Shown piece after piece: positions 1-64,000 of a DNA stretch of 64,000 nt; within the stretch, counting starts at the first letter, position 1; each line of letters starts with the position of its first letter. The translations under genes and the position numbers were made by a program. This DNA comes from Butyrivibrio sp. Lineage in GTDB: Bacteria; Bacillota; Clostridia; Lachnospirales; Lachnospiraceae. Where the stretch lies: positions 1 to 64,000 of the forward strand of contig JAMPEU010000006.1 of the NCBI GenBank assembly GCA_023664865.1. The letters run 5' to 3'. The notes under the pieces were generated by a model, which was not told the DNA's origin, did no database searches, and was given only the letters and a program-made list of their open reading frames with translations.

Positions 1-1
1 C

Positions 2-133
2 ATAAGGGAAACAAACAGGGACATCAAAGCAGGAAACGAGGCTTTGTTGGAAATGCTTGGCGAATTAACTTTTGCGGATTTAGGAACGAAGAACGCCGTT
101 GAAGAATTGATTAGTGTTTTCAAGGAGGTGTGA
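2..133 (+). CDS. C-terminal end of an upstream gene, probably the type I DNA methylase subunit (partial)
   Basis: An open frame enters from the left edge and ends at TGA 131-133, encoding about 43 residues that finish with ELISVFKEV. The stop overlaps the start region of hsdS, the usual hsdM-hsdS coupling, so position suggests the HsdM modification subunit. The visible tail has no catalytic motif, so the identification rests on context alone. Confidence 0.5.
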   Translation: MRETNRDIKAGNEALLEMLGELTFADLGTKNAVEELISVFKEV

Positions 134-135
134 TG

Positions 136-1296
136 ATGGCAGATACACCTAAGATAAGGTTTAAAGGGTACGCTAATGCTTGGGAGCAACGAAAGTTGGG
201 AGATGTGGCGGAGTTTAGCAAAGGAAATGGTTATTCAAAAAGCGACTTAGTCAGTTTGGGCGCCCCAATTATTTTGTATGGTAGATTATATACAAAATAC
301 GAAACATTGATCAGAGAAATAGATACTTTTGTAGAGCCTAAAGAGGGTTCAGTTTATAGTAAAGGTGGAGAAGTAATAATCCCCGCTTCTGGTGAAACGG
401 CAGAGGATATTGCAAGAGCTGCAACCGTTGAAAATGCTGGGGTTTTGCTAGGTGGCGATTTAAATGTAGTAACTCCTGATGAGGATATTAATTCAACCTT
501 TTTATCTTTGTCTATTTCTCACGGAGAACCACAGAGAGAACTTGTAAAAAAGGCACAAGGGAAGTCTGTTGTTCATATTCATAATGCAGAGATAAAAGAG
601 TTAAACATATATTTTCCCAATGAAGAAGAACAGGAGAAAATTGTGTCATATTTTGATACCCTTGACAACCTCATTACCCTTTATCAGCGTAAGTGTGAAG
701 AAACAAAAAAATTAAAAAAGTATATGTTACAAAAAATGTTTCCTCAAAACGATAAAAAAATTCCGGAGATTCGGTTCGCAGGATTTACTGAAGAGTGGGA
801 ACAGCGTAAGTTGGGAGAAGTGATAAATGTTTGTAGTGGAATGGATTATAAGGGATTAGGCGAAGGCGGGATTCCAGTTTATGGAACTGGCGGTTATATG
901 CTTAGTGTAGATAGAGCGCTTTCATATGATAAGGATGCAATAGGAATAGGGCGAAAGGGAACGATAGATAAGCCATATATACTAAAGGCTCCGTTTTGGA
1001 CAGTGGACACGTTGTTTTACTGTATTCCAAAAGATAATATTAATATTGATTTTATGTATAGTATTTTTCAAAATATTGATTGGAAACAGAAGGATGAATC
1101 AACCGGAGTTCCAAGTTTATCAAAGGTAATTATTAATTCGACAAAAATTATGCGTCCTTCATTAGAGGAACAGATAAAAATAGGTGAATACTTCTACGCT
1201 ATTGATAACCTTATCACCCTTAATCAATACAAATGCGACGAATTAAAAGAAGTAAAAAAATTTATGTTACAAAATATGTTTCCGCAGAAAGGATAG
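136..1296 (+). CDS. hsdS: Type I restriction-modification specificity subunit HsdS
   Basis: This is the DNA-recognition subunit that directs the HsdM/HsdR complex to its bipartite target. The protein has the classic two-repeat layout. Each target recognition domain opens with a WEQRKLG box (about residues 17 and 220) and closes with a conserved helix ending in MLQKMFPQ or MLQNMFPQ (about 195 and 378). The full length of 387 residues is normal for the family. ATG 136 was chosen because the AAGGAGGTG ribosome binding site at 122-130 lies five bases upstream; ATG 133 overlapping the upstream stop is possible. The repeated helices are also similar at DNA level, which can support domain shuffling, but no second hsdS or recombinase is visible here. 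Confidence 0.93.
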   Translation: MADTPKIRFKGYANAWEQRKLGDVAEFSKGNGYSKSDLVSLGAPIILYGRLYTKYETLIREIDTFVEPKEGSVYSKGGEVIIPASGETAEDIARAATVENAGVLLGGDLNVVTPDEDINSTFLSLSISHGEPQRELVKKAQGKSVVHIHNAEIKELNIYFPNEEEQEKIVSYFDTLDNLITLYQRKCEETKKLKKYMLQKMFPQNDKKIPEIRFAGFTEEWEQRKLGEVINVCSGMDYKGLGEGGIPVYGTGGYMLSVDRALSYDKDAIGIGRKGTIDKPYILKAPFWTVDTLFYCIPKDNINIDFMYSIFQNIDWKQKDESTGVPSLSKVIINSTKIMRPSLEEQIKIGEYFYAIDNLITLNQYKCDELKEVKKFMLQNMFPQKG

Positions 1297-1549
1297 ATTA
1301 TGGCGGATTTAGAATCTGTAATAAAAGTTTAGTTGCGATATAATACAAAATTTATATTTTATAACAGAAAATAAGAAAAATATTTTTTTGAAATCAGATA
1401 TAGAACTTGAATTATGGAAAGAATAGTGATGCGCTTTAATAAACTTTTTAAAGATATCAAAATTGTTCCCCAGCTTGAGGAACAATTTCAGGAAAATATT
1501 GGAAGTGAAATTGGAGCAGGGGCTGCGTGATGATAAGGAAGGATAAACA
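1297..1549 (+). other. Decayed spacer between hsdS and hsdR with a copy of the hsdR start
   Basis: Directly after hsdS there is a ribosome binding site and an ATG (1300) encoding MADLESVIKV and then a stop. This nearly copies the true hsdR start at 1550 (MAELESVIEK), including its upstream AGGAT box. A 34-codon open frame (1431-1535, from ATGCGC) with no recognisable domain follows. The arrangement looks like a leftover of an insertion or cassette exchange between hsdS and hsdR. No intact gene is supported in these 253 bases. Confidence 0.6.
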
Positions 1550-4510
1550 ATGGCAGAATTAGAATCCGTAATAGAAAAGAAATTGATAGATCAACTTTGC
1601 AGTGATGAGTCACAATGGACATACAGACCTGATATCAAAACAGAGGAACAGTTATGGAATAATTTCAAATACATACTTGAGCAGAATAACAAGGCGAAGT
1701 TGAATGATGTCCCTCTTAGTGATTCTGAGTTTGCTAAGATTAAGAATGATTTATCACATGCTTCGTTTTACGATGCAGGAAAATGGCTGGTGGGAGAAAA
1801 TGGTAAGGTATATGTTCATGTCCAGCGCGGAAATGAGACGCTGCATCTTGTAGTGATGAATAATGAGCATGTGGCTGGTGGTTCGAGTGTATACGAGGTG
1901 ATTAATCAATATCAGGCGTTTAAGTCGGAAGATACGGAACAAGGCAGGGACAGGCGGTTTGATGTAACGCTCCTTATTAATGGGATTCCTTTAATCCATA
2001 TTGAACTGAAAAATAAAGAGCACTCTTATATGGACGCTTACCGTCAGATAAAAAAATATATTTCAGAGGGTAAATTCCACGGTATTTTTTCAAATGTTCA
2101 GATGTTTGTTGTTAGTAATGCTGTGGACACAAAGTATTTTTCTGCTGCGAGGGATACAGAATTAAACAAAAAGTTTATTACAGGGTGGCTTGATGAGGAA
2201 AACCATCCTGTCTGCGATTATATTGCGTTTGCAGAGGCGGTGCTTAAAATACCGGAAGCGCATGAGATGATTGCCAGATATACGGTTCTTGATAATGATA
2301 AAAAGAAACTTTTGATATTGCGCCCATACCAGATTCATGCAATCGAAGCAATGAGGGCGGCTTCAAAGCAGGGCAAATCCGGCTTTATTTGGCATACAAC
2401 AGGTTCAGGGAAGACGATGACTTCCTATAAGGCTACAAGAAATTTGTTAATGGATATTCCGGCAATTGAGAAGACAGTATTTCTCATTGACAGAAAAGAT
2501 TTGGATATGCAGACGAAAATGGAATTTCAGTCATATGCTGACAATGATACGATAGATGTAGATGATACGGAATATGTGGATTCCCTGATAGAGAAAATGG
2601 CAGATGATAACCGCCAGATGATAGTTACTACCAGACAAAAAATGCAGATTATGGTAAATCGGCGGCTGAAAGAAGGAACCAAGCGGTATGAAAGGATTAA
2701 GTCCCTAAAGGTTGCATTTGTTGTAGATGAATGTCATAGGGCTGTAACACCTCAAACAAAAAGAGAGCTTGAAAGATTTTTTGCCAATTCTTTATGGTAT
2801 GGCTTTACGGGGACGCCTATTTTTGATGAAAACAGTTATGAACAGAAAGGCGATCTTCCACAGACCACAGAGCAGTTGTACGGGAAGTGCCTGCACAGTT
2901 ATACCATTAAAGAAGCCATTCACGATGAGGCGGTTTTGGGGTTCATGGTTGAGAATCTTGGAGCGAAAGATTTAAGTGATGATGAGGCAAAAGAAGTATA
3001 TGAAACCGAAGAGCATATGCGCAAAGTATTGAATGTTATTTTAAATCAGTCATATGACAAATTTGGCATGAAAAATGGCAAAGGCAGAACCTATGAGGCG
3101 ATATTGACAACCAATTCAATAGAAAGAGCACAAAAGTATTATGATTTACTAAAGAAAGTGAAAGAGGGAAAGGATGAACTTAAGATTAGTGATACTGTGC
3201 GTAAGGCATTACCTGATTTTCCTAAGTTCGCCATTACTTATTCGTTGTCGGAAAATGAAGAAGCTTCCACTGTTAATCAGGATAAAATGGAGAAAGCTTT
3301 AAAAGATTATTCTGAAATGTTTGGAAACAGCTATAAGATTGAGGCTGTTAATGCTTACAATAACAATCTCAATGAGCGTTTGGCAAGAAAAGAGAAAAAA
3401 TATTGGGAGCGGAGTCAGCAGCTTGACTTAGTAATTGTGGTGGATCGACTTTTAACCGGATTTGATGCACCATGCTTATCTACTTTATTTATTGACAGAC
3501 AGCCTATGGCTCCACAGAATATCATTCAGGCGTTTTCTCGCACTAATAGACTGTTTGATAACAATAAGCAGTATGGACAGATTGTAACATTTCAGGCGCC
3601 AAAAGAATACAAAAATGCGATAAATATGGCGCTCAGATTATATTCGCGCGGAGGCGACGGCAATCCTATTGCAGAGGATTGGGATAATGTAAAAACGTCC
3701 TTTTCCATATCCCTTAAATCAATTCATAATCTGGCGCAAACCTACGGAGATATAGCAGGTTTATCACGGAAGCAAAAGAAAGAGTTCATTTATCTTTTTA
3801 GGGCGTTGGATCATGATTTTGCGCACCTCAAATCATTTTCAGTATATGAACCGCATGTACTTGATGAGTTCGGATTTTCTGAAAGCGAATACGAGGACTA
3901 TGCCGCAATGTATAAAAATGTAGTGGAAGAGCTTAAAAGACCAGACAATGATTCCAATCCTGTAGAAGAAACCGTATGGGATGATTATGATTTAGTGGCA
4001 TATAGCAAACTAAGAATTGATTTTGAGTATATTGTCGAATTGTTGCAGGGATTTGTGGATACATTAGACCATGCGAAAAATGATTTTGACGAGGCGGAAT
4101 TTGCGACTAAACTAAGAACAATTAGGGAAATCATAGCAGAATTTGAGGGCGATAATCCAAAGCTGAGCGAGCTGCTTATTCAAGTTGTGTGTGATATAGA
4201 AACGAACAGAGAAAAATTCATGGGGCAGGATATTTCTGCGATTATTAACCGGATGCGCTATGCTGTTATTGATACGGAAATCAAGAAATATGCTGAAAAA
4301 TGGTATCTGGATTTTGAAGATGTCAAGTATGAAGCATTTCATTATAGTGATGGCGGGCTGGCGAATGAAAATAAATTAAAAGACAGCGCAGATTATGCCA
4401 CCTATAAGGAAACAAATGAAAATGCACTGCCTAAATTTAAATTCAGAAAGTTGATGATCGATGAGTTTAAAAATATTCTTATGCCTGAGATTGCACCGTT
4501 AATTGAATAG
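1550..4510 (+). CDS. hsdR: Type I restriction endonuclease subunit R (HsdR)
   Basis: This is the ATP-dependent translocase and nuclease subunit of the type I system. The N-terminal nuclease domain shows the PD-(D/E)xK pattern (D138 in RRFDVTLL and E152-L-K154 in IELKNK). The SF2 motor follows, with Walker A TTGSGKT at 283-289, the DECH box at 393-396, FTGTPIF near 420 and a late helicase motif QAFSRTNR. The length of 986 residues is full for the family. The start has an AAGGAAGG box upstream. It is transcribed in the same direction as hsdS after a 253-bp decayed spacer. All key motifs are intact, so restriction is probably functional. Confidence 0.95.
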   Translation: MAELESVIEKKLIDQLCSDESQWTYRPDIKTEEQLWNNFKYILEQNNKAKLNDVPLSDSEFAKIKNDLSHASFYDAGKWLVGENGKVYVHVQRGNETLHLVVMNNEHVAGGSSVYEVINQYQAFKSEDTEQGRDRRFDVTLLINGIPLIHIELKNKEHSYMDAYRQIKKYISEGKFHGIFSNVQMFVVSNAVDTKYFSAARDTELNKKFITGWLDEENHPVCDYIAFAEAVLKIPEAHEMIARYTVLDNDKKKLLILRPYQIHAIEAMRAASKQGKSGFIWHTTGSGKTMTSYKATRNLLMDIPAIEKTVFLIDRKDLDMQTKMEFQSYADNDTIDVDDTEYVDSLIEKMADDNRQMIVTTRQKMQIMVNRRLKEGTKRYERIKSLKVAFVVDECHRAVTPQTKRELERFFANSLWYGFTGTPIFDENSYEQKGDLPQTTEQLYGKCLHSYTIKEAIHDEAVLGFMVENLGAKDLSDDEAKEVYETEEHMRKVLNVILNQSYDKFGMKNGKGRTYEAILTTNSIERAQKYYDLLKKVKEGKDELKISDTVRKALPDFPKFAITYSLSENEEASTVNQDKMEKALKDYSEMFGNSYKIEAVNAYNNNLNERLARKEKKYWERSQQLDLVIVVDRLLTGFDAPCLSTLFIDRQPMAPQNIIQAFSRTNRLFDNNKQYGQIVTFQAPKEYKNAINMALRLYSRGGDGNPIAEDWDNVKTSFSISLKSIHNLAQTYGDIAGLSRKQKKEFIYLFRALDHDFAHLKSFSVYEPHVLDEFGFSESEYEDYAAMYKNVVEELKRPDNDSNPVEETVWDDYDLVAYSKLRIDFEYIVELLQGFVDTLDHAKNDFDEAEFATKLRTIREIIAEFEGDNPKLSELLIQVVCDIETNREKFMGQDISAIINRMRYAVIDTEIKKYAEKWYLDFEDVKYEAFHYSDGGLANENKLKDSADYATYKETNENALPKFKFRKLMIDEFKNILMPEIAPLIE

Positions 4511-4523
4511 TGCGGAGGCTGTT

Positions 4524-6569
4524 TTATAGTATTTGCAAAATATGAAATACCTCCAGTTTCGGAAGATGAATTTTCAAGGTATCGCCGTTTATTATTTCGC
4601 TTGGCAGTTCGGTCTTCTGCGGCAGGAGGTATGCTTTTTTATCGGTGCAGCCTTTGATCTCGATAGTTATATCGTACATCGGCGCGATGGGGGATTCTTC
4701 CTGTTCGTTTATTACCGCAAAATAATCGACGCCGTCCTTATTCCATTCGAGAACCTCGACAAACTTTGGTGCATTTGAGGTAAAAGAAGGTTCTCCGCGT
4801 AAATAATCTACCATACGCATATATACCTGACGACTCATATAAGGCTTGGACATTTCAATAGGCGCAGAAATCCAGATTATTTTACCGCGTTGCGTCTGTT
4901 TAAGTAATGCACAGGGGCTGTCCGTATAGACGCCGGGCGGATTGGAATGGATAGCGGCAAATTCAGATGTTCCTGTCATGGTGTACGGGAGAGTCATTGT
5001 TGCCAACACAGTCAGGTTTTCGTTATCAACTATTTCCACTTCGGTCTGGTGCATGTCAATGGTAAGCGGCGCTAGGTGGCTAAAGCCCACAAATAAATCT
5101 GCGCCTGCGTCAGTAGGGCTCATATAGGTAAAATTATGCTCCGTGCGTCCGATTACCCTTACGCCCAGCAGTTTTTCCAGTCTTTTATTCCCGATAGGAC
5201 CGCTTATTAACAGGTTGCCGCCTGCGCTTAAGTATGCCTCTATCTCGTCCATTTCTTCATCGCGGATATTTGCCACATGGGATAAAATCAGCACTTTTGC
5301 CTTTTCATTGCGGATATTTTTAGTTCCGATAACCTCAAATGGAATATTGTTTTCCCGAAGTATTGAAGCCACACATACGGGGGATTCTGTATAGAATTTC
5401 GGCCAGAATACCTTATCCATTACATCGCGGCGGGTTTCATTTGGATCATATTTGGCATGGGAAGCAAACCAAATCGCCGCATCGTGGTAGAGATTGCCGT
5501 TCACATATTGTTCATATTGGCTGGTTATCCCATACACTTTTTTCATAATATTATGATATACGTCAGGTACGATGCTGCCGTCCGGATTGATTGCGTCTAC
5601 AAGCAGGAACGCGCCGTTATGGACTAACGCCGTAATAATATGCAATAACAATTCTTCCTGCGTCTTGGTAGTGGTATGGTACTCAAGCGCCGGATCGCAG
5701 CGCGAAGTATGATATACGAACGGAAGATAGGGGGAAACATTCTTATAATATTTATTAATGAAAGTCTGCTGCAGCAATCCCCCATAGTAATCGCCGCTGG
5801 CGCAGTCAATAGCGTCTAAAAGGAGTTCCGAACTGCCGTCAATCCACGGACCTGTTATCCTTGAAAACTGGTGTTCAATTGTTACGTGGGGCTTGATTTT
5901 TTTCACGCAGGCGGTTGCAAAGCGGGCATATTCAGCCATCCACTCGTCGCGCTTGTAAACGTAATCGAGCCATTCTTGACTATTCCAGTCAATTATTCTC
6001 GGAAGTTCTTTCCCGGTCTCCGCTTTATATTTCTTACGGCAGCTTGGACAATAGCATACCTCCGGGAAAAAGGTCATGTCCAGAAACATTCCTTCAAAAT
6101 CATACATTTCATTCATTTCGGTCAGGCAAGCCTTGACATATTCCCTGTATTCCTCATTATTCGGACACATAATGCCGTAACGCCCCGATTTAAAATCACT
6201 GGTGCCGCGGTACTCCTGTAACCCCTTTCCGTCACCTGTCACAAGCCGCCATTCGGGGTGGTTTTTATACGCCCAGTTGTCGAAAATCTGGGAAAAATAT
6301 GCAACTACGGCGATACCGTTTTCGTGGCATTTCTCTACCATCGTGCCAAAGAAGTCGAAGCCTTTAAGACCTTTGTGCATTCTGCCTATTTTAGTCGGAT
6401 AATACGCAAGCCCCGTGTGCGACCGCCCTTTAACCATTGCCGCCTGAATACCGGCGTCTTTAAGCGCGTCTACATATTCGTCCACATTCAGCCGGCTTAA
6501 GAACTTCGGATTCCAATCGTCAATGTGCATGTCCATTAAATTACGCCTATAGTTTCCTTCAATCCACAT
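4524..6569 (-). CDS. GHL6-type glycoside hydrolase with beta-galactosidase trimerisation-like domain (possible GH151 alpha-L-fucosidase)
   Basis: The protein has about 681 residues. Its N-terminal half resembles the hypothetical glycoside hydrolase family 6 barrel: residues 1-330 include HENGIAVVAYFSQ, the acidic FEGMFLDMTFF strand end, and a CYCPSCRKKY zinc-like knuckle. A Rossmann-like middle part (ILSHVANIRDEEMDEIEAYL) resembles the beta-galactosidase trimerisation domain, and a small beta domain ends it. Such proteins are often annotated as alpha-L-fucosidase or GH151, but the substrate cannot be read from sequence. There is no signal peptide, so it is probably cytoplasmic. The start at 6569 was chosen over the longer 6635 start because an AGGAGG box sits just upstream of MWIEGNYRR. 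It is downstream of aroA on the same strand. Confidence 0.8.
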   Translation of the reverse strand: MWIEGNYRRNLMDMHIDDWNPKFLSRLNVDEYVDALKDAGIQAAMVKGRSHTGLAYYPTKIGRMHKGLKGFDFFGTMVEKCHENGIAVVAYFSQIFDNWAYKNHPEWRLVTGDGKGLQEYRGTSDFKSGRYGIMCPNNEEYREYVKACLTEMNEMYDFEGMFLDMTFFPEVCYCPSCRKKYKAETGKELPRIIDWNSQEWLDYVYKRDEWMAEYARFATACVKKIKPHVTIEHQFSRITGPWIDGSSELLLDAIDCASGDYYGGLLQQTFINKYYKNVSPYLPFVYHTSRCDPALEYHTTTKTQEELLLHIITALVHNGAFLLVDAINPDGSIVPDVYHNIMKKVYGITSQYEQYVNGNLYHDAAIWFASHAKYDPNETRRDVMDKVFWPKFYTESPVCVASILRENNIPFEVIGTKNIRNEKAKVLILSHVANIRDEEMDEIEAYLSAGGNLLISGPIGNKRLEKLLGVRVIGRTEHNFTYMSPTDAGADLFVGFSHLAPLTIDMHQTEVEIVDNENLTVLATMTLPYTMTGTSEFAAIHSNPPGVYTDSPCALLKQTQRGKIIWISAPIEMSKPYMSRQVYMRMVDYLRGEPSFTSNAPKFVEVLEWNKDGVDYFAVINEQEESPIAPMYDITIEIKGCTDKKAYLLPQKTELPSEIINGDTLKIHLPKLEVFHILQIL

Positions 6570-6639
6570 AATTGCCTCCTGGTTTGTATAATTACTGCTG
6601 TTTATGATTGTTAATTTATGATTGTTAAACGACATGAGT

Positions 6640-7947
6640 TCATGTCACGTACAAACTGTCAATCAACTCAAAATAGTTTTCAAAAGTTTTGGCACAGCAG
6701 GCGGGATTCTCGATATCGATACCGCCGCTTTTCATGCCGGCAAGTGTAAACGCCATCGCCATCCGATGGTCTTCATAAGTATGAATAAGCGCAGGCTTAC
6801 AGGTTCCGGGGTAAATCCGTATCCCTTCCTGTTCGGGGATTTCCTCGCATTGTATCCCCATGCGGGAAAGCTCGTTTAAAATGGCGTTTAAACGGTCTGT
6901 CTCCTGAAACCGTATATGCCCGATATTCACGATTTCCGTCACAGTGTCTGCAAAAATAGATACCGCCGCAAATGTCATGGTCTGGTCGGAAAAGTCTTTC
7001 ATATCTACCGTTTGCCCGCTAAAGTGTGTAATTCCGCTGCCTTTTAACCACAGCCCCTCATCAGTATCTTGAAGGCGGCAGCCCAGCGTGGCAAGAAGTT
7101 TTACATATTTTATATCTCCCTGCAGGGAATTAAGATGCACGTCGCGGACAAGCACGTCAATCCCGAATAGTGGAGCAAGACTGTAAAAGTACGCCGCGCC
7201 CGATAAATCCGGCTCAATAAGAAAATTCGTGATGCCAAAAGAACGCCCGCCCTCAATCGCATAAGTTTTTTTGCCGGACGCAGACTCTTTTTCCGTAAAG
7301 CGGATTCCAAACTGCTCCATTACCGCAAGAGTCATTTTGATATATGAGCCGCTGGTTCTGCTTCCGGTCATGGTGAGCGAGAGTCCGTCGGGCAGCAGGC
7401 AGCCCGCCATGAGCAGTGCGCTTGCAAATTGGCTGCTAAGCGACGTATCGATTTCTATATTCGTAAATTTCAGATTATGCGCATGGAGTATGAAAGGGAA
7501 ATGCCCTTCTTCACACAGATATTCTATCCGCGCGCCCGCATTTTCCAGAATGGATAAAAGCGGCTGCATAGGTCTTTTTGCCATCTGCGCGGACGAGCGC
7601 ATTTCATAGTCGCCGCCTGCAAATGCCAGCAGTACGGTCAAAAAGCGCGCCGCAGTTCCTGCGCTGCGGACATTTATACAGGCGTTCTGTTTCGGGATTT
7701 TCCCGCCTGTACCTTGAAGAAGCACTTTTCTTTTTTCTTCATCAATATTTATATCAAAGCCCAGACTTTGCAGACAGGACAGAAACGCTCTGGAATCGTC
7801 GCTGAACAGCACGCCTTCCAACGTACAGGCGCAGTTTGACATTGCCGCTAACATTAACGCTCTGTTGGTAATGCTTTTTGAACCCGGCACTGTTATTTTA
7901 ATAGGGTTATGTGGCGTCCATTTTCTGACATGATAAATTTGCTCCAT
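6640..7947 (-). CDS. aroA: 3-phosphoshikimate 1-carboxyvinyltransferase (EPSP synthase)
   Basis: This enzyme joins shikimate-3-phosphate and phosphoenolpyruvate in the aromatic amino acid (shikimate) pathway. The 435-residue protein carries the family hallmarks: PGSKSITNRALML near residue 20, the NVRSAGTAARFLT glycine/arginine loop near 93-105, FLIEPDLSGAAYF, and the late signature RFQETDRL with EDHRMAMAF. It lies 70 bp upstream of the glycoside hydrolase and 22 bp downstream of the small regulator, all on the minus strand. An operon is possible, but no functional link is evident. Confidence 0.97.
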   Translation of the reverse strand: MEQIYHVRKWTPHNPIKITVPGSKSITNRALMLAAMSNCACTLEGVLFSDDSRAFLSCLQSLGFDINIDEEKRKVLLQGTGGKIPKQNACINVRSAGTAARFLTVLLAFAGGDYEMRSSAQMAKRPMQPLLSILENAGARIEYLCEEGHFPFILHAHNLKFTNIEIDTSLSSQFASALLMAGCLLPDGLSLTMTGSRTSGSYIKMTLAVMEQFGIRFTEKESASGKKTYAIEGGRSFGITNFLIEPDLSGAAYFYSLAPLFGIDVLVRDVHLNSLQGDIKYVKLLATLGCRLQDTDEGLWLKGSGITHFSGQTVDMKDFSDQTMTFAAVSIFADTVTEIVNIGHIRFQETDRLNAILNELSRMGIQCEEIPEQEGIRIYPGTCKPALIHTYEDHRMAMAFTLAGMKSGGIDIENPACCAKTFENYFELIDSLYVT

Positions 7948-7969
7948 TATAAATAGCGCTCCTTAGTTT

Positions 7970-8332
7970 TTAGGATAAATTGCTATACTTCATTTTATTG
8001 CCTGTATTATTTTCAATCGGAGTAATTGAAAGAGTATAGCCCAACGGTGTAAGAATTTTTAATAATGTATCAATTTGCGGTGTTGACTTCATGCTTTCTA
8101 ATCTTGCAATAGCGGGTTGTTTTACTCCGCTTAATTCTGCAAGCTCACGCTGTGAAAGACCTTTCTTTTCTCTTGCTTCAATCATTTTTCCAATTAAAGA
8201 CACCTGAAAATTAATCTGTTCTCTTTCTTCCGGCAATACAACTTTATCATCGTTGAACATTTCATCAAAGGTTTTATAATTATTCATATCAACCATTCCA
8301 TTTTTATCTTCATAAAATTCTACTGTATACAT
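7970..8332 (-). CDS. HigA-like XRE antitoxin carrying the N-terminus of a HigB-like toxin (probable fused remnant)
   Basis: The protein has 120 residues. Residues about 50-105 form an XRE helix-turn-helix (IEAREKKGLSQRELAELSG, KQPAIARLE) typical of HigA-type antitoxins, followed by a short beta tail. The first dozen residues, MYTVEFYEDKNG, look instead like the start of a HigB/Gp49-type toxin. They run directly into the usual antitoxin N-terminus, which suggests that an in-frame deletion removed the toxin body. ATG 8332 has a GAAAGGGA box upstream. A perfect palindrome sits in its promoter region. The fusion reading is inference; a standalone regulator is the alternative. Confidence 0.75.
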   Translation of the reverse strand: MYTVEFYEDKNGMVDMNNYKTFDEMFNDDKVVLPEEREQINFQVSLIGKMIEAREKKGLSQRELAELSGVKQPAIARLESMKSTPQIDTLLKILTPLGYTLSITPIENNTGNKMKYSNLS

Positions 8333-8356
8333 AGTATTTCCCTTTCTTGAACATAT

Positions 8357-8374
8357 GATAACATATAAGTTATC
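8357..8374. promoter_or_regulatory. Palindromic operator upstream of the antitoxin-like gene
   Basis: The sequence GATAACATATAAGTTATC has perfect six-base inverted arms. It lies 25 bp upstream of the antitoxin-like start at 8332, where an autoregulating XRE protein would be expected to bind. Binding is inferred. Confidence 0.55.
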
Positions 8375-8447
8375 AAAAATCAATCTTTTATTTCAAAATG
8401 CGCACTTTGAAGTTGCATGATTTTAAAAAATAGCGCATATGAGTTGG

Positions 8448-8476
8448 TTGCGGTTAAACTTGCAGAATATTATACT
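8448..8476 (+). promoter_or_regulatory. Sigma-A type promoter for the XRE/GyrI-like regulator
   Basis: TTGCGG and TATACT are separated by 17 bases, 62 bp upstream of the regulator start at 8539. Confidence 0.5.
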
Positions 8477-8538
8477 GATAATACGGCGCGGCGTAAAAAT
8501 CAAACTCACAGATTGAGTAAGAATGGAGGACTTTTTAA

Positions 8539-9207
8539 ATGAGTTTCGGAAAAAATTTGCAGTTTTTAAGACATCTGCGGGGAAATATGACACAAGAGGA
8601 CTTGGCGGAAAAGCTGAATGTCAGCCGCCAGACCGTATCAAAATGGGAGCTTGATACAGCGCAGCCTGAAATGGATAAGGCTTTAGAGCTTTGCTCCTTT
8701 TTCAACTGCTCGCTTGATGATTTATTCCGTGGCGATATGGTCACTTGCGGCGAGGCGTATACAAATCTGCGTGTCGAAACGGTTCCCGCGTTCCGCTATG
8801 TAAAGCACGCCGTTATAAGCACAGAGCCGGAAGGAGACGCTATTGACAGGGTATTTTCCATTGCCAGAAGTTGTGGCGTGGATAAGCCTCAAGTCATTGG
8901 CTGGGATTTCCCTAATGTGTCGCAGGAGCAGATAAATGTCTTTAATATGCACGGATATGAGGCGGCATGGATACTGCAGGAAGGGATTGTTCCGCCTGAT
9001 GTTGAAATACATGAGCAGGCAGCGCACAAGTATGCGGCGATACATATCGAAAGTCCCTTTGAAAATCCGTTTGTGATAATTCCCAACGGCTATAAAACGT
9101 TGTTTGAGTATATGCGTGTAAACGGTCTGGAACATACGGATAAAGATGTTATCCCATGTTTTGAGACAGATGGAGAGAGTATGGATATTTATATAGCTTG
9201 TAAGTAG
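8539..9207 (+). CDS. XRE-family transcriptional regulator with C-terminal GyrI-like effector domain
   Basis: The protein has 222 residues. Residues 5-60 form an XRE helix-turn-helix (LRGNMTQEDLAEKLNVSRQ, TVSKWE). The remainder, from about 75, resembles the GyrI-like/AraC effector-binding fold used for small-molecule sensing. This helix-turn-helix plus GyrI-like architecture is common in clostridia. GGAGGA stands just ahead of ATG 8539. The short-chain dehydrogenase downstream has its own promoter but could be a target. The ligand is unknown. Confidence 0.85.
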   Translation: MSFGKNLQFLRHLRGNMTQEDLAEKLNVSRQTVSKWELDTAQPEMDKALELCSFFNCSLDDLFRGDMVTCGEAYTNLRVETVPAFRYVKHAVISTEPEGDAIDRVFSIARSCGVDKPQVIGWDFPNVSQEQINVFNMHGYEAAWILQEGIVPPDVEIHEQAAHKYAAIHIESPFENPFVIIPNGYKTLFEYMRVNGLEHTDKDVIPCFETDGESMDIYIACK

Positions 9208-9253
9208 TAGATATTTGTAAAAACATAATATGCTTAATTTATTTTTTAAAACA

Positions 9254-9283
9254 TTGAAGTATGGCAGTGGAATATGATAGAAT
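9254..9283 (+). promoter_or_regulatory. Likely promoter of the short-chain dehydrogenase
   Basis: TTGAAG and TAGAAT are separated by 18 bases and lie about 30 bp upstream of ATG 9315. Confidence 0.45.
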
Positions 9284-9314
9284 GACATCATCACAGAAAT
9301 GAGGAGATGTTACA

Positions 9315-10067
9315 ATGGTAAATGTAAAAGGAAAATGGGCGATTATCACGGGTGCAGCAAGAGGGATAGGAAATCTCACAGCAAAATTTATGGCTAAACA
9401 GGGCTGTAATCTTATACTTCACAGCAGAAAAAAGGAGCATTGTGAAAAGCTGCTGGAAGAGGTAAAGGCAATAGGAATCGAGGCTTATGCAGTGGAGGCG
9501 GAACTTTCTAATTTAGACAGCGTGCAGGCTATGCTTGAGGAAATAGACCGTATGGGCATGGTGGTGGATATTGTTTTGAACAATGCAGGAATGCAAATAG
9601 CATACCGCACGGACTATTACAAGACACCCGTTTCAGATTATACTGAAAGCTTTAAGATTAACACCATCGCTCCGGCGATGATATGCTATCATTTTCTACC
9701 GAAAATGATAGAGCGGGGGTTCGGCAGAATTGTAAACACAACCAGCGGCATACGTCTTGAGCCTGAACAGGCGGGATATTCTGCAAGCAAGGCGGCTTTG
9801 GATAAAATTACTATCGACTTAGGTTCAAAAGTGGAGGGAACGAATGTTATGATAAACCTCACCGATCCGGGTTGGTGTCGAACCGATCTTGGCGGACCTC
9901 ATGCTCCCAACGCTCCTGAAAGTGCAATCCCCGGTATTGCCGTTGGCGCTTTTGTGGATGATAAGAAATCGGGACGTTACCTTAACGCGCCATATTTTAC
10001 AGGGCTTACCCTTGAAGAGGCAGTGGCAAAGGCAGAAAGAGAATTTGATAGTCCTTATGGGAAATAA
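9315..10067 (+). CDS. SDR-family NAD(P)-dependent oxidoreductase
   Basis: This is a classical short-chain dehydrogenase of 250 residues. It has the TGAARGIG cofactor loop (residues 12-19), NNAGMQ near 91, and the catalytic YSASKAA box (YxxxK) near 155. An AGGAGAT ribosome binding site precedes ATG 9315. The chemistry is oxidation or reduction of a hydroxyl/carbonyl on an unknown substrate. It is a single-gene unit, ending at a bidirectional hairpin shared with the convergent hsp20 gene. Confidence 0.9.
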   Translation: MVNVKGKWAIITGAARGIGNLTAKFMAKQGCNLILHSRKKEHCEKLLEEVKAIGIEAYAVEAELSNLDSVQAMLEEIDRMGMVVDIVLNNAGMQIAYRTDYYKTPVSDYTESFKINTIAPAMICYHFLPKMIERGFGRIVNTTSGIRLEPEQAGYSASKAALDKITIDLGSKVEGTNVMINLTDPGWCRTDLGGPHAPNAPESAIPGIAVGAFVDDKKSGRYLNAPYFTGLTLEEAVAKAEREFDSPYGK

Positions 10068-10091
10068 GTCCAATATCTTAAGTGGAATGTT

Positions 10092-10133
10092 GTCTTCGTC
10101 TCCTTCACTCATTCATGTGAAGAAGGCGAAGAC
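10092..10133. terminator. Bidirectional hairpin terminator between the SDR and hsp20 genes
   Basis: GTCTTCGTCTCCTTCAC and GTGAAGAAGGCGAAGAC form a 17-bp stem with two mismatches and an 8-base loop. It sits between two convergent genes. It lacks a long T-run, so efficiency is uncertain. Confidence 0.65.
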
Positions 10134-10141
10134 TCATAATT

Positions 10142-10594
10142 CTATTTCACTTCAATTTTCTGAACGGAATCTTTAGTTTCGATTTCCTTCTTCGGAAACT
10201 TCACTTCAAGAATACCGTTATTATAGGAAGCGTCAATGTCTCCTGCTTCAAGGCCGTTTACGCTGAAGCTTCTGGAATATGAGCTGTAGTACCTTTCCTT
10301 GCGGATATACTTGTTTTGGTTTTCCTCGTTCTTCTCTTCCTTATGGGAAGCGGAAATAGTAAGAAGGTCATTCTTCAAATCAATATTAATGTCTTCCTTA
10401 TTAAATCCGGGAAGTTCCGCCTGCAGCAGATAATTATCACCCTGGTCGATTACATCGGTTCTGAAAGCGTCACGTCTCTCAAGTCCGTTGTTCCCCCAGA
10501 AGTCCCTGAAAGCGTCGTCGAACATCTTATCAAAAGAGTCCTCAAAAAGTACGGGCTTATAGCCGTAGTTGTTAAATAATGCCGGTCTTAACAT
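10142..10594 (-). CDS. Hsp20/alpha-crystallin small heat-shock protein
   Basis: This is an ATP-independent holdase that keeps unfolding proteins soluble. The 150-residue protein has an alpha-crystallin domain from about residue 45 to 140 (ELPGFNKEDINIDLKNDLLT, SFSVNG, and the closing NGILEVKFPK strand) and a short N-terminal arm. ATG 10594 follows AAGGAG with an eight-base gap; the longer GTG 10603 reading lacks such a site. No CIRCE-type inverted repeat was seen upstream, so HrcA control is not indicated. Confidence 0.95.
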   Translation of the reverse strand: MLRPALFNNYGYKPVLFEDSFDKMFDDAFRDFWGNNGLERRDAFRTDVIDQGDNYLLQAELPGFNKEDINIDLKNDLLTISASHKEEKNEENQNKYIRKERYYSSYSRSFSVNGLEAGDIDASYNNGILEVKFPKKEIETKDSVQKIEVK

Positions 10595-10824
10595 AAAAAT
10601 CACTCCTTCTGAAATTAATATTGTTCACTTCTATTATTACCGGAATTAAATAAAACTTTCCTGTAATATTATATGAGTAGCGGTATATCGTTCCTCACTT
10701 CTTGTATATGTTATATAATGAATAGAACAGATAGTCAATTATGGAAAAATAAAGAAAAAATAAAAAAATTATAAATCCGGATTTGCCATGAAATTTGAAA
10801 TCTTTATATGCAGAAATCTTCCCC

Positions 10825-10908
10825 ATGATACAACTTTGATGCAAAAATGATGCTAAATTGACGCAAATATTATACTTTTTTGATGCAAAAATGATACAGC
10901 TTTGATGC
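10825..10908. repeat. Repeated box cluster upstream of the VIT/VWA-exosortase pair
   Basis: Within the 392-bp gap between hsp20 and the VIT/VWA gene, ATGATACAACTTTGATGC (10825-10842) recurs as ATGATACAGCTTTGATGC (10891-10908). TTTGATGCAAAAATGAT occurs exactly twice (10835-10851 and 10879-10895). The boxes run up to the predicted -35 element, as expected for a regulator-binding array. No gene was found in this gap. Confidence 0.6.
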
Positions 10909-10929
10909 TTTCCTATTGTAATGTATATA
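10902..10929 (+). promoter_or_regulatory. Promoter of the VIT/VWA-exosortase operon
   Basis: TTGATG and TATATA are separated by 16 bases, with TG just before the -10. The -35 overlaps the last copy of the upstream repeated box, suggesting regulated transcription. Confidence 0.5.
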
Positions 10930-10986
10930 CAAGCGTTACCACATAAAACATTATAAACAGGCAGAGAAAGGAGTATAGTTATTAAA

Positions 10987-13011
10987 ATGAAAAAGCACAA
11001 AAAACTATTATGTATTTTTTCCGTAATATTGATTCTTGTAAGCTATGTACCGGTAGTCCATGCGCAGGAATCAGAGACGGAAGAGGAAGACAGGACAGGC
11101 GCGCCGTATTTCTATGTGGAGAGCGAAGAATATGGAGTGGACTGCTTTCCGCTGAAAAAGACCAATGTAAAGGCGTCAATCGACGGAATTATCGCCGACA
11201 TCTATGTGGAGCAGAGTTATGCCAATGAGGGAACTAAACCCATAAATGCCAACTATGTTTTTCCGGCGTCTACCAAAGTGACGATACACGGCATGAAGAT
11301 GCAGATCGGAAACCAGATTGTGACAGCGACGATTAAGGAAAAAGAAGAGGCGGAAGAAGAATTTGAAGAGGCGAAAAGCGAGGGTAAAAGCGCGTCGATG
11401 CTTTCCGAGGAAACGGCAAATGTCTTTTCCATGGACGTAGCAAACATTATGCCGGGAGACGAAGTCCTAATCGAACTGCATTACACAGAACTGATTATGC
11501 CGACCGACGGGACCTATCAGTTCGTCTTTCCGACAGTCTGCGGACCTCGCTATGTAGGACCTGTCCAAAACGAATGTGGAGACAGGGACGAATGGACGGC
11601 GACTCCGTATCTGGCGGACGGCGGCGTACCTAAGGATGAATACAATATCGATGTAATGGTTTCGTCAGCCATGCCTATTACTTCCATTGCAAGCAGTTCC
11701 CACAATATAGATATCGGTTGGAACGAAAATACGTCGGCGCATGTTACGCTGGAGGACTCCTCAGACTATGCGGGAAACAGGGACTTTATCCTCGACTATA
11801 AGCTGATGGGAGAAGAGATTGGCACAGGGCTTATGGTGGATAAAGGCGAGGACGAAAATGTTTTTATGCTGATGATACAGCCGCCGGAGCGCTATGAAGT
11901 CGAAGAACTGCCGCCTAGGGAATATATATTCGTATTGGACGTATCCGGCTCTATGTCGGGATTTCCCCTGAATACGGCTAAGAAGTTGATTAAAAATCTC
12001 GTTTCAGGGCTGCGCGAGACTGATACTTTCAACCTGATTTTATTTTCAGGAACATCTTATAAGATGGCTAACCGTTCAGTTCCGGCAACCGAAGAAAACA
12101 TCGAAAAAGCAATAGATTTGGTAAACGAGCAGAGCGGTACGGGCGGAACCGAGCTTTCGGAGGCGCTTAAATCTGCACTGAAGACTCCGGCGGATAAAAA
12201 TGCCGCCCGCAATATCGTAATAATAAGCGACGGATATATTTACGGGGAGTCGGAGGTATTTCAGATTGTCAGGGAAAACATGGACGAAGCGGAGTTCTTT
12301 TCATTCGGAATCGGCAAAGCGGTCAACAGAAACCTGATAGAAGGAATCGCCAACATCGGTCAGGGAGAGCCTTTTATCGTAACGGACGAGGACGAGGCGG
12401 ACGAAATTGCAGAAAAATTCCGCACATACATACAATCGCCCATTCTGACAGATATTAAAGTTACATTTGAAGGCTTTAAGGTACATGATGTCGAACCCTC
12501 CATAATGCCGACGCTTTATGCCAGCAAGCCGATAGTCCTGCTTGGCAAATGGGACGGAGAAGTGAGCGGAACCATTAATATCACAGGCAAAACAGGAGCG
12601 GGCGAATATTCACAGAGTATATCCGTGGCGGACGCAATATCCGGCGAAAACGATGCTATCGGCTACTTGTGGGCGCGTAAACGCATACAGAGCCTGATTG
12701 ATTACGGCACGGATACGGAAAGTGATAAGGTGCGCCAGGAAGTGACACAGATAGGGCTCGACTATACGATGATAACTCCGTACACCTCGTTTATCGCCGT
12801 ACTGGATGTTGTAAGAAACCCGGAAGGCGACGCTACAGACGTTAATCAGCCGCTCCCGCTGCCGCTTGAGGTTTCCAATCTGGCGGTCGGCTATAGAATC
12901 GGCTCGGAGCCGGAAGAGATAATTCTCTTTGCAGCGTTGGTAATTCTTATATTTATGCCTGTATTATTTAAAAAAAGACATGATATGCAAAGCTGCAGAA
13001 GAAAGAGGTAG
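10987..13011 (+). CDS. Exported VIT and VWA domain protein with PEP-like C-terminal sorting tail
   Basis: The 674-residue protein begins with a signal peptide (residues 1-26, MKKHKKLLCIFSVILILVSY). An inter-alpha-trypsin-inhibitor-like VIT domain (about 40-150) follows, then a VWA domain with an intact MIDAS motif DVSGSMS (D318, S320, S322) and matching T/D residues downstream. The tail reads GSEPEEI, then a hydrophobic stretch (about residues 641-660), then KKR and RRKR. That is the tripartite motif-membrane-basic pattern of exosortase substrates. The next gene, four bases downstream, encodes an exosortase-like protein, so this is probably its dedicated substrate at the cell surface. Metal-dependent adhesion is a family-based guess. 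Confidence 0.88.
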   Translation: MKKHKKLLCIFSVILILVSYVPVVHAQESETEEEDRTGAPYFYVESEEYGVDCFPLKKTNVKASIDGIIADIYVEQSYANEGTKPINANYVFPASTKVTIHGMKMQIGNQIVTATIKEKEEAEEEFEEAKSEGKSASMLSEETANVFSMDVANIMPGDEVLIELHYTELIMPTDGTYQFVFPTVCGPRYVGPVQNECGDRDEWTATPYLADGGVPKDEYNIDVMVSSAMPITSIASSSHNIDIGWNENTSAHVTLEDSSDYAGNRDFILDYKLMGEEIGTGLMVDKGEDENVFMLMIQPPERYEVEELPPREYIFVLDVSGSMSGFPLNTAKKLIKNLVSGLRETDTFNLILFSGTSYKMANRSVPATEENIEKAIDLVNEQSGTGGTELSEALKSALKTPADKNAARNIVIISDGYIYGESEVFQIVRENMDEAEFFSFGIGKAVNRNLIEGIANIGQGEPFIVTDEDEADEIAEKFRTYIQSPILTDIKVTFEGFKVHDVEPSIMPTLYASKPIVLLGKWDGEVSGTINITGKTGAGEYSQSISVADAISGENDAIGYLWARKRIQSLIDYGTDTESDKVRQEVTQIGLDYTMITPYTSFIAVLDVVRNPEGDATDVNQPLPLPLEVSNLAVGYRIGSEPEEIILFAALVILIFMPVLFKKRHDMQSCRRKR

Positions 13012-13015
13012 GCAT

Positions 13016-13852
13016 ATGAAACCACATCAGGCAGCAGCAGTTATTAAGAAATATTTACCATTATATATATTAACAATCATTATTGCATTAGCTATGAGAC
13101 ATATCAGCAAAAGCAATGACAGCGATGCCTTGTTATGGATACTGTCACCCACAGCATGGTGGGTGAGTATCCTTAGCGGGATTCGCTTTGAATACCTTCC
13201 GCATATGGGGTTTGTAAATCATTTTTATAAGTTCCTGATTGCGCCGGAATGTGGAGGGTGCAGGTTTATGCTTATTATTTTTCTGATGCTGGTATTTTCT
13301 TTCCTATATAGGATTAAGTCGGCAAAGTCGGGGTATATATGGTTTGCGGCAAGCGTGGTTTTTTCATATGTGTATACGATTCTGGTGAACGGTATTAGGA
13401 TTACGGCGTCCATTTATGTGCCTATAATACTTGAGAATATGGGACTAATAGGCGGCGGGCTTACACAGGACAGACTACATACGATTATCGGCACGGCAAC
13501 ATATTTCTCATTCATGTGCGCGGCATATCCGTTAGTTGATTTTGCCTGTCAGAGATTTTTTACGCAGTCAGATATAGAGGCTGACGTGGTACAATTATCC
13601 GGAAAAGAGTCTGATATAGCGCAACAGGATAATTTTGCTGCACATTCTTGCAAGTTTTTTATTCCAGTGTTCTGGTATCTTCTGGCGGTTTTGGTGATTC
13701 CGTTCGCAGGGAGATTGTACAGACAAGAGTGGGAAGGCTTTGCGCAATATACAGCGCTTATAGCAGGAGTATGCTTTGCGATTGCATTTGTGAGGTATCT
13801 GATTGGACTTATTATATATAGGAAGAAACTTCCACGACTGAAAAAGAGATAG
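13016..13852 (+). CDS. Exosortase-family transmembrane cysteine protease
   Basis: The polytopic membrane protein has 278 residues. It carries the exosortase catalytic pattern: Cys in APECGGCRF (C79 or C82), Arg in NGIRI (R128) and His in LHTIIG (H155), each at a membrane segment edge. Exosortases cleave and transfer PEP-CTERM-type proteins at the membrane. ATG 13016 was chosen for its AGAGGTAGG box; a longer frame from 12980 would overlap the VIT/VWA gene. The two genes form a tight operon. Exosortases are mainly known from Gram-negative bacteria, so a one-substrate version here is notable. The subtype (possibly K-like) is not certain. Confidence 0.8.
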   Translation: MKPHQAAAVIKKYLPLYILTIIIALAMRHISKSNDSDALLWILSPTAWWVSILSGIRFEYLPHMGFVNHFYKFLIAPECGGCRFMLIIFLMLVFSFLYRIKSAKSGYIWFAASVVFSYVYTILVNGIRITASIYVPIILENMGLIGGGLTQDRLHTIIGTATYFSFMCAAYPLVDFACQRFFTQSDIEADVVQLSGKESDIAQQDNFAAHSCKFFIPVFWYLLAVLVIPFAGRLYRQEWEGFAQYTALIAGVCFAIAFVRYLIGLIIYRKKLPRLKKR

Positions 13853-14033
13853 CAGTTCAGCCCTCAGGCGACAGGGACACATATGCTTCCCGCTAAGGCA
13901 CACTCTCGTTCCGTAAAAAACGCAGCGGTACTAAGTTCAAAAGCTAAAAAAGCAGCTTTTTCACTAACTACCGGCGTTTTTTAAGGACCTTAGCGGGAAG
14001 CATATGTGTCCCTGTCGCCTGAGGGCTGAACTG
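13853..14033. repeat. 181-bp near-perfect palindromic element (MITE-like or strong hairpin)
   Basis: Two perfect 46-bp inverted arms (13853-13898 and 13988-14033) flank an 89-bp centre. The centre is itself largely self-complementary: TAAAAAACGC pairs with GCGTTTTTTA, and AAAAGCT with AGCTTTT. The whole stretch can fold into one long hairpin. It starts at the exosortase stop codon and ends before the promoter of the GH25 gene. It could be a miniature inverted-repeat element, an invertible segment or a processed terminator. No coding potential was seen. Confidence 0.85.
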
Positions 14034-14065
14034 TGATGAAAAGTATGATGGAAATATGTAGAGAG

Positions 14066-14094
14066 TTGACATTCGCGCTTGCATATGCTATATA
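14066..14094 (+). promoter_or_regulatory. Strong promoter of the GH25 lysozyme gene
   Basis: TTGACA and TATATA are separated by exactly 17 bases, about 50 bp upstream of the start at 14147. Confidence 0.7.
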
Positions 14095-14146
14095 TGGGGA
14101 GGCAGGAACAAACGATTAGTGTGGAAAAGGAGATATAGCTGTTAAA

Positions 14147-15883
14147 ATGGAAAGAAGTACGAAAAGAGGAAAAGCCCCGAAAAAGAGCGAGGATTTTGAT
14201 TATGAAGAAATAGTGGATATAGAAGACTTAGAGGAAATAGACGACATAGGGGATTTAGAAGAGATAGAGGACTTAGAAGATTTTGACGACATAGATGATT
14301 TAGAAGAACCGGAATACGCAGACAGTAAGAAGATAATGTATGGAATGGCGGCAGTCGGAATAGCGGGAGTAATTGCTCTTGTTATTGCGCTTGCCGCTTT
14401 ACTTGGTAATCGTGAAACTCCACAGGAAACAATGCAGCCGCAGCCCGAAATTATTGAGGAGAGGGAACTGTCGGGTGAAGGATTTTCAAATGAAGACCTT
14501 CAAACGGAAAATCTGCAAACTGAAAGCTTGCAAAATGAAGAGACTAATCCTTCTACGGAAGATACATCAGGGCAGCCGTCTGGTGCCGATGTACAGACGG
14601 AGATTTCAGTGGGCGCACTGGATGATGAACAGGATCCACAGGCTCCGCAAAGTTCTGATAATGCAGAAAATATAGACACAGGCGCAGAAGTGACAGTAGC
14701 GGCTATCGGTGAGAATGAGGTTGCAGGCATTACTATAGGAATAGATGTATCTAAATATCAGGGAACAATTGACTGGAACAGGGTTAAAGCTGCGGGAGTA
14801 GAGTTTGCCATGATTCGCGTCGGCTACAGGGCGAAGGCTACCGGGGAGATTTTTGAGGATCCTACCGCAAGATACAATATGCAGGAGGCGCAGGCAGCAG
14901 GAGTCAAAATAGGCGCATATTTCTTCTCTACGGCAGTCACGGAAGAAGAGGCGAGGGCAGAAGCGGCATTTACGAAAGATATTGTTTCCAAATACAGGAT
15001 TACATATCCGATTGCCTATAACTGCGAGGGCTACCAGTCGGCGGACAGCAGGCAGTATGGACTTGATGCCTCTTCGCGTACTAATCTCGCCTGCGCATTT
15101 CTTGATGAAATATCAGCAGCGGGATATACGCCTATGTTTTACGCTTCTAAGGGCGAGCTTGAAGGAAATGCGCAGTGGAATACCGATACGCTTGCAGCAA
15201 AGTATAAAATATGGGTAGCGCAGTATCCTGACCAGCCGTATCCGCAGACAACGGCATCAAGCTATACGGGAACACATGCCATGTGGCAGTATACAGGACA
15301 GGGGATAGTGGACGGCATACCTAAGAAAACAGATGTCAATATTGCATATTTCGGATATTCGCAGGAAGCAGAGGCGAAAGATATAACGCCGCCTGAAATA
15401 GTGGAAGCCAATCCGGAAGCGGGAATTATTTTTACGGAAGTAAACGAGATTGTTACAGCCAAACAGGAGACAAATCTGCGTTCTGAACCAAGCACACTGA
15501 ATGACGCTTCAATCGTAGCCAAACTTATTCATGGCGATACGGCGACACGGACAGGCATAGGACACAACGGCTGGTCGAGGGTAATCTATAACGGACAGAC
15601 TTTATATGCGGTTACCAGCTATCTGACTACAGATATGGAAGATACAGGCAAACAGGCGCCGCCGCAGGGGCCTATATATACGCCGGTATCTGAGACGGTA
15701 ACGGCAAAGATTGAGACGAACTTAAGATTAGAGCCAAGCACTGCCAATGCAGACACCATAGTAGGCGTTCTGCATAACGGCGAAACGCTTACGAGAACGG
15801 CAATCGGCGATAACGGCTGGTCGCAGTTAGACTATAACGGAATCACAGTCTATGCGGTCAGCAGTTATCTGGTCGTGCAATAA
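14147..15883 (+). CDS. Membrane-anchored GH25 muramidase with two C-terminal SH3 domains
   Basis: The protein has 578 residues. A highly acidic cytoplasmic tail (about 1-58, repeated Asp/Glu) is followed by one membrane helix (about 62-87), a Glu/Gln/Ser-rich linker, a GH25 lysozyme domain (about 197-410, GIDVSKYQG with D200) and two SH3-like repeats (about 436-498 and 515-578, each with NLR.EPST and NGWS). It probably trims peptidoglycan at the outer membrane face. The usual GH25 Asp-x-Glu pair reads Asn292-Cys-Glu294 here, so the first acid is replaced although the Glu is kept. Activity may be altered. The gene has its own promoter and is monocistronic. Confidence 0.9.
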   Translation: MERSTKRGKAPKKSEDFDYEEIVDIEDLEEIDDIGDLEEIEDLEDFDDIDDLEEPEYADSKKIMYGMAAVGIAGVIALVIALAALLGNRETPQETMQPQPEIIEERELSGEGFSNEDLQTENLQTESLQNEETNPSTEDTSGQPSGADVQTEISVGALDDEQDPQAPQSSDNAENIDTGAEVTVAAIGENEVAGITIGIDVSKYQGTIDWNRVKAAGVEFAMIRVGYRAKATGEIFEDPTARYNMQEAQAAGVKIGAYFFSTAVTEEEARAEAAFTKDIVSKYRITYPIAYNCEGYQSADSRQYGLDASSRTNLACAFLDEISAAGYTPMFYASKGELEGNAQWNTDTLAAKYKIWVAQYPDQPYPQTTASSYTGTHAMWQYTGQGIVDGIPKKTDVNIAYFGYSQEAEAKDITPPEIVEANPEAGIIFTEVNEIVTAKQETNLRSEPSTLNDASIVAKLIHGDTATRTGIGHNGWSRVIYNGQTLYAVTSYLTTDMEDTGKQAPPQGPIYTPVSETVTAKIETNLRLEPSTANADTIVGVLHNGETLTRTAIGDNGWSQLDYNGITVYAVSSYLVVQ

Positions 15884-16012
15884 TTTAATTCTGTTGAGGG
15901 TAAGGTTGGATGATTGGTATCTATTTATTGATTTTCCAATGAAAATACTGCATAATAAAATACGAATGTATAGTTAGTTATAGATAATTCACGTGATATG
16001 GAGGCATCATCT

Positions 16013-16774
16013 GTGGAACAGAATGTAAAGGTTTTGGTGATTATTCCTGCATATAATGAATCTTCAAATATTGAGAGCGTAATAAGCCATTTAGAGAGCC
16101 GGGAATCGGAATATGATTACCTGATTATTAATGATGGCTCTACCGACAGCACCGTGGATATATGCAGCAAGAAGAACTTTCATTATCTTAATCTGCCGAT
16201 TAACTTAGGAATAGGCGGCGCCGTGCAGGCGGGATATATATATGCGCAGCGGAACGGTTATGATATTGCGGTACAAATGGACGGGGACGGACAGCATGAT
16301 ATAGCGTACTTAAAGGACATGCTTCAGCCCCTGTTAAAAAATGAAACAGATATTGTAATCGGCTCGCGGTTTCTTAAGAAAGAAGGCTATCAGTCATCTG
16401 TGGCAAGGCGTATCGGAATCAAATTCTTAAGTTTTTTGATATTAATAACAACCGGGAAGAAAATCAAGGATGTGACGAGCGGTTATCGTGCAGTTAATAG
16501 CAAATTTATTGACATTTATGTGAATGATTATCCGACGGATTATCCTGAGCCGGAGGCGATAGTGACAGCAATAATGAACAGAGGCAGGATAACCGAGGTT
16601 CCAGTCCAGATGCGCGCAAGAGAAGGCGGAAACAGCTCCATAACATTTAAAAAATCTATATATTACATGATAAAGGTCACGTTGGCGATACTTGTCTGCC
16701 GCCTGAGCTATGGACTTAGAAGAGGAAAGCCTGAAGCTGATAAAGCGGGAATAAAGCCTGGGAAAGGAGCATGA
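16013..16774 (+). CDS. Glycosyltransferase family 2, polyprenyl-phosphate hexose synthase type
   Basis: This GT-A enzyme resembles dolichyl-phosphate mannose synthase. It shows VIIPAYNES at the N-terminus, DGSTDST, a duplicated acidic motif QMDGDGQHD, and VTSGYRA, with a short hydrophobic C-terminal stretch. It likely loads a sugar onto undecaprenyl phosphate. GTG 16013 is preferred because GGAGG lies eight bases upstream; ATG 15998 lies on that box. DUF2304 directly follows, a common pairing for this GT2 subgroup. It is the first gene of the glycan locus. Confidence 0.85.
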   Translation: MEQNVKVLVIIPAYNESSNIESVISHLESRESEYDYLIINDGSTDSTVDICSKKNFHYLNLPINLGIGGAVQAGYIYAQRNGYDIAVQMDGDGQHDIAYLKDMLQPLLKNETDIVIGSRFLKKEGYQSSVARRIGIKFLSFLILITTGKKIKDVTSGYRAVNSKFIDIYVNDYPTDYPEPEAIVTAIMNRGRITEVPVQMRAREGGNSSITFKKSIYYMIKVTLAILVCRLSYGLRRGKPEADKAGIKPGKGA

Positions 16775-16781
16775 TTCCGAG

Positions 16782-17171
16782 ATGATTCCATATACTTTGA
16801 GAATTACGTTGATTGTAGCTGTTATATGCTATTTTATTCTGGTGCTATATTTTTTAAAACAGAGGGCGTTAAACCTAAAATATACTTTACTATGGTTGTT
16901 GTCAGGTGCAGTTATGGGGCTGCTTGTAGTATTTCCACAACTATTGACATATATTATTCATCTGTTTGGCATCGAAGATAATATGAACGGGCTTTTTGTC
17001 ATATGTATCGCCTTTATGTTGATGATTATGATGGCACTGACATCTATAGCATCCAGACAGAATGTTAAGATCAGAAAACTGGCGCAGGAGATAGGCATTT
17101 TGGAGAAAAGGGTGCGGGAATTGGAACATAGGGCAGATACAGATTTAAGCGGGAATGACTCAATGACGTGA
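16782..17171 (+). CDS. DUF2304 membrane protein
   Basis: The 129-residue protein has three hydrophobic segments (about 5-25, 34-57 and 67-88) and a charged coiled-coil tail (QEIGILEKRVRELEHRA). The pattern fits DUF2304, which regularly accompanies lipid-linked GT2 enzymes. It lies 7 bp after the preceding GT2 gene and 10 bp before the next. It may act as a partner or flippase-like helper, but its function is not established. Confidence 0.8.
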   Translation: MIPYTLRITLIVAVICYFILVLYFLKQRALNLKYTLLWLLSGAVMGLLVVFPQLLTYIIHLFGIEDNMNGLFVICIAFMLMIMMALTSIASRQNVKIRKLAQEIGILEKRVRELEHRADTDLSGNDSMT

Positions 17172-17181
17172 AAGGTATGCT

Positions 17182-17916
17182 ATGTACAAAGTCTCTTTAC
17201 TTATTGCAACTTATAATTCTATGGATAATTTGCCGATAACGCTTGAAAGCATATGCAGTCAGACATATGATAATATAGAGATTGTTATAGTTGACGGTAA
17301 ATCCACGGACGGCACTGTAGATTTAATAAAGCGGTTTGCCCACAGTACGGAAATGGATGTAAAATGGGTCTCAGAACCGGACAATGGGCTATACGATGCC
17401 ATGAATAAGGCATATGGCATGTGTACAGGCGACATTATAGCAGTATGCAATGACCGCTTGTATAAAAAAGATGCCATTGCCCTATTTGTAAAGGCTATAG
17501 CCAAGGCGGAAAAATCCTGCATAGGCGCACATTCTGACCTGATATATACTCAGGGCGATAAGATTGTCCGTAACTGGCACATGGGTGATGGAGACATTGC
17601 GCAGGGCTGGATGCCCGGACATCCCACACTTTTTCTTAAGCGTGAAGTATATGAGAAGTATGGACTGTATGATACATCTTTTCGCTGTGCAGCCGACTAT
17701 GAATTTATGGTCAGGTTCTTAAAAGACAGGGAAAACAAGCTTGCTTACATTCCGGATGTGCTTGTTGCCATGTTCTATGGCGGAACAAGCAACGCAGGGC
17801 TTAAAAATTATCTGGTATCCTTCAAAGAGGGATATATGGCATTGCGAAAAAACGGAGTAAAATATCCACTGCTAATTACATTAAAAAGGACTTGGAAGGT
17901 TTTGAGGCAGTTTTGA
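17182..17916 (+). CDS. Glycosyltransferase family 2 (WcaE-like)
   Basis: The GT-A enzyme has 244 residues. It shows LLIATYNSM at the N-terminus, DGKSTDGT, and EPDNGLYDAMNK, which resembles colanic-acid-type WcaE transferases. The usual acidic D-x-D position reads CNDR, close to the family's NSDD. It is cytoplasmic and would add a sugar to a lipid-linked intermediate. It is co-directional with its neighbours. Confidence 0.87.
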   Translation: MYKVSLLIATYNSMDNLPITLESICSQTYDNIEIVIVDGKSTDGTVDLIKRFAHSTEMDVKWVSEPDNGLYDAMNKAYGMCTGDIIAVCNDRLYKKDAIALFVKAIAKAEKSCIGAHSDLIYTQGDKIVRNWHMGDGDIAQGWMPGHPTLFLKREVYEKYGLYDTSFRCAADYEFMVRFLKDRENKLAYIPDVLVAMFYGGTSNAGLKNYLVSFKEGYMALRKNGVKYPLLITLKRTWKVLRQF

Positions 17917-18019
17917 AAGTTTTGAAAGTTTTGAAAATATTATTGCTTTTCAGTATAAAAGGAAGTAAAATGAATTATCGGTTTTAATATTCACAATAGA
18001 AATAATGCGAGGTACAAAA

Positions 18020-18712
18020 ATGGATAATTACACGCTTTCAATAATTATTCCCTGCTATAACGAAAAAGACCATGTAGAGGAGCTGGTTAAGAGAGTGCTT
18101 GCAACTCCTATAGAAAATAAGGAAATTATTGTCGTTGATGATAAGAGTACGGACGGCACTTCGGAGCTTCTGGATTCGGTTATATCAAAAATGGTTACGA
18201 AGGTAATTCATCACGAAGTGAATGGTGGGAAGGGCGCGGCACTGAAAACAGGCATTAAAAATGCTACAGGAGACATTATAATCATTCAGGATGCAGATTT
18301 GGAATATGACCCGAAGGACTACCTAAGCATAATAACGCCGATACTAAAGGGCGAATGCAAAGTGTGCTATGGCTCAAGATTTTTGAATAAAAAAGGGTTT
18401 GCGGATGGAGAGTATTTAAGCAATCACCTTGCCAATAAGCTGCTGACAGGGTTGTCCAATTTCTTTACCCATCAGCGTTTGACGGATATGGAAACATGCT
18501 ATAAGGCATTTCGGCGAGAAGTTATTCAATCTGTAGAGATTTGTGAGAATCGCTTTGGATTTGAACCTGAAATTACTTCAAAAATATCGAAGATGCGCAT
18601 TAGAATAAAAGAGGTTCCTATATCCTATTGCCCCCGCTCAATGCAGGAAGGGAAAAAGATAGGAATCAAGGACGGCATAAGGGCGCTGGTATGTATATTT
18701 AAGTATCATTGA
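18020..18712 (+). CDS. Glycosyltransferase family 2, DPM/DPG synthase-like
   Basis: The GT-A protein shows [30 protein letters not shown] and QDADLEYDP, the hallmarks of dolichyl-phosphate-glucose-like polyprenyl-phosphate glycosyltransferases. ATG 18020 follows GAGGT with a good gap and is preferred over ATG 18005. It is the second such enzyme at the head of the locus. It may provide a lipid-linked donor for the GT-C-like membrane proteins further on. Confidence 0.88.
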
Positions 18713-18729
18713 CATGGGAGAGACAGTAA

Positions 18730-19335
18730 GTGAGTATAGATGAGAAACAGGACGACGTATCATATCAAGATAACTGGCCGCTATTTGAAAAGTTTCTAGG
18801 ATATCTTAGATATCTGAAAATAAAAAAATACATTCAGGAAATAGAGAGGCCAGTCTGCGCTGATATCGGCTGCGGATTTAATGGTAGGTTTTTATTCAGC
18901 ATAGCGGATAAGATTGGGTATGGATACGGTTTCGACTTAAGGGCTAATGGCAGGAAGACTGGGAATATAGAGATAATTAATAATAGCAGTCTGGATGGAA
19001 GGATTCCGTTGGCAGACGGCACTGTTGACAGAGTGTTCCTTCTCGCTGTACTGGAACATCTGGATGAAAACGCGGTCATTATAGATGAAAGCTTTAGGGT
19101 TCTTAAACCCAATGGAAAAATCATTCTGACAACGCCAACGACTATTGCGAAACCAGTGTTAGAGTTCCTGAGTTATCGGTTGCATTTAATTAGTGAAGAA
19201 TCTATCAGGGAACACAAGCATTATTATACAAAGAGTGAGTTACAGAGTATATTACGCAGTCATGACTGTGAATGTGAAGTTTATAAAAGATTTCAGATTT
19301 GTTTCAATCAGCTGATAGTAGGAAAAAAGAAGTGA
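18730..19335 (+). CDS. Class I SAM-dependent methyltransferase
   Basis: The 201-residue Rossmann methyltransferase has motif I CADIGCGFNGRF near residue 40, LPLADG-like acidic strand GRIPLADGTVDRV, and VLEHLDE near 115. The start is GTG 18730 with GGGAGA upstream. Its place between sugar-transfer genes and UDP-xylose synthase suggests O-methylation of a sugar or of a lipid-linked glycan. It has no poly-G tract, unlike several other methyltransferases of this locus. Confidence 0.85.
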   Translation: MSIDEKQDDVSYQDNWPLFEKFLGYLRYLKIKKYIQEIERPVCADIGCGFNGRFLFSIADKIGYGYGFDLRANGRKTGNIEIINNSSLDGRIPLADGTVDRVFLLAVLEHLDENAVIIDESFRVLKPNGKIILTTPTTIAKPVLEFLSYRLHLISEESIREHKHYYTKSELQSILRSHDCECEVYKRFQICFNQLIVGKKK

Positions 19336-19344
19336 GGTATGGAT

Positions 19345-20284
19345 ATGCGTAAAAATAGAGTTTTAGTAATGGGGGGGGGCTGGGTTTCTCGGTTCTCATT
19401 TGTGCGATAGGCTTATCGAGTCCGAAAATGATGTCATTTGTGTTGATAATTTGTTTACGGGCAGTAAAGACAATATAAGGCATTTGCTTAATAATCCATA
19501 CTTTGAATTTATCCGTCATGATGTCACTCAGCCAATCTATGTGGAATGTGACCAGATTTATAATCTCGCATGTCCGGCATCACCTGTTCATTATCAGAAA
19601 GATCCAATTTATACAACTAAAACATCCATATATGGTTCTTTTAATGCTTTAGGGCTGGCAAAAAGGACGGGGGCGAGGATTCTTCAGGCTTCCACATCTG
19701 AGGTATATGGCGATCCTGATTGTACGCCGCAGCCTGAAAGCTATAGGGGTAATGTTAATACCATAGGTCCGAGATCCTGCTATGATGAGGGAAAGAGGGT
19801 CGCGGAAACCTTGTTCTTTGACTATCATAGGATGCATGGCGTGGATATTAAAGTCATGAGGATTTTTAACACATATGGTCCCAGAATGGATATAGGAGAT
19901 GGAAGGGTTATTTCCAATTTTGTTGTACAGGCATTGAAAAATGAAGATATTACAATCTATGGTGAGGGTACCCAGACTAGGAGTTTCTGCTATGTAGATG
20001 ATTTGATTGATGGAATGATAAAATTAATGAACAGCAGGGACGGTTTTCATGGTCCTGTAAATATAGGAAATCCGGGAGAGTTTTCTATTAAAGAACTGGC
20101 TGAAATAATCATTGATATGACAAACTCGAAATCAAAGATAGTTTATAGGCCATTGCCGCAGGACGATCCGCTTCAACGCCGGCCGGATATAAGATTGGCT
20201 AAAGAGGAATTGAATTGGATGCCCAGAATTGATTTGAGGGAAGGGCTAGGCAAAACGATTGATTATTTCAAAAGTATTGTTTAG
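19345..20284 (+). CDS. UDP-glucuronate decarboxylase (UDP-xylose synthase), phase-OFF at a G9 tract
   Basis: The intended 312-residue SDR protein has the UXS pattern: [34 protein letters not shown] (catalytic Tyr/Lys) and [10 protein letters not shown]. It would convert UDP-glucuronate to UDP-xylose. Translation from ATG 19345 runs into a nine-G tract (19371-19379) lying in the NAD-binding GGAGFLG loop and then stops within 11 codons. Deleting one G (eight Gs) restores a single uninterrupted frame to the stop at 20284. The gene is therefore OFF in this sequence but otherwise intact, consistent with slipped-strand phase variation. Confidence 0.88.
19371..19379 (+). repeat. Poly-G tract G9 (OFF state) in the UDP-xylose synthase gene
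   Basis: Nine consecutive Gs at codons 9-12 put the downstream frame off by one base. Eight Gs would be in frame. Confidence 0.95.
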
Positions 20285-20340
20285 AAGTGCAGTTTATGGC
20301 ATATGGCAATGTGTCACGGATATTGTGATTGGAGAGAAAA

Positions 20341-22017
20341 ATGGTATATACGTTTATAAGTTGGATGATAATTGGAACTTCTGCGTTTCTCTGGGGGTTT
20401 AGTATTTTGTCCTTAATTGGAAGGGTTAATCATTATCAGTATAAAGATTTGGATTTAATAATAATGACAGGCCTTTGCTCTTTAACTGTTTATGCGCAGA
20501 TTTTCAGTCTGTTTTATAAGGTTGGAACGGCAGCGTTGATTGGGGTATTTTTTATTGATGCAGCATGCCTGATATTTATGTATAGAGATATTATAGAATG
20601 GATTAATAAGATGAAAAAGCTGCTTTTTTCATGCCGCCTGCTTATTGTGGTGTGTATCGGACTGGCAGCTATTATAATGTCTTTGAGCGCTGGGCAGATA
20701 TATGATACTAATCTGTACCATGCACAGGCCATTCGCTGGATTGAGGAATATAGGGTAGTACCGGGACTGGGCAATTTACATTCAAGACTGGCATGCAACA
20801 GTTCTTTTTTTTGCCTACAGGCATTGTTTAGTTTCCGCGGAATAATTGGACAATCGCTGCACGGCATGAACGGATTTATTATGTGGATTATTTTGTCATA
20901 TGTTGTTTGCTCTTTTAAATTTAGGGGAAACAAAAAAATATATGCATCTGATTTCGTACGAATGGTAGTAATTTGGTATTATGTGGGGACATCGTATTCC
21001 GTAGCGTTTTACGATGTGGCTTCACCGGGAACAGATGTTTGTACAATGGGACTGGTTGGCTATATAGTATGTAAATGGATTGATTTGCTTGAACAAGATA
21101 GGAAAAACATTGCGCCATATGCATATCTGTGTATTCTTGGAGTCTATGTTGCCACATTTAAATTGTCCTCTGCGATGATAGTCTTGTTGGTAATTATGCC
21201 GGCATACTGTTTAATCAAAGAAAGGAAATGGAAAGAGATTGCATTATATATTGGGCTGGGCGTACTTACAATTGCGCCGTTTCTTGCCAGGAATGTAATA
21301 CTTTCGGGATACCTTGTATATCCATATCCCGGATTGGATTTATTCTCCCCCGATTGGAAGATACCTGTGGAAGATGCAGAATTCATGAAGGCGTTGATAA
21401 CGACATGGGCACAGGGGTTTCGGGATACATTTAAAATGGTTTCATTTAGTGAATGGTTTCCTATTTGGAGAGAGAATATTTTGCCTTATGATTTAATCAT
21501 GCAAAGAGAGTTAATAATAGATATAATTGCAATTCCGATAGCAATAATTATTGGAATAGTCAGCGGTCTGCGTAATAAGGACTGGAATTTCTTTCATGTC
21601 ACGGCATGTTTAATAGCAGGCATTGTTTTTTGGTTCTTTAATGCGCCTACAAGGAGATTTGGTGAAATGTACCTAATCCTATTACCGGCATACTTGATTG
21701 GGAGTATTGCGAAAAATTTTAAATTCAAAAGGATAACTACAGTTGCTTTTGTTATATGGGGGGGGATTTGTATATATCATACTATGAAAGATGCGATGGT
21801 AAAAGCAGACCGGGCATATCTTATAAGAAGTGCTGATTATGACTACTTTAGCTGTCAGCAAATGGACTTTTATGGCCTGACCGTTTATTATCCTGAACAA
21901 GGTACGGACTTAACGGGTTATCATTATTTCCCGTCAGTTCCGGATGTGAATATATTATCCGGGATAGAACTCCGAGGAGATTCGTTTGAGGATGGGTTTA
22001 GGGTGCGAGAACCGTAA
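20341..22017 (+). CDS. Polytopic membrane protein, GT-C glycosyltransferase-like, phase-variable (ON)
   Basis: The 558-residue protein has about 10-12 hydrophobic helices. An acidic residue in the first periplasmic loop (GQIYDTNLYHAQAIRWI, about residue 120) is followed by LGNLHSRLACNS. The layout resembles GT-C sugar transferases or polymerases that use lipid-linked donors, but no named family was recognised. A G8 tract at codons 473-475 (WGGI) is in frame. Slippage would replace roughly the last 84 residues. ATG 20341 follows GGAGA. It converges with another membrane GT-like gene 14 bp away. Confidence 0.72.
   Translation: MVYTFISWMIIGTSAFLWGFSILSLIGRVNHYQYKDLDLIIMTGLCSLTVYAQIFSLFYKVGTAALIGVFFIDAACLIFMYRDIIEWINKMKKLLFSCRLLIVVCIGLAAIIMSLSAGQIYDTNLYHAQAIRWIEEYRVVPGLGNLHSRLACNSSFFCLQALFSFRGIIGQSLHGMNGFIMWIILSYVVCSFKFRGNKKIYASDFVRMVVIWYYVGTSYSVAFYDVASPGTDVCTMGLVGYIVCKWIDLLEQDRKNIAPYAYLCILGVYVATFKLSSAMIVLLVIMPAYCLIKERKWKEIALYIGLGVLTIAPFLARNVILSGYLVYPYPGLDLFSPDWKIPVEDAEFMKALITTWAQGFRDTFKMVSFSEWFPIWRENILPYDLIMQRELIIDIIAIPIAIIIGIVSGLRNKDWNFFHVTACLIAGIVFWFFNAPTRRFGEMYLILLPAYLIGSIAKNFKFKRITTVAFVIWGGICIYHTMKDAMVKADRAYLIRSADYDYFSCQQMDFYGLTVYYPEQGTDLTGYHYFPSVPDVNILSGIELRGDSFEDGFRVREP
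21758..21765 (+). repeat. Poly-G tract G8 (ON state) in a membrane glycosyltransferase-like gene
   Basis: Eight Gs read in frame as TGG GGG GGG A, about 84 codons before the stop. Confidence 0.93.
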
Positions 22018-22031
22018 CCTGCCCCATGACC

Positions 22032-23924
22032 TCATTTTTCCTGAATATATTCCCATATATGAATATTATCACGACTCTTTTCCGTTAGTATATATTGCTT
22101 TCCATCAAATTCTCGTTTGTCTCCCAGATTATAGCTTGAGACTATGCAATCCGGGACAAAATCTTCTTCGGAATATTTAGCTGTCTCATTTTCCACATTT
22201 ATATGTGCATAATACAGATTGTCCTTATCAATAATCCAAAGCGGATATTCATAAGTATTAAAAGAGAGTTCCAAACCTATGTTTTTAACATCGCTATCAC
22301 ATATCTCATCCATTATTTCTCGATACTCATCCGCAACATTCAAGTTGCTCACATAATACTCCTCCTGCCAGCCGCCCTTCATAATTCCACCGTGATACCA
22401 TGTCATGGCAAACAAGTCTATTGCGCAGCAGAAATAAATAATGGAAGCAGCTGTATGGCCTGCAAACTTAAACCGGCTGTTTTCATAAATATCCTGAAAC
22501 TGCACCGCTATAATAGGACATAAAAGTGCAAAATACGAAATCATAAATCTTGATACAAAAGGACCCCACCGTATGATTAGGCAAAACAAACAGAACATTC
22601 CAAATGTAAAATAAGTTGCAATGGCGGCCTTTTGTTTATGCCTTATATGACGATATAAGCACCAGCATAAGGATATAATTGATAATATTAAAACTATTGG
22701 ATTGACTGCAGTATCCTGTCCGAAGCACTGCGCTTCATAAACTTTGAATAGACTTCCATCCTCAGAAAGGGAAGGGTGATTCAATTCTACATGCAAAATG
22801 CGTGCTGCTGTAGTTACAAAACTGTATACAATCCTGTCGCTTCTGTAAATATAAATATTTGGAAAATTAAGTGTAAAATTTTTCAAAAAGTTTACTATGA
22901 GATATGTGGGCTGTGCAGTGCCTACAATCTGTCTTTGTCCTATAAAGGGCGGACTAACGGCATGGAAAGTAATAATGTTTCTTATAATTTCCGGTGAGAT
23001 AAAAATAACAAGCAAAGGGATAACGATTGCTAATAATTTAAGAATTGGCACAATTGGGTCTCTTCTTTTTATACATACCACAAGCAAGCCTACAACCATC
23101 ATAAACATTCCGATAGATACTGTGGGTTTGGTTAAATATCCGTATACAACACAGGCGCTCAATATGAGACATATATTTATATTGTTTAGGTTAAATATAA
23201 TGTGATCTTTGGATAAAGCAAAATCTAAAATAAAATGTGTAAAGATTAAGAACCAAATGCATGCAAAATGATCCACTTGCGTTGTCAATGCTTCTGCAAA
23301 CGCAATAGGCATGCACATGAATAATAAAGAAGACATTTTTGCCCATTTTTCCGTACAGCCAAGCCTATATGCCAATTTTGTGACCAGCCACGCATTGGTG
23401 ATATAGCAGGACCATTGTAGAATATGAAACAGACAATTCGTTTTGCCAAATATGATATATACATGCAGATTAATAAATTCAGTCAGAGCAGGACAGGCAA
23501 CCTGTCGTATATCATTGGTAGCAAAGTGCTTAACTGATTCATTCTGAGCCCAATGCGCAATTCGCGCCAAATGATAAGTCATGGAATCGTAATTATATGG
23601 AATAGTGCCTAACGCCCATAGAAAAGTAATTATTCCTATTATAAGATGGGGGGGGCATTTTTTTGCCATACTTAATGCCCTTGTAATAGTTAGTTTTAAG
23701 TTAAATTTACTTTTTTTAATTTTACATATAAGTATGATTAATATTACATCAAGTATAATCCAGCCCGCACATATAGAAAGCTGATTAACAGAATGGAGCA
23801 TTGAAAGGAATTCTGTTAAAAGATACATGTAAGTTACCCATGAAACGATTGCATACGAATATCGTTTTACCTTATCGCAAACTGATTCAAAAATTACGTA
23901 AAACAGAACAACTGCTAATAACAT
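22032..23924 (-). CDS. GT-C/ArnT-like polytopic membrane glycosyltransferase, phase-variable (ON)
   Basis: The 630-residue membrane protein has about a dozen helices. The first long extracytoplasmic loop contains TIPYNYDSMTYHLARIAHWAQ (Asp-Ser, then His-Arg), the layout of GT39/ArnT-type enzymes that move sugars from polyprenyl phosphate. It is one of only two minus-strand genes in the glycan locus. A C8 tract on the coding strand (codons 90-92, KKCPPHL) is in frame, so the gene is ON. A one-base slip would cut the protein near residue 95. ATG 23924 has only a weak AGG box. Confidence 0.78.
   Translation of the reverse strand: MLLAVVLFYVIFESVCDKVKRYSYAIVSWVTYMYLLTEFLSMLHSVNQLSICAGWIILDVILIILICKIKKSKFNLKLTITRALSMAKKCPPHLIIGIITFLWALGTIPYNYDSMTYHLARIAHWAQNESVKHFATNDIRQVACPALTEFINLHVYIIFGKTNCLFHILQWSCYITNAWLVTKLAYRLGCTEKWAKMSSLLFMCMPIAFAEALTTQVDHFACIWFLIFTHFILDFALSKDHIIFNLNNINICLILSACVVYGYLTKPTVSIGMFMMVVGLLVVCIKRRDPIVPILKLLAIVIPLLVIFISPEIIRNIITFHAVSPPFIGQRQIVGTAQPTYLIVNFLKNFTLNFPNIYIYRSDRIVYSFVTTAARILHVELNHPSLSEDGSLFKVYEAQCFGQDTAVNPIVLILSIISLCWCLYRHIRHKQKAAIATYFTFGMFCLFCLIIRWGPFVSRFMISYFALLCPIIAVQFQDIYENSRFKFAGHTAASIIYFCCAIDLFAMTWYHGGIMKGGWQEEYYVSNLNVADEYREIMDEICDSDVKNIGLELSFNTYEYPLWIIDKDNLYYAHINVENETAKYSEEDFVPDCIVSSYNLGDKREFDGKQYILTEKSRDNIHIWEYIQEK
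23648..23655 (+). repeat. Poly-G tract G8 (ON state; poly-C on the coding strand)
   Basis: Eight Gs on the plus strand lie in the minus-strand GT-C-like gene and encode Cys-Pro-Pro in frame. Confidence 0.93.
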
Positions 23925-23940
23925 CGCCTATACCCGTGTG

Positions 23941-23967
23941 AAGCTTAAAGGTGTCAGACTTAAGCTT
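23941..23967. promoter_or_regulatory. Inverted repeat between divergent glycan genes
   Basis: AAGCTTAA and TTAAGCTT are perfect eight-base arms around an 11-base loop in the 209-bp gap between the minus-strand GT-C-like gene and the plus-strand GT4 gene. Because the genes diverge, an operator is more likely than a terminator. Confidence 0.4.
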
Positions 23968-24050
23968 TACATTTCCTTTTTGTTTTAATATTTAGAATTA
24001 TACTTCAATACAATAATTGCGTCAATACAAGGGTAACCTACAGAAGTTCA

Positions 24051-24113
24051 ACTAAAATCATAAAATGCCTTTGAAAAATAATTATTTTATGATAGAATTA
24101 CAACTAGATTTAG
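24051..24113 (+). promoter_or_regulatory. Promoter block, copy 1 of a duplicated sequence
   Basis: TTGAAA (24071-24076) and TAGAAT (24093-24098) are 16 bases apart. The whole ~63-bp block recurs at 28120-28182 with few changes. It lies just ahead of the GT4 gene at 24134. Confidence 0.65.
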
Positions 24114-24133
24114 AGACGGTGAGCCGGAGCGAT

Positions 24134-25363
24134 ATGAAAAAGTTAGTTCAGATTAATACAGTCTGCAATAACAGCACAGGACAAATTATGCATGATATCC
24201 AAAAAGAAGCAGTAGCGCAGGGATATGATGCTATTTCATTTGTCGGAAGAAGGAAAGTATATACGGATCTTAAATGTGAGAAGTTCGGCAATCCGATATC
24301 GTTCTGGTCGCATGTGGTTATAAATACATTGTTTGACTGTCAGGGATATGGGTCATATTTCGCAACCCAAAAACTTATACGCAGACTGAGGGAAGAGAAT
24401 CCTGATATTATACATCTACACAACCTGCACGGATATTATTTGCATCTTCCGCTGTTATTCAGATACTTGAAGGAAGAGTTTAAGGGGAAGCTATTTTGGA
24501 CTTTCCATGACTGCTGGCCATTTACAGGACATTGCCCATACTTTGTAATAGCCGAATGTAGCAGATGGAAGAAAAAGTGCTATAAATGTCCACAAAAAAC
24601 GTCATATCCTATCAGCTTTTTTTTAGATTTGTCATCTAAAAACCATGAGAATAAAAAGAAAATGTTTACATCCGTTAAAAATTTGACGATTATCACCCCA
24701 TCAGAATGGTTGGGACGTTTGACAGAAAAGTCTTTTTTTAAAGGTTTTAATGTTCAGGTGATTCATAACGGAATTGACACTGGGACATTTTCGCCGTGTC
24801 TGGACAAGCTTAAAATACAGGAGATTTTGAGTAAATATAGCATTCCCGATAACAGAAAAATTTTACTGGGTGTTGCCGGCATATGGGAGTCCAGAAAAGG
24901 ACTGGATAAGTTCATTGGATTGTCTGGTTTAGTAGGAGACGATTATATAATAGTTTTGGTAGGGCTTAGTAAGCATAAGATTAAATCCATGCCAGACAGC
25001 ATAATAGGAATAGAGCGGACAGAAAACAAGGCCGATTTGGCAGTGTTGTATTCAATGGCTCATATATTTATCAACCCTTCCATGGAGGAATCATTTTCAC
25101 TGGTAACAGTTGAGGCAATGGCATGCGGAACGCCGGTGATTGCACTTGGCACCAGCGCCGTAAAAGAGCTTGTGGATGAAGACTGCGGAATAATCCTGCG
25201 GCAAAACCACGTAAAAGACTATATGGATGCCATTAAGGAAATAGAGTCAAAAAGTTTATCAAGGGAATTAATTGCGCAAAAAGCCTTGAGGTATCGTAAA
25301 GAATGTATGACAAAGAAAGTGTTGGAATTGTATGAATATACAGAGCAAGTTATTTCGGAATAA
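24134..25363 (+). CDS. Glycosyltransferase family 4
   Basis: The GT-B transferase has 409 residues. The N-terminal half contains IIHLHNLHGYYL and LFWTFHDCWPFTGHC, a stretch typical of WcaC/colanic-acid-like GT4 enzymes. The C-terminal half holds VIHNGIDT, GVAGIWESRKGLD and the nucleotide-sugar signature NPSMEESFSLVTVEAMACG. ATG 24134 is chosen because GGAG lies five bases upstream; a 23-codon longer frame starts inside the promoter block. It is cytoplasmic, probably adding a hexose to the growing repeat unit. Confidence 0.9.
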   Translation: MKKLVQINTVCNNSTGQIMHDIQKEAVAQGYDAISFVGRRKVYTDLKCEKFGNPISFWSHVVINTLFDCQGYGSYFATQKLIRRLREENPDIIHLHNLHGYYLHLPLLFRYLKEEFKGKLFWTFHDCWPFTGHCPYFVIAECSRWKKKCYKCPQKTSYPISFFLDLSSKNHENKKKMFTSVKNLTIITPSEWLGRLTEKSFFKGFNVQVIHNGIDTGTFSPCLDKLKIQEILSKYSIPDNRKILLGVAGIWESRKGLDKFIGLSGLVGDDYIIVLVGLSKHKIKSMPDSIIGIERTENKADLAVLYSMAHIFINPSMEESFSLVTVEAMACGTPVIALGTSAVKELVDEDCGIILRQNHVKDYMDAIKEIESKSLSRELIAQKALRYRKECMTKKVLELYEYTEQVISE

Positions 25364-25395
25364 GAAAGTTGATTTCTGTATTTTGAAGGAGCCGT

Positions 25396-26316
25396 ATGGA
25401 AAAAAAGATAAGTATTATTTTAGTAAATTATAATGGTGGAAAATATAATGATAAATGTATTACGTCTGTTCTGAATAGTACAATGAGAAACCAAATACAG
25501 ATAATTGTGGTTGATAATGCATCTACGGATGATTCCCTTATTTTGTTGAAAAAAAAATGGGGATGTGATGAACAGGTACAAATTATAGAATTAGATAAAA
25601 ACTATGGATTTTCAAAAGCAAATAACGAAGGCATTCGTTGGTCGATAAAACAGGGAATAAAATATTTTTTGCTTTTAAATAATGATACAGAAATAGAGCC
25701 TGATACAATAGAACGAATGTTTTTGCAATATCAAAAAACAAACGGAATTATTGTACCTAAGATTTTGTACGCTGATAGAAGAGATACTATTTGCTACGCG
25801 GGGGGCAGTTTCTCGCCAATAGTAAAAAAATCAATTCAGAGGGGGCTGAATCAAATTGATAAAGGGCAGTTTAATATAAGTGGCGAATGCCAATTTGCAA
25901 GCGGATGTGCCATGTTTCTATCAGAAGATATTGTACATCGAATCGGTTTTTTAGATGAACGCTTTTTTTTATATTATGAAGATACGGAATATAGCATGCG
26001 TGCCGCCCAAAATCATATTAGAATCTGGTATTGCGCGGAAGCAGTAGTATACCATAAAGTAAATGGCTCTACAAAAGGGAATGAAAAACCTGCCAATGCT
26101 TATTATATCAGTAGAAACTGGTTGCTTTGCAATAGCATTCATTTGTATAAAAAGCATCATTTGAATAGTAGATTTTATATTTTTCTTTTATACTTTTTCT
26201 GCAATAGGTTTGCATGGATTATAATTTGGTTCTTACAAGGGAGAAGAAATATGTGCAGGGCACAGATGCAGGGAATAATTGATTTTTATCGTAAGAAATG
26301 GGGAAATAAAGAATGA
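25396..26316 (+). CDS. Glycosyltransferase family 2, rhamnosyltransferase-like
   Basis: The 306-residue GT-A protein shows SIILVNYNGGK, VVDNASTDDS, KNYGFSKANNEGI, LLLNNDTEIEP (D-x-D-like) and RFFLYYEDTEYSMRA, matching WbbL/rhamnosyltransferase-like GT2 enzymes. AAGGAG precedes ATG 25396. It carries a G6 run (25800-25805, YAGGS) that is in frame and also encodes a conserved family motif. Its stop overlaps the next start by four bases, indicating translational coupling. Confidence 0.9.
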   Translation: MEKKISIILVNYNGGKYNDKCITSVLNSTMRNQIQIIVVDNASTDDSLILLKKKWGCDEQVQIIELDKNYGFSKANNEGIRWSIKQGIKYFLLLNNDTEIEPDTIERMFLQYQKTNGIIVPKILYADRRDTICYAGGSFSPIVKKSIQRGLNQIDKGQFNISGECQFASGCAMFLSEDIVHRIGFLDERFFLYYEDTEYSMRAAQNHIRIWYCAEAVVYHKVNGSTKGNEKPANAYYISRNWLLCNSIHLYKKHHLNSRFYIFLLYFFCNRFAWIIIWFLQGRRNMCRAQMQGIIDFYRKKWGNKE

Positions 26317-28031
26317 AGATAAGAAATGAAAGCAAGTGGATTGCATATATTTTTTTGATTTCGATAGTGGCTTATGGTATTATTATATCTTTTTTTACAT
26401 CTACAGTTCACGTTGGCGTTGACGAGGAATTATATGTGTCTTTAGCGCGTTCATTTCATTACAAAGGGAATTTTGAGTATGAAAATCAAATCATGGATTA
26501 TAATTGCGTATTATATTCCATGATAATCTCAATTGCGTATTATTTTTATTCGCCACAAAATATTCTGTTCATTATGAGAATGATAGGGGTTATCAGCATG
26601 ACGTCGGCGATATTTCCTATTTATTTTCTTGCAAAGGATATTCTGCAGGATAATAAAAAAGCTGTCTTAATGAGTGGATTTTTAATGACAATGCCGTATA
26701 TGTTTGACTGCGCTTATATTATGCAGGAGGTGCTGAGTTATCCGTTATTTATGTGGACGGCATTCTTTTTATATTGCGCTTTTGGAAGAAATAATAAGGA
26801 AAATATGTTTCATGTCATAACAAGTTCTATATTTTCAGTTTTATGCGTGTTCACTAAAACATATATGTTCTTTATTCCCTTTGTAATAAATGCAAACTCA
26901 CTATATGATATAGCAAGGAAAGAAAATAAAAGAAAATATATTTTGAATACAGTTGTATATGACATTGTATATTTTTGTTTTTTTATGGGAATGTATTTTT
27001 GCATTTTTGTAATAAACGGCTTTGAGAAAGGAAGTAATCATTATGCATCCGTATTTTCTAATTTATTTCCCATTAGTATAAACACAGTAATTTACGGTGT
27101 TATAGGCTGTATTATTTATGCTGCATTTTTTGCTGTCAACACCGGCATTTTCCCGATAGGCACAATTATTTGCAAGTGGCTTGGCGGGGATAGGACATGG
27201 CTGATTCGGTTTTTGCTGGTGTCAATCGCTTTTATGATTCCTGAAATAGTCTTTATGATTTTTTTGGCAGAAGAAGGCACAGGGACTCTGCCGCATAAAT
27301 TTTATTTTCGCTATTTCCAAATTTTTGTGCCGCTTATTTTGATTCTATTTATAAAATATAAAGAAAATACGGGGTTGGGAAAAGCGCATGGAATACAGGC
27401 GGGAATGATAATGAGTTTATGCATTACAACATTATATTTCTTTTGTATGCAGGGAAAGACCAGAGAGGGTATTATAGACGGTCACTTATTTTTATTTATT
27501 GAGAATATATCTAAATATATTGTGCCATATGCGGATATTGCAATAATGTTACTATTATTGGCAGCACTGGTATTCGTATTGTGGTTATTTCGTAAGAATG
27601 AAACTATTCAGCTAATGAACAAGCTGGTAAAAGTAGGAATAATAGGTATAGTATTTTTTTGGATAATAGAAACAGTTCAGCTGCCATTTTATACTAATGT
27701 AATAGCAGATGGAAAAACTATACAAAATGACAGTATTAAAATAGCGCAGTATTTGAATCAGGAAAAATATGAACATATCTACTATGTTTGCGACGCCCAA
27801 AATGCGGGCTCTGGTTACATAAGAAATTTTTATGGGTATATTATTCAGTCGTATGAAACAATATCGGAAGAAGATATGCTTGAACTTTTTCAGATGCAGC
27901 CAAAGGAATCCCAAATAGCTTTTTTGGCTGCATCTGAAGTGGAGATAGATAATAATAGGCTGGAGTGCATATCTTTGGATACTGAAAGGTTGATATTATA
28001 TGTTCCTGCTGAAACAGCATTGGAAGAATGA
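26313..28031 (+). CDS. GT-C-like polytopic membrane protein (ArnT/GT39-type)
   Basis: The protein has 572 residues and about 12 hydrophobic helices. An extracytoplasmic loop begins VHVGVDEELYVSLARSFHYKG, whose Asp-Glu placement resembles the catalytic acid loop of lipid-linked sugar transferases. The small C-terminal domain is soluble. It starts in an ATGA overlap with the GT2 gene. It is the third large GT-C-like protein of the locus and the only one without a poly-G tract. Confidence 0.75.
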   Translation: MKIRNESKWIAYIFLISIVAYGIIISFFTSTVHVGVDEELYVSLARSFHYKGNFEYENQIMDYNCVLYSMIISIAYYFYSPQNILFIMRMIGVISMTSAIFPIYFLAKDILQDNKKAVLMSGFLMTMPYMFDCAYIMQEVLSYPLFMWTAFFLYCAFGRNNKENMFHVITSSIFSVLCVFTKTYMFFIPFVINANSLYDIARKENKRKYILNTVVYDIVYFCFFMGMYFCIFVINGFEKGSNHYASVFSNLFPISINTVIYGVIGCIIYAAFFAVNTGIFPIGTIICKWLGGDRTWLIRFLLVSIAFMIPEIVFMIFLAEEGTGTLPHKFYFRYFQIFVPLILILFIKYKENTGLGKAHGIQAGMIMSLCITTLYFFCMQGKTREGIIDGHLFLFIENISKYIVPYADIAIMLLLLAALVFVLWLFRKNETIQLMNKLVKVGIIGIVFFWIIETVQLPFYTNVIADGKTIQNDSIKIAQYLNQEKYEHIYYVCDAQNAGSGYIRNFYGYIIQSYETISEEDMLELFQMQPKESQIAFLAASEVEIDNNRLECISLDTERLILYVPAETALEE

Positions 28032-28119
28032 CAATTATGGGGAAGCTCAAAGCTTTCTAAAACATGAAGCATAACAAAGTAATCCGATGTGAATTAGAAG
28101 GGCTGACCAACTCTGCTAT

Positions 28120-28182
28120 ATTAAAATCAAAAAAACGCCTTTGAAAAATGGTTATTATATGATAAAATTACAACTAGATTTT
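28120..28182 (+). promoter_or_regulatory. Promoter block, copy 2 of a duplicated sequence
   Basis: TTGAAA (28141-28146) and TAAAAT (28163-28168) are 16 bases apart. The block matches copy 1 at 24051 closely, including the shared TTACAACTAGATTT just after the -10. Confidence 0.65.
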
Positions 28183-28341
28183 AAGGAGTAGGTAAGTAGT
28201 GCATGCAAATAAAGTGCTGAAACTGTATGGGTACGTAAAGTGAAAAATTATAATTATGATTATTACAGAGCGCTTTAATGTGGAGCAGTTTATAGAAAAG
28301 ACAGCGAACTTTTCGTGCCAAAGGCAAGGTGTGAAGGATTA

Positions 28342-28370
28342 TTGCATGTGAATTATTATTATAGTATAAT
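28342..28370 (+). promoter_or_regulatory. Consensus-like promoter upstream of the GT gene
   Basis: TTGCAT and TATAAT are separated by 17 bases, giving a predicted leader of about 215 bases ahead of ATG 28593. Confidence 0.5.
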
Positions 28371-28592
28371 ATAAAAATAGATATCTGTTGAATATAATAA
28401 TTTGTATTTCTAATATTTATGCAAAATATGAGCATTTTTAAAAAGCAGGGCACACCTCATATTTACAAGATTAAGCCCCAGATAAAAAGAATTAGATGCC
28501 GCTACTAAAACTCAAGTGGTCAGTTATACTTGTTTTTAGGCTATTAGTGTAAAATTAGGCAGTATTTTGGTACGAAAATAAGGTGATACAAG

Positions 28593-29714
28593 ATGAAAGC
28601 GTTATTTGTTTTGCATGAAAGCAAGTTCATATATGGGGCAAACCGTAGTATTTCGGAGTTGTTAAAAGCTGTAGATTATGATTTTGATATTTTAATCTGC
28701 GAAAGTTTTACAGTAAAGGTTGATGAAGCTGAAATCAGAAATTTATGTGGAAAGCATTTGCAGAAAATATATATTTGCTGGTTGCCGCGATATCGGGTTT
28801 ATCATTATGATAGGTTAGGAGTTATACAGGAGCTTTCCCATATTGTTAATAACGCAATGGCATGGTTATTTGCTAAAAAAAGAAAGAAGATTATTAAACA
28901 GGGGAATTATGATTATGTACATTTAAATTCAGTGGTGCTGTTTCCTGTTTTAGATAATTCCGCAGCTTATATCATGCATGTTAGGGAAATAACCAACCCG
29001 GATTATTATAATATAAAAAACTTTATTAAAAAAATGCAAAAAGCAAGCGGCGTTATTTGTATAGATGAAGTAACAAAAAAAGCGCTGGAACAGATTATGC
29101 CTGATTTGAAGAACCTTGTGTTGAATAATCCTTTTAATATGTTAGGACTTGCGGAAACGAATTATGAGGAAAGTTTACAGCAATATGGGCTTAGTGCAGA
29201 TAATACAATCTTCGCGTTGATCGGACGGGTAACAGAGGGCAAAGGGGCGAAACTTGTTATAGGGGCTTTTATGCGGCAGCAGAATGATAAGAGCCGCCTT
29301 TTGATAGTGGGTAATGCAAACCATGCTTATGGCAAAGAATGTCAGGAGATGGCAAAAGAGGATAAAAGAATTATTTTCTGTGGCGAGTTGAAAGATACAA
29401 GAGGGATATACCGTATTAGTGATTATATTATCAGGGGAGATGCGGACATTGGCATTGGAAGGACTATGTATGAAGGCCTCTATGCCGGAGCGGGTATTAT
29501 TATTCCCGGAAGCATAGAAAATTTACAATTTTTCCCTGAAAAAGAGAGATTTAAAGAAAAGATATTTTTCTATCCACTAAGCAATGAGATGGAATTATGC
29601 CACATCATAGAAAAGCAGTCACAGGTCAAGCAGACGGATAGACAACTATACAGCAATGTTGAAGAGTATATAAAGAAATATAAAAAATATATTAATGAAG
29701 TAATAGGGAACTGA
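28593..29714 (+). CDS. GT-B glycosyltransferase (GT4-like)
   Basis: The 373-residue protein has a GT-B layout. The N-terminal Rossmann domain has LFVLHESKFIYGANRS and YDYVHLNSVVLFP. The C-terminal domain has FALIGRVTEGKGAKLVIGAF and the acidic RTMYEGLYAGAGIIIPG in the donor site. AAGGTGA precedes ATG 28593. It begins a co-directional run with the dehydrogenase that follows 10 bp later. Acceptor and donor are unknown. Confidence 0.85.
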   Translation: MKALFVLHESKFIYGANRSISELLKAVDYDFDILICESFTVKVDEAEIRNLCGKHLQKIYICWLPRYRVYHYDRLGVIQELSHIVNNAMAWLFAKKRKKIIKQGNYDYVHLNSVVLFPVLDNSAAYIMHVREITNPDYYNIKNFIKKMQKASGVICIDEVTKKALEQIMPDLKNLVLNNPFNMLGLAETNYEESLQQYGLSADNTIFALIGRVTEGKGAKLVIGAFMRQQNDKSRLLIVGNANHAYGKECQEMAKEDKRIIFCGELKDTRGIYRISDYIIRGDADIGIGRTMYEGLYAGAGIIIPGSIENLQFFPEKERFKEKIFFYPLSNEMELCHIIEKQSQVKQTDRQLYSNVEEYIKKYKKYINEVIGN

Positions 29715-29724
29715 GGAAGAGAGT

Positions 29725-30798
29725 ATGAAATATGCGCTAATAGGATGTGGCAGAATATCACCAAATCATTTTGCCGCGGCAAAAGCAAATAATCTTGAAA
29801 TAGTAGCAATATGTGATCTAGTGCCTGTCAATATGCAGGATAAAATATTAAAATTTGATTTGGGTGATACGGTAAAACAATATACAAAGTTTGAGGAAAT
29901 GCTTGAAAAAGAACGCCCCGAATTGGTGGCGATTGCAACAGAAAGTGGAAGGCATGCGGAAATTGCGCTTACATGCATGGATTATGGTTGCAATTTAATC
30001 ATAGAAAAACCAATTGCGCTGTCCATAGAAGACGCAGATAAGATTATTGAGAAAGCCAAACGTTTACATTTAAAGGTATGTGCAAACCATCAAAATCGTT
30101 TCAATAAATCAATTCAAAAAATTCGTGAAGCAGTTGAAAAGAAACGTTTTGGAAGAATGTTTTATGGAACAGCACATGTAAGATGGTGTCGAGATAGGGA
30201 ATATTATGACAGGGCAAGCTGGCGTGGCACATGGGAGCAGGATGGCGGCGCGTTGATGAATCAGTGTATCCATAACATAGATTTGCTTCGCTGGATGATG
30301 GGTGATGAAGTGGAGGAAGTGATTGGTATGACAGATCGTCTGCACCATCCCTATATTGAGGCGGAAGATTTAGGCATTGCGCTCATAAAATTTAGAAACG
30401 GAGCTTATGGCATTATAGAGGGAACAACAGATATTTATCCCCAAAATTTGGAAGAAACTCTGTATTTATTTGGTGAAAAGGGAACTGTAAAAGCAGGCGG
30501 AGTATCTGTGAACGTTATCGAGGAGTGGAGGTTTTCTGACATGCTGGATAATCCGGAAGACGTGAAGAGACAGTTTCACGAAAACCCGCCGAATGTATAT
30601 GGGTATGGACATACGCCGTTGTATGCAGATGTAATTGATGCTATCCAAAATGACAGGAAACCTTACGTGGATGCTGAGGCGGGAAAGAGGGCGTTGGAGT
30701 TGGTGTTGGCGATATATCAATCTGCGGCTACGAGAGAGCGTGTAAGATTTCCGTTAGAGAAGTGTGCAACGATTGATTTTCAAGGGAGATTTCAATGA
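29725..30798 (+). CDS. Gfo/Idh/MocA-family NAD-dependent sugar dehydrogenase (WlbA/WbpB-like)
   Basis: The protein has 357 residues. The N-terminal Rossmann domain starts YALIGCGRISPNH and holds the EKP motif (IIEKPIALS, near 95). The C-terminal domain has DGGALMNQCIHNIDLLRWMMG, typical of the WlbA/WbpB group that oxidises UDP-GlcNAcA at C3 for 2,3-diamino sugar acids. With the DegT aminotransferase and acyltransferases nearby it would form a UDP-diacetamido-uronate route. The substrate is inferred from similarity and context. It overlaps the next gene by four bases. Confidence 0.85.
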   Translation: MKYALIGCGRISPNHFAAAKANNLEIVAICDLVPVNMQDKILKFDLGDTVKQYTKFEEMLEKERPELVAIATESGRHAEIALTCMDYGCNLIIEKPIALSIEDADKIIEKAKRLHLKVCANHQNRFNKSIQKIREAVEKKRFGRMFYGTAHVRWCRDREYYDRASWRGTWEQDGGALMNQCIHNIDLLRWMMGDEVEEVIGMTDRLHHPYIEAEDLGIALIKFRNGAYGIIEGTTDIYPQNLEETLYLFGEKGTVKAGGVSVNVIEEWRFSDMLDNPEDVKRQFHENPPNVYGYGHTPLYADVIDAIQNDRKPYVDAEAGKRALELVLAIYQSAATRERVRFPLEKCATIDFQGRFQ

Positions 30799-31531
30799 GG
30801 GATATTGTGAATTACTCAGAAAAATACGCTGAACATAGCTTTGAAGAATATAAAGTTTTCTATCGAAGAAGAAAGATACTAGAGATTATTGACAAAGTTC
30901 ACCCTAGAAGTATCCTTGAAATTGGATGTGGAAGCGAACCGTTATTTTTATATGTAAATAACGTGGATTTTACTGTTGTAGAAGCATCACCAAACTTTTA
31001 TGAAAATGCAGTAAAATTAGCAAAGGATAGGAATGAAACCATTACTATCATAAATGGCTTTTTTGAAGAAGTTGCATCAAAGTTATCTAATCAATACGAT
31101 ATGATTATATGTGCATCTCTGCTTCATGAAGTTGAGCAGCCAAGTGAACTATTAGGTGCGATTGTGGGAGCGTGTAATGAAAATACTATTGTAAATATCA
31201 TAGTGCCTAATGCTAATTCTATGCACCGCTTATTGGGAAAAGAGATGGGTATATTGGCGGATGTGCATGATATGACTCGTAATAATAAGGATTTTCAACA
31301 AAATAGTGTTTTTGACAAAAAAACTTTAAATAAGATAGTAATGGAAAGTGGAATGGAAATTTTGGATCGGGGGGGACATTTGTAAAGCCTTTTTCGCACA
31401 AACAGATGTATGAAATGATGGAGTCAGGAATACTGAGCAATGAAGTGTTAGATGGTCTATATATATTGGGAGAGAATGAGATGGCTGAGTTTGCCAGTGA
31501 GATATATGTTAACTGTAGGGTAAAACGGTGA
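30795..31531 (+). CDS. Class I SAM methyltransferase, phase-OFF at a G7 tract
   Basis: Residues 1-193 form a SAM methyltransferase (ILEIGCGSEPLFLYV as motif I near 35; ICASLLHEVEQP near 108). After a seven-G tract (31369-31375) translation ends four codons later at TAA 31383-31385. With one added G (eight) the frame continues for another 50 codons (GGTFVKPFSHKQMYEMMESG onwards) to TGA 31529-31531, which overlaps the next start as in a coupled operon. The product is therefore truncated by about 50 residues in this sequence and repairable by a one-base slip. Confidence 0.87.
31369..31375 (+). repeat. Poly-G tract G7 (OFF state) in a methyltransferase gene
   Basis: Seven Gs near codon 193 lead to an early stop. 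Eight Gs restore the conserved C-terminus. Confidence 0.92.
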
Positions 31532-32511
31532 AGCGTATGATGAACAAGGAGAAATATAAACAATTTTGTGAAAGCGTATATGTACCAATTTATTCTAAGC
31601 CATGGTGGCTGGACGCTGTATGTCAATCATCTAATTGGGATGTTTGGCTATATGAAAAGGGGGGCGATATTCTTGCCGCCATGCCGTATTACATGGAGAT
31701 GAGAGGGCAATATCAATATATTACAAAGGCACCATTAACACAGAATAATGGTATTATTTTCAAATTTTATAAAGAGAGTAAAAGGGAAACAAAGGCAAAA
31801 TTTCAGGAACATGTAATAGATGCGGTAAATGAATTTATTGAATCATTGGCATTAGATGTTTATGAGCAACAATATCATTACAGCTTTGATAATTGGCTTC
31901 CATTTTATTGGAATCAATATACGGCGATGATAAGATACACATATGTACTGGAAGATACTTCTGATTTGGATATGTTGTGGGATGGAATATCGTCTAGTTA
32001 CAGAAATATTATCAGGAAGGGATATAAAATTGCAAAAGTATGTGAGGGGCATGATGCAGATGAATTTTGGGAACTGCATAAAAAGGTATTTAATAAACAG
32101 CAATTAGAGTGTCCTTTTTCATATGATTTATGGATACGTTTATATAAAGCATGCAAAGAGAATAACTGCGCAAAAATATTATATGCTAAAGATAGCAATG
32201 GTTGTACTTTGAGTATTATTTTTTTGATTTGGGATGAACAGTCCGTATACCATTTATTAGGTGGAAGTATGCCGGAATATCAGAATATGCAGACATATGA
32301 TATGCTGATATGGGAAGGTATAAAATTTGCATCAAAGATGGGACTGAAATATGATTTTGAAGGTTCTGTTATTAAGCGAATATCCAAATCTATGCGTCAG
32401 TTTGGAGGAAAACCCATGCCATATTTTAGAATACGGAAAGTTTTTAATCCGGAAATAATACGCGAAGAAGCAGAAAGGCAGATATTATTGTTGGAAAAAG
32501 GTGATTCATAA
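31528..32511 (+). CDS. FemAB/BioF2-like GNAT acyltransferase
   Basis: The 327-residue protein has a duplicated GNAT-like layout. An N-terminal part (PWWLDAVCQSSNWDVWLYE) resembles FemAB aminoacyl transferases, and a second part has SSSYRNIIRKGYKI, LHKKVFNKQQ and the closing LKYDFEGSVIKRISKSMRQFG. It likely attaches an acyl or aminoacyl group to an amino sugar. GTG 31528 overlaps the intended methyltransferase stop by four bases. An in-frame G6 run lies at 31659-31664 (EKGGD). Confidence 0.8.
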   Translation: MKRMMNKEKYKQFCESVYVPIYSKPWWLDAVCQSSNWDVWLYEKGGDILAAMPYYMEMRGQYQYITKAPLTQNNGIIFKFYKESKRETKAKFQEHVIDAVNEFIESLALDVYEQQYHYSFDNWLPFYWNQYTAMIRYTYVLEDTSDLDMLWDGISSSYRNIIRKGYKIAKVCEGHDADEFWELHKKVFNKQQLECPFSYDLWIRLYKACKENNCAKILYAKDSNGCTLSIIFLIWDEQSVYHLLGGSMPEYQNMQTYDMLIWEGIKFASKMGLKYDFEGSVIKRISKSMRQFGGKPMPYFRIRKVFNPEIIREEAERQILLLEKGDS

Positions 32512-32539
32512 TAACATTAATGCTTTCAGAGGATTTAAA

Positions 32540-33664
32540 ATGGAATTTCGAGATTTAAAGACACAGTATTTACAACATAAAGATGCAATAGATTCTGCTA
32601 TACAAAATGTACTGTTAAGAGGACAGTTTATTGGCGGGCAGCCGGTTGAAGAACTGGAAGAGAAATTGGCTGACTATGTTGGAGTTAAACATTGTATTAC
32701 CTGCGCCAATGGAACCGACACCCTACAACTTGCATTGATGGCTTGGGGTATAGGCGAAGGCGACGCTGTTTTTGTCCCTGACTTTACTTTTTTTTCAACT
32801 GCGGAAGTAGTACCATGGGTTAATGCTGTACCTATCTTTGTAGATGTTGATGAAGACACTTTTAATTTGTCTGCTGAGTCATTAGAGATTGCAGTTAAGA
32901 ATGTTTTGCAAGAGGGGAAATTAATGCCTAAGGCGGTAATTGCGGTAGATTTATTTGGACAGCCCGCAGATTTCCCGGCAATTAGAAAGATTACGGATAA
33001 ATATCATTTGTTGCTTTTGGAAGATGCAGCGCAGGGATTTGGCGGTAAAATAGGTGAGAAACGAGCATGTAGTTTCGGAGATATTGCAACAACATCCTTC
33101 TTTCCGGCGAAACCGTTGGGCTGTTATGGCGACGGGGGTGCCGTATTTACAAATAATGATGAATGGGCAGAGTTGATTCGTTCTTATAAGGTGCATGGAA
33201 AAGGCGCGGATAAATATGATAATGTACGAATTGGAATGAATTCAAGATTAGATACGCTGCAGGCGGCAGTGCTGATTGAGAAGTTGAAATTTTTTGATGA
33301 GGAATTGGTTAGATGTAATGAGATAGCAAATGAATACTATAATAGGTTAAGGCATGAGTTTCATATTCCTGTAATTTTATCAGGCATGACTTCGGCATGG
33401 GCACAATATACCATATGTTTTGAAAACATAGAACAGCGTATAAAGAGTATAAATGTACTGAAGGAAAGGCATATACCAACAGCAATTTATTATAAAAAAG
33501 CATTACATTTACAAGAAGCATTTAATAGTATTGGTGTGAAAGAAGCAAATTGTACTGTAGCTGTAAAACTGAGTGAAGTATGTTTATCTTTGCCAATGCA
33601 CGCATATTTGGATGAAAACGATATTGCTTTAGTCAGTGATGCTTTAATAGGTTCATTATACTAA
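32540..33664 (+). CDS. DegT/DnrJ/EryC1-family PLP-dependent sugar aminotransferase (WbpE/WlbC-like)
   Basis: The 374-residue aminotransferase shows GGQPVEELEEKLADYVGVKH, CANGTDTLQLAL, LLLEDAAQGFGG and the PLP lysine in SFFPAKPLGCYGDGG. The closest recognisable relatives are WbpE/WlbC enzymes that aminate a 3-keto sugar, fitting the WlbA-like dehydrogenase 1.7 kb upstream. ATG 32540 follows AGAGGA; an earlier in-frame start would overlap the preceding gene. Confidence 0.9.
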   Translation: MEFRDLKTQYLQHKDAIDSAIQNVLLRGQFIGGQPVEELEEKLADYVGVKHCITCANGTDTLQLALMAWGIGEGDAVFVPDFTFFSTAEVVPWVNAVPIFVDVDEDTFNLSAESLEIAVKNVLQEGKLMPKAVIAVDLFGQPADFPAIRKITDKYHLLLLEDAAQGFGGKIGEKRACSFGDIATTSFFPAKPLGCYGDGGAVFTNNDEWAELIRSYKVHGKGADKYDNVRIGMNSRLDTLQAAVLIEKLKFFDEELVRCNEIANEYYNRLRHEFHIPVILSGMTSAWAQYTICFENIEQRIKSINVLKERHIPTAIYYKKALHLQEAFNSIGVKEANCTVAVKLSEVCLSLPMHAYLDENDIALVSDALIGSLY

Positions 33665-33702
33665 AATATATTAATAAGAATGGGTGTTGGAGATAATGGT
33701 AG

Positions 33703-35124
33703 ATGAACAATAAGGAAATAATAGAAGCTTTTTTAGAGTTTGAAAATCATAGTAATGTATTAAATTATCATTATAAATATCAGGATATGTTAATGTGGCC
33801 TTTTGTCAGAATATATGTAATAGATGCAATTGTGAGGAGCAATATAAGCGAAGAAGCGGGCTATGTTGACAGTGCGGCGCAAAAAAAAGGAATCATTAAA
33901 CTTTTTAGTTATAAATGGATGCAGTTATTTAAGATTCAGAAGAATCCTTTATTTTGCCGAAAGCATAAAGATATTATTTTTTTTCGGTCTGCAGTAGGAA
34001 GTATTAAGGACGATACAGGAAAGTATTGTGATATAGTCCATGATGATTTCATAGCATTATATGATAATACAGCAATTATTGAAGACGCCCCATTTTTTAG
34101 ACATTTTTATCCAACTAAATATAAGGCATATGAGTCAGATTTCCTTGATATCATATGCATGTTAAATGAAAAAATTGCCCGATTAAATCGGGCGGATGAT
34201 GTTACAATTAATGAGTTTCTTAATTATTTGAGAACTGATTTACCATTTAAAATTAAGGAAGAACATTGGAGAACGCTTAGAATAATATTAGAAAGATATG
34301 CAAAAAATAATAAACTGATATATGAATATTATAAAAGATGTTTTATGAATATGCAGCCTAGGATTGTATTTGTAACACAGGGCTGTTACGGAAGTCATGC
34401 AGCTTGCAAAATAAAAGTTTTGCATGATTTAGGAATTCCGTGTGCGGAAATGCAGCATGGAGTAGTTACATTATCACACTTTGCTTATAATTTCTCTAAT
34501 GTTATTTATACAAGCAAAGAGTATTTAGAGTATATGCCGAATGTATTCCTGACATTTGGAAGATATTGGATGAATCGCGTAAGACTTCCTATTAAAATGG
34601 AAGTTTTGGGAAGTGCAAATTTCTATCGGAATAAATGTAAGATGAATGAGCAACAAGCAAAGGAAATTTTGGTATTGCCATCTGAGGATACACAGGCATG
34701 GAGAGATTTGATTGCATTTATCGGTAAAAGCTTTCCGAATAAATCAGTAATTGTTAAAATACATCCATTGTATCAAATGCAGTATAAAATTTTTGAAGAA
34801 ATAGAGAATGAGCAGAATAATGTAAAAGCGTATATTAATGGAAATATATATGATTACTTAACCCGGGCGTATGTCGTAATAGGAGATAAAACTACAGTAC
34901 TCTATGAGGCTGCGGCATTAGAGAAAATCGTTATGATTTGGAATAATGCACATAGTATGCATGCTGATTCTAATCTCGGATACCTATTTAATGATAAATA
35001 TGAATTGATTGGACTGCTAAAGGAAATATCTTTAGTGAAACATAAGTGTGCTATTGAGACAAAAGATATTTTTGTGGATGATATAAAAGAGAATTATTTA
35101 AAGTTTATTCAAAAATATTTATGA
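33703..35124 (+). CDS. GT-B fold capsule/teichoic-type glycosyltransferase
   Basis: The 473-residue protein's C-terminal half shows CAEMQHGVVTLSHFAYN (the QHG motif of KpsC/KpsS-like and CDP-glycerol transferase-like proteins), FLTFGRYWMNRV, VIVKIHPLYQ, and GDKTTVLYEAAALEK. These are hallmarks of a GT-B polymer glycosyl- or phosphotransferase. The N-terminal half is not recognised. It is cytoplasmic or peripheral. Its product could be a phosphodiester-linked or capsule-like chain; the substrate is unknown. Confidence 0.72.
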   Translation: MNNKEIIEAFLEFENHSNVLNYHYKYQDMLMWPFVRIYVIDAIVRSNISEEAGYVDSAAQKKGIIKLFSYKWMQLFKIQKNPLFCRKHKDIIFFRSAVGSIKDDTGKYCDIVHDDFIALYDNTAIIEDAPFFRHFYPTKYKAYESDFLDIICMLNEKIARLNRADDVTINEFLNYLRTDLPFKIKEEHWRTLRIILERYAKNNKLIYEYYKRCFMNMQPRIVFVTQGCYGSHAACKIKVLHDLGIPCAEMQHGVVTLSHFAYNFSNVIYTSKEYLEYMPNVFLTFGRYWMNRVRLPIKMEVLGSANFYRNKCKMNEQQAKEILVLPSEDTQAWRDLIAFIGKSFPNKSVIVKIHPLYQMQYKIFEEIENEQNNVKAYINGNIYDYLTRAYVVIGDKTTVLYEAAALEKIVMIWNNAHSMHADSNLGYLFNDKYELIGLLKEISLVKHKCAIETKDIFVDDIKENYLKFIQKYL

Positions 35125-35177
35125 ATATCTAAAGTTTTCTGACTGATAAGATGTGAAAGGAGTGTCAGGAGAATATA

Positions 35178-36290
35178 ATGGAACTTGGCAGTGAATATCA
35201 TATTGATTTTACTAATATAACGATAAAAGATAATAATATTTACTCATATTTAAAGGAATATAATGTATTTTATACAGATTATGGGCGTACAGCAATCAGG
35301 TTGCTATATCAGTATATTATGACGGAAAAATGCAGGAATGATTGTAAAATTTTAATGCCGTCATACATATGTGAATCCGTACAGAATATATTTCCAAAAG
35401 AGAAAATAGTTTTCTATGATTTACAAGAATCTTTTGAAGTAGAGGAACAGTTGCTTGTCAGTCAAATTGAGTCGGGGGATTTTGATGAGAGTATTTTTTA
35501 TTTAATGAATTATTTTGGTGGCTTGACTTCACAGAGGATATTAAAAAATCTTAGGACATTGTGTTGGGAGCATCGGATAACGGTTGTGGAAGATACAACT
35601 CATAGCATTTTTACGAAGCCTTCTACTATTGGAGATTATTGTATTGCCAGTCTGCGTAAATGGATGGCAGTGCCAGAAGGAGCTGTAATTTACAGTAAAA
35701 ATCAGCTTCCCGAAGAATGGGGTAAATTAGAACATGCTCAGGCATCGCATAAAATTGAAGCCATGGTATTAAAAAATTTATTCCTCGGGCATACAGGGGC
35801 CTATCTGGATTTAAAAGATTTAGATTTGATTAATAGGAATTACCGATATATTTTTACAAATGAAGAGGAACAAATTGAAAGCAGGGATAAGTTATATGGA
35901 ATCTCAGATGTATCTTCCTTTCTCTTAGCTTGTGGGGATGTGAATCAGATAATTGCTAAAAGAAAGAAAAATTATTATTTTCTTAAAGAAATGTTGCAGG
36001 ACAGCGGGATTGAATTATATCCATGTGCTAATATGCAGGAGCTTGACGGAGTTCCATTTGTTGCATTATTATTGTCAGATAATGGACAGAGAGATTTGCT
36101 TAAGCATAATTTATCTGAACATAAAATATACTGTGCAGTGCATTGGTCAATTAAAGACAAAGCACAATTGGATCATGTTAATGTTCAAAAATGGACAGAG
36201 CAACTTATTTCCCTGCCTATTGACCAACGGTATGGAATCGAAGAAATGGAATATCTGGCGGAAACAATTATTTCATGCTTTAGAAGGTAA
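35178..36290 (+). CDS. Divergent DegT-like PLP-dependent aminotransferase
   Basis: The 370-residue protein has an aminotransferase type I fold of DegT flavour: DYGRTAIRLLYQYI, FYLMNYFGGLTS, ITVVEDTTHSIF, and a candidate PLP lysine in ASLRKWMAVPEGA. The usual sugar-binding insertions are weak, so it may act on an atypical substrate. The FemAB-like acyltransferase follows 7 bp later, suggesting amination followed by acylation. AAGGAG precedes ATG 35178. Confidence 0.8.
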   Translation: MELGSEYHIDFTNITIKDNNIYSYLKEYNVFYTDYGRTAIRLLYQYIMTEKCRNDCKILMPSYICESVQNIFPKEKIVFYDLQESFEVEEQLLVSQIESGDFDESIFYLMNYFGGLTSQRILKNLRTLCWEHRITVVEDTTHSIFTKPSTIGDYCIASLRKWMAVPEGAVIYSKNQLPEEWGKLEHAQASHKIEAMVLKNLFLGHTGAYLDLKDLDLINRNYRYIFTNEEEQIESRDKLYGISDVSSFLLACGDVNQIIAKRKKNYYFLKEMLQDSGIELYPCANMQELDGVPFVALLLSDNGQRDLLKHNLSEHKIYCAVHWSIKDKAQLDHVNVQKWTEQLISLPIDQRYGIEEMEYLAETIISCFRR

Positions 36291-36297
36291 TGTAGTT

Positions 36298-37392
36298 ATG
36301 TCACAATCAGAAATTGTTAAATTTGAAATAATTCCTTGCAAAGATGCTAATAAATGGAATAAAATAGTAAAACAATTTCCCCACTGGGATATTTATTATT
36401 TAAATGAATATGCCCATTCTTTGGAAATACATGGGGATGGTGAGGCATATCTGGTTCATTTTTTATATATGAGTGGCAACAAAGAGTGTGAGTTGTGCTA
36501 TACTGTTATGAAAAAAGACATTGGCGGAGATGAGAGATTTTCCGGGTTGCTGGTTCAGGGACAGTGGTATGATCTGGAAACACCATATGGATATGGAGGT
36601 TTTTTGCTCCGGGGAGATTTTTCAGAAAATGTCAGAATAATATTTGAAAGTAAAATGACAGCTTATGCCAGAGAAAATATGATTATCAGTCAGTTTGTCA
36701 GGTTTTATCCGGTGTATCGGAATGATGTTCCTTACAGCCGGTTGACAAATAGTAAAGTACAGTATTTAAAAGATACTATTTATGTAGATACAACTAGCGA
36801 TGAAATTATTATGAAACAGATGGATAGTAAAAATCGGAATATGGTAAGGAAAGCAATTAAGCTGAACATTACGGTATTTCATGATAAAGGTAAATATTTG
36901 GACGAGTTTATTAAAATATATGAAGAAACAATGAAGCGCAATGGGGCTTCTTCCTATTATTATTTTGGGCGGGCATATTATGAATATTTATTAGAATATA
37001 TGCAGGATAATTTAGAAGTATTTTATTCTGTTTATGAAGATAAGATTATTGGTGCGGCAATTTTCTTTTATAATCAGGAATTTATGCACTATCATCTTTC
37101 GGGGTTGTATACGGAGTACAGGTATACGGCGGCTAGTAATTTACTGTTGTATGAAGCTGCGAGGTGGGCATGTGAAAAAGGAATCAGATTACTGCATTTA
37201 GGCGGAGGAAATGAGGCGGAGGACAGTCTATTTGGATTTAAGAAACAGTTTAATAAAAATGGCAGACTGCCTTTTTACGTAGGAAGAACAATTTTTGATG
37301 AATCCGGATACAGAAAACTTCTTGAAATGAGGAGGCAGGCGGACTGTCATTTTGATGAAAATAATTCGTTTATGATTCAGTATAGAAAATAA
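36298..37392 (+). CDS. FemAB-like GNAT acyltransferase
   Basis: The 364-residue protein matches the lipid II:glycine transferase/BioF2-type GNAT fold, with MDSKNRNMVRKAIKLNIT, FIKIYEETMKRNGASSYYYF, and IRLLHLGGGNEAEDSLFGFK near the end. It probably N-acylates (or aminoacylates) the product of the preceding aminotransferase. The start is taken at ATG 36298, after the aminotransferase stop; a longer frame from 35953 lies inside the upstream gene and is rejected. Confidence 0.82.
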   Translation: MSQSEIVKFEIIPCKDANKWNKIVKQFPHWDIYYLNEYAHSLEIHGDGEAYLVHFLYMSGNKECELCYTVMKKDIGGDERFSGLLVQGQWYDLETPYGYGGFLLRGDFSENVRIIFESKMTAYARENMIISQFVRFYPVYRNDVPYSRLTNSKVQYLKDTIYVDTTSDEIIMKQMDSKNRNMVRKAIKLNITVFHDKGKYLDEFIKIYEETMKRNGASSYYYFGRAYYEYLLEYMQDNLEVFYSVYEDKIIGAAIFFYNQEFMHYHLSGLYTEYRYTAASNLLLYEAARWACEKGIRLLHLGGGNEAEDSLFGFKKQFNKNGRLPFYVGRTIFDESGYRKLLEMRRQADCHFDENNSFMIQYRK

Positions 37393-37407
37393 GTATGGGA
37401 GATTGAA

Positions 37408-38406
37408 GTGGAAAAAATATTTATTATTGCGGAAGCGGGAGACAATCACAACGGAAGTATAGAGTTGGCATTTCAGCTTATTGATAAGGCTGTGGAAGCG
37501 GGAGCGGATTGTGTTAAATTTCAGACTTTTGTAACAGAAGAGGTTATCTCTAAAAATGCTGAAAAAGCAGATTATCAGAAGGAATCTACAGGTAGTGATG
37601 GCAATCAGTATGAGATGGTAAAAAAACTGGAATTATCTTTTGAGCAGTTCAGGCGGCTTCAGTTATACGCCAAGGAGAAAAAAATTATTTTTTTATCGAC
37701 GCCGTTTGATATACCCAGTGTAGAATTTTTATATAGTATTGAGATTCCATGTTTTAAAATTCCGTCCGGTGAGATTACAAATTTCCCTTATTTGGTAAAA
37801 ATTGCAGAAACCGGAAAGGATGTAATTATGTCTACAGGGATGGCGGAGTTAGAAGAAATAGATACGGCAGTTCGGGTTTTAAGAGAACATGGCAGCGGAA
37901 GCATCAGTTTACTGCATTGTAATACGGAATATCCGACACCGATAGAAGATGTTAACCTTCGCGCAATGTTAACGTTAAAAGAAAGATATGGCGTTAAAGT
38001 TGGGTATTCTGACCATACATTGGGCATTGAAGTGCCAATTGCAGCAGCAGCCCTGGGGGCGGAGATTATTGAAAAGCATTTTACGTTAGATCATAATATG
38101 GAAGGACCTGATCACAAAGCAAGCCTGGAACCGGATGAATTGAAAGCGATGGTTACAGGAATCAGAAAAATTGAGAAAGCATTGGGAAATGGCATAAAAA
38201 CGGCTAGTCCGTCGGAGAAGAAGAATATTGATATTGCCAGAAAGAGCATTGTTGCCAGACGAAATATTAAAAAAGGAGAAATACTGTCTGAGGAAAATCT
38301 GGCAGTAAAGCGTCCTGGAAATGGAATTTCACCCATGAAATGGGAGAGGGTGATTGGCACAAATGCAGTCAGAGATTTTGTAGAGGATGAAATGATAGAA
38401 TGTTAA
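37408..38406 (+). CDS. neuB: N-acetylneuraminate/legionaminate synthase
   Basis: The 332-residue enzyme condenses PEP with an N-acetylmannosamine-type sugar to form a nonulosonic acid. It has IAEAGDNHNGS at the N-terminus, ADCVKFQTF, FLSTPFDIPSVEFL, FKIPSGEITN, the metal-binding HCNTEYPTP, GYSDHTLG and EKHFTLD, and a C-terminal SAF antifreeze-like domain from about 275. The start is GTG 37408 with GGGAGA upstream. It overlaps neuC by seven bases. Sialic versus legionaminic product cannot be settled from this gene alone. Confidence 0.93.
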   Translation: MEKIFIIAEAGDNHNGSIELAFQLIDKAVEAGADCVKFQTFVTEEVISKNAEKADYQKESTGSDGNQYEMVKKLELSFEQFRRLQLYAKEKKIIFLSTPFDIPSVEFLYSIEIPCFKIPSGEITNFPYLVKIAETGKDVIMSTGMAELEEIDTAVRVLREHGSGSISLLHCNTEYPTPIEDVNLRAMLTLKERYGVKVGYSDHTLGIEVPIAAAALGAEIIEKHFTLDHNMEGPDHKASLEPDELKAMVTGIRKIEKALGNGIKTASPSEKKNIDIARKSIVARRNIKKGEILSEENLAVKRPGNGISPMKWERVIGTNAVRDFVEDEMIEC

Positions 38407-39563
38407 AGAAAGTAGCTGTAGTAACGGCAACCCGCGCAGAATATGGAATTTTAAAAAATGTTATTGAGAAGATAGATAAATCTGAACAGTTGGAGCTTTG
38501 CCTTATCGTAACAGGAATGCATTTGGTGCCAGAATATGGGATGACAGTAGAAGAAATTGAACAGGATGGATACCGTATTTCAGAAAAAGTTGATATATTA
38601 TTAACTTCTAATACTCCAGCATCGGTATCTAAGACTATGGGACTTGCTATGATTTTGTTTTCAGAAGTGTTTGAAAGGCAAAATCCTGATATGCTTATAG
38701 TATTAGGAGATAGATATGAATTATTATCCGTTTGCAGTGCGGCAATGAATGCAGGAATTCCAATTACGCATATATCCGGAGGGGAAACAACACAGGGGGC
38801 AATAGATGAAAGCATAAGACATTGTATCACTAAGATGAGCTATCTACATTTTCCGGCATGTGAAGCTTATAGAAAAAGAATCATACAGCTTGGTGAGGAA
38901 CCAGAGCGTGTTTATAATTTTGGTGATGTGGGAGTGGAAACACTTAGAACGATTCCGCTAATGAGTAAAGAAGAGTTGGAGAAATCAATTGACTTTTCTC
39001 TGGACAAACCATATTTAAGTGTTACTTTTCATCCAACTACATTGGAAAGTGAAGAAGCCGAAAAGCAAATGAAGGAAGTTCTTGCGGCATTGGAAGTATT
39101 TCCGGATATGAAATTCGTTTTTACAAAAGCAAATGCAGATGCCGGTGGGAAAAAAATGAATGATTTAATCGACCGGTACAGCAATTCCCATGATAATTGT
39201 ATTGCTTTCGCATCACTGGGAATCAGACGCTATTTAAGCTTACTGAGGTATTCCAGTGGCATACTGGGGAATTCTTCCAGCGGTATTGTGGAAGCCCCTT
39301 CTTTCGGAATTCCAACAATCAATATAGGGAGCAGACAAAAGGGAAGACTGCAGGCAGACAGTATTTTAAACTGTGAACCTGAAAGAGAACAAATTATTAG
39401 GGCGGTTATACAGTCTCAAAGTAAAGAATTTTTGGAACGGGCAAGAAATACAAAGAATCCTTATGGTGATGGAGATGTTTCGACACAGATTGTAAAGGTA
39501 ATAACAGAATATTTATATCAGAATAAGATTTATCTGGAAAAGAAGTTCTATGATGTCATATAA
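38400..39563 (+). CDS. neuC: UDP-GlcNAc(-type) 2-epimerase, hydrolysing
   Basis: The 387-residue GT-B-like epimerase shows VVTATRAEYGIL, MLIVLGDRYELL, ITHISGGETTQGAIDESIRH and GNSSSGIVEAPSFG. It releases UDP while inverting C2, feeding the preceding neuB product. NeuC (UDP-GlcNAc) and LegG (UDP-2,4-diacetamido sugar) share all of these motifs. The legB gene 11 kb downstream favours the legionaminic branch. Confidence 0.92.
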   Translation: MLKKVAVVTATRAEYGILKNVIEKIDKSEQLELCLIVTGMHLVPEYGMTVEEIEQDGYRISEKVDILLTSNTPASVSKTMGLAMILFSEVFERQNPDMLIVLGDRYELLSVCSAAMNAGIPITHISGGETTQGAIDESIRHCITKMSYLHFPACEAYRKRIIQLGEEPERVYNFGDVGVETLRTIPLMSKEELEKSIDFSLDKPYLSVTFHPTTLESEEAEKQMKEVLAALEVFPDMKFVFTKANADAGGKKMNDLIDRYSNSHDNCIAFASLGIRRYLSLLRYSSGILGNSSSGIVEAPSFGIPTINIGSRQKGRLQADSILNCEPEREQIIRAVIQSQSKEFLERARNTKNPYGDGDVSTQIVKVITEYLYQNKIYLEKKFYDVI

Positions 39564-39588
39564 TTATAGAAAGCACTGGAGAGGAAAA

Positions 39589-40278
39589 ATGAGAAATCTT
39601 GCGGTAATTCCGGCTAGAAGCGGTTCAAAAGGGTTAAAAGATAAAAATATTAAAGAACTTTTGGGGAAACCGTTGATGGCATATACTATTGAAGCTGCAA
39701 TAGAATCCGGATTGTATGATACAGTGCATGTGTCAACTGATACGGATAAATATGCCCAGATTGCGATGGAATATGGGGCGGATGTGCCATTTCTTAGAAA
39801 AAAGGAATTGTCTACGGATGCTGCTTCTACTTGGGATGTAGTAAGATTTGTGATACAGGAATATGAAGAAATGGGAAAAAGGTTTGATGTGGTAACGGTT
39901 TTACAGCCGACATCGCCTTTACGTACAAAGGAAGATATTATTGATGCATACAGTTTTTTTGAGGAAAAGAAGGCAAATATGATTTCATCGGTTTGTGAGA
40001 TGGAACACTCTCCATTATGGAGCAATACATTACCAGATGATTTGTCGATGGAATACTTTGAAGATGAGGAGACAGCATATATACCCAGACAGAAATTGCC
40101 TGTTTATTATAGAGAAAATGGGGCGGTTTATATTTTGAAAGTAGATTATTTGATGAACAATACTGCATTGTATAAAAACAGGTGCTTTGCATATATCATG
40201 GAAAAAGAACATTCAGTAGATATAGATGAAGAAATTGATTTTCTGTTTGCCCAAATTATACTTGCTGATTGTCACTAG
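39589..40278 (+). CDS. neuA: Acylneuraminate (nonulosonate) cytidylyltransferase
   Basis: The 229-residue enzyme activates the nonulosonic acid as its CMP-sugar. It has IPARSGSKGLKDKN, KPLMAYTIEAA, VSTDTDKYAQIA, VTVLQPTSPLRT and VDIDEEIDFLFA. ATG 39589 was chosen for its GGAGAGGA box; the longer frame starts inside neuC. With neuB and neuC it forms the minimal three-gene set for CMP-nonulosonate. Confidence 0.93.
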   Translation: MRNLAVIPARSGSKGLKDKNIKELLGKPLMAYTIEAAIESGLYDTVHVSTDTDKYAQIAMEYGADVPFLRKKELSTDAASTWDVVRFVIQEYEEMGKRFDVVTVLQPTSPLRTKEDIIDAYSFFEEKKANMISSVCEMEHSPLWSNTLPDDLSMEYFEDEETAYIPRQKLPVYYRENGAVYILKVDYLMNNTALYKNRCFAYIMEKEHSVDIDEEIDFLFAQIILADCH

Positions 40279-40323
40279 TAGATGCGCTGGTATTGGGTAA
40301 ATAAAGGAAAGGATGAATTGAAT

Positions 40324-40989
40324 ATGGATAGAAAGTCATTTGATGCAGAATGGGAAGTAATTCACAGCACACAGGAATGGGGGAAATATCCTTCAGAACA
40401 TGTTATTAGATTTATAGCAAGAAATTTTTATAGCGAGAAAAGGAATACCATAAAAATTCTGGATTTTGGTTGCGGGGGGGGCAGTCACACTTGGTATTTA
40501 GCAAGGGAAGGCTTTGATGTATATGCGTTTGACGGTTCAGAAAGCGCAGTCAAAAAAACAGGAGAGAGGTTATCGGCGGACAATCTGTATGCGCATCTTG
40601 AAGTGGCGGATGCATTGAAATTGCAGTATGAGCAGGATTATTTTGATGCAGTAATTGATAATGTTTCTATTTATGCTAACAGGCAGGAAAATATCGTTGC
40701 CATGTATGAGGAAATATTTGATATATTGAAACATGGAGGGAAACTTTTGACAGTATGTTTTGGGAAAAAAACGTCAGGGTGCAGGAGTGGACAGGAAATA
40801 GAGAAAGATACATATATTAATATAGAAGAAGGCGTTCTGGCAAACAGAGGAACGCAACATCTGTGGGTATTGGAAGAACTGGAAGAAACATTGCGCAGAA
40901 TAGGATTTCAGGATATCAAGCATGATATTATTTTATATACTGATAATGGAAATCAGGTTGAGCAATATGTTGTAATGGGCATGAAATAG
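40324..40989 (+). CDS. Class I SAM methyltransferase, phase-variable (ON)
   Basis: The 221-residue methyltransferase has motif I ILDFGCGGGSHTWYLA (near 46-61), FDGSESAV and FDAVIDNVSIYA. The CGGGS of motif I is encoded by a G8 tract (40474-40481), so a one-base slip would destroy the SAM site and abolish the enzyme. It is in frame here. Its place right after neuA suggests methylation of the nonulosonic acid or of a later intermediate, which is inference. Confidence 0.87.
   Translation: MDRKSFDAEWEVIHSTQEWGKYPSEHVIRFIARNFYSEKRNTIKILDFGCGGGSHTWYLAREGFDVYAFDGSESAVKKTGERLSADNLYAHLEVADALKLQYEQDYFDAVIDNVSIYANRQENIVAMYEEIFDILKHGGKLLTVCFGKKTSGCRSGQEIEKDTYINIEEGVLANRGTQHLWVLEELEETLRRIGFQDIKHDIILYTDNGNQVEQYVVMGMK
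40474..40481 (+). repeat. Poly-G tract G8 (ON state) in SAM motif I of a methyltransferase
   Basis: Eight Gs read in frame as Gly-Gly-Gly at codons 51-53. A conserved GCGGG motif partly constrains the composition, but the all-G codon choice is unusual for this AT-rich gene. Confidence 0.9.
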
Positions 40990-41013
40990 GGAAAAAGAGG
41001 TGTTTTGTAAATA

Positions 41014-41955
41014 ATGTTAGGTGCAGCTCTCAGTAAAGTAAAAAACTTAATTTTAAGAAATATGGAATTTTGGTGGCTCAAAATAAATCCTGTTATTTTT
41101 GTGCATAGTAGTGATTTAATGTTGCCAAGTGATAAGGGAACTACTATTATACAGATGATTGTTATATCGAGGCTGATGGATATAGAAAATAGAAGACAGG
41201 GGGGGGTACATTACTATTGGCAGGCAAGATTATGTGAATTAGATTACAAGAAACAATATACTGAAGATGAGAAAAGAGAAATGGACGAAAATTTTGAACG
41301 CTTTTTTCAAGCAATGGAAATGAGAGGGTTCAATCCTGATATATCTTGGATTTTAATTGCGCAACAGCCCATAATGGCGCAATCAGATGGTACACACAGA
41401 TTGGGATATTTATTGAGCGATAGATCGAATGTATTCGTGCCGGCGAAGGTACGTTTTCCAATGAGTTGGGGATATCCAATTGATGGTATTACATGGCTTT
41501 CTGATATAGGAATGCCCCAGAAAGAGATTGAGAAAATTTTAGAGCGTTATCAAATGTTGTATCATGATATGCGCAGATATATTATTGCAGTTATAGATAA
41601 AGAGATATTTGAGCAAAACAGTAAAGCTTTACTGCAGGAAATCAAGTGCATAGGCGAATGTAAAGGGATAAGGTGTTTATACAAGAAAAATGGTATTTTC
41701 AGAATGCCAAAACAGAAAAGAAAGTATTGCAAAGGCAAAGAACAATTAGTAATCTTTGAAATAGAGATACAGTATCAGCATCTATATTATAAACATGGAA
41801 AACTGAAATCAAAGCTTGCAGACATGCTGACGGACAGATGGCAAAAATTAGTCGGCACAGATGGTTATGTGGCAGGTACGATAACGGAAAGTATAACGTT
41901 GGAAACATATTTGGATGAAAATTATTTTGAGGATAAAGAATGGAAAAAGTTTTAG
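41014..41955 (+). CDS. Unknown protein of the acyl-activation module, phase-variable (ON)
   Basis: The 313-residue soluble protein is not recognised. It contains AQSDGTHRLGYLLSDR, which resembles the DGxHR signature of ParB/sulfiredoxin-like folds, and a positively charged C-terminal half. A G8 tract at codons 62-64 (RRQGGVHYYW) is in frame; a slip would abolish it early. It sits between a phase-variable methyltransferase and the acyl carrier protein gene, so it may act in the same modification. Confidence 0.65.
   Translation: MLGAALSKVKNLILRNMEFWWLKINPVIFVHSSDLMLPSDKGTTIIQMIVISRLMDIENRRQGGVHYYWQARLCELDYKKQYTEDEKREMDENFERFFQAMEMRGFNPDISWILIAQQPIMAQSDGTHRLGYLLSDRSNVFVPAKVRFPMSWGYPIDGITWLSDIGMPQKEIEKILERYQMLYHDMRRYIIAVIDKEIFEQNSKALLQEIKCIGECKGIRCLYKKNGIFRMPKQKRKYCKGKEQLVIFEIEIQYQHLYYKHGKLKSKLADMLTDRWQKLVGTDGYVAGTITESITLETYLDENYFEDKEWKKF
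41199..41206 (+). repeat. Poly-G tract G8 (ON state) in the unknown gene
   Basis: Eight Gs encode Gln-Gly-Gly-Val in frame near codon 62. Confidence 0.93.
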
Positions 41956-42005
41956 CAATAGGAGTCGATGGTTTTATTGGTTTATTATGCCGAGGGAGAA
42001 ATTAA

Positions 42006-42230
42006 ATGGAAGAATTGAGAAAAGTATTAGAGAGCGTGAACGAATATGTTGATTATGAGGGTGAAGTGAAATTGCTGACAGATGGGATTATTGATTCCGT
42101 AGAATTGGTAGAGATGGTTGCTGCAATTGAAGAAAAGTTTGAGATAGAAATTTTGCTAGACGAAATAACACCAGAGAATTTTGATTCGTTATACAATATT
42201 TGGAATATGATAGAAAGATTAAGAAGATAA
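42006..42230 (+). CDS. Acyl carrier protein
   Basis: The 74-residue acidic four-helix protein carries the 4'-phosphopantetheine attachment site as DGIIDSVELVEMV (Ser in DSVEL, about residue 31). GGGAGA precedes ATG 42006. It is a dedicated carrier: the next gene, 11 bp later, is an adenylating ligase. Together they would activate and hold a carboxylic acid for transfer, probably to an amino sugar of the glycan. Confidence 0.85.
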   Translation: MEELRKVLESVNEYVDYEGEVKLLTDGIIDSVELVEMVAAIEEKFEIEILLDEITPENFDSLYNIWNMIERLRR

Positions 42231-42241
42231 AAAGGTAAAGT

Positions 42242-43735
42242 ATGAGAATGTTTAATTCAATTATAGAAGCAGTTGCAAAATATGCAAAAGAAATGCCAAA
42301 TAAATTTTGCGTAATAGATCACAATGGTGCGCATACATATGAAGAAATATGGGAATTAACGCAAGCGGCTATGTGGCAAATGAAGAAGCTGGGGATAAAA
42401 AAGCGTGATTGTATAATGGTAGAGTGTACGCAGGATGCGTTATTTCTTGTATGCGATTTGGCGTGTGAGCTTTGTGGTGCAATATTTGTTCCAATTGAGC
42501 ATAAGGCATCGGAAGAACGAGTAAAAATAATTGCTGAAGATACGGATGCCCGATTGTTTATATGTAATACAGAGTACGATATCTCGGTAAAAATGATGTC
42601 AATTAATCTATTTTTTATTGAAAAAAGTAATAAGATTGAAACAGCAATTATATTTCCGCAGAAAGAATCTACAGCTGAAATATTGTATACGACGGGTACA
42701 ACCGGAATTGCAAAAGGGGTTGAAATAACAAACGGTAATAATATAGCTCTTGCTGAAAATGTAAAATATGGGACTGAAATGAAAAAAAATAATATAGAAC
42801 TGATACCATTACCATTAAGTCATTCACATGGTTTAAGATGTTGTTATGCCAATATGCTTAATGGAAGTACCGTTGTGTTGGTGGAGGGAGTATCGAGAGT
42901 AAAATATGTTTTTGATTTGATAATGCAGTATGGCGTAACCGCTATAGACGCATCACCGAGTGCAATTTTAATTTTGAATAAATTATCAAAGGGAAAATTT
43001 GGAGAAATTAGCAGACAGATTGATTATATTCAGGTAGGAACGGAAGTATTGTCAGAGGATGTAAAGGAATTACTGATATTGAATTTTCCAACGGCAAGGT
43101 TATATAATTTTTATGGTTCTACGGAATCGGGAAGAACTTGTGTATTGAATTTCAATAAAGAAAGAGGTAAGAAAGGATGTATTGGGAGACCAACCCGAAA
43201 TGCAAAGTTTATTGTTACGGACGAGGAAAGAAGAGAAATAAGATCATCAAGAGACAATGTGGGTCTTTTAGCAAGTGCGGGATTAATGAATATGAGAGGT
43301 TATTGGCGGCAAGATAAATTGACGCAGCAGATTGTAGGAGAGGGTTATGTGTATACAAATGATATAGGATATATCGATGAAGAGGGTTATATTTATGTGA
43401 TAGGAAGAAAAGATGATGTTATAAACTATAAAGGAATAAAGATTGCACCGGAAGAAATTGAGGAAAAAGCCAGAAAATATGAAGGAATTGTAGATTGCGC
43501 ATGTATTCCGCAAGCAGACAGCATATCCGGACAAGTACCAAAATTATTTATTGTTGTAAGGAATAAGGAGAAATTTCAGATAAAAAAATTTTTCTCATTT
43601 TTAGAAAAATATATTGATGAAAATAAAATGCCAAAAGGAATTGAGATTATCGATGAGATTCCACGTACTTATAATGGGAAAATTCATAGGATGAAATTGA
43701 TTAATAGGGAGGGAGACGCTGTCAAAAATACATAG
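42242..43735 (+). CDS. AMP-dependent acyl/aminoacyl-ACP ligase (adenylation domain)
   Basis: The 497-residue ANL enzyme has ILYTTGTTGIAKGV (A3), NFYGSTESGRT (A5), TNDIGYIDEEGYIYVIGRKDD (A7/A8) and the catalytic lysine in RTYNGKIHR (A10). It would adenylate a carboxylate and load it on the adjacent carrier protein. No condensation or thioesterase domain is attached. The substrate pocket cannot be read reliably. Presence inside a glycan locus points to an unusual acyl decoration. Confidence 0.88.
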   Translation: MRMFNSIIEAVAKYAKEMPNKFCVIDHNGAHTYEEIWELTQAAMWQMKKLGIKKRDCIMVECTQDALFLVCDLACELCGAIFVPIEHKASEERVKIIAEDTDARLFICNTEYDISVKMMSINLFFIEKSNKIETAIIFPQKESTAEILYTTGTTGIAKGVEITNGNNIALAENVKYGTEMKKNNIELIPLPLSHSHGLRCCYANMLNGSTVVLVEGVSRVKYVFDLIMQYGVTAIDASPSAILILNKLSKGKFGEISRQIDYIQVGTEVLSEDVKELLILNFPTARLYNFYGSTESGRTCVLNFNKERGKKGCIGRPTRNAKFIVTDEERREIRSSRDNVGLLASAGLMNMRGYWRQDKLTQQIVGEGYVYTNDIGYIDEEGYIYVIGRKDDVINYKGIKIAPEEIEEKARKYEGIVDCACIPQADSISGQVPKLFIVVRNKEKFQIKKFFSFLEKYIDENKMPKGIEIIDEIPRTYNGKIHRMKLINREGDAVKNT

Positions 43736-43788
43736 GTTATAAAAGCGGGAGTTTTTCATACAATAATTTAATTAGGAGAGTAAGATAT

Positions 43789-44802
43789 ATGAAAGCAAAT
43801 ATAATGAAAGTAATAATAGTTATAGTGATAATGTTTGCCATTGTGGGATGCGGTAAGGAAAAATTGAATCAAGGGCGGGATTCGGAAGAAGAGGTGAGCG
43901 TGAATGATGAAACAGTTACCTTAAATATTGCATATCAATATGGATTGGCATATGCTCCTGTGGTGATTGCACAGGAACAAGGATTAATTGAGCAGGCATA
44001 TGAAGAAATGACAGGAAAGCAGGTTGTGGTTGTTTGGAATCAAATGAGTTCAGGCGCTGATATTAATACGGGAATATCATCGGGAAGTATAGATGTTGGT
44101 TTTATGGGGGTTGCGCCTGCAATTACGGGAGTGACTAAAGGAGTAGGGTATAAAATATTTTCAAATATATCAGGTCAAGAACATGGGCTTATGACAAATG
44201 ATGAAAATATTCATACCCTTGGCGATTTGATTGGAAGTGATAAGCAAATTGCGCTTGTAAACATAGGTTCTATTCAGCACATTTTGCTTGGCATGGCATT
44301 GGAGAATGCGGGCTATGACCCGCATGGATTAGATGCTAATATTGTGGCAATGAAACATCCTGATGGGATGGTGGCTTTAGAAACCGGAAATGTATCATGC
44401 CATCTTACATCCAATCCTTATATTTTCAAAGAACGGGAAGAAGAAAACTTATATGAAATAGAAGGAGTATCAGAAGCATGGGGGATTAATGATTCATTTA
44501 TTGTGGGTGTGGCATCAGAATCATTATATGATAATAATCCCGAATTATATCAGGCGTTGTGCGATGCTATCGAGGAGGCAATTGTATATATGAATGATAA
44601 TCCGGAAGAGGCAGCGAAGATTACATGTGAGTATAATGGGAATAGTGAGGAAGATGAACTTGCTTATATAAAGAAGAGCAAATATATGGTTGAGACAAGT
44701 GGTGTGTTTGAGTTGGCTTCTTTCATGGCGCGTAATGGTTTTATTGATGAAATGCCAGAAACTTATGAAGAACTTGTTTTTGAAAATGTTTCTGGTGATT
44801 AA
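43789..44802 (+). CDS. ABC transporter substrate-binding lipoprotein (NMT1/SsuA/TauA-like)
   Basis: The 337-residue protein has a lipoprotein signal (lipobox AIVGC, Cys about residue 21) and a periplasmic-binding fold of the NitT/TauT group: NIAYQYGLAYAPVVIAQEQG, SGSIDVGFMGVAPAITG and LVNIGSIQHILLG. It captures a small anionic or zwitterionic solute outside the cell for the permease and ATPase that follow. The ligand is unknown. Confidence 0.88.
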   Translation: MKANIMKVIIVIVIMFAIVGCGKEKLNQGRDSEEEVSVNDETVTLNIAYQYGLAYAPVVIAQEQGLIEQAYEEMTGKQVVVVWNQMSSGADINTGISSGSIDVGFMGVAPAITGVTKGVGYKIFSNISGQEHGLMTNDENIHTLGDLIGSDKQIALVNIGSIQHILLGMALENAGYDPHGLDANIVAMKHPDGMVALETGNVSCHLTSNPYIFKEREEENLYEIEGVSEAWGINDSFIVGVASESLYDNNPELYQALCDAIEEAIVYMNDNPEEAAKITCEYNGNSEEDELAYIKKSKYMVETSGVFELASFMARNGFIDEMPETYEELVFENVSGD

Positions 44803-44823
44803 ATTGATGGGAAAGGCAATTTT

Positions 44824-45633
44824 ATGAACAGGAATAATAAGCGGATATATACAATAGTGGTACAGACAGTATTCATTATTGCAATATTGTGTATATGGGA
44901 ATGGGTTTCAAAATCCGGCCTAGTTGGGGGGGGCAAATCGGAACTGATATTTCCATCGGTAGAATCAATAGCAGGTGCATTTGTCAAGAATTTTTCAAAA
45001 GGTTATGCGGGAATTTCCCTTTGGATATATATTGCTAATTCGATGAAGCTTTTGCTAGAAGGTTTATTGATAGGAATTATTCTGGCATTTATATTATCCG
45101 GTTTGTCGATGATAAGTAGAATATTTTATGATATCTATAATTTAATTATTTCTGTATGCGATTTATTGCCGGGAGTTGCTTTGTTGCCAGTAGTAATTAT
45201 TATATTTGGAGTAAAGCCGGAGGTAATTGTTTTTTTAGTTGTACACGCGGTATTGTGGCCAATGTCTAGAAATATTTTAGATGGTTTTCAAGCAGTGCCT
45301 CAGATATATGTCGAAGCAGGAATGAATATTGGCTTGAAAGGGTTGACATTATTATGTGGGGTTTATTTTCCGGCTGCAATTTCATATATTGTTTCTGGTT
45401 TAAAGGTTGGATGGGCAAGAGCTTGGAGAGGTCTGATTAGCGCAGAGATGATATTCGGGGTGGCAGCCTGCCCAGGGATTGGTTTGTTTATTAATCAAAT
45501 GCGAACTAATATGAATAATGCAGAGATGTATGCAACATTGGTTGTTATTGCCATTATTGGATTGGCTGTACAGTATGGGGTTTTGTCACCGATTGAGAAA
45601 TGTACAATAAAAAAGTGGGGGATGACAAAATGA
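44824..45633 (+). CDS. ABC transporter permease, phase-variable (ON)
   Basis: The 269-residue membrane protein of the SsuC/TauC type has six helices and an EAA-like loop ([19 protein letters not shown]). A G8 tract at codons 35-37 (GLVGGGKSE) is in frame. A one-base slip would truncate the protein right after its first helix and disable uptake. Its stop overlaps the ATPase start by four bases (ATGA). Phase-variable control of an importer inside a glycan locus is unusual. Confidence 0.87.
44926..44933 (+). repeat. Poly-G tract G8 (ON state) in the ABC permease gene
   Basis: Eight Gs encode three glycines in frame, directly after the first membrane helix. Confidence 0.93.
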
Positions 45634-46391
45634 TAAATAGTAAGAATTGTGTTATTTTAGAAGTGCATAATCTATCAAAAGTTTTTGATAAAGATACAGA
45701 TACGGAAAAAGATGTTTTAAAAAATATGAATCTTACAGTTAATAAGAATGAGTTTGTATGTGTGCTTGGTCCTTCAGGTTGTGGAAAGACAACATTATTA
45801 CGGTGCATTGCCGGATTTGAAGATTATGAAGGCAGTGTCGTAGTAAATGGAGAGAAACGAATGCAACCTGGGACGGATAGGGTTATGGTATTTCAGGATT
45901 TTAATCAATTATTTCCATGGAAGACAGTGGAAAAAAATATACAATATCCATTAAGGCTTCAGGGGATTCATGATAAAGCGGAATTGAAACAAAAATCTGA
46001 TCAAGCGTTGAAGAAAGTAAAATTATCAGGATATGAAAATTATTACCCATATCAGTTATCAGGCGGAATGAAACAGCGTGTTGCAATCGCTAAAGCATTG
46101 GCGTTAAAACCTGAAATAATATTGATGGATGAACCGTTTGCGGCATTGGATGCAATGACAAGAAATAAATTGCAGGAGGAATTGATACATATTTCAGAGG
46201 AGGAAGAAAGCACAATTTTGTTTATTACCCATAACATTCAAGAAGCTATTGTTTTAGGTACAAGAATTATTGTTTTAGCGTCGGAAGGCAATATTGTAAT
46301 AGATGAAAAAAATATGATAGCAAGACCTGTTACGCCAGCTTCTGAAGGATATGGTGAAGCATGGGAGAGGTTGCATTGTGCGTTGTATTAG
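45630..46391 (+). CDS. ABC transporter ATP-binding protein (SsuB/TauB-like)
   Basis: The 253-residue ATPase has Walker [11 protein letters not shown]-loop [11 protein letters not shown], signature [16 protein letters not shown], Walker B IILMDEPF and the switch His in FITHNIQEA. The start is ATG 45630, coupled to the permease stop. Its own stop overlaps the stop of the convergent minus-strand gene by four bases. Confidence 0.93.
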
Positions 46392-47446
46392 TGGTAGAGA
46401 GGATGCTTTTGATTGGGTCTGTCTTGATCCCCATCTGCTTTACAAAATAACGTACCATCTATTGAGTAGCGAACCCAAATATCAACATTTTCCTGCAGAA
46501 AAGGTTCAAAATAATTTGGTATTATATTTATGTCGTTTTCATCTTTTAAAGTAAATCCGGCTCGGAATATGCTTGGTTCACTAAAGCCGAACGTATAGAA
46601 ATCGATATACTCATATTGATTTTGCTGCATAAGTTTAAGCCACATTGCGTTTGTTTCAGCAAAAAGACTTTGATCCCCGATATAATCCACAATTCGCAAT
46701 ATCTTTCGTTCAAATTGTTCCACCTCACGCATAATTAACAAGGCAGTAACCTGATTATTTGCATTGTAAAGACCATAAACGATATAAGAAAAATAGGGAT
46801 GTTGAAAAAAGCGTTTATTAATATACCAAAAGTCTTTGTAAGGAATGACATTTAATTTTTCAATATCAAAGTGTCTTTTTATTTCATCAACAGAATGAAA
46901 TTCTGTATATTTTGCTCCTGCTGAAATAATATCTTCCATAGCACTATTTTTAATTCTTTTTATTACTGCTATTCTGTAATTTTTTATTTGGGGATTAAGA
47001 AAGTAATAATGCTTCATTTTGGCTGTTTTTTCTTGAAAGGCAATTTTCCGAATGGGTAAAGTAGTATTTGGATTGATGCCAATTCCAAGATGTGTGCGAC
47101 AGTGTAAAAGTTCAGTTAATCGTCTGATAAGTTCTACACCGAGAAAAGTCATATTTCTGCCAGAGTCATTTACTTTCCAAAAGCTTCCCCAAACATCCAG
47201 CTTTGCAGAGTCTGAAGTATGTGAACAAGGGAGAAAGCCGGAAAGCGCTTCTATAGTTTTTGTGTTTTTATCCCAGGCTATTATCATATTAACAGCGTCT
47301 TTTTCCACAAATTCATACTCAAAGAGTTCTTCATCTGTTGCCATGATATGTCCGGGTTTCCAGTGTTGGTTAATAAACTGCATAATAGCCTTAATTTCTG
47401 AAGGCTTTGCCAAACGGATATCATATCTTTCATCATATTTATTCAT
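46388..47446 (-). CDS. GNAT-like acetyltransferase associated with surface polysaccharides
   Basis: The 352-residue soluble protein opens with a GNAT-like region ([44 protein letters not shown]). The C-terminal half has a second similar pattern ([20 protein letters not shown]). No catalytic residue can be assigned with confidence. It is the second minus-strand gene of the locus and has its own consensus-like promoter. AAAAAGGGAG stands upstream of ATG 47446. Transfer of an acetyl or formyl group to an amino sugar is likely by family. Confidence 0.65.
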
Positions 47447-47488
47447 TGTTTAATGCTCCCTTTTTAAAATAACCTTGTTTGAAAGTAT

Positions 47489-47516
47489 ATTTTATACTAA
47501 AAAAATTAAAAGTCAA
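47489..47516 (-). promoter_or_regulatory. Promoter of the minus-strand GNAT-like gene
   Basis: On the minus strand TTGACT (47511-47516) and TAAAAT (47489-47494) are 16 bases apart, about 45 bp before the start. Confidence 0.6.
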
Positions 47517-47560
47517 CCTGTATATTCAAGGTTTTGCAGATTGTTTTTTTACAATAAGTT

Positions 47561-47569
47561 TGTTATACT
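47561..47569 (+). promoter_or_regulatory. Extended -10 promoter of the downstream plus-strand operon
   Basis: TGTTATACT is an extended -10 element (TG-N-TATACT), about 70 bp before ATG 47639. No good -35 is present. With the divergent minus promoter it splits the locus into two transcription units. Confidence 0.45.
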
Positions 47570-47638
47570 AATACAATAAGTCTTTATAAAGGAAAAGTAT
47601 GGGTTTGAATTTTTTGGGTCTCATATAAGATATTTATA

Positions 47639-48574
47639 ATGTATGTGGTTATGTATCATTATGTAAGAAAAATAAAACATAGTCGATATACTGGGATTAA
47701 AGGGCTTGAATTGGATTTATTTGAGCAGCAAATCTTATTTTTCTTGAAAAAAGGATATAGGTTTGTAACTCTGGAAAATATTTTAAATAAAAAAAATATT
47801 GATTCTAAAAGTGTGTTGTTGACTTTCGATGACGGATATTTAGATCACTTTTTGAATGTGTTTCCTATTTTAATGAAATATCATATATCCGGTGTATTTT
47901 CAATGCCCGGTAAGATTATAAGGGAAAAAAAGGTATTAGACGTAAATAAAATACATTTTATATTGGCAGAAGCTACTATTGACATAGTTAAGGAAAGGCT
48001 CTTTGAGCGCATGGATTATTATCGTGGGAGAGAGTTCCCGCTCTTATCTAATCAGGAGCTTTATGACAAAGCAGCAGTAGCAGAAAGGTTTGATGATAAA
48101 GACACAATCTTTGTTAAACGTATGTTACAGGTAGAGCTTCCGGAGCGTTTGAGATTTTTGATTACAGATGAATTGTTTAAGGAATTTGTTACTCAAGATG
48201 AAGATGCTTTTGTAGATGAATTGTATATGAATATGAACCAAATCAATCTAATGAAGTCGGCAGGAATGGAATTTGCTATTCATGGCTATGATCATTATTG
48301 GATGAACCGTTTGACAGAGATAGAATTATGTAATGATATCAACGCGGCATTAAATGTTTTTGATGGTATCGTACCAAATAAAAATTGGTGTTTTTGTTAC
48401 CCATATGGTTCGTGCAATGATACAGTGATTGCAACTGCAAAAGAGAATGGATGTACATCAGGATTATCGACAGAAGTAGCAATTTATCTTCCTGACAGTA
48501 TGGATGTGTTTAGGATACCCAGGTTAGATACAAATGATTTTCCGCCAAAGAGTGAGAATTATATAAGTATGTAG
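47639..48574 (+). CDS. Polysaccharide deacetylase (NodB/CE4 family)
   Basis: The 311-residue protein starts MYVVMYHYVR, with the CE4 motif 1 LLTFDDGYLDH (catalytic Asp pair, about residues 61-63) and a metal-binding IHGYDH motif near 220 (HxxxH form variant), and ends with CYPYGSCND. It probably removes N-acetyl groups from an amino sugar in a polymer or lipid-linked intermediate. No signal peptide is evident. No clear ribosome binding site precedes ATG 47639. Confidence 0.85.
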   Translation: MYVVMYHYVRKIKHSRYTGIKGLELDLFEQQILFFLKKGYRFVTLENILNKKNIDSKSVLLTFDDGYLDHFLNVFPILMKYHISGVFSMPGKIIREKKVLDVNKIHFILAEATIDIVKERLFERMDYYRGREFPLLSNQELYDKAAVAERFDDKDTIFVKRMLQVELPERLRFLITDELFKEFVTQDEDAFVDELYMNMNQINLMKSAGMEFAIHGYDHYWMNRLTEIELCNDINAALNVFDGIVPNKNWCFCYPYGSCNDTVIATAKENGCTSGLSTEVAIYLPDSMDVFRIPRLDTNDFPPKSENYISM

Positions 48575-48607
48575 GCGGGTACTTTGCGCTATGGGAGATT
48601 TGAGAAT

Positions 48608-49687
48608 ATGGACACAGAAATAACTATTATTTCAGATATTTCAACTAATATAATATCAGAAGAAAATACTTTACTGGGCGCATTAGAGCAGTTGAATAAA
48701 GTTAGGGTGAAAGTATTATTTGTTGTGAATAAAGGAGCATTTGTAGCGACTCTGACGGATGGAGATGTCAGGAGGGCAATTTTAGCAGGAGCTTCGATTA
48801 CAACTCCAATTTCACAAATTGCAAATTATTACCCATTATACATTGAACATGATGATAAGGATTTGGCGTTAAAATATCTAAATAAAAAGAAAATTGTGGC
48901 ATTACCGGTTGTTGGAAAGGAGAAAGAAATCCTTAAGATATATATTAAAGGGGTTGATGAACATAAGCCCAATATGGATGGAATTAATCTTCCTATAGTA
49001 ATTATGGCAGGGGGTTTAGGAGTAAGATTGTATCCTTATACTAAAATTCTTCCTAAGGCGCTGATTCCTGTTGATGATATACCGATTTCAGAGAGGATCA
49101 TACAATTTTTTCAAAAGGTCGGATGTGCGGAATTCCATATGATAGTAAATCATAAGAAAAATATGATTAAGGCATATTTCAATGATACGGATTATAATTA
49201 TAATATTCGGTTTTGGGATGAAAATGAACCTTTAGGAACGGGAGGCGGACTTTCTTTATTAAAGGGTAGTCTGCATGGTACATTTATCCTGACAAATTGC
49301 GATATTTTAATTTTGGATGATGTTAGAAATATTGTGAAACATCATAAGGAAAAAGGAAATAAGGTGACAATGGTATGTTCTTTAATGAAATACCAGATAC
49401 CTTATGGCGTGGTTAATTTTTTTGAAGGTGGAGAAATTAGTTCTTTTGAAGAAAAGCCGGAAATGTCATTTTTTACGAATACGGGTTATTATATTTTGGA
49501 AGAGGATATTTTTAATTATATTAATCAAAATGAAAAAATAGATATGCCGGATATTATTGATAGAATGAGGAGCGAAGGACAAAAAATAGGTATATATCCG
49601 ATTAGTGAAAATGCGTGGCTTGACATGGGGCAATTTGACGCTATGGAGAGCATGGAAAGAAAGCTGAAAGAAATGGGATTATATTGA
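48608..49687 (+). CDS. ptmE: CBS-domain sugar-1-phosphate nucleotidyltransferase (PtmE-like)
   Basis: The 359-residue protein has two CBS repeats at the N-terminus (about 10-120) and a nucleotidyltransferase domain with IVIMAGGLGVRLYPYTKILPKALIPVDDIP and LGTGGGLSLL. This architecture is that of PtmE, the glucosamine-1-phosphate guanylyltransferase that starts the GDP-sugar route to legionaminic acid in Campylobacter. legB follows after 183 bp, supporting that role. ATG 48608 follows GGGAGA. HddC-type heptose guanylyltransferase is the alternative, but that lacks CBS domains. Confidence 0.85.
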   Translation: MDTEITIISDISTNIISEENTLLGALEQLNKVRVKVLFVVNKGAFVATLTDGDVRRAILAGASITTPISQIANYYPLYIEHDDKDLALKYLNKKKIVALPVVGKEKEILKIYIKGVDEHKPNMDGINLPIVIMAGGLGVRLYPYTKILPKALIPVDDIPISERIIQFFQKVGCAEFHMIVNHKKNMIKAYFNDTDYNYNIRFWDENEPLGTGGGLSLLKGSLHGTFILTNCDILILDDVRNIVKHHKEKGNKVTMVCSLMKYQIPYGVVNFFEGGEISSFEEKPEMSFFTNTGYYILEEDIFNYINQNEKIDMPDIIDRMRSEGQKIGIYPISENAWLDMGQFDAMESMERKLKEMGLY

Positions 49688-49761
49688 GGGAGGAATAATT
49701 ATGTCAAATATGGAGTCAGGATAGAAATATAGGTTAATACAATAATTATTGGGTGAATTGT

Positions 49762-49881
49762 ATGTTTTCGTTTGATATTGAATTGCGCAGCAATGATTGT
49801 CATTCAATTTTTGATTTTAAGAAAAAGAATGAGAATTTTATAAAATATAAGAAAGTAAAGTTGTGGGACAATGAATATTAA
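49762..49881 (+). CDS. Small open frame of 39 codons before legB, unknown
   Basis: The frame from ATG 49762 encodes a basic 39-residue peptide (MFSFDIELRSNDCHSIFDFK at its start). It overlaps the legB start by 11 bases. It has no clear ribosome binding site and no recognised domain. It may be the leftover end of a deleted gene; an eight-codon open frame just before it (49700-49723) also looks like debris. Confidence 0.25.
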   Translation: MFSFDIELRSNDCHSIFDFKKKNENFIKYKKVKLWDNEY

Positions 49882-50866
49882 CTTAGATAAAAAAGTTTTA
49901 GTAACAGGCGCAGATGGCTTTATCGGAAGTCATTTGACAGAAGAATTAGTCAGAAAAGGGTATGAAGTAAAAGCTTTTGTTTATTATAATTCTTTTAACA
50001 CATGGGGCTGGCTGGATACTTTGTCAAATGATATCATGAAGCATGTGGAAGTTTTCAACGGAGATATCAGAGATCCAAACGGCGTTCGAACTGCAATGAA
50101 AGGGGTTGATACAGTATTTCATTTGGCAGCTTTGATTGCAATTCCATTCAGTTACCACTCCCCGGATTCCTATGTGGATACTAATATAAAAGGGACTTTA
50201 AACGTTTTGCAGGCAGCACGGGATTTAGACGTCTCTCGGACTTTAATTACTTCAACATCCGAAGTATATGGAACAGCACAGTATGTGCCAATTGATGAAA
50301 GGCATCCTTATCAGGGACAGTCGCCTTATTCGGCGACGAAAATAGGTGCGGACCGTTTGGCAGAGAGTTTTTATAGAAGCTTTAATTTGCCGGTTTCTAT
50401 TGTGCGTCCGTTTAATACATATGGTCCGCGACAGTCTGCAAGAGCTGTTATTCCTACAATTATTACACAATTATTAGCAGGGAAAGAAAAAATAAAATTA
50501 GGTTCTTTGACACCGACAAGGGATTTTAATTATGTAAAAGATACGGTGAATGGGTTTATTGCCATTGCAGAATCAGACAGGACAATAGGTGAGGAAATTA
50601 ATATAGCAACGCAAAGGGAGATTTCGATTGGTAATTTGGCAAAAGAGATTATTTCCCAAATCAATCCAAAAGCAGAGATTGTCTGTGACGATGAAAGATT
50701 GAGACCTGAAAAGAGCGAAGTAAATCGTTTATTAGGAGATAATACAAAAATTAAAGAGTTGACTGGTTGGAAAATGCAATATACCTTTGAAGAAGGAATT
50801 GCTGAAACGATTGCATGGATTAAGGATAATATGAGCCGTTATAAGGTGGATTGCTATAATATGTAA
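49871..50866 (+). CDS. legB: NAD-dependent UDP/GDP-GlcNAc 4,6-dehydratase LegB
   Basis: The 331-residue SDR enzyme has TGADGFIGSHLTEEL, the LegB-specific AFVYYNSFNTWGWLD, HLAALIAIPFSYHSPDSYVD, STSEVYGTAQYVPIDE, QSPYSATKIGADRLAESFY, RPFNTYGPRQSARAVIPTI, and LRPEKSEV. These are the hallmarks of the legionaminate-pathway 4,6-dehydratase, which makes the 4-keto-6-deoxy intermediate. A LegC aminotransferase and LegH acetyltransferase next to it are not seen. Two DegT aminotransferases upstream in the locus could substitute. Confidence 0.92.
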   Translation: MNINLDKKVLVTGADGFIGSHLTEELVRKGYEVKAFVYYNSFNTWGWLDTLSNDIMKHVEVFNGDIRDPNGVRTAMKGVDTVFHLAALIAIPFSYHSPDSYVDTNIKGTLNVLQAARDLDVSRTLITSTSEVYGTAQYVPIDERHPYQGQSPYSATKIGADRLAESFYRSFNLPVSIVRPFNTYGPRQSARAVIPTIITQLLAGKEKIKLGSLTPTRDFNYVKDTVNGFIAIAESDRTIGEEINIATQREISIGNLAKEIISQINPKAEIVCDDERLRPEKSEVNRLLGDNTKIKELTGWKMQYTFEEGIAETIAWIKDNMSRYKVDCYNM

Positions 50867-50898
50867 TAAAAATGAATTAAGGGGCGTAATAGTTAATT

Positions 50899-51474
50899 AT
50901 GAATGCATATATATCTGAATTAATTCAAAAAATTCATCACACGGAAATTATTGCTAAAAATTCTGCTGTATATGACGATTACAATGCAGGTATTTCTTTG
51001 TTGGTTAGGGAATTTACTATACATAAACAGCATTCCTCTCAACTATTCTTCATTGGCAACGGCGGAAGTTCCGCTATTGCCAGTCATATGACTGCAGATT
51101 TCATGAAAAATGGCGGTATGAATACTTACAGCCTCTATGACAATGCAGTAACAACATGTATGGGCAATGACTATGGCTATGAATATATTTTTTCAAAACC
51201 ATTGGAATTTTTATTACGACCGGATGATTTATTGGTTGCTATCAGCAGTTCAGGTAATTCTCAAAATATTATCAATGCAATAGAAGTGGCAAAGCATAAA
51301 GAAGCTACAGTAATTACTTTTACGGGATTTAAACCGGATAACAAAGTAAAACAAATGGGGGACATTAATGTTTATGTACCATGCACAAAGTACGGTATGG
51401 TGGAATCCATTCATAATTTGATTTTGCAGCAAATCGTGGATGAAATTATGGAACGGGACGGAGTGAAAATATAA
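50899..51474 (+). CDS. gmhA: Sedoheptulose-7-phosphate isomerase (GmhA-type SIS protein)
   Basis: The 191-residue SIS-domain protein has FFIGNGGSSAIASHMTADFM, TTCMGNDYGYEYIFS, and the second phosphate-binding loop VAISSSGNSQNIINAI. It converts sedoheptulose-7-phosphate to D-glycero-D-manno-heptose-7-phosphate, the first step of heptose synthesis. The phosphatase gmhB begins two bases after its stop codon, and the kinase/nucleotidyltransferase fusion is further down. Confidence 0.9.
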   Translation: MNAYISELIQKIHHTEIIAKNSAVYDDYNAGISLLVREFTIHKQHSSQLFFIGNGGSSAIASHMTADFMKNGGMNTYSLYDNAVTTCMGNDYGYEYIFSKPLEFLLRPDDLLVAISSSGNSQNIINAIEVAKHKEATVITFTGFKPDNKVKQMGDINVYVPCTKYGMVESIHNLILQQIVDEIMERDGVKI

Positions 51475-51476
51475 TT

Positions 51477-52016
51477 ATGGAAATGGAACGGAAACCGGCA
51501 GTATTTCTTGATCGGGATGGTGTGCTTACAGAAGAGAGGAGTTATGTTTGTTCTGCGGCAGAACTACATATTTTTGGTTATACGGCGGAATGTATTGCAA
51601 AAATAAGAGAAAAAGGGTATTATGGTATAGTGATTACAAATCAGGGCGGTATTGCAAAAGGGTTATTTTCAGAGAATGCTTTAAAGAATATGAATCGATA
51701 TTTGATTGAAAAGACCAGAGTTGATGCCGTTTATTATTGCCCGCATCATCCGGAAGGATGTGTAGAGCGATATCGTAAAGTTTGTAATTGCCGAAAACCG
51801 GGAACTGGATTATTAGAGCGGGCATGCAGAGATTATAATATTGATTTAGAAAAATCATATATGGTTGGAGACAGGGCAAGTGATATCCTTATGGGTCAAA
51901 GAGCGGGAATCAAAACCGTCTTACTTGAATCGGGATATGGGACAGCACGTTTAGAACAATCGGTAGAACCGGATTATATTTTGCAGGATTTACGGGATGT
52001 AGTGGAAATTCTATAA
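51477..52016 (+). CDS. gmhB: D,D-heptose 1,7-bisphosphate phosphatase (GmhB-type HAD)
   Basis: The 179-residue HAD phosphatase has FLDRDGVLTEE (nucleophile Asp), VITNQGGIAKGLF, the zinc-binding cysteine cluster YYCPHHPEG/CNCRKPGTG, and MVGDRASDI. It removes the C7 phosphate of heptose-1,7-bisphosphate. The gene abuts gmhA with two bases between, indicating one operon. Confidence 0.92.
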   Translation: MEMERKPAVFLDRDGVLTEERSYVCSAAELHIFGYTAECIAKIREKGYYGIVITNQGGIAKGLFSENALKNMNRYLIEKTRVDAVYYCPHHPEGCVERYRKVCNCRKPGTGLLERACRDYNIDLEKSYMVGDRASDILMGQRAGIKTVLLESGYGTARLEQSVEPDYILQDLRDVVEIL

Positions 52017-52050
52017 GATTATTCAAATGTTGTAGAGAAGAGGAATATAT

Positions 52051-53108
52051 ATGTATTTAATTAATATATATCGTAGATTTAAAAAAACTGCTGTGGGAAA
52101 TATTATAGATACAAATATTACTTATCCAATTATGAAAGTGATATTTTCAATATGGAATTGGTTTCGTTTATATAAATATAAATGGAAAGAAAGCAAGAAG
52201 TGTTTTGGAAAGCTGTATCCAGATAGAACTTTTTATGTTATTCGTGTCAGACCGATTACTTCATCGTTAGGACCGCTGGTAATGCGGGTGTGTAAACAAC
52301 TTGAAACGTGCGATATAAAAGAATATATTCCGGTTGTTGATTTTTCTTTTTTTCAAAACGTATTTTTGGAAAAAGGTGAGCGGGGGGGGTAAATCCTTGG
52401 GAATATTATTTCGAGCAACCGACAATGTATAGTACTCGTGCGGTCTATCATGCCAAAAATGTTATATTAGGAAATGCTGATCCTCAAGGCATTTCAAATG
52501 CTGAAATGGATATGATTATTGAAGATGATAATATACTAAAGCGGTATTGCGCAGTATATGAGAAGTATATTCATATTAGTAAGCGCATTGAGAAAAAAAT
52601 AGAAAAAATATATGTGAAACTTTTTAACCCTCAATGGAGAGTTTTGGGATGCGTATATCGAGGCACAGATTATAGAAATCGAAAGGTAGTTAATGAACAT
52701 AGGCAGCCGTCTTTGCTAGAAGAAATAAAGAAAGCTCAAGAGTTGATGCATGAGTGGGAATGTGATCATATTTTTTTGGCAACGGAAGATAAGGATGCCG
52801 TAGTAAAATTTAAAAGTACATTTGGAGATAAACTAATTTATGTAGAAAAAGAAAGATATCCAAGTAATGTAGTTGATACACAAGAGTATAAGTTTAATAG
52901 AGAGCAGGACGCATACTATAAAGGTGAAGAATATTTAACGGAAATAGTTATATTGTCGCGTTGTAATTGTTTATTGTCTAGTCGGGTGGGAATTTTGATG
53001 GCAGCATTACCTATGAATAACTTAAAATATGAACATAAATACATATATGATTTAGGAATATATACGGAAATAGATTATGCGTCTAATCAGCAGGAGGATA
53101 AGTTATGA
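52051..53108 (+). CDS. Fucosyltransferase-like glycosyltransferase, phase-OFF at a G8 tract
   Basis: The intended protein of about 352 residues has an N-terminal part (TFYVIRVRPITSSLGPLV) and, past the tract, VLGCVYRGTDYRNRK, HIFLATEDKDAV and LSRCNCLLSSRVGIL. The latter resemble the donor site and the RGTD/HxRRxD-type motif of the GT11/GT23/NodZ fucosyltransferase superfamily. Translation stops at TAA directly after the G8 tract (52382-52389), giving 113 residues without the catalytic part. One extra G (nine) opens one frame to the stop at 53106-53108, which overlaps the next start in an ATGA. The gene is OFF but intact. Confidence 0.82.
52382..52389 (+). repeat. Poly-G tract G8 (OFF state) in the fucosyltransferase-like gene
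   Basis: Eight Gs end in an immediate TAA; nine or six Gs would be in frame. Confidence 0.94.
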
Positions 53109-54091
53109 TTTCATTAGTAACAGGCGGTTGCGGGTTTATTGGATCTCATATGGTAGACAGACTACTTGCAGAAGGTCATACGGTGAGAGTGATTGATAAC
53201 TGGACAACGGGAAGACCCCAGAATTTGGATCATCAGAAAGATAATCCAAATTTAACGGTTTATCATATGGATATCAGAAATAAAGAAGAAATTGAGCCTG
53301 TTTTTAAAGGTGTTGATTATATTTTTCATTTTGCAGCTTTAGCGGATATTGTGCCATCTATCCAGAGACCATGGGATTATTATTCTTCTAATGTTTTAGG
53401 AACATATAATGTAGTGGAGTGCGCGAAAAATGCAGGCATTAAGAAACTTGTATACGCCGCTTCTTCATCCTGCTATGGGATTCCGGATGAATATCCTACG
53501 AAAGAGACAGCGGAAATCAGACCACAGTATCCATACGCACTGACCAAAAGACTGGGAGAAGAAACAGTATTACATTGGGGACAAGTATACGGACTGCCGG
53601 TTGTGACATTAAGACTGTTTAATGTATATGGAACAAGGTCTCGCACATCGGGAACTTATGGCGCAGTGTTTGGTGTATTTTTGGCACAGAAATTGGCGGG
53701 GAAACCATTTACAGTAGTTGGGGACGGAAACCAGACAAGAGACTTTACTTATGTGACAGACATTGCAGACGCTTTTTATACTGCGGCAATGTCAGATGTA
53801 GTGCAGGATACCTTTAATGTAGGCAGTGGCGGAACTTATTCCGTCAATCGTTTATGCGAATTACTTGGAGGAGAGATTACACATATTCCTAAGAGGCCGG
53901 GGGAGCCGGATTGTACATTTGCGGATACAATGAAAATTGAAGATAAATTGGGATGGAAGGCAAAGGTAACATTTGAAGAAGGCGTTCAGAATGTTCTGGA
54001 TAATATTGATTACTGGCGGGAAGCGCCGGTATGGACACCGGACAGCATTGGCGTGGCAACTGAAGACTGGTTTAAATATCTTGGAAAGTAA
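53105..54091 (+). CDS. NAD-dependent epimerase/dehydratase (extended SDR)
   Basis: The 328-residue SDR enzyme has VTGGCGFIGSHMVDRL, FHFAALADIVPSI, ASSSCYGIPDEYP, catalytic YPYALTK (Tyr/Lys), LRLFNVYGTRSRTSG and TRDFTYVTD. It belongs to the GalE/WbpP-like group; the C-terminus VATEDWFKYLG is typical of members next to rfaE-like genes. It could epimerise or modify the nucleotide-activated heptose made by its neighbours. It is not a clear HldD. Confidence 0.87.
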   Translation: MISLVTGGCGFIGSHMVDRLLAEGHTVRVIDNWTTGRPQNLDHQKDNPNLTVYHMDIRNKEEIEPVFKGVDYIFHFAALADIVPSIQRPWDYYSSNVLGTYNVVECAKNAGIKKLVYAASSSCYGIPDEYPTKETAEIRPQYPYALTKRLGEETVLHWGQVYGLPVVTLRLFNVYGTRSRTSGTYGAVFGVFLAQKLAGKPFTVVGDGNQTRDFTYVTDIADAFYTAAMSDVVQDTFNVGSGGTYSVNRLCELLGGEITHIPKRPGEPDCTFADTMKIEDKLGWKAKVTFEEGVQNVLDNIDYWREAPVWTPDSIGVATEDWFKYLGK

Positions 54092-54176
54092 GTAATATAA
54101 CATTAAAGCGGTTAAAGCATATGTGCTGTTCAGGGCTTGGTATGCAGGGTTAAATAATGGGGATAAGGTCGTTTAC

Positions 54177-55709
54177 ATGGATAAAATAGTCTCAAAAGAA
54201 AGTTTTAAATCGCAAATTAAACCAGAGCTGAAAAAGGCAGGAAAAACGATAGCATTGTGTCATGGAGTGTTTGATTTAGTGCATCCGGGGCATATTGTCC
54301 ATTTAGAGCAGGCAAGAGAAATGGCGGATGTACTGGTTGTATCGATTACTGCGGCAAAATATGTCCGTAAAGGACCGGGAAGACCATATTTCGATGATGA
54401 AATGCGCATGAAATTTTTAGCAGCCTTAGAGTGCGTTGATTACGTATTGCTATCGGAAGGTTATACTGTCGATGATATTATTGAAAATGTAGAGCCGGAT
54501 ATTTATGTAAAAGGTGAAGAGTATGCCAGAGCTGAGGATGATATCACAGGTAAGATCACGGAAGAAAAGGCGCTAGTGGAACAGCATGGCGGTCAAATAA
54601 AATATACTACCGGTCAAACTTTTAGTTCTACAAAGCTGATTAATACGGCAATGTCCGGACTCCCCGAAGAGGTCAGGCACTATGTAGAAAACTTTAAAAT
54701 GAAATATTCAATGCATGATATTCGGAATTATGCAGAAAAAGCAGCGAAACTCAATGTCTTAGTGGTGGGCGATGTTATTATTGATAAGTACACTTACTGC
54801 AATGTTCAGGGACTTATGAGTAAGGATATGGGATATTCGGCAAGAATACATCATTCGGAAGAGTATTTGGGCGGCTCTGTTGCGATTGCAAGACATCTTT
54901 CCAGTTTTACGGAAAATGTTAATTTATTGTCTGTTATAGGAGATGAACAGGAAATTAGGTCGAGGCTTTTTGAAGAGTTGTCAGGTTCTATTAAGCTGAA
55001 TCTTTTTTACAGCACTCAATTTCCAACGATTATTAAGCACAGATATTTGACAAGGAATGCAAAACGCGAGGAGTACCGCAAGGTGCTTGCAGTCAATAAT
55101 ATTCCCGAAAAAATGAAATATGAAAAAGGCATTAAAGATGCTTTTAAGATGAAATTAGGAGAAAAATTAGAAAGCAGCGATGTTGTTTTCTTATGTGATT
55201 TTGGACATGGACTGATTGACGAAGAAATCATTGAATTAATCCAAAAGAAGGCAAAGTATCTGGTTTTGAACTGCCAGACAAATTCATCCAATCATGGATT
55301 AAATATTATTACCAAGTATACGAGGGCGGATGCTTTTACATTGGATCAGCAGGAATTAAGACTGGCGTTTCCGGTTTATGCTGATGATGAGGAAGCCGGT
55401 TTAATGAAACTGGCGGAATACTTGCATGGAAATGGCTGGCTGACGAGAGGTTCTTATGGCGCATGGGGTATTGACGAGGGCGCAATTACGAATTGTCCGG
55501 CTTTTACATTAACTGTTAAAGATACAGTAGGAGCGGGAGATGCCTTTTTCTCGGTTGCAGGTTTATATGCAGCAGTAGGGGCACCGATAGAAGTTGGTAC
55601 CTTTATGGGGAATATTGGTGGTGCGCTTGGAGCGAATATTGTAGGAAATAAGGAAGCGGTGGAAAAGGTTAATGTATTGAAGTATGCTAATACATTGATG
55701 AATATATAG
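54177..55709 (+). CDS. Bifunctional heptose nucleotidyltransferase/kinase with reversed domain order (RfaE/HldE-like)
   Basis: The 510-residue fusion has the cytidylyltransferase-like domain first (about 1-150, with CHGVFDLVHPGHIVHLEQA and the HxGH motif) and a PfkB-type sugar kinase second (about 175-500, VLVVGDVIIDKYTY, GGSVAIARHL, and DTVGAGDAFFSVAG with the catalytic Asp). In the standard HldE the kinase comes first. Both active sites look intact. It would phosphorylate heptose-7-phosphate at C1 and later activate the 1-phosphate. ATG 54177 follows GGATAAGG. Confidence 0.87.
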   Translation: MDKIVSKESFKSQIKPELKKAGKTIALCHGVFDLVHPGHIVHLEQAREMADVLVVSITAAKYVRKGPGRPYFDDEMRMKFLAALECVDYVLLSEGYTVDDIIENVEPDIYVKGEEYARAEDDITGKITEEKALVEQHGGQIKYTTGQTFSSTKLINTAMSGLPEEVRHYVENFKMKYSMHDIRNYAEKAAKLNVLVVGDVIIDKYTYCNVQGLMSKDMGYSARIHHSEEYLGGSVAIARHLSSFTENVNLLSVIGDEQEIRSRLFEELSGSIKLNLFYSTQFPTIIKHRYLTRNAKREEYRKVLAVNNIPEKMKYEKGIKDAFKMKLGEKLESSDVVFLCDFGHGLIDEEIIELIQKKAKYLVLNCQTNSSNHGLNIITKYTRADAFTLDQQELRLAFPVYADDEEAGLMKLAEYLHGNGWLTRGSYGAWGIDEGAITNCPAFTLTVKDTVGAGDAFFSVAGLYAAVGAPIEVGTFMGNIGGALGANIVGNKEAVEKVNVLKYANTLMNI

Positions 55710-55765
55710 AGGAATTTTGTTGCAAAATGTGTTTGTTACAGCGTTGGTGGTGGAGGATACGGTAA

Positions 55766-57058
55766 ATGCAGCATAAAGGAAATATTTTTTTTAGGGGTTT
55801 TCGTTTTTTGAGCAGATATGGTGCTTTTGGAAGGAAAAGACAAATAATAACAGCATTTTCCTATGAAGAAAATGCGGGATATAATGTCAATGAGTTAAAA
55901 TGGGAACGAGCATATCAGGAAATAAAAGAACAATATACAGAAATCAGAGTGCATAAGTTATGGAGTACAAGGATTGGAGAATATATTGTCAGATATCTGG
56001 CAGCTGCAGAGGATGTCAAGGTAAATGCGGAAAAAGGAATATTAGATATTTTTGTTTTGTCAGATTGTAAAGAGCATAATTCAAGGTTGTCTAAAGTCAT
56101 GGGCAGACATATTGCGATTATAGATACTGATAATATTGATTTGTGGGCATATATATTAAAGCGGTTTCCCAAGGTAGAATTTACAAAATACTGGGATGAA
56201 TATGCCTTAAAAAATAATAATAGATTTCGTTATTCAAAAGACACAGTTCAATATTTTACATTAACAGAAGAAGAAAATGCTGAAGCTGCTTATAAGAAAG
56301 CGTTAATGGGATTGAAAGATTCATTTGTATGTGCTTTAAGTAGAGATCCACAATATTTAGCTGCGATTGAGCCTGGTGCTGATAATTCCTATCATGATTA
56401 TAGAGATTCTGACATTAATAAACTTATGCTTTCGGCGGATTATTTATCACGGCAGAATATTACCGTGGTAAGGATGGGGCGGTATGTAAAAAATAAAGTC
56501 AGTTTTGGAAATTGTATAGACTATGCCAATAACCATTATGATGAGCTTATGGATATTATTCTTATGAAAGAGTGTAAATTTTATATAGGAGATCCTAACG
56601 GGGTTTCGTTTTTGCCAATGGTATTGAATCGACCTGTCGCATTGAAAAATTATGTGCCTGTTTTTTTGAATTCAGAATCGTTCCCATATCATCCTCAAAG
56701 TCTTTATATTTTTAAAAAATATTATTTAAAAAAGGAAGATAGATTTTTATCTGTTAAGGAAATGATGCAGATAGAAAAAGGAGCAAGACATAATAGGAGA
56801 TATAATAGGAATTTATATGAAAAGTTCGGGATTGAAATAATAGAAAATAGTGCTGAAGAAATTTTGGATTTAGTCATGGAAATGAACGCTAGGATTGATG
56901 GGGAGTGGATTGAAAAAGCAGAAGATGCTGAGTTGCAGGAGAAATACCAAGAAATCTATAAAGAGTGGTGTCAGAAACAACAATACAAAGAAAGCGAAAT
57001 TTTACATTTTAGGGTTGGCACTATGTTTTTAAGAAAAAATCCCTTTTTGCTAGAGTAA
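55766..57058 (+). CDS. TIGR04372-type glycosyltransferase
   Basis: The 430-residue protein has DSFVCALSRDPQYLAA, YHDYRDSDINKLMLSADYL and VVRMGRYV, followed by FYIGDPNGVSFLPMVLNRPV. This is the pattern of the TIGR04372 putative glycosyltransferase family found in flagellar and O-chain glycan loci. It is cytoplasmic. GGTGGAGG precedes ATG 55766. Possible donors are the activated heptose or nonulosonate made nearby. Confidence 0.78.
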   Translation: MQHKGNIFFRGFRFLSRYGAFGRKRQIITAFSYEENAGYNVNELKWERAYQEIKEQYTEIRVHKLWSTRIGEYIVRYLAAAEDVKVNAEKGILDIFVLSDCKEHNSRLSKVMGRHIAIIDTDNIDLWAYILKRFPKVEFTKYWDEYALKNNNRFRYSKDTVQYFTLTEEENAEAAYKKALMGLKDSFVCALSRDPQYLAAIEPGADNSYHDYRDSDINKLMLSADYLSRQNITVVRMGRYVKNKVSFGNCIDYANNHYDELMDIILMKECKFYIGDPNGVSFLPMVLNRPVALKNYVPVFLNSESFPYHPQSLYIFKKYYLKKEDRFLSVKEMMQIEKGARHNRRYNRNLYEKFGIEIIENSAEEILDLVMEMNARIDGEWIEKAEDAELQEKYQEIYKEWCQKQQYKESEILHFRVGTMFLRKNPFLLE

Positions 57059-57125
57059 TAAAATGTGCATTTGGTTTTGGCTTTGAAATGTGATTTGTGA
57101 TAAAAAATTCAGGAGGAAATAAAAA

Positions 57126-58199
57126 ATGGAAGATTATAGAATAGATAACCATAAATTGATTTATCATCCCCAAAAAGTTGCGGATTGGTTAGATGGAAAA
57201 ACGGTTTATCCGATTAATGCGGAGATTGGATTGTCCGGTGCATGCAATCATAGGTGCGTATTTTGCTGTATAGATTATATGGGATATGTGCCTCACTTTT
57301 TATCAGAAGAGATAATGCAGAAAACCATGAGTGAGATGTGTGGACTTGGTTTAAAAAGTGTAGTGTTTGCGGGAAATGGAGAACCGCTTTTAAATAAAGA
57401 TGCGGTAAACATTATTAATAACACAAAAAAGTTGGGGATTGACGTAGCAATGTCTACCAATGGGGTTCTTTTTACAGAAGATGTTGCGAAAGAATGCATG
57501 GAATCTATTTCGTGGATTCGGTTTAGCACATCGGCCGGAACAGAAGAAACTTATCATAAAATACATCAGGGGCAAGATGGAGATTTAGATAAAGTATTTA
57601 CGAATATATATAATGCGGCATGCCTGAAAAGAAAAAAAGGAATGAAAACGGTTTTAGGAGTTCAGATCGTCATGACTCCTGACAATGAAGACGAAGTGGT
57701 TTTGTTAGCCCAAAAAGTTAAAGAACTGGGAGCAGATCAGTTTTCGGTAAAATCCTTAGGGTGGAATCCTATGACGAACAGTGATTTACGGAATACAGTT
57801 GACAGAAAAGAATATTATGCACATCGTGATAGTATGATAAACGAACTTGAAAGTTTAAATGATGATAGTTTTAGGGCTGTCTATAGGGGAAACCGCGTAT
57901 CCAAATCTATAGAAACAAGAAAATATCAGGAATGTTACGCTTCACCGTTTCATGTTTGTATTGATGCAAATGGAGAAGTAGTGCCTTGCTGTGTCTTTTT
58001 GGGCGTTCCGGTGATGAGCTTTGGAAATATATATGAAAACACATTTGAAGAGATTTGGCAGGGAGAGAAACGAAGAAATGTTTTGCAGAATTTGAAACGC
58101 ACTAAATTATCGCAGTGTCCGGCAGAATGCCGACTTAGTGATATGAATTCTTATTTGCATGAAATAAAGAATCCGGGAGAACACGTTAATTTCATTTAA
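57126..58199 (+). CDS. Radical SAM/SPASM protein
   Basis: The 357-residue radical SAM enzyme has the CxxxCxxC cluster as ACNHRCVFC (C40, C44, C47), a GNGEPLL motif, and C-terminal cysteines YASPFHVCIDANGEVVPCC (SPASM-like extra Fe-S site). AGGAGG precedes ATG 57126. It is followed by a second radical SAM gene and a split transketolase. It probably modifies a sugar or sugar nucleotide by radical chemistry; the substrate is unknown. Confidence 0.85.
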   Translation: MEDYRIDNHKLIYHPQKVADWLDGKTVYPINAEIGLSGACNHRCVFCCIDYMGYVPHFLSEEIMQKTMSEMCGLGLKSVVFAGNGEPLLNKDAVNIINNTKKLGIDVAMSTNGVLFTEDVAKECMESISWIRFSTSAGTEETYHKIHQGQDGDLDKVFTNIYNAACLKRKKGMKTVLGVQIVMTPDNEDEVVLLAQKVKELGADQFSVKSLGWNPMTNSDLRNTVDRKEYYAHRDSMINELESLNDDSFRAVYRGNRVSKSIETRKYQECYASPFHVCIDANGEVVPCCVFLGVPVMSFGNIYENTFEEIWQGEKRRNVLQNLKRTKLSQCPAECRLSDMNSYLHEIKNPGEHVNFI

Positions 58200-58255
58200 T
58201 GTGGCGGTTGCATTTTATTTTATGTTCTACTGTTATGATTTTGATGGGAGGAAAT

Positions 58256-59323
58256 ATGGAAAAATACACACCATACAGTGAATTGAAGATTTTTCATCAT
58301 ACGGAACGGATTGATGGTTTTTTAAAAGGTAAGAGAGTTGCACCGATATATGTTAGGATTAAACCGACGAATATTTGTAATCAAAGGTGCTTTTATTGTG
58401 CATATGCAGATGATAGTTTATTTGATGGAAGAACGGTGGATACAAGAGAGTCGATACCATGGGATGTTATGAAAGAGACTCTTTGTGATTTTGGAGAAAT
58501 CGGCGTAAAGGCAATAACTTTTAGTGGGGGAGGCGAACCCTTGTGCTATCATTCCATTATTGAAACATTAGAATTGGTACAGAATATGAAAATGGATTAT
58601 TCCATGATTACAAACGGACAGGCATTGGAAGGAGAAGCAGTTAGATATTTAAAAGATGCTAAATGGATTCGTATATCTTTTGATTCGGCGAATCCTGAAA
58701 CATACAAAGGAATTAGAAGAGTAAGTACACATGAAAAAGTACTTAGTAATATTGCTGATTTTGCGAATATAAAGAGTAATAGTTGCACCCTTGGTATTAA
58801 TTGTGTTATTTCAAAAAGTAATGCTGAGGAAGTATACAAAATATGTTCCTTGGTAAAGGAATTAGGAGTTAATAATATTAAATTATCTCCGATTGCTGTA
58901 AAAGAGGATGGTAAAGGATATCATGATTCTATTAAAAAGATTGTTACTGAACAAATAATTTCAGCGCAAAAGGAATTAGAAAACGAGAGTTTTCGGATTG
59001 TGGATAAATATACATGTGATTTGGACTTGCCGGTCGTCTATCATAAAGAATATGCAAAGTGTTATATTCAAAACTTTTTTGCTGTTATAGCGGCAGATTC
59101 GAAAGTTTATCGCTGTCATCAACGCGCATATACAAAAGCAGGAGAACTGGGAGACCTAACGCAAATGTCTTTTAAGGATATATGGTTTTCGCAAGATACA
59201 ATAGATAAGATGAATGTTTTTGAACCGCAAAAAGAATGTTGTTTTAGATGTGCTTTTGATGAGAGAAATATGCTCTTAAATGATTTGGTTAGTATTGATC
59301 ATAATCACATTAATTTTATATGA
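58256..59323 (+). CDS. Second radical SAM/SPASM protein
   Basis: The 355-residue radical SAM enzyme has ICNQRCFYCAYA (C41, C45, C48), SGGGEPLCYHS, and a C-terminal cysteine set (CYIQNFFAVIAADSKVYRCH, CCFRCAFD). It is a distant paralog of the preceding gene. ATG 58256 follows GGGAGG; the longer frame is rejected. Its stop overlaps the transketolase start by four bases (ATGA), so the two are translationally coupled. Confidence 0.85.
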   Translation: MEKYTPYSELKIFHHTERIDGFLKGKRVAPIYVRIKPTNICNQRCFYCAYADDSLFDGRTVDTRESIPWDVMKETLCDFGEIGVKAITFSGGGEPLCYHSIIETLELVQNMKMDYSMITNGQALEGEAVRYLKDAKWIRISFDSANPETYKGIRRVSTHEKVLSNIADFANIKSNSCTLGINCVISKSNAEEVYKICSLVKELGVNNIKLSPIAVKEDGKGYHDSIKKIVTEQIISAQKELENESFRIVDKYTCDLDLPVVYHKEYAKCYIQNFFAVIAADSKVYRCHQRAYTKAGELGDLTQMSFKDIWFSQDTIDKMNVFEPQKECCFRCAFDERNMLLNDLVSIDHNHINFI

Positions 59324-60168
59324 TGGAGAAAAATATGGAAGGTTTAGAAAAGATTGCATTGGAAATCAGAAAATCAACTTTCAGGACGGTATGTATTAAC
59401 AAAGCAGGTCATTTGGCATCTTCCTTATCTTCCGTGGAGATTTTGGTAGGACTATATTTTGGAAATGTTCTCAGATATAATGCCAAAGTGCCAGAATGGG
59501 AAGACCGCGATCGGTTTATTTTAAGTAAAGGTCATGCTGCTTTAGCATTTTATCATGTATTGGCTAAGGCGGGATATTTTGATCGGAGAAGAGTTGAGGG
59601 TTTTTGCAAGGAAGGTTCTGAATTTGGTGGATTAGCTACTTATGGAAAAATTCCGGGAGTGGAGATGACAAGCGGTTCTCTGGGGCATGGTTTATCCTTT
59701 GCTGCAGGAATAGCTATGGCGGCTCGCATAAGCAAAAATGCTTCATATCAAATATATACTATGATGGGAGATGGCGAACTGCAGGAAGGAGAAGTTTGGG
59801 AGGCGGCATTATTTATTAGTCATAATAATTTAACAAATCTTACGATTATTGTTGATAATAACAAAATACAGGCTACAGGATATAGCAAAGATATAATTAA
59901 TTTGGGAAACCTGAATGAAAAATGGAGGGCATTTGGGTTTCATGTTATTGAGGTGGACGGGCATAATATTGACCAGATCTGTGAAGGATTGAGAGTTAAG
60001 GCGGACAAGCCAAAAGTGATTATAGCTGATACAGTGAAGGGAAAAGGTCTTTCTTATGTTGAGAATAGGGGTGATTGGCATTATAAGATTCCTACCAAGC
60101 AGGAAATAGAGATTGGTCTGCGGGAGTTAGGAATGTTAGAGGAGGATCTGAGAGTAAATGAGAAGTAA
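59320..60168 (+). CDS. Transketolase N-terminal subunit (thiamine diphosphate-binding)
   Basis: The 282-residue half-transketolase has KSTFRTVCINKAGHLASSLS, ILSKGHAALAFYHVL, TSGSLGHGLSFAAG and the ThDP-binding GDGELQEGEVWEA...NN motif. Split transketolases of this type often serve specialised sugar pathways rather than central metabolism. The partner half overlaps by 11 bases. It could supply sedoheptulose-7-phosphate to gmhA or build a branched sugar with the radical SAM enzymes. Confidence 0.92.
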   Translation: MMEKNMEGLEKIALEIRKSTFRTVCINKAGHLASSLSSVEILVGLYFGNVLRYNAKVPEWEDRDRFILSKGHAALAFYHVLAKAGYFDRRRVEGFCKEGSEFGGLATYGKIPGVEMTSGSLGHGLSFAAGIAMAARISKNASYQIYTMMGDGELQEGEVWEAALFISHNNLTNLTIIVDNNKIQATGYSKDIINLGNLNEKWRAFGFHVIEVDGHNIDQICEGLRVKADKPKVIIADTVKGKGLSYVENRGDWHYKIPTKQEIEIGLRELGMLEEDLRVNEK

Positions 60169-61078
60169 GTATAAAGACGCTATATATCAGATGATGCAGG
60201 AATATTCTCGGACGATAGCCGTACTTGTTGACAGCGGGACTGAAGAATATGATTTGGTTCGCAGAGATATGCCGGAAAGGGTGATTGAGTGTGGAATCTC
60301 AGAAGCAAATGCAATAGGAGTAGCAGCTGGATTAGCCAGTTGCGGTTATATACCAATTGTATATGGAATGGGGGCTTTTTTGGCATATAGAGCCTTTGAA
60401 TTTATCCGCAATGATGTTTGTGTGCAGAATAGAAATGTTAAGATTGTCGGGAGCGGTGGAGGAATCGGATATAATAATCTTGGTCCGACCCATCATACAA
60501 CGGAAGATATCGCAGTGATGACTGCGCTACCTAATATGTGTGTACTGGCACCGGCTACACCCTTGGAAGTTGAACCGATTTTGAAACAGGCGATAGATTA
60601 TTATGGACCTGTATATATTCGATTTGGGAAGGCATATGAAGAGGAAGTATATACAAAGCCGCCCTCATTTGAAATTGGGAAAGCAGCCATATTATCTGAG
60701 GGTGAAGATGTTTCTATATTTGTTACGGGTTCCCTGCTTGCTGATGTGGTAAAGAGCGTTGAGATATTGTCAAAGGATAATATCTCAGCACAAATCATTA
60801 ATATGACATCATTAAAACCCATTGACAGACAGGCAATAATTCAAGCTGCTCAAAAAACCGGACGTGTACTTGTGGTGGAGGAACACAATTATTTTGGCGG
60901 TTTAAGAAGTCTTGTTGCCGATGTTTTGACAGAAGAGGGAATGTCAGTGATTTTTCAATCTATAGGATTCAAAGATGAATATTGTTTTGAATATGGATGG
61001 CGTCAGGAAATAAGAAAAAAATATAATATTTCTGTAGAAGGAATAGTAAATAAAGTTAGGGAAATGTGTCATGAGTAA
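60158..61078 (+). CDS. Transketolase C-terminal subunit
   Basis: The 306-residue partner has VLVDSGTEEYDL, RVIECGISEANAIGVAAGLA (the catalytic Glu of the pyrimidine domain), GGGIGYNNLGPTHHTTEDIA and the C-terminal VLVVEEHNYFGGLRS. With the preceding gene it forms one complete ThDP enzyme. It overlaps the epimerase gene that follows by eight bases. Confidence 0.92.
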   Translation: MRSKYKDAIYQMMQEYSRTIAVLVDSGTEEYDLVRRDMPERVIECGISEANAIGVAAGLASCGYIPIVYGMGAFLAYRAFEFIRNDVCVQNRNVKIVGSGGGIGYNNLGPTHHTTEDIAVMTALPNMCVLAPATPLEVEPILKQAIDYYGPVYIRFGKAYEEEVYTKPPSFEIGKAAILSEGEDVSIFVTGSLLADVVKSVEILSKDNISAQIINMTSLKPIDRQAIIQAAQKTGRVLVVEEHNYFGGLRSLVADVLTEEGMSVIFQSIGFKDEYCFEYGWRQEIRKKYNISVEGIVNKVREMCHE

Positions 61079-61952
61079 ATTATGCGTGTTAGTTACCGGA
61101 GTAGGTGGATTTATTGGACAAAATGTGGCTGAATATTTATTAGGTCATAATATGGAAGTTATAGGCATCTATCACAGAAATGAACCTACAGATTTACGCG
61201 GAATGGAACGATTTGCCTGTGATTTGGCGAAAACTTCCGTAGAAAAGTATGTAAATGATAAAAACATAAATGCAATTATACATTTTGCCGGACAGATGAG
61301 AGGAGACAAGATACGGAATTATTTGGACAATACAATTGGAAGTACAAGACAGTTGATTGATTATGCGCAAAGGGAAAAAATTCGTACTTTCATCTATATA
61401 TCATCTATTTCTGTTTATGGGGAAACTTTGCATACAGTAAATGAAGACAGTGACAGAATTAATATGGACGATTATGGCATGACAAAATATTTATGTGAGA
61501 GAATGTTGGAAGATTCATGTATTGAAAATCGAATTGTTATCCGTCTGCCAAGAACATTGGGAAAAGGCTGTGATTTATCGTACCCTTGGATTCCGAAAGT
61601 GACCGGACAAATGTTGAAGAATGAAGATGTATATTATATGAATCCGAATTTGCTGTATAATAATATGTTGTATGTAGACGATTTGTCAAAATTTCTATTA
61701 TATCTTTTACATGAAAATAAGAGCGGATTTGACCGTTTTGTCCTAGGCGCTAAAGGACAAATGAGAATTTTTGATATTTTAGAAAGGTTAAAAGAATGCT
61801 TGGGAAGTTCATCAATGCTGATTGAAAAAACGGCAAGTGGACGTAATAAGTGTTATGCTATTGATACTACATATGCAGAAGAACATGGTTTTGTTTCAAG
61901 AAAGATTGATAAAATCATAGAAAAATTTGCGCATGATATGAAAATGTTTTAG
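61071..61952 (+). CDS. NAD-dependent epimerase/dehydratase (extended SDR), fixed paralog
   Basis: The 293-residue SDR protein has VLVTGVGGFIGQNVAEYL, IIHFAGQMRGDKI, ISSISVYGE, and catalytic DDYGMTKYLCE (Tyr/Lys). It acts on a nucleotide sugar; the reaction is unknown. It is followed after 12 bp by a paralog (61965-62848) that carries a poly-G tract. This copy has none and is permanently readable. Confidence 0.88.
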   Translation: MSKLCVLVTGVGGFIGQNVAEYLLGHNMEVIGIYHRNEPTDLRGMERFACDLAKTSVEKYVNDKNINAIIHFAGQMRGDKIRNYLDNTIGSTRQLIDYAQREKIRTFIYISSISVYGETLHTVNEDSDRINMDDYGMTKYLCERMLEDSCIENRIVIRLPRTLGKGCDLSYPWIPKVTGQMLKNEDVYYMNPNLLYNNMLYVDDLSKFLLYLLHENKSGFDRFVLGAKGQMRIFDILERLKECLGSSSMLIEKTASGRNKCYAIDTTYAEEHGFVSRKIDKIIEKFAHDMKMF

Positions 61953-61964
61953 GAGGAGTATGTG

Positions 61965-62848
61965 ATGAAAAGAATTCTTATTACGGGTGTAGGAGGTAAC
62001 GTCGGTCAATATATTGCGAATAATCTGGCGCATGCAGGATATGAAGTTATTGGTGTTTGCCGTAACCATATTCCACAGCATGCAGACTATGAATTGCTAT
62101 ATGCAGATTTATCCGATACAATTAGGGGGGGGTAAAAAACATTGATGTTGTCATTCATATTGCAGCAAATATATTAGGAGATGTGAATGCTTTAATCCGT
62201 GATAATATTGAAGCAACTAAAAATCTTGTTTGCTGGTCTGAAAAAGTTCAGGTGAAAAGGATTATATATATGTCATCTGTAGCAGTTTATGGAAACGTAG
62301 ATGGTGAGTTGTGCGAGGAAAGCGCCATTCAGAATCCGAGTATATATGGTATAACAAAACATTTGGGGGAATCCATTATCAAAGAATCAGAAATCCCTGA
62401 GAAATTGATTCTTCAACTTCCAAAAATGATTGGACCATATGTTCATTTAGAAGATACACGAGATTCAGGATTCCTAACGATGACCAAGAAGATTTTGAAT
62501 GATGAAAAAGTTATATGCTTTATTCCTGAAATGTACTATAATAATTATTTACATGTGGCGGAACTAAGTGTTTTTTTACAGACTCTTTTGCAGCAAGCCG
62601 TTTGGGACGAGAAGAAAACAGTGCTTGTTGCAGCTCAAGAACGATTAACGATGATGAAAATTTTACAGATTATGAAAGAGACAGCGGAAAGTAGGTCAGA
62701 AATTATTGCACAAAGTAATGGAACAATGCCAAATGTTTCATTGATAAATGTGAGTAAGGCAAAGGAACTGGGATTTTCTCCGTGCGCGGCTGAAGATATG
62801 CTAAGACGATTTATAAGTGAAGTTAAAGTTCCTAGCGTTTCAAAATAG
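61965..62848 (+). CDS. NAD-dependent epimerase/dehydratase paralog, phase-OFF at a G8 tract
   Basis: The intended 294-residue SDR protein resembles its upstream neighbour: ILITGVGGNVGQYIANNL, then past the tract VVIHIAANILGDV, MSSVAVYGNVDG, and PSIYGITKHLGE (Tyr/Lys). Translation from ATG 61965 (AGGAGG upstream) stops at TAA straight after the G8 tract (62125-62132), leaving 56 residues. One more G (nine) gives one frame to the stop at 62848. The gene is OFF in this sequence. Confidence 0.87.
62125..62132 (+). repeat. Poly-G tract G8 (OFF state) in the epimerase paralog
   Basis: Eight Gs at codons 54-56 lead straight to TAA; nine or six Gs restore the frame. Confidence 0.94.
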
Positions 62849-62913
62849 TTGTTGAGTTTATTCTATATCTTTTTGAAATGTTATAAGAATAATTTTGGGA
62901 GGGATCAAATGTT

Positions 62914-63596
62914 ATGGATATTAAAAAAATGAATTATGAAGAGATGAAAGAGGCATTTGAAACACAGGAATTAAAAGTAGGACCGTGGACCTCATGGAGT
63001 ATGATACACGATGCACGACATATGGCATTTGTACTTTCGAGGTATAAGTTTGTGGCAAAAATGCTTGAAGGAAGAAAATATGTAATGGAAGTAGGATGCG
63101 GTGATGCGTTTGGAATGCCTATTGTTGCACAGAATCTACGGGGGGGGCGCTGTATGCAGTTGATTGGGAAGAAAAATTTTTGAACGATAATAGAGAGAGA
63201 ATGCAGTTTTGCGATAATGTGAAATTTATACAACATGATATGAATAACAGTCCGCTTGATACTGTTAAAGTCAGTGCAATTTATTTAGTTGATGTAATAG
63301 AACATGTTGATCCGGTCAAAGAAAATTCTTTTATAGAAAATATGATTGCATCCTATGATAAAAAAGAAGATGCGGTAATGATTATAGGAACGCCTAATTT
63401 AGCGGCAGCAAAATATGCTTCTGAGCAAAGCGCCTCTGTTCATATTAACTTAAAGGGACAGAGTGAATTGGCGGCATTGCTGAATAAATATTTTTACAAT
63501 GTTTTTATGTTTGGCATGAATGATGAAGTAGTACATACGGGGTATGGACCAATGTGCCATTATATATGGGGGATAGGCGCAGGACTTAGGAAATGA
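62914..63596 (+). CDS. Class I SAM methyltransferase, phase-OFF at a G8 tract
   Basis: The intended 227-residue methyltransferase has YVMEVGCGDAFGMPIVAQ (motif I, about 57-74), then after the tract GALYAVDWEEKFL (motif II acidic Asp), FIQHDMNNSPL and YLVDVIEHVDP. With eight Gs (63140-63147) the read-through frame ends at TGA 63181-63183 after 89 residues. With nine Gs it continues to 63596. GGGAGG precedes ATG 62914. The intact second half argues for reversible switching rather than decay. Confidence 0.88.
63140..63147 (+). repeat. Poly-G tract G8 (OFF state) in a methyltransferase gene
   Basis: Eight Gs at codons 76-78; nine or six Gs restore the frame. Confidence 0.94.
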
Positions 63597-63633
63597 AAAA
63601 CTTTGCGAAATAAATATATATTTGGAGGATAAA

Positions 63634-64000
63634 ATGAAGAATAATAACTGCACTTTTTATAAGCCGGTGTGTCGGCTGGAAGATGATGATTGGAGAATTC
63701 ATAAGGGGGGGGTAATGGCGGTCGAATTGCTTTATATGGCGCAGGGAAATATGGCAAAATTGCTTTGCAAAATATTAAAAAATATTTACCTCAATTACAA
63801 ATTATATGTTTTATAGATGATAATAGAATTAGAAATAACGAAGATGTTGAAGGGTTAAAGGTACTCTCTTTGCAGGAAGTTATGGAACAAGAATCGGATT
63901 TTACTATTATCATTACAAATTATTATGTTTCATCGGTATTGGCAAAAATAGAAGCTAAGGGATTTGATTTAAATAAGGTATTTTTTTGGAGCCAGTTTTT
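63634..64000 (+). CDS. Rossmann-domain modifying protein, phase-OFF at a G8 tract (partial at window end)
   Basis: From ATG 63634 (TTTGGAGG upstream) the first 24 codons lead into a G8 tract (63705-63712). The eight-G frame ends at TAG 63814-63816 in unrelated residues. With nine Gs the frame reads GGRIALYGAGKYGKIALQ, a dinucleotide-binding loop, then ICFIDDNRIRN and continues to the window edge. This N-terminal Rossmann module is common ahead of FkbM-type methyltransferases and PglD-like acyltransferases. The true function lies beyond the window. Confidence 0.78.
63705..63712 (+). repeat. Poly-G tract G8 (OFF state) in the last gene
   Basis: Eight Gs near codon 25 misdirect the frame; nine or six Gs would restore it. 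Confidence 0.94.

Follow-up and report, generated by a model that had tools for sequence, protein, structure and literature searches.

Intragenic poly-G tracts in a Butyrivibrio surface-glycan locus as probable contingency loci

Tract-bearing genes of the surface-glycan locus

A run scan of the window, by which the whole 64-kb stretch of DNA analysed here is meant, identified exactly 11 runs of at least 7 G (one G9, nine G8 and one G7), all written as G on the plus strand and all at the coordinates listed in the preliminary description of this DNA. No such run was found before 19371, in agreement with the claim that the first 19 kb are free of them, and no C-run of at least 6 occurs on the plus strand anywhere in the 64 kb. 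The excess of G-runs claimed earlier was upheld, with 22 overlapping G7 matches against 4.2 (SD 2.6) in 100 dinucleotide-preserving shuffles, none of which reached 22. A synonymous-codon shuffle of the window genes was a weak test (four G-runs of at least 8 against 0.39 expected, with up to four in 500 shuffles), as the gene set does not contain the off-frame tracts. Each of the 11 runs sits within coding sequence, and a reading-frame check confirmed that five are in frame (21758, 23648, 40474, 41199 and 44926) and that the 5' and 3' coding parts are one base apart at the other six (19371, 31369, 52382, 62125, 63140 and 63705). Frame offsets at tracts occur in both directions.

The host surface-glycan locus (15998..63596, plus strand) was delineated using Pfam and encodes GT2 and GT4 glycosyltransferases, methyltransferases, a DegT aminotransferase, epimerases and a polysaccharide deacetylase, together with NeuB, 2-epimerase and cytidylyltransferase genes at 37408-40278, a split transketolase, a radical SAM pair, and NTP transferase, SIS, HAD and kinase-cytidylyltransferase genes, which we take to be of heptose type. 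This content supports the earlier designation as a surface-glycan locus, although one of the 11 tract genes, the ABC permease at 44926, is not evidently a glycan gene.

The G9 (19371..19379, +) lies one base out of frame in an epimerase gene (about 19345-20284; Pfam GDP_Man_Dehyd/Epimerase), presumably UDP-glucuronate decarboxylase-like, where it falls in codons of the Rossmann glycine motif; seven copies in six related genomes retain the GGAGF motif without the G-run. In-frame G8 tracts are found in two large genes that we read as membrane-protein-like, at 20329-22017 (21758..21765, +) and 22032-23924 (23648..23655, -), for neither of which the Pfam search returned a family; in an amendment of the earlier layout, the latter gene was placed on the minus strand, so that its tract reads C8 in its own sense. 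The 3'-terminal part of a SAM methyltransferase gene (30795-31385; Methyltransf_23) contains the G7 (31369..31375, +), off by one, and past this gene open coding runs on to about 31530 in another frame. A further methyltransferase gene (40282-40989; Methyltransf_25) carries an in-frame G8 at its GCGGGS motif (40474..40481, +), as do a gene without Pfam family at 41014-41955 (41199..41206, +) and an ABC-transporter permease gene at 44824-45633 (44926..44933, +; BPD_transp_1) at other sites, the permease gene adjoining those of an NMT1-like binding protein (43789) and an ATPase (45600).

At 52382..52389 (+) a G8, off by one, separates the two portions of a single gene (52051-52392 and 52425-53108), for neither of which a family was found in the Pfam search and whose full-length homologues span the join. 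The three remaining G8 tracts, likewise off by one, lie in an NAD-dependent epimerase gene at about 61965-62848 (62125..62132, +; assigned by Pfam and homologues), in a methyltransferase-like gene at about 62914-63596 (63140..63147, +), so named from our reading of a GCGDAFG motif, the Pfam search having found no family in its downstream part, and near the start of what we read as a nucleotide-binding-like gene beginning at about 63634 (63705..63712, +), which, again amending the earlier layout, extends past the window end at 64000. The offset reading is informed by homologues at 19371, 52382 and 62125, and only by open frames at 31369, 63140 and 63705. The 62125 epimerase was compared with its 13 nearest homologues, nine of which start at the tract or downstream of it (MGGG being the first residues of two); some of the truncated ones come from short contigs, in one case of 900 bases. 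The 10 more distant homologues that were aligned are all full length. The nearest homologue is 77% identical, no further strain of the species having been found with this gene, and truncation is therefore compared between species, not strains; a search across the genus identified a single distant copy, 48% identical.

G tracts across the genome and the genus

A scan of the whole source genome (G000; 180 contigs, contamination rated 5.11%), as proposed in the preliminary description, yielded 60 runs of at least 8, 10 of them in the locus. Run lengths form a peak at 8 and not a decay (6, 167 runs; 7, 15; 8, 54; 9, 6; none of at least 10); across the 252 kb of DNA that was fetched, the numbers of A- and T-runs fall off smoothly with length. 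In the same 252 kb, frame breaks concentrate at G8/G9 runs and not at A/T-runs: they were counted at 12 of 34 G8/G9, one of five G6 and none of three G7 sites, against 26 of 372 A/T-runs of at least 6 and 68 of 1006 random sites, the counts being of classifiable sites and leaving out unclear ones (21 of 55 G8/G9, 224 of 596 A/T and 494 of 1500 random). By the shuffles, the length peak and this comparison, G tracts are commoner than base composition allows. Among well-flanked tracts of at least 7, with 50 or more open codons to either side, 32 of 46 in G000 (above one third) and 21 of 28 in a second species, G020, were in frame, and 14 of the 46 in G000 out of frame; flanks were short in 21 of 67 and eight of 36 fetched tracts, respectively. 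Mixed tracts often break assemblies, yet no more than three of the 60 G000 tracts are found in the last 400 bases of a contig at either end, which counts against the contingency reading. Most tract genes with a Pfam family have a surface or host-contact function, families including acyltransferases, methyltransferases, ATP-grasp sugar-transfer proteins, glycosyltransferases, binding proteins and BspA-like LRR proteins; the exceptions include an ECF-type ATPase, CstA and a radical SAM protein, and 15 of the 50 tract-gene proteins examined had no Pfam family.

Across 77 genomes of the genus the median is 20 runs of at least 8, with at least 20 in 39 of them, against a median of three and at least 20 in four of 218 sampled genomes from other genera of the family, the counts of some relatives including unsubtracted, plain assembly artefacts (runs of 14-16 adjoining N's in G024; low-complexity sequence at the ends of G085 and G002 contigs). 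Within its family the genus is an outlier for such runs. The system is not one of eleven genes restricted to the locus: tracts are spread through genome and genus, genes for transporters and surface proteins carry them too, and in relatives some stand before genes.

Of 36 fetched G020 tracts, 13 have a counterpart at the corresponding site of the G000 orthologue, and tracts are retained between species at 74-97% flank identity. Comparison of G counts between related genomes, also proposed earlier, showed that orthologue lengths differ in some cases (9/8 twice, 13/10/11, 12/10 and 10/11), but 11 of the 13 G000/G020 pairs share length 8 and many pairs of other relatives are 10/10, and the tracts therefore look rather stable. 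The commonest length is 8 in G000 and G020 (whole genome) and 10 among 36 fetched G085 tracts, and border bases are lineage-specific (Y-G8-C/A in G000, G10-T in G085). In a lipoprotein gene (pair C115), the tract is 9 G long and out of frame in G000, and 8 G long and in frame in G020. Genomes G087 and G068 are 99.7% identical over 3010 bp with one gap, which is a single GA unit beside a G9, (GA)4G9 versus (GA)3G9, and changes the product from 388 aa to 71 aa; about 19.8 kb beside this repeat contain only two gaps. These two pairs are the only ones in which a repeat-number change shifts a gene in or out of frame, in each case between genomes and not within a culture.

Promoter-like tracts, for example TTGACA-18-TATAAT with a G11 in the spacer, were identified in relatives and at two G000 sites. 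Promoter matches were obtained for 19 of 211 tracts versus 41 of 1030 control placements, and a stricter scan gave 14 of 211 versus 55 of 4120, six of those 14 lying in coding-like contexts. Tract C97, considered as an off-frame coding tract, was promoter-like on closer look; C44 is another promoter-like tract. A G10 stands directly before the flagellin start in four species, an arrangement for which we know of no parallel.

Absence of mismatch repair as the cause of the tracts was considered and rejected. MutL_C was found in 74 of 77 genomes of the genus, unlike the Campylobacter-type lack of MutS/MutL, and a 674-aa open frame for MutL and an 898-aa one that we read as MutS are present in G020; no tract lies at the G000 contig break inside mutL.

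Proposed slippage and alternative explanations

The G tracts are very probably poly-G contingency loci, that is, sites of phase variation by slippage, and this is the best-supported reading of them. Single G's would likely be gained and lost by replication slippage, each length change turning a gene on or off at random, through the reading frame at coding tracts and through altered spacing of the -35 and -10 boxes at promoter tracts. Tract length would thereby change, and change back, within a clonal population, off-frame genes would yield no working enzyme, and the cell surface would come to vary in antigens or phage receptors; the 2^11 glycan states put forward earlier are an upper bound by arithmetic. 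Switching may be slow, as eight G's form a short tract and the genus has mismatch-repair genes. In C. jejuni, which is without mismatch repair, the rates per division at a G8 are about 4e-4 for gain of a base and 4e-5 for loss according to excerpts of PMC8224891, and tract rates are up to 100 times those of equal N. meningitidis tracts according to excerpts of PMC4235727.

Homopolymer sequencing or assembly error, under which all true genes would be in frame and the off states artefacts, draws on the 180 contigs of the G000 assembly, on Illumina errors at G/C tracts of at least 8 (PMC4235727, in part) and on the artefacts in G024, G085 and G002. It is nevertheless improbable, as it hardly explains the G8 excess, the tracts at orthologous sites or their genus-wide spread, and A/T-runs of similar length show background frame breaks only while offsets run in both directions. 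Least credible is ordinary decay, with off-frame genes as pseudogenes and G-runs merely as mutation hot spots: both halves are open over long distances and join at the tract, the sole indel in 3 kb of the G087/G068 pair lies in the repeat, tracts persist between species at the flank identities given above, and most well-flanked tracts are in frame, against which stand the turnover of glycan loci, which contain broken genes, and the 14 of 46 off-frame tracts of G000. Stable tracts might instead act as transcriptional or ribosomal slippage sites, one length giving a mixture of products, or as spacing or structure elements. The length of 8 shared by 11 of 13 orthologous pairs, the single commonest length per lineage and the lineage-specific border bases would fit such a role, to which we give a small chance, since some orthologues differ in length (listed above), the in-frame state differs between close relatives and promoter-like spacer tracts are untranslated.

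An extension of the contingency reading to genus-wide bet-hedging in two modes is tentative. It would combine frame switches in envelope-glycan and nutrient-binding genes with tracts in the promoters or leaders of flagellin, chemoreceptor, lipoprotein and regulator genes throughout a genus of gut Lachnospiraceae. Length and border bases would be set by lineage, pointing to some feature of replication or repair that fixes tract length and differs between lineages.

Lachnospiraceae of the gut, to which this bacterium likely belongs, are abundant, and their genomes tend to be treated as fixed inventories of genes. If surface, motility and uptake genes switch at random by the tens, what each population expresses is misstated by single-strain genomes and by consensus metagenome assemblies, and rapid selection of phase states would be part of how populations respond to phage, IgA and diet. 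The contingency reading suggests that off states account for many of the 'broken' glycan genes in such assemblies, and it provides a testable example of numerous poly-G contingency loci alongside mismatch-repair genes.

Comparison with known phase-variable systems

Promoter-spacer tracts are known from Neisseria and Bordetella (porA, opc and fim). The promoter-like tracts here share with them a homopolymer between the -35 and -10 boxes but precede lipoprotein and secreted-protein genes, in another phylum. Within the Clostridia, phase variation is also described for Clostridioides difficile, where, in the accessible portion of PMC11868660, DNA is switched by site-specific inversion, unlike the repeat slippage proposed here.

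Among Gram-positives and their kin, poly-G switching already has precedents in Bifidobacterium breve pili and, by citation, in Mycoplasma agalactiae gsmA (PMC9187656, in part). In B. breve, likewise a Gram-positive gut commensal with an intragenic G-tract, replication slippage in the pilus switch was shown by maximum-depth sequencing; that actinobacterium has two G10/G11 loci, in contrast to the tens of tracts per genome found here, for which we infer slippage (PMC9187656, same excerpts). For Lachnospiraceae, no report of poly-G contingency was found among the titles listed in searches of the open-licence PMC literature, and the tracts most likely represent a known type of phase variation in a host for which that literature yielded no report.

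The closest likeness is to the poly-G/poly-C capsule and LOS loci of Campylobacter jejuni, which, in the excerpts of PMC4235727 and PMC8224891, likewise comprise tens of loci with coding G tracts in glycan genes of an AT-rich genome and a single-base frame switch, here predicted. Unlike C. jejuni, the present host is a member of the Lachnospiraceae with mismatch-repair genes, the commonest tract length in this species is 8, switching is predicted from sequence, and the set includes binding proteins and, in relatives, tracts before genes.

G-runs of the window and of the whole genome

All eleven G-runs of 7-9 bases described on the forward strand of the window were recovered by a run count, which also agreed with the preliminary description that none occurs in the first 19 kb; C-runs of 6 or more were absent from the entire 64 kb. 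The surplus over expectation held as well, with 22 overlapping G7 matches observed against a mean of 4.2 in dinucleotide-preserving shuffles. Frame reading placed all 11 tracts within coding sequence, that of the minus-strand gene at 23648 included, and reproduced the proposed division, five tracts joining a frame with itself and six joining two open frames offset by a single base.

The window corresponds to C147:1-64000 of a genome of 3.82 Mb in 180 contigs, rated 96.6% complete and 5.11% contaminated. The genome-wide scan that had been suggested returned 60 runs of 8 or more; exact lengths, derived from differences between overlapping match counts, were 6 (167 runs), 7 (15), 8 (54) and 9 (six), with none of 10 or more, giving an eleven-fold drop from 6 to 7 and then a peak at 8 far above continued decay. 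Of the 75 runs at least 7 long, 67 were fetched with their surroundings: the complete set of 60 at 8 or more, plus 7 of the 15 at exactly 7. Three of the 60 lay no further than 400 bases from the end of a contig (C3:23, C42:35 and C119:377). Flanks were short in 21 of the 67, which were kept outside frame scoring; the remaining 46, each flanked on either side by 50 or more open codons, comprised 32 in frame and 14 off, and the coding strand read G in 44 of them. Frame breaks are concentrated at the G8/G9 runs: they were found at 12/34 classifiable G8/G9 sites versus 26/372 A/T-runs of 6 or more, and at 1/5 G6, 0/3 G7 and 68/1006 random control sites.

Tracts, alleles and homologues in relatives

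In the genus, 77 genomes were counted, and 73 of them contain a G-run of length 9 or longer. The median number of runs of 8 or more per genome was 20 (maximum 95) in these 77, versus 3 in 218 sampled family genomes of other genera (Mann-Whitney p ~5e-23, kinship of genomes ignored), the family sample being restricted to genomes at least 90% complete and the genus sample carrying no such limit, and the raw counts of relatives containing some assembly artefacts close to N's and contig ends. Outside the family but within the order, several genomes (G053, G103, G115, G181, G232 and others) held ~60-100 such runs. The relative G020 has 11 runs of 7, 34 of 8 and two of 9 or more, peaking at 8 as in the genome of the window, and a second relative, G085, has 10, 3 and 40, with length 10 in 28 of 36 fetched tracts (selected from its 9-or-more list). 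The bases bordering tracts are lineage-specific. In the genome of the window, tracts of 8 or more lying outside the window were preceded by C or T in 50/50 cases and followed by C or A in 44/50, with A before the tract in 3/10 within the window; G020 likewise showed mostly C/T before G8 and C/A after, and in G085 the base after the tract, mostly G10, was T in 33/36.

The proposed search of relatives for the same genes with other G counts located a tract at the orthologous site for 13 of 36 fetched G020 tracts (flanks 77-97% identical). Length was equal in 11 pairs and 9 versus 8 in two: in one, a lipoprotein-like binding protein is out of frame in the genome of the window and in frame in G020; in the other, both copies appear out of frame. 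A sulfatase-like gene with equal tract length is in frame in the former genome and off in G020 through other small changes. Sulfatase-like paralogues stand in tandem in both (contigs C91 and C8; loci L229 and L230), one copy carrying a G8 tract; the G020 paralogues are close to mutL/mutS. A protein search with a sulfatase-like tract gene returned mostly full-length relatives and one 427-aa form (P0135) on the G020 contig. To judge from sequence comparison, the tract at 19371 looks new, since the glycine motif is encoded without any G-run in seven copies, found in six of 60 relatives searched.

Two further relatives, G087 and G068, are 99.7% identical over 3010 bp, with 7 mismatches and a sole gap, (GA)4G9 versus (GA)3G9, the gene having a 388 aa product in one genome and 71 aa in the other; the adjoining ~19.8 kb is 99.5% identical with 2 gaps in total, the GA unit and one single base elsewhere. 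This gene (L166, L171) was named FkbM-methyltransferase-like by us from its sequence. Among the 13 nearest homologues of the 62125 epimerase (P0002-P0014), nine begin at the position of the tract or downstream of it, two of them opening with MGGG there, and P0002, P0006, P0007 and P0011 are full length; contig ends may account for some short forms (P0010 lies on 900 bases). All 10 aligned more distant homologues are full length, as are four of five further matches judged by listed size outside the alignment, P0029 being short (134 aa). Most full-length homologues of the 52382 gene cross the join without length change, extra residues occurring there in P0040 and P0043, and the part before the tract is missing in 9/24 aligned homologues, several on short contigs.

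Functions of tract genes and tracts in front of genes

Pfam families bore out the description of the window locus as a surface-glycan cluster. It encodes GT2/GT4 glycosyltransferases, methyltransferases, a DegT aminotransferase, epimerases, a split transketolase, a radical-SAM pair, a nonulosonate-type set at 37408-40278 (NeuB, 2-epimerase, cytidylyltransferase) and NTP transferase, SIS, HAD and kinase-cytidylyltransferase genes that we read as heptose-type, together with one ABC importer adjoining an AMP-ligase, whose glycan role is not evident. The tract genes are two epimerases, three methyltransferase-like (one assigned by our motif reading), two large membrane-protein-like, an ABC permease and three of unknown family. 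At the contig start (130-4510) lie Type I restriction specificity (HsdS-type) and restriction (HsdR-type) subunits, with no methyltransferase subunit among the proteins scanned there. Elsewhere in the genome, 50 tract-gene proteins were scanned, 15 without a family; the others included acyltransferases (Acyl_transf_3, MBOAT), TupA/ATP-grasp sugar-transfer proteins, methyltransferases, GT4, GtrII, pyruvyl transferase, CotH, extracellular binding proteins, BspA-like LRR, sulfatase-type enzymes (one slightly below the Pfam cut-off), an ABC2-type and an ECF-type transporter part, CstA, a kinase, a radical SAM protein and one PF02522 protein. Several binding-protein tracts sit in a Ser/Thr/Asp-rich N-terminal-proximal stretch, one directly after what we read as a lipobox-like cysteine.

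Many tracts of relatives lie upstream of genes rather than inside them. In four species, G014, G015, G084 and G085 (L159, L235, L155 and L270), a G10 lies four or five bases upstream of the flagellin start (Flagellin_N checked in the G084 copy only), where it may act through ribosome binding, a leader or a promoter. A G10 also precedes a chemoreceptor-like gene in three species (sCache checked in the G002 copy); across relatives, tracts of 13, 10 and 11 accompany a GntR-type regulator and of 12 and 10 a prepilin peptidase. A promoter scan with the tract within the spacer found TTGACA-18-TATAAT around G11 in G085, more consensus-like pairs in G084, G085 and G086, and TTGAC[T/G]-18-TA-box pairs ahead of a secreted-protein family at two sites in the genome of the window and a G020 counterpart. 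Scores of 9 or more were obtained for 19/211 tracts versus 41/1030 control placements in the first scan and for 14/211 versus 55/4120 in a stricter one, which gave 10/211 versus 12/4120 at 10 or more; the matches within plainly coding tracts, some of the total, are likely chance.

Mechanism and known systems

Slippage during replication, at G tracts under selection as contingency loci, is the simplest account. Two papers place G8 at the low end for fast switching (PMC8224891, PMC4235727). MutL is present in 74/77 genus genomes, and complete frames for MutL and a MutS-like protein occur in G020. Poly-G contingency is the likely kind of system, and its switching may be slow, given that G8 is short, these repair frames are present and most orthologous lengths are equal. 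Among the matches listed in open-licence PMC literature there was no report of poly-G contingency in Lachnospiraceae. Such contingency has been established for Campylobacter and Neisseria. One paper shows it in a Gram-positive organism, in the pili of B. breve (PMC9187656).
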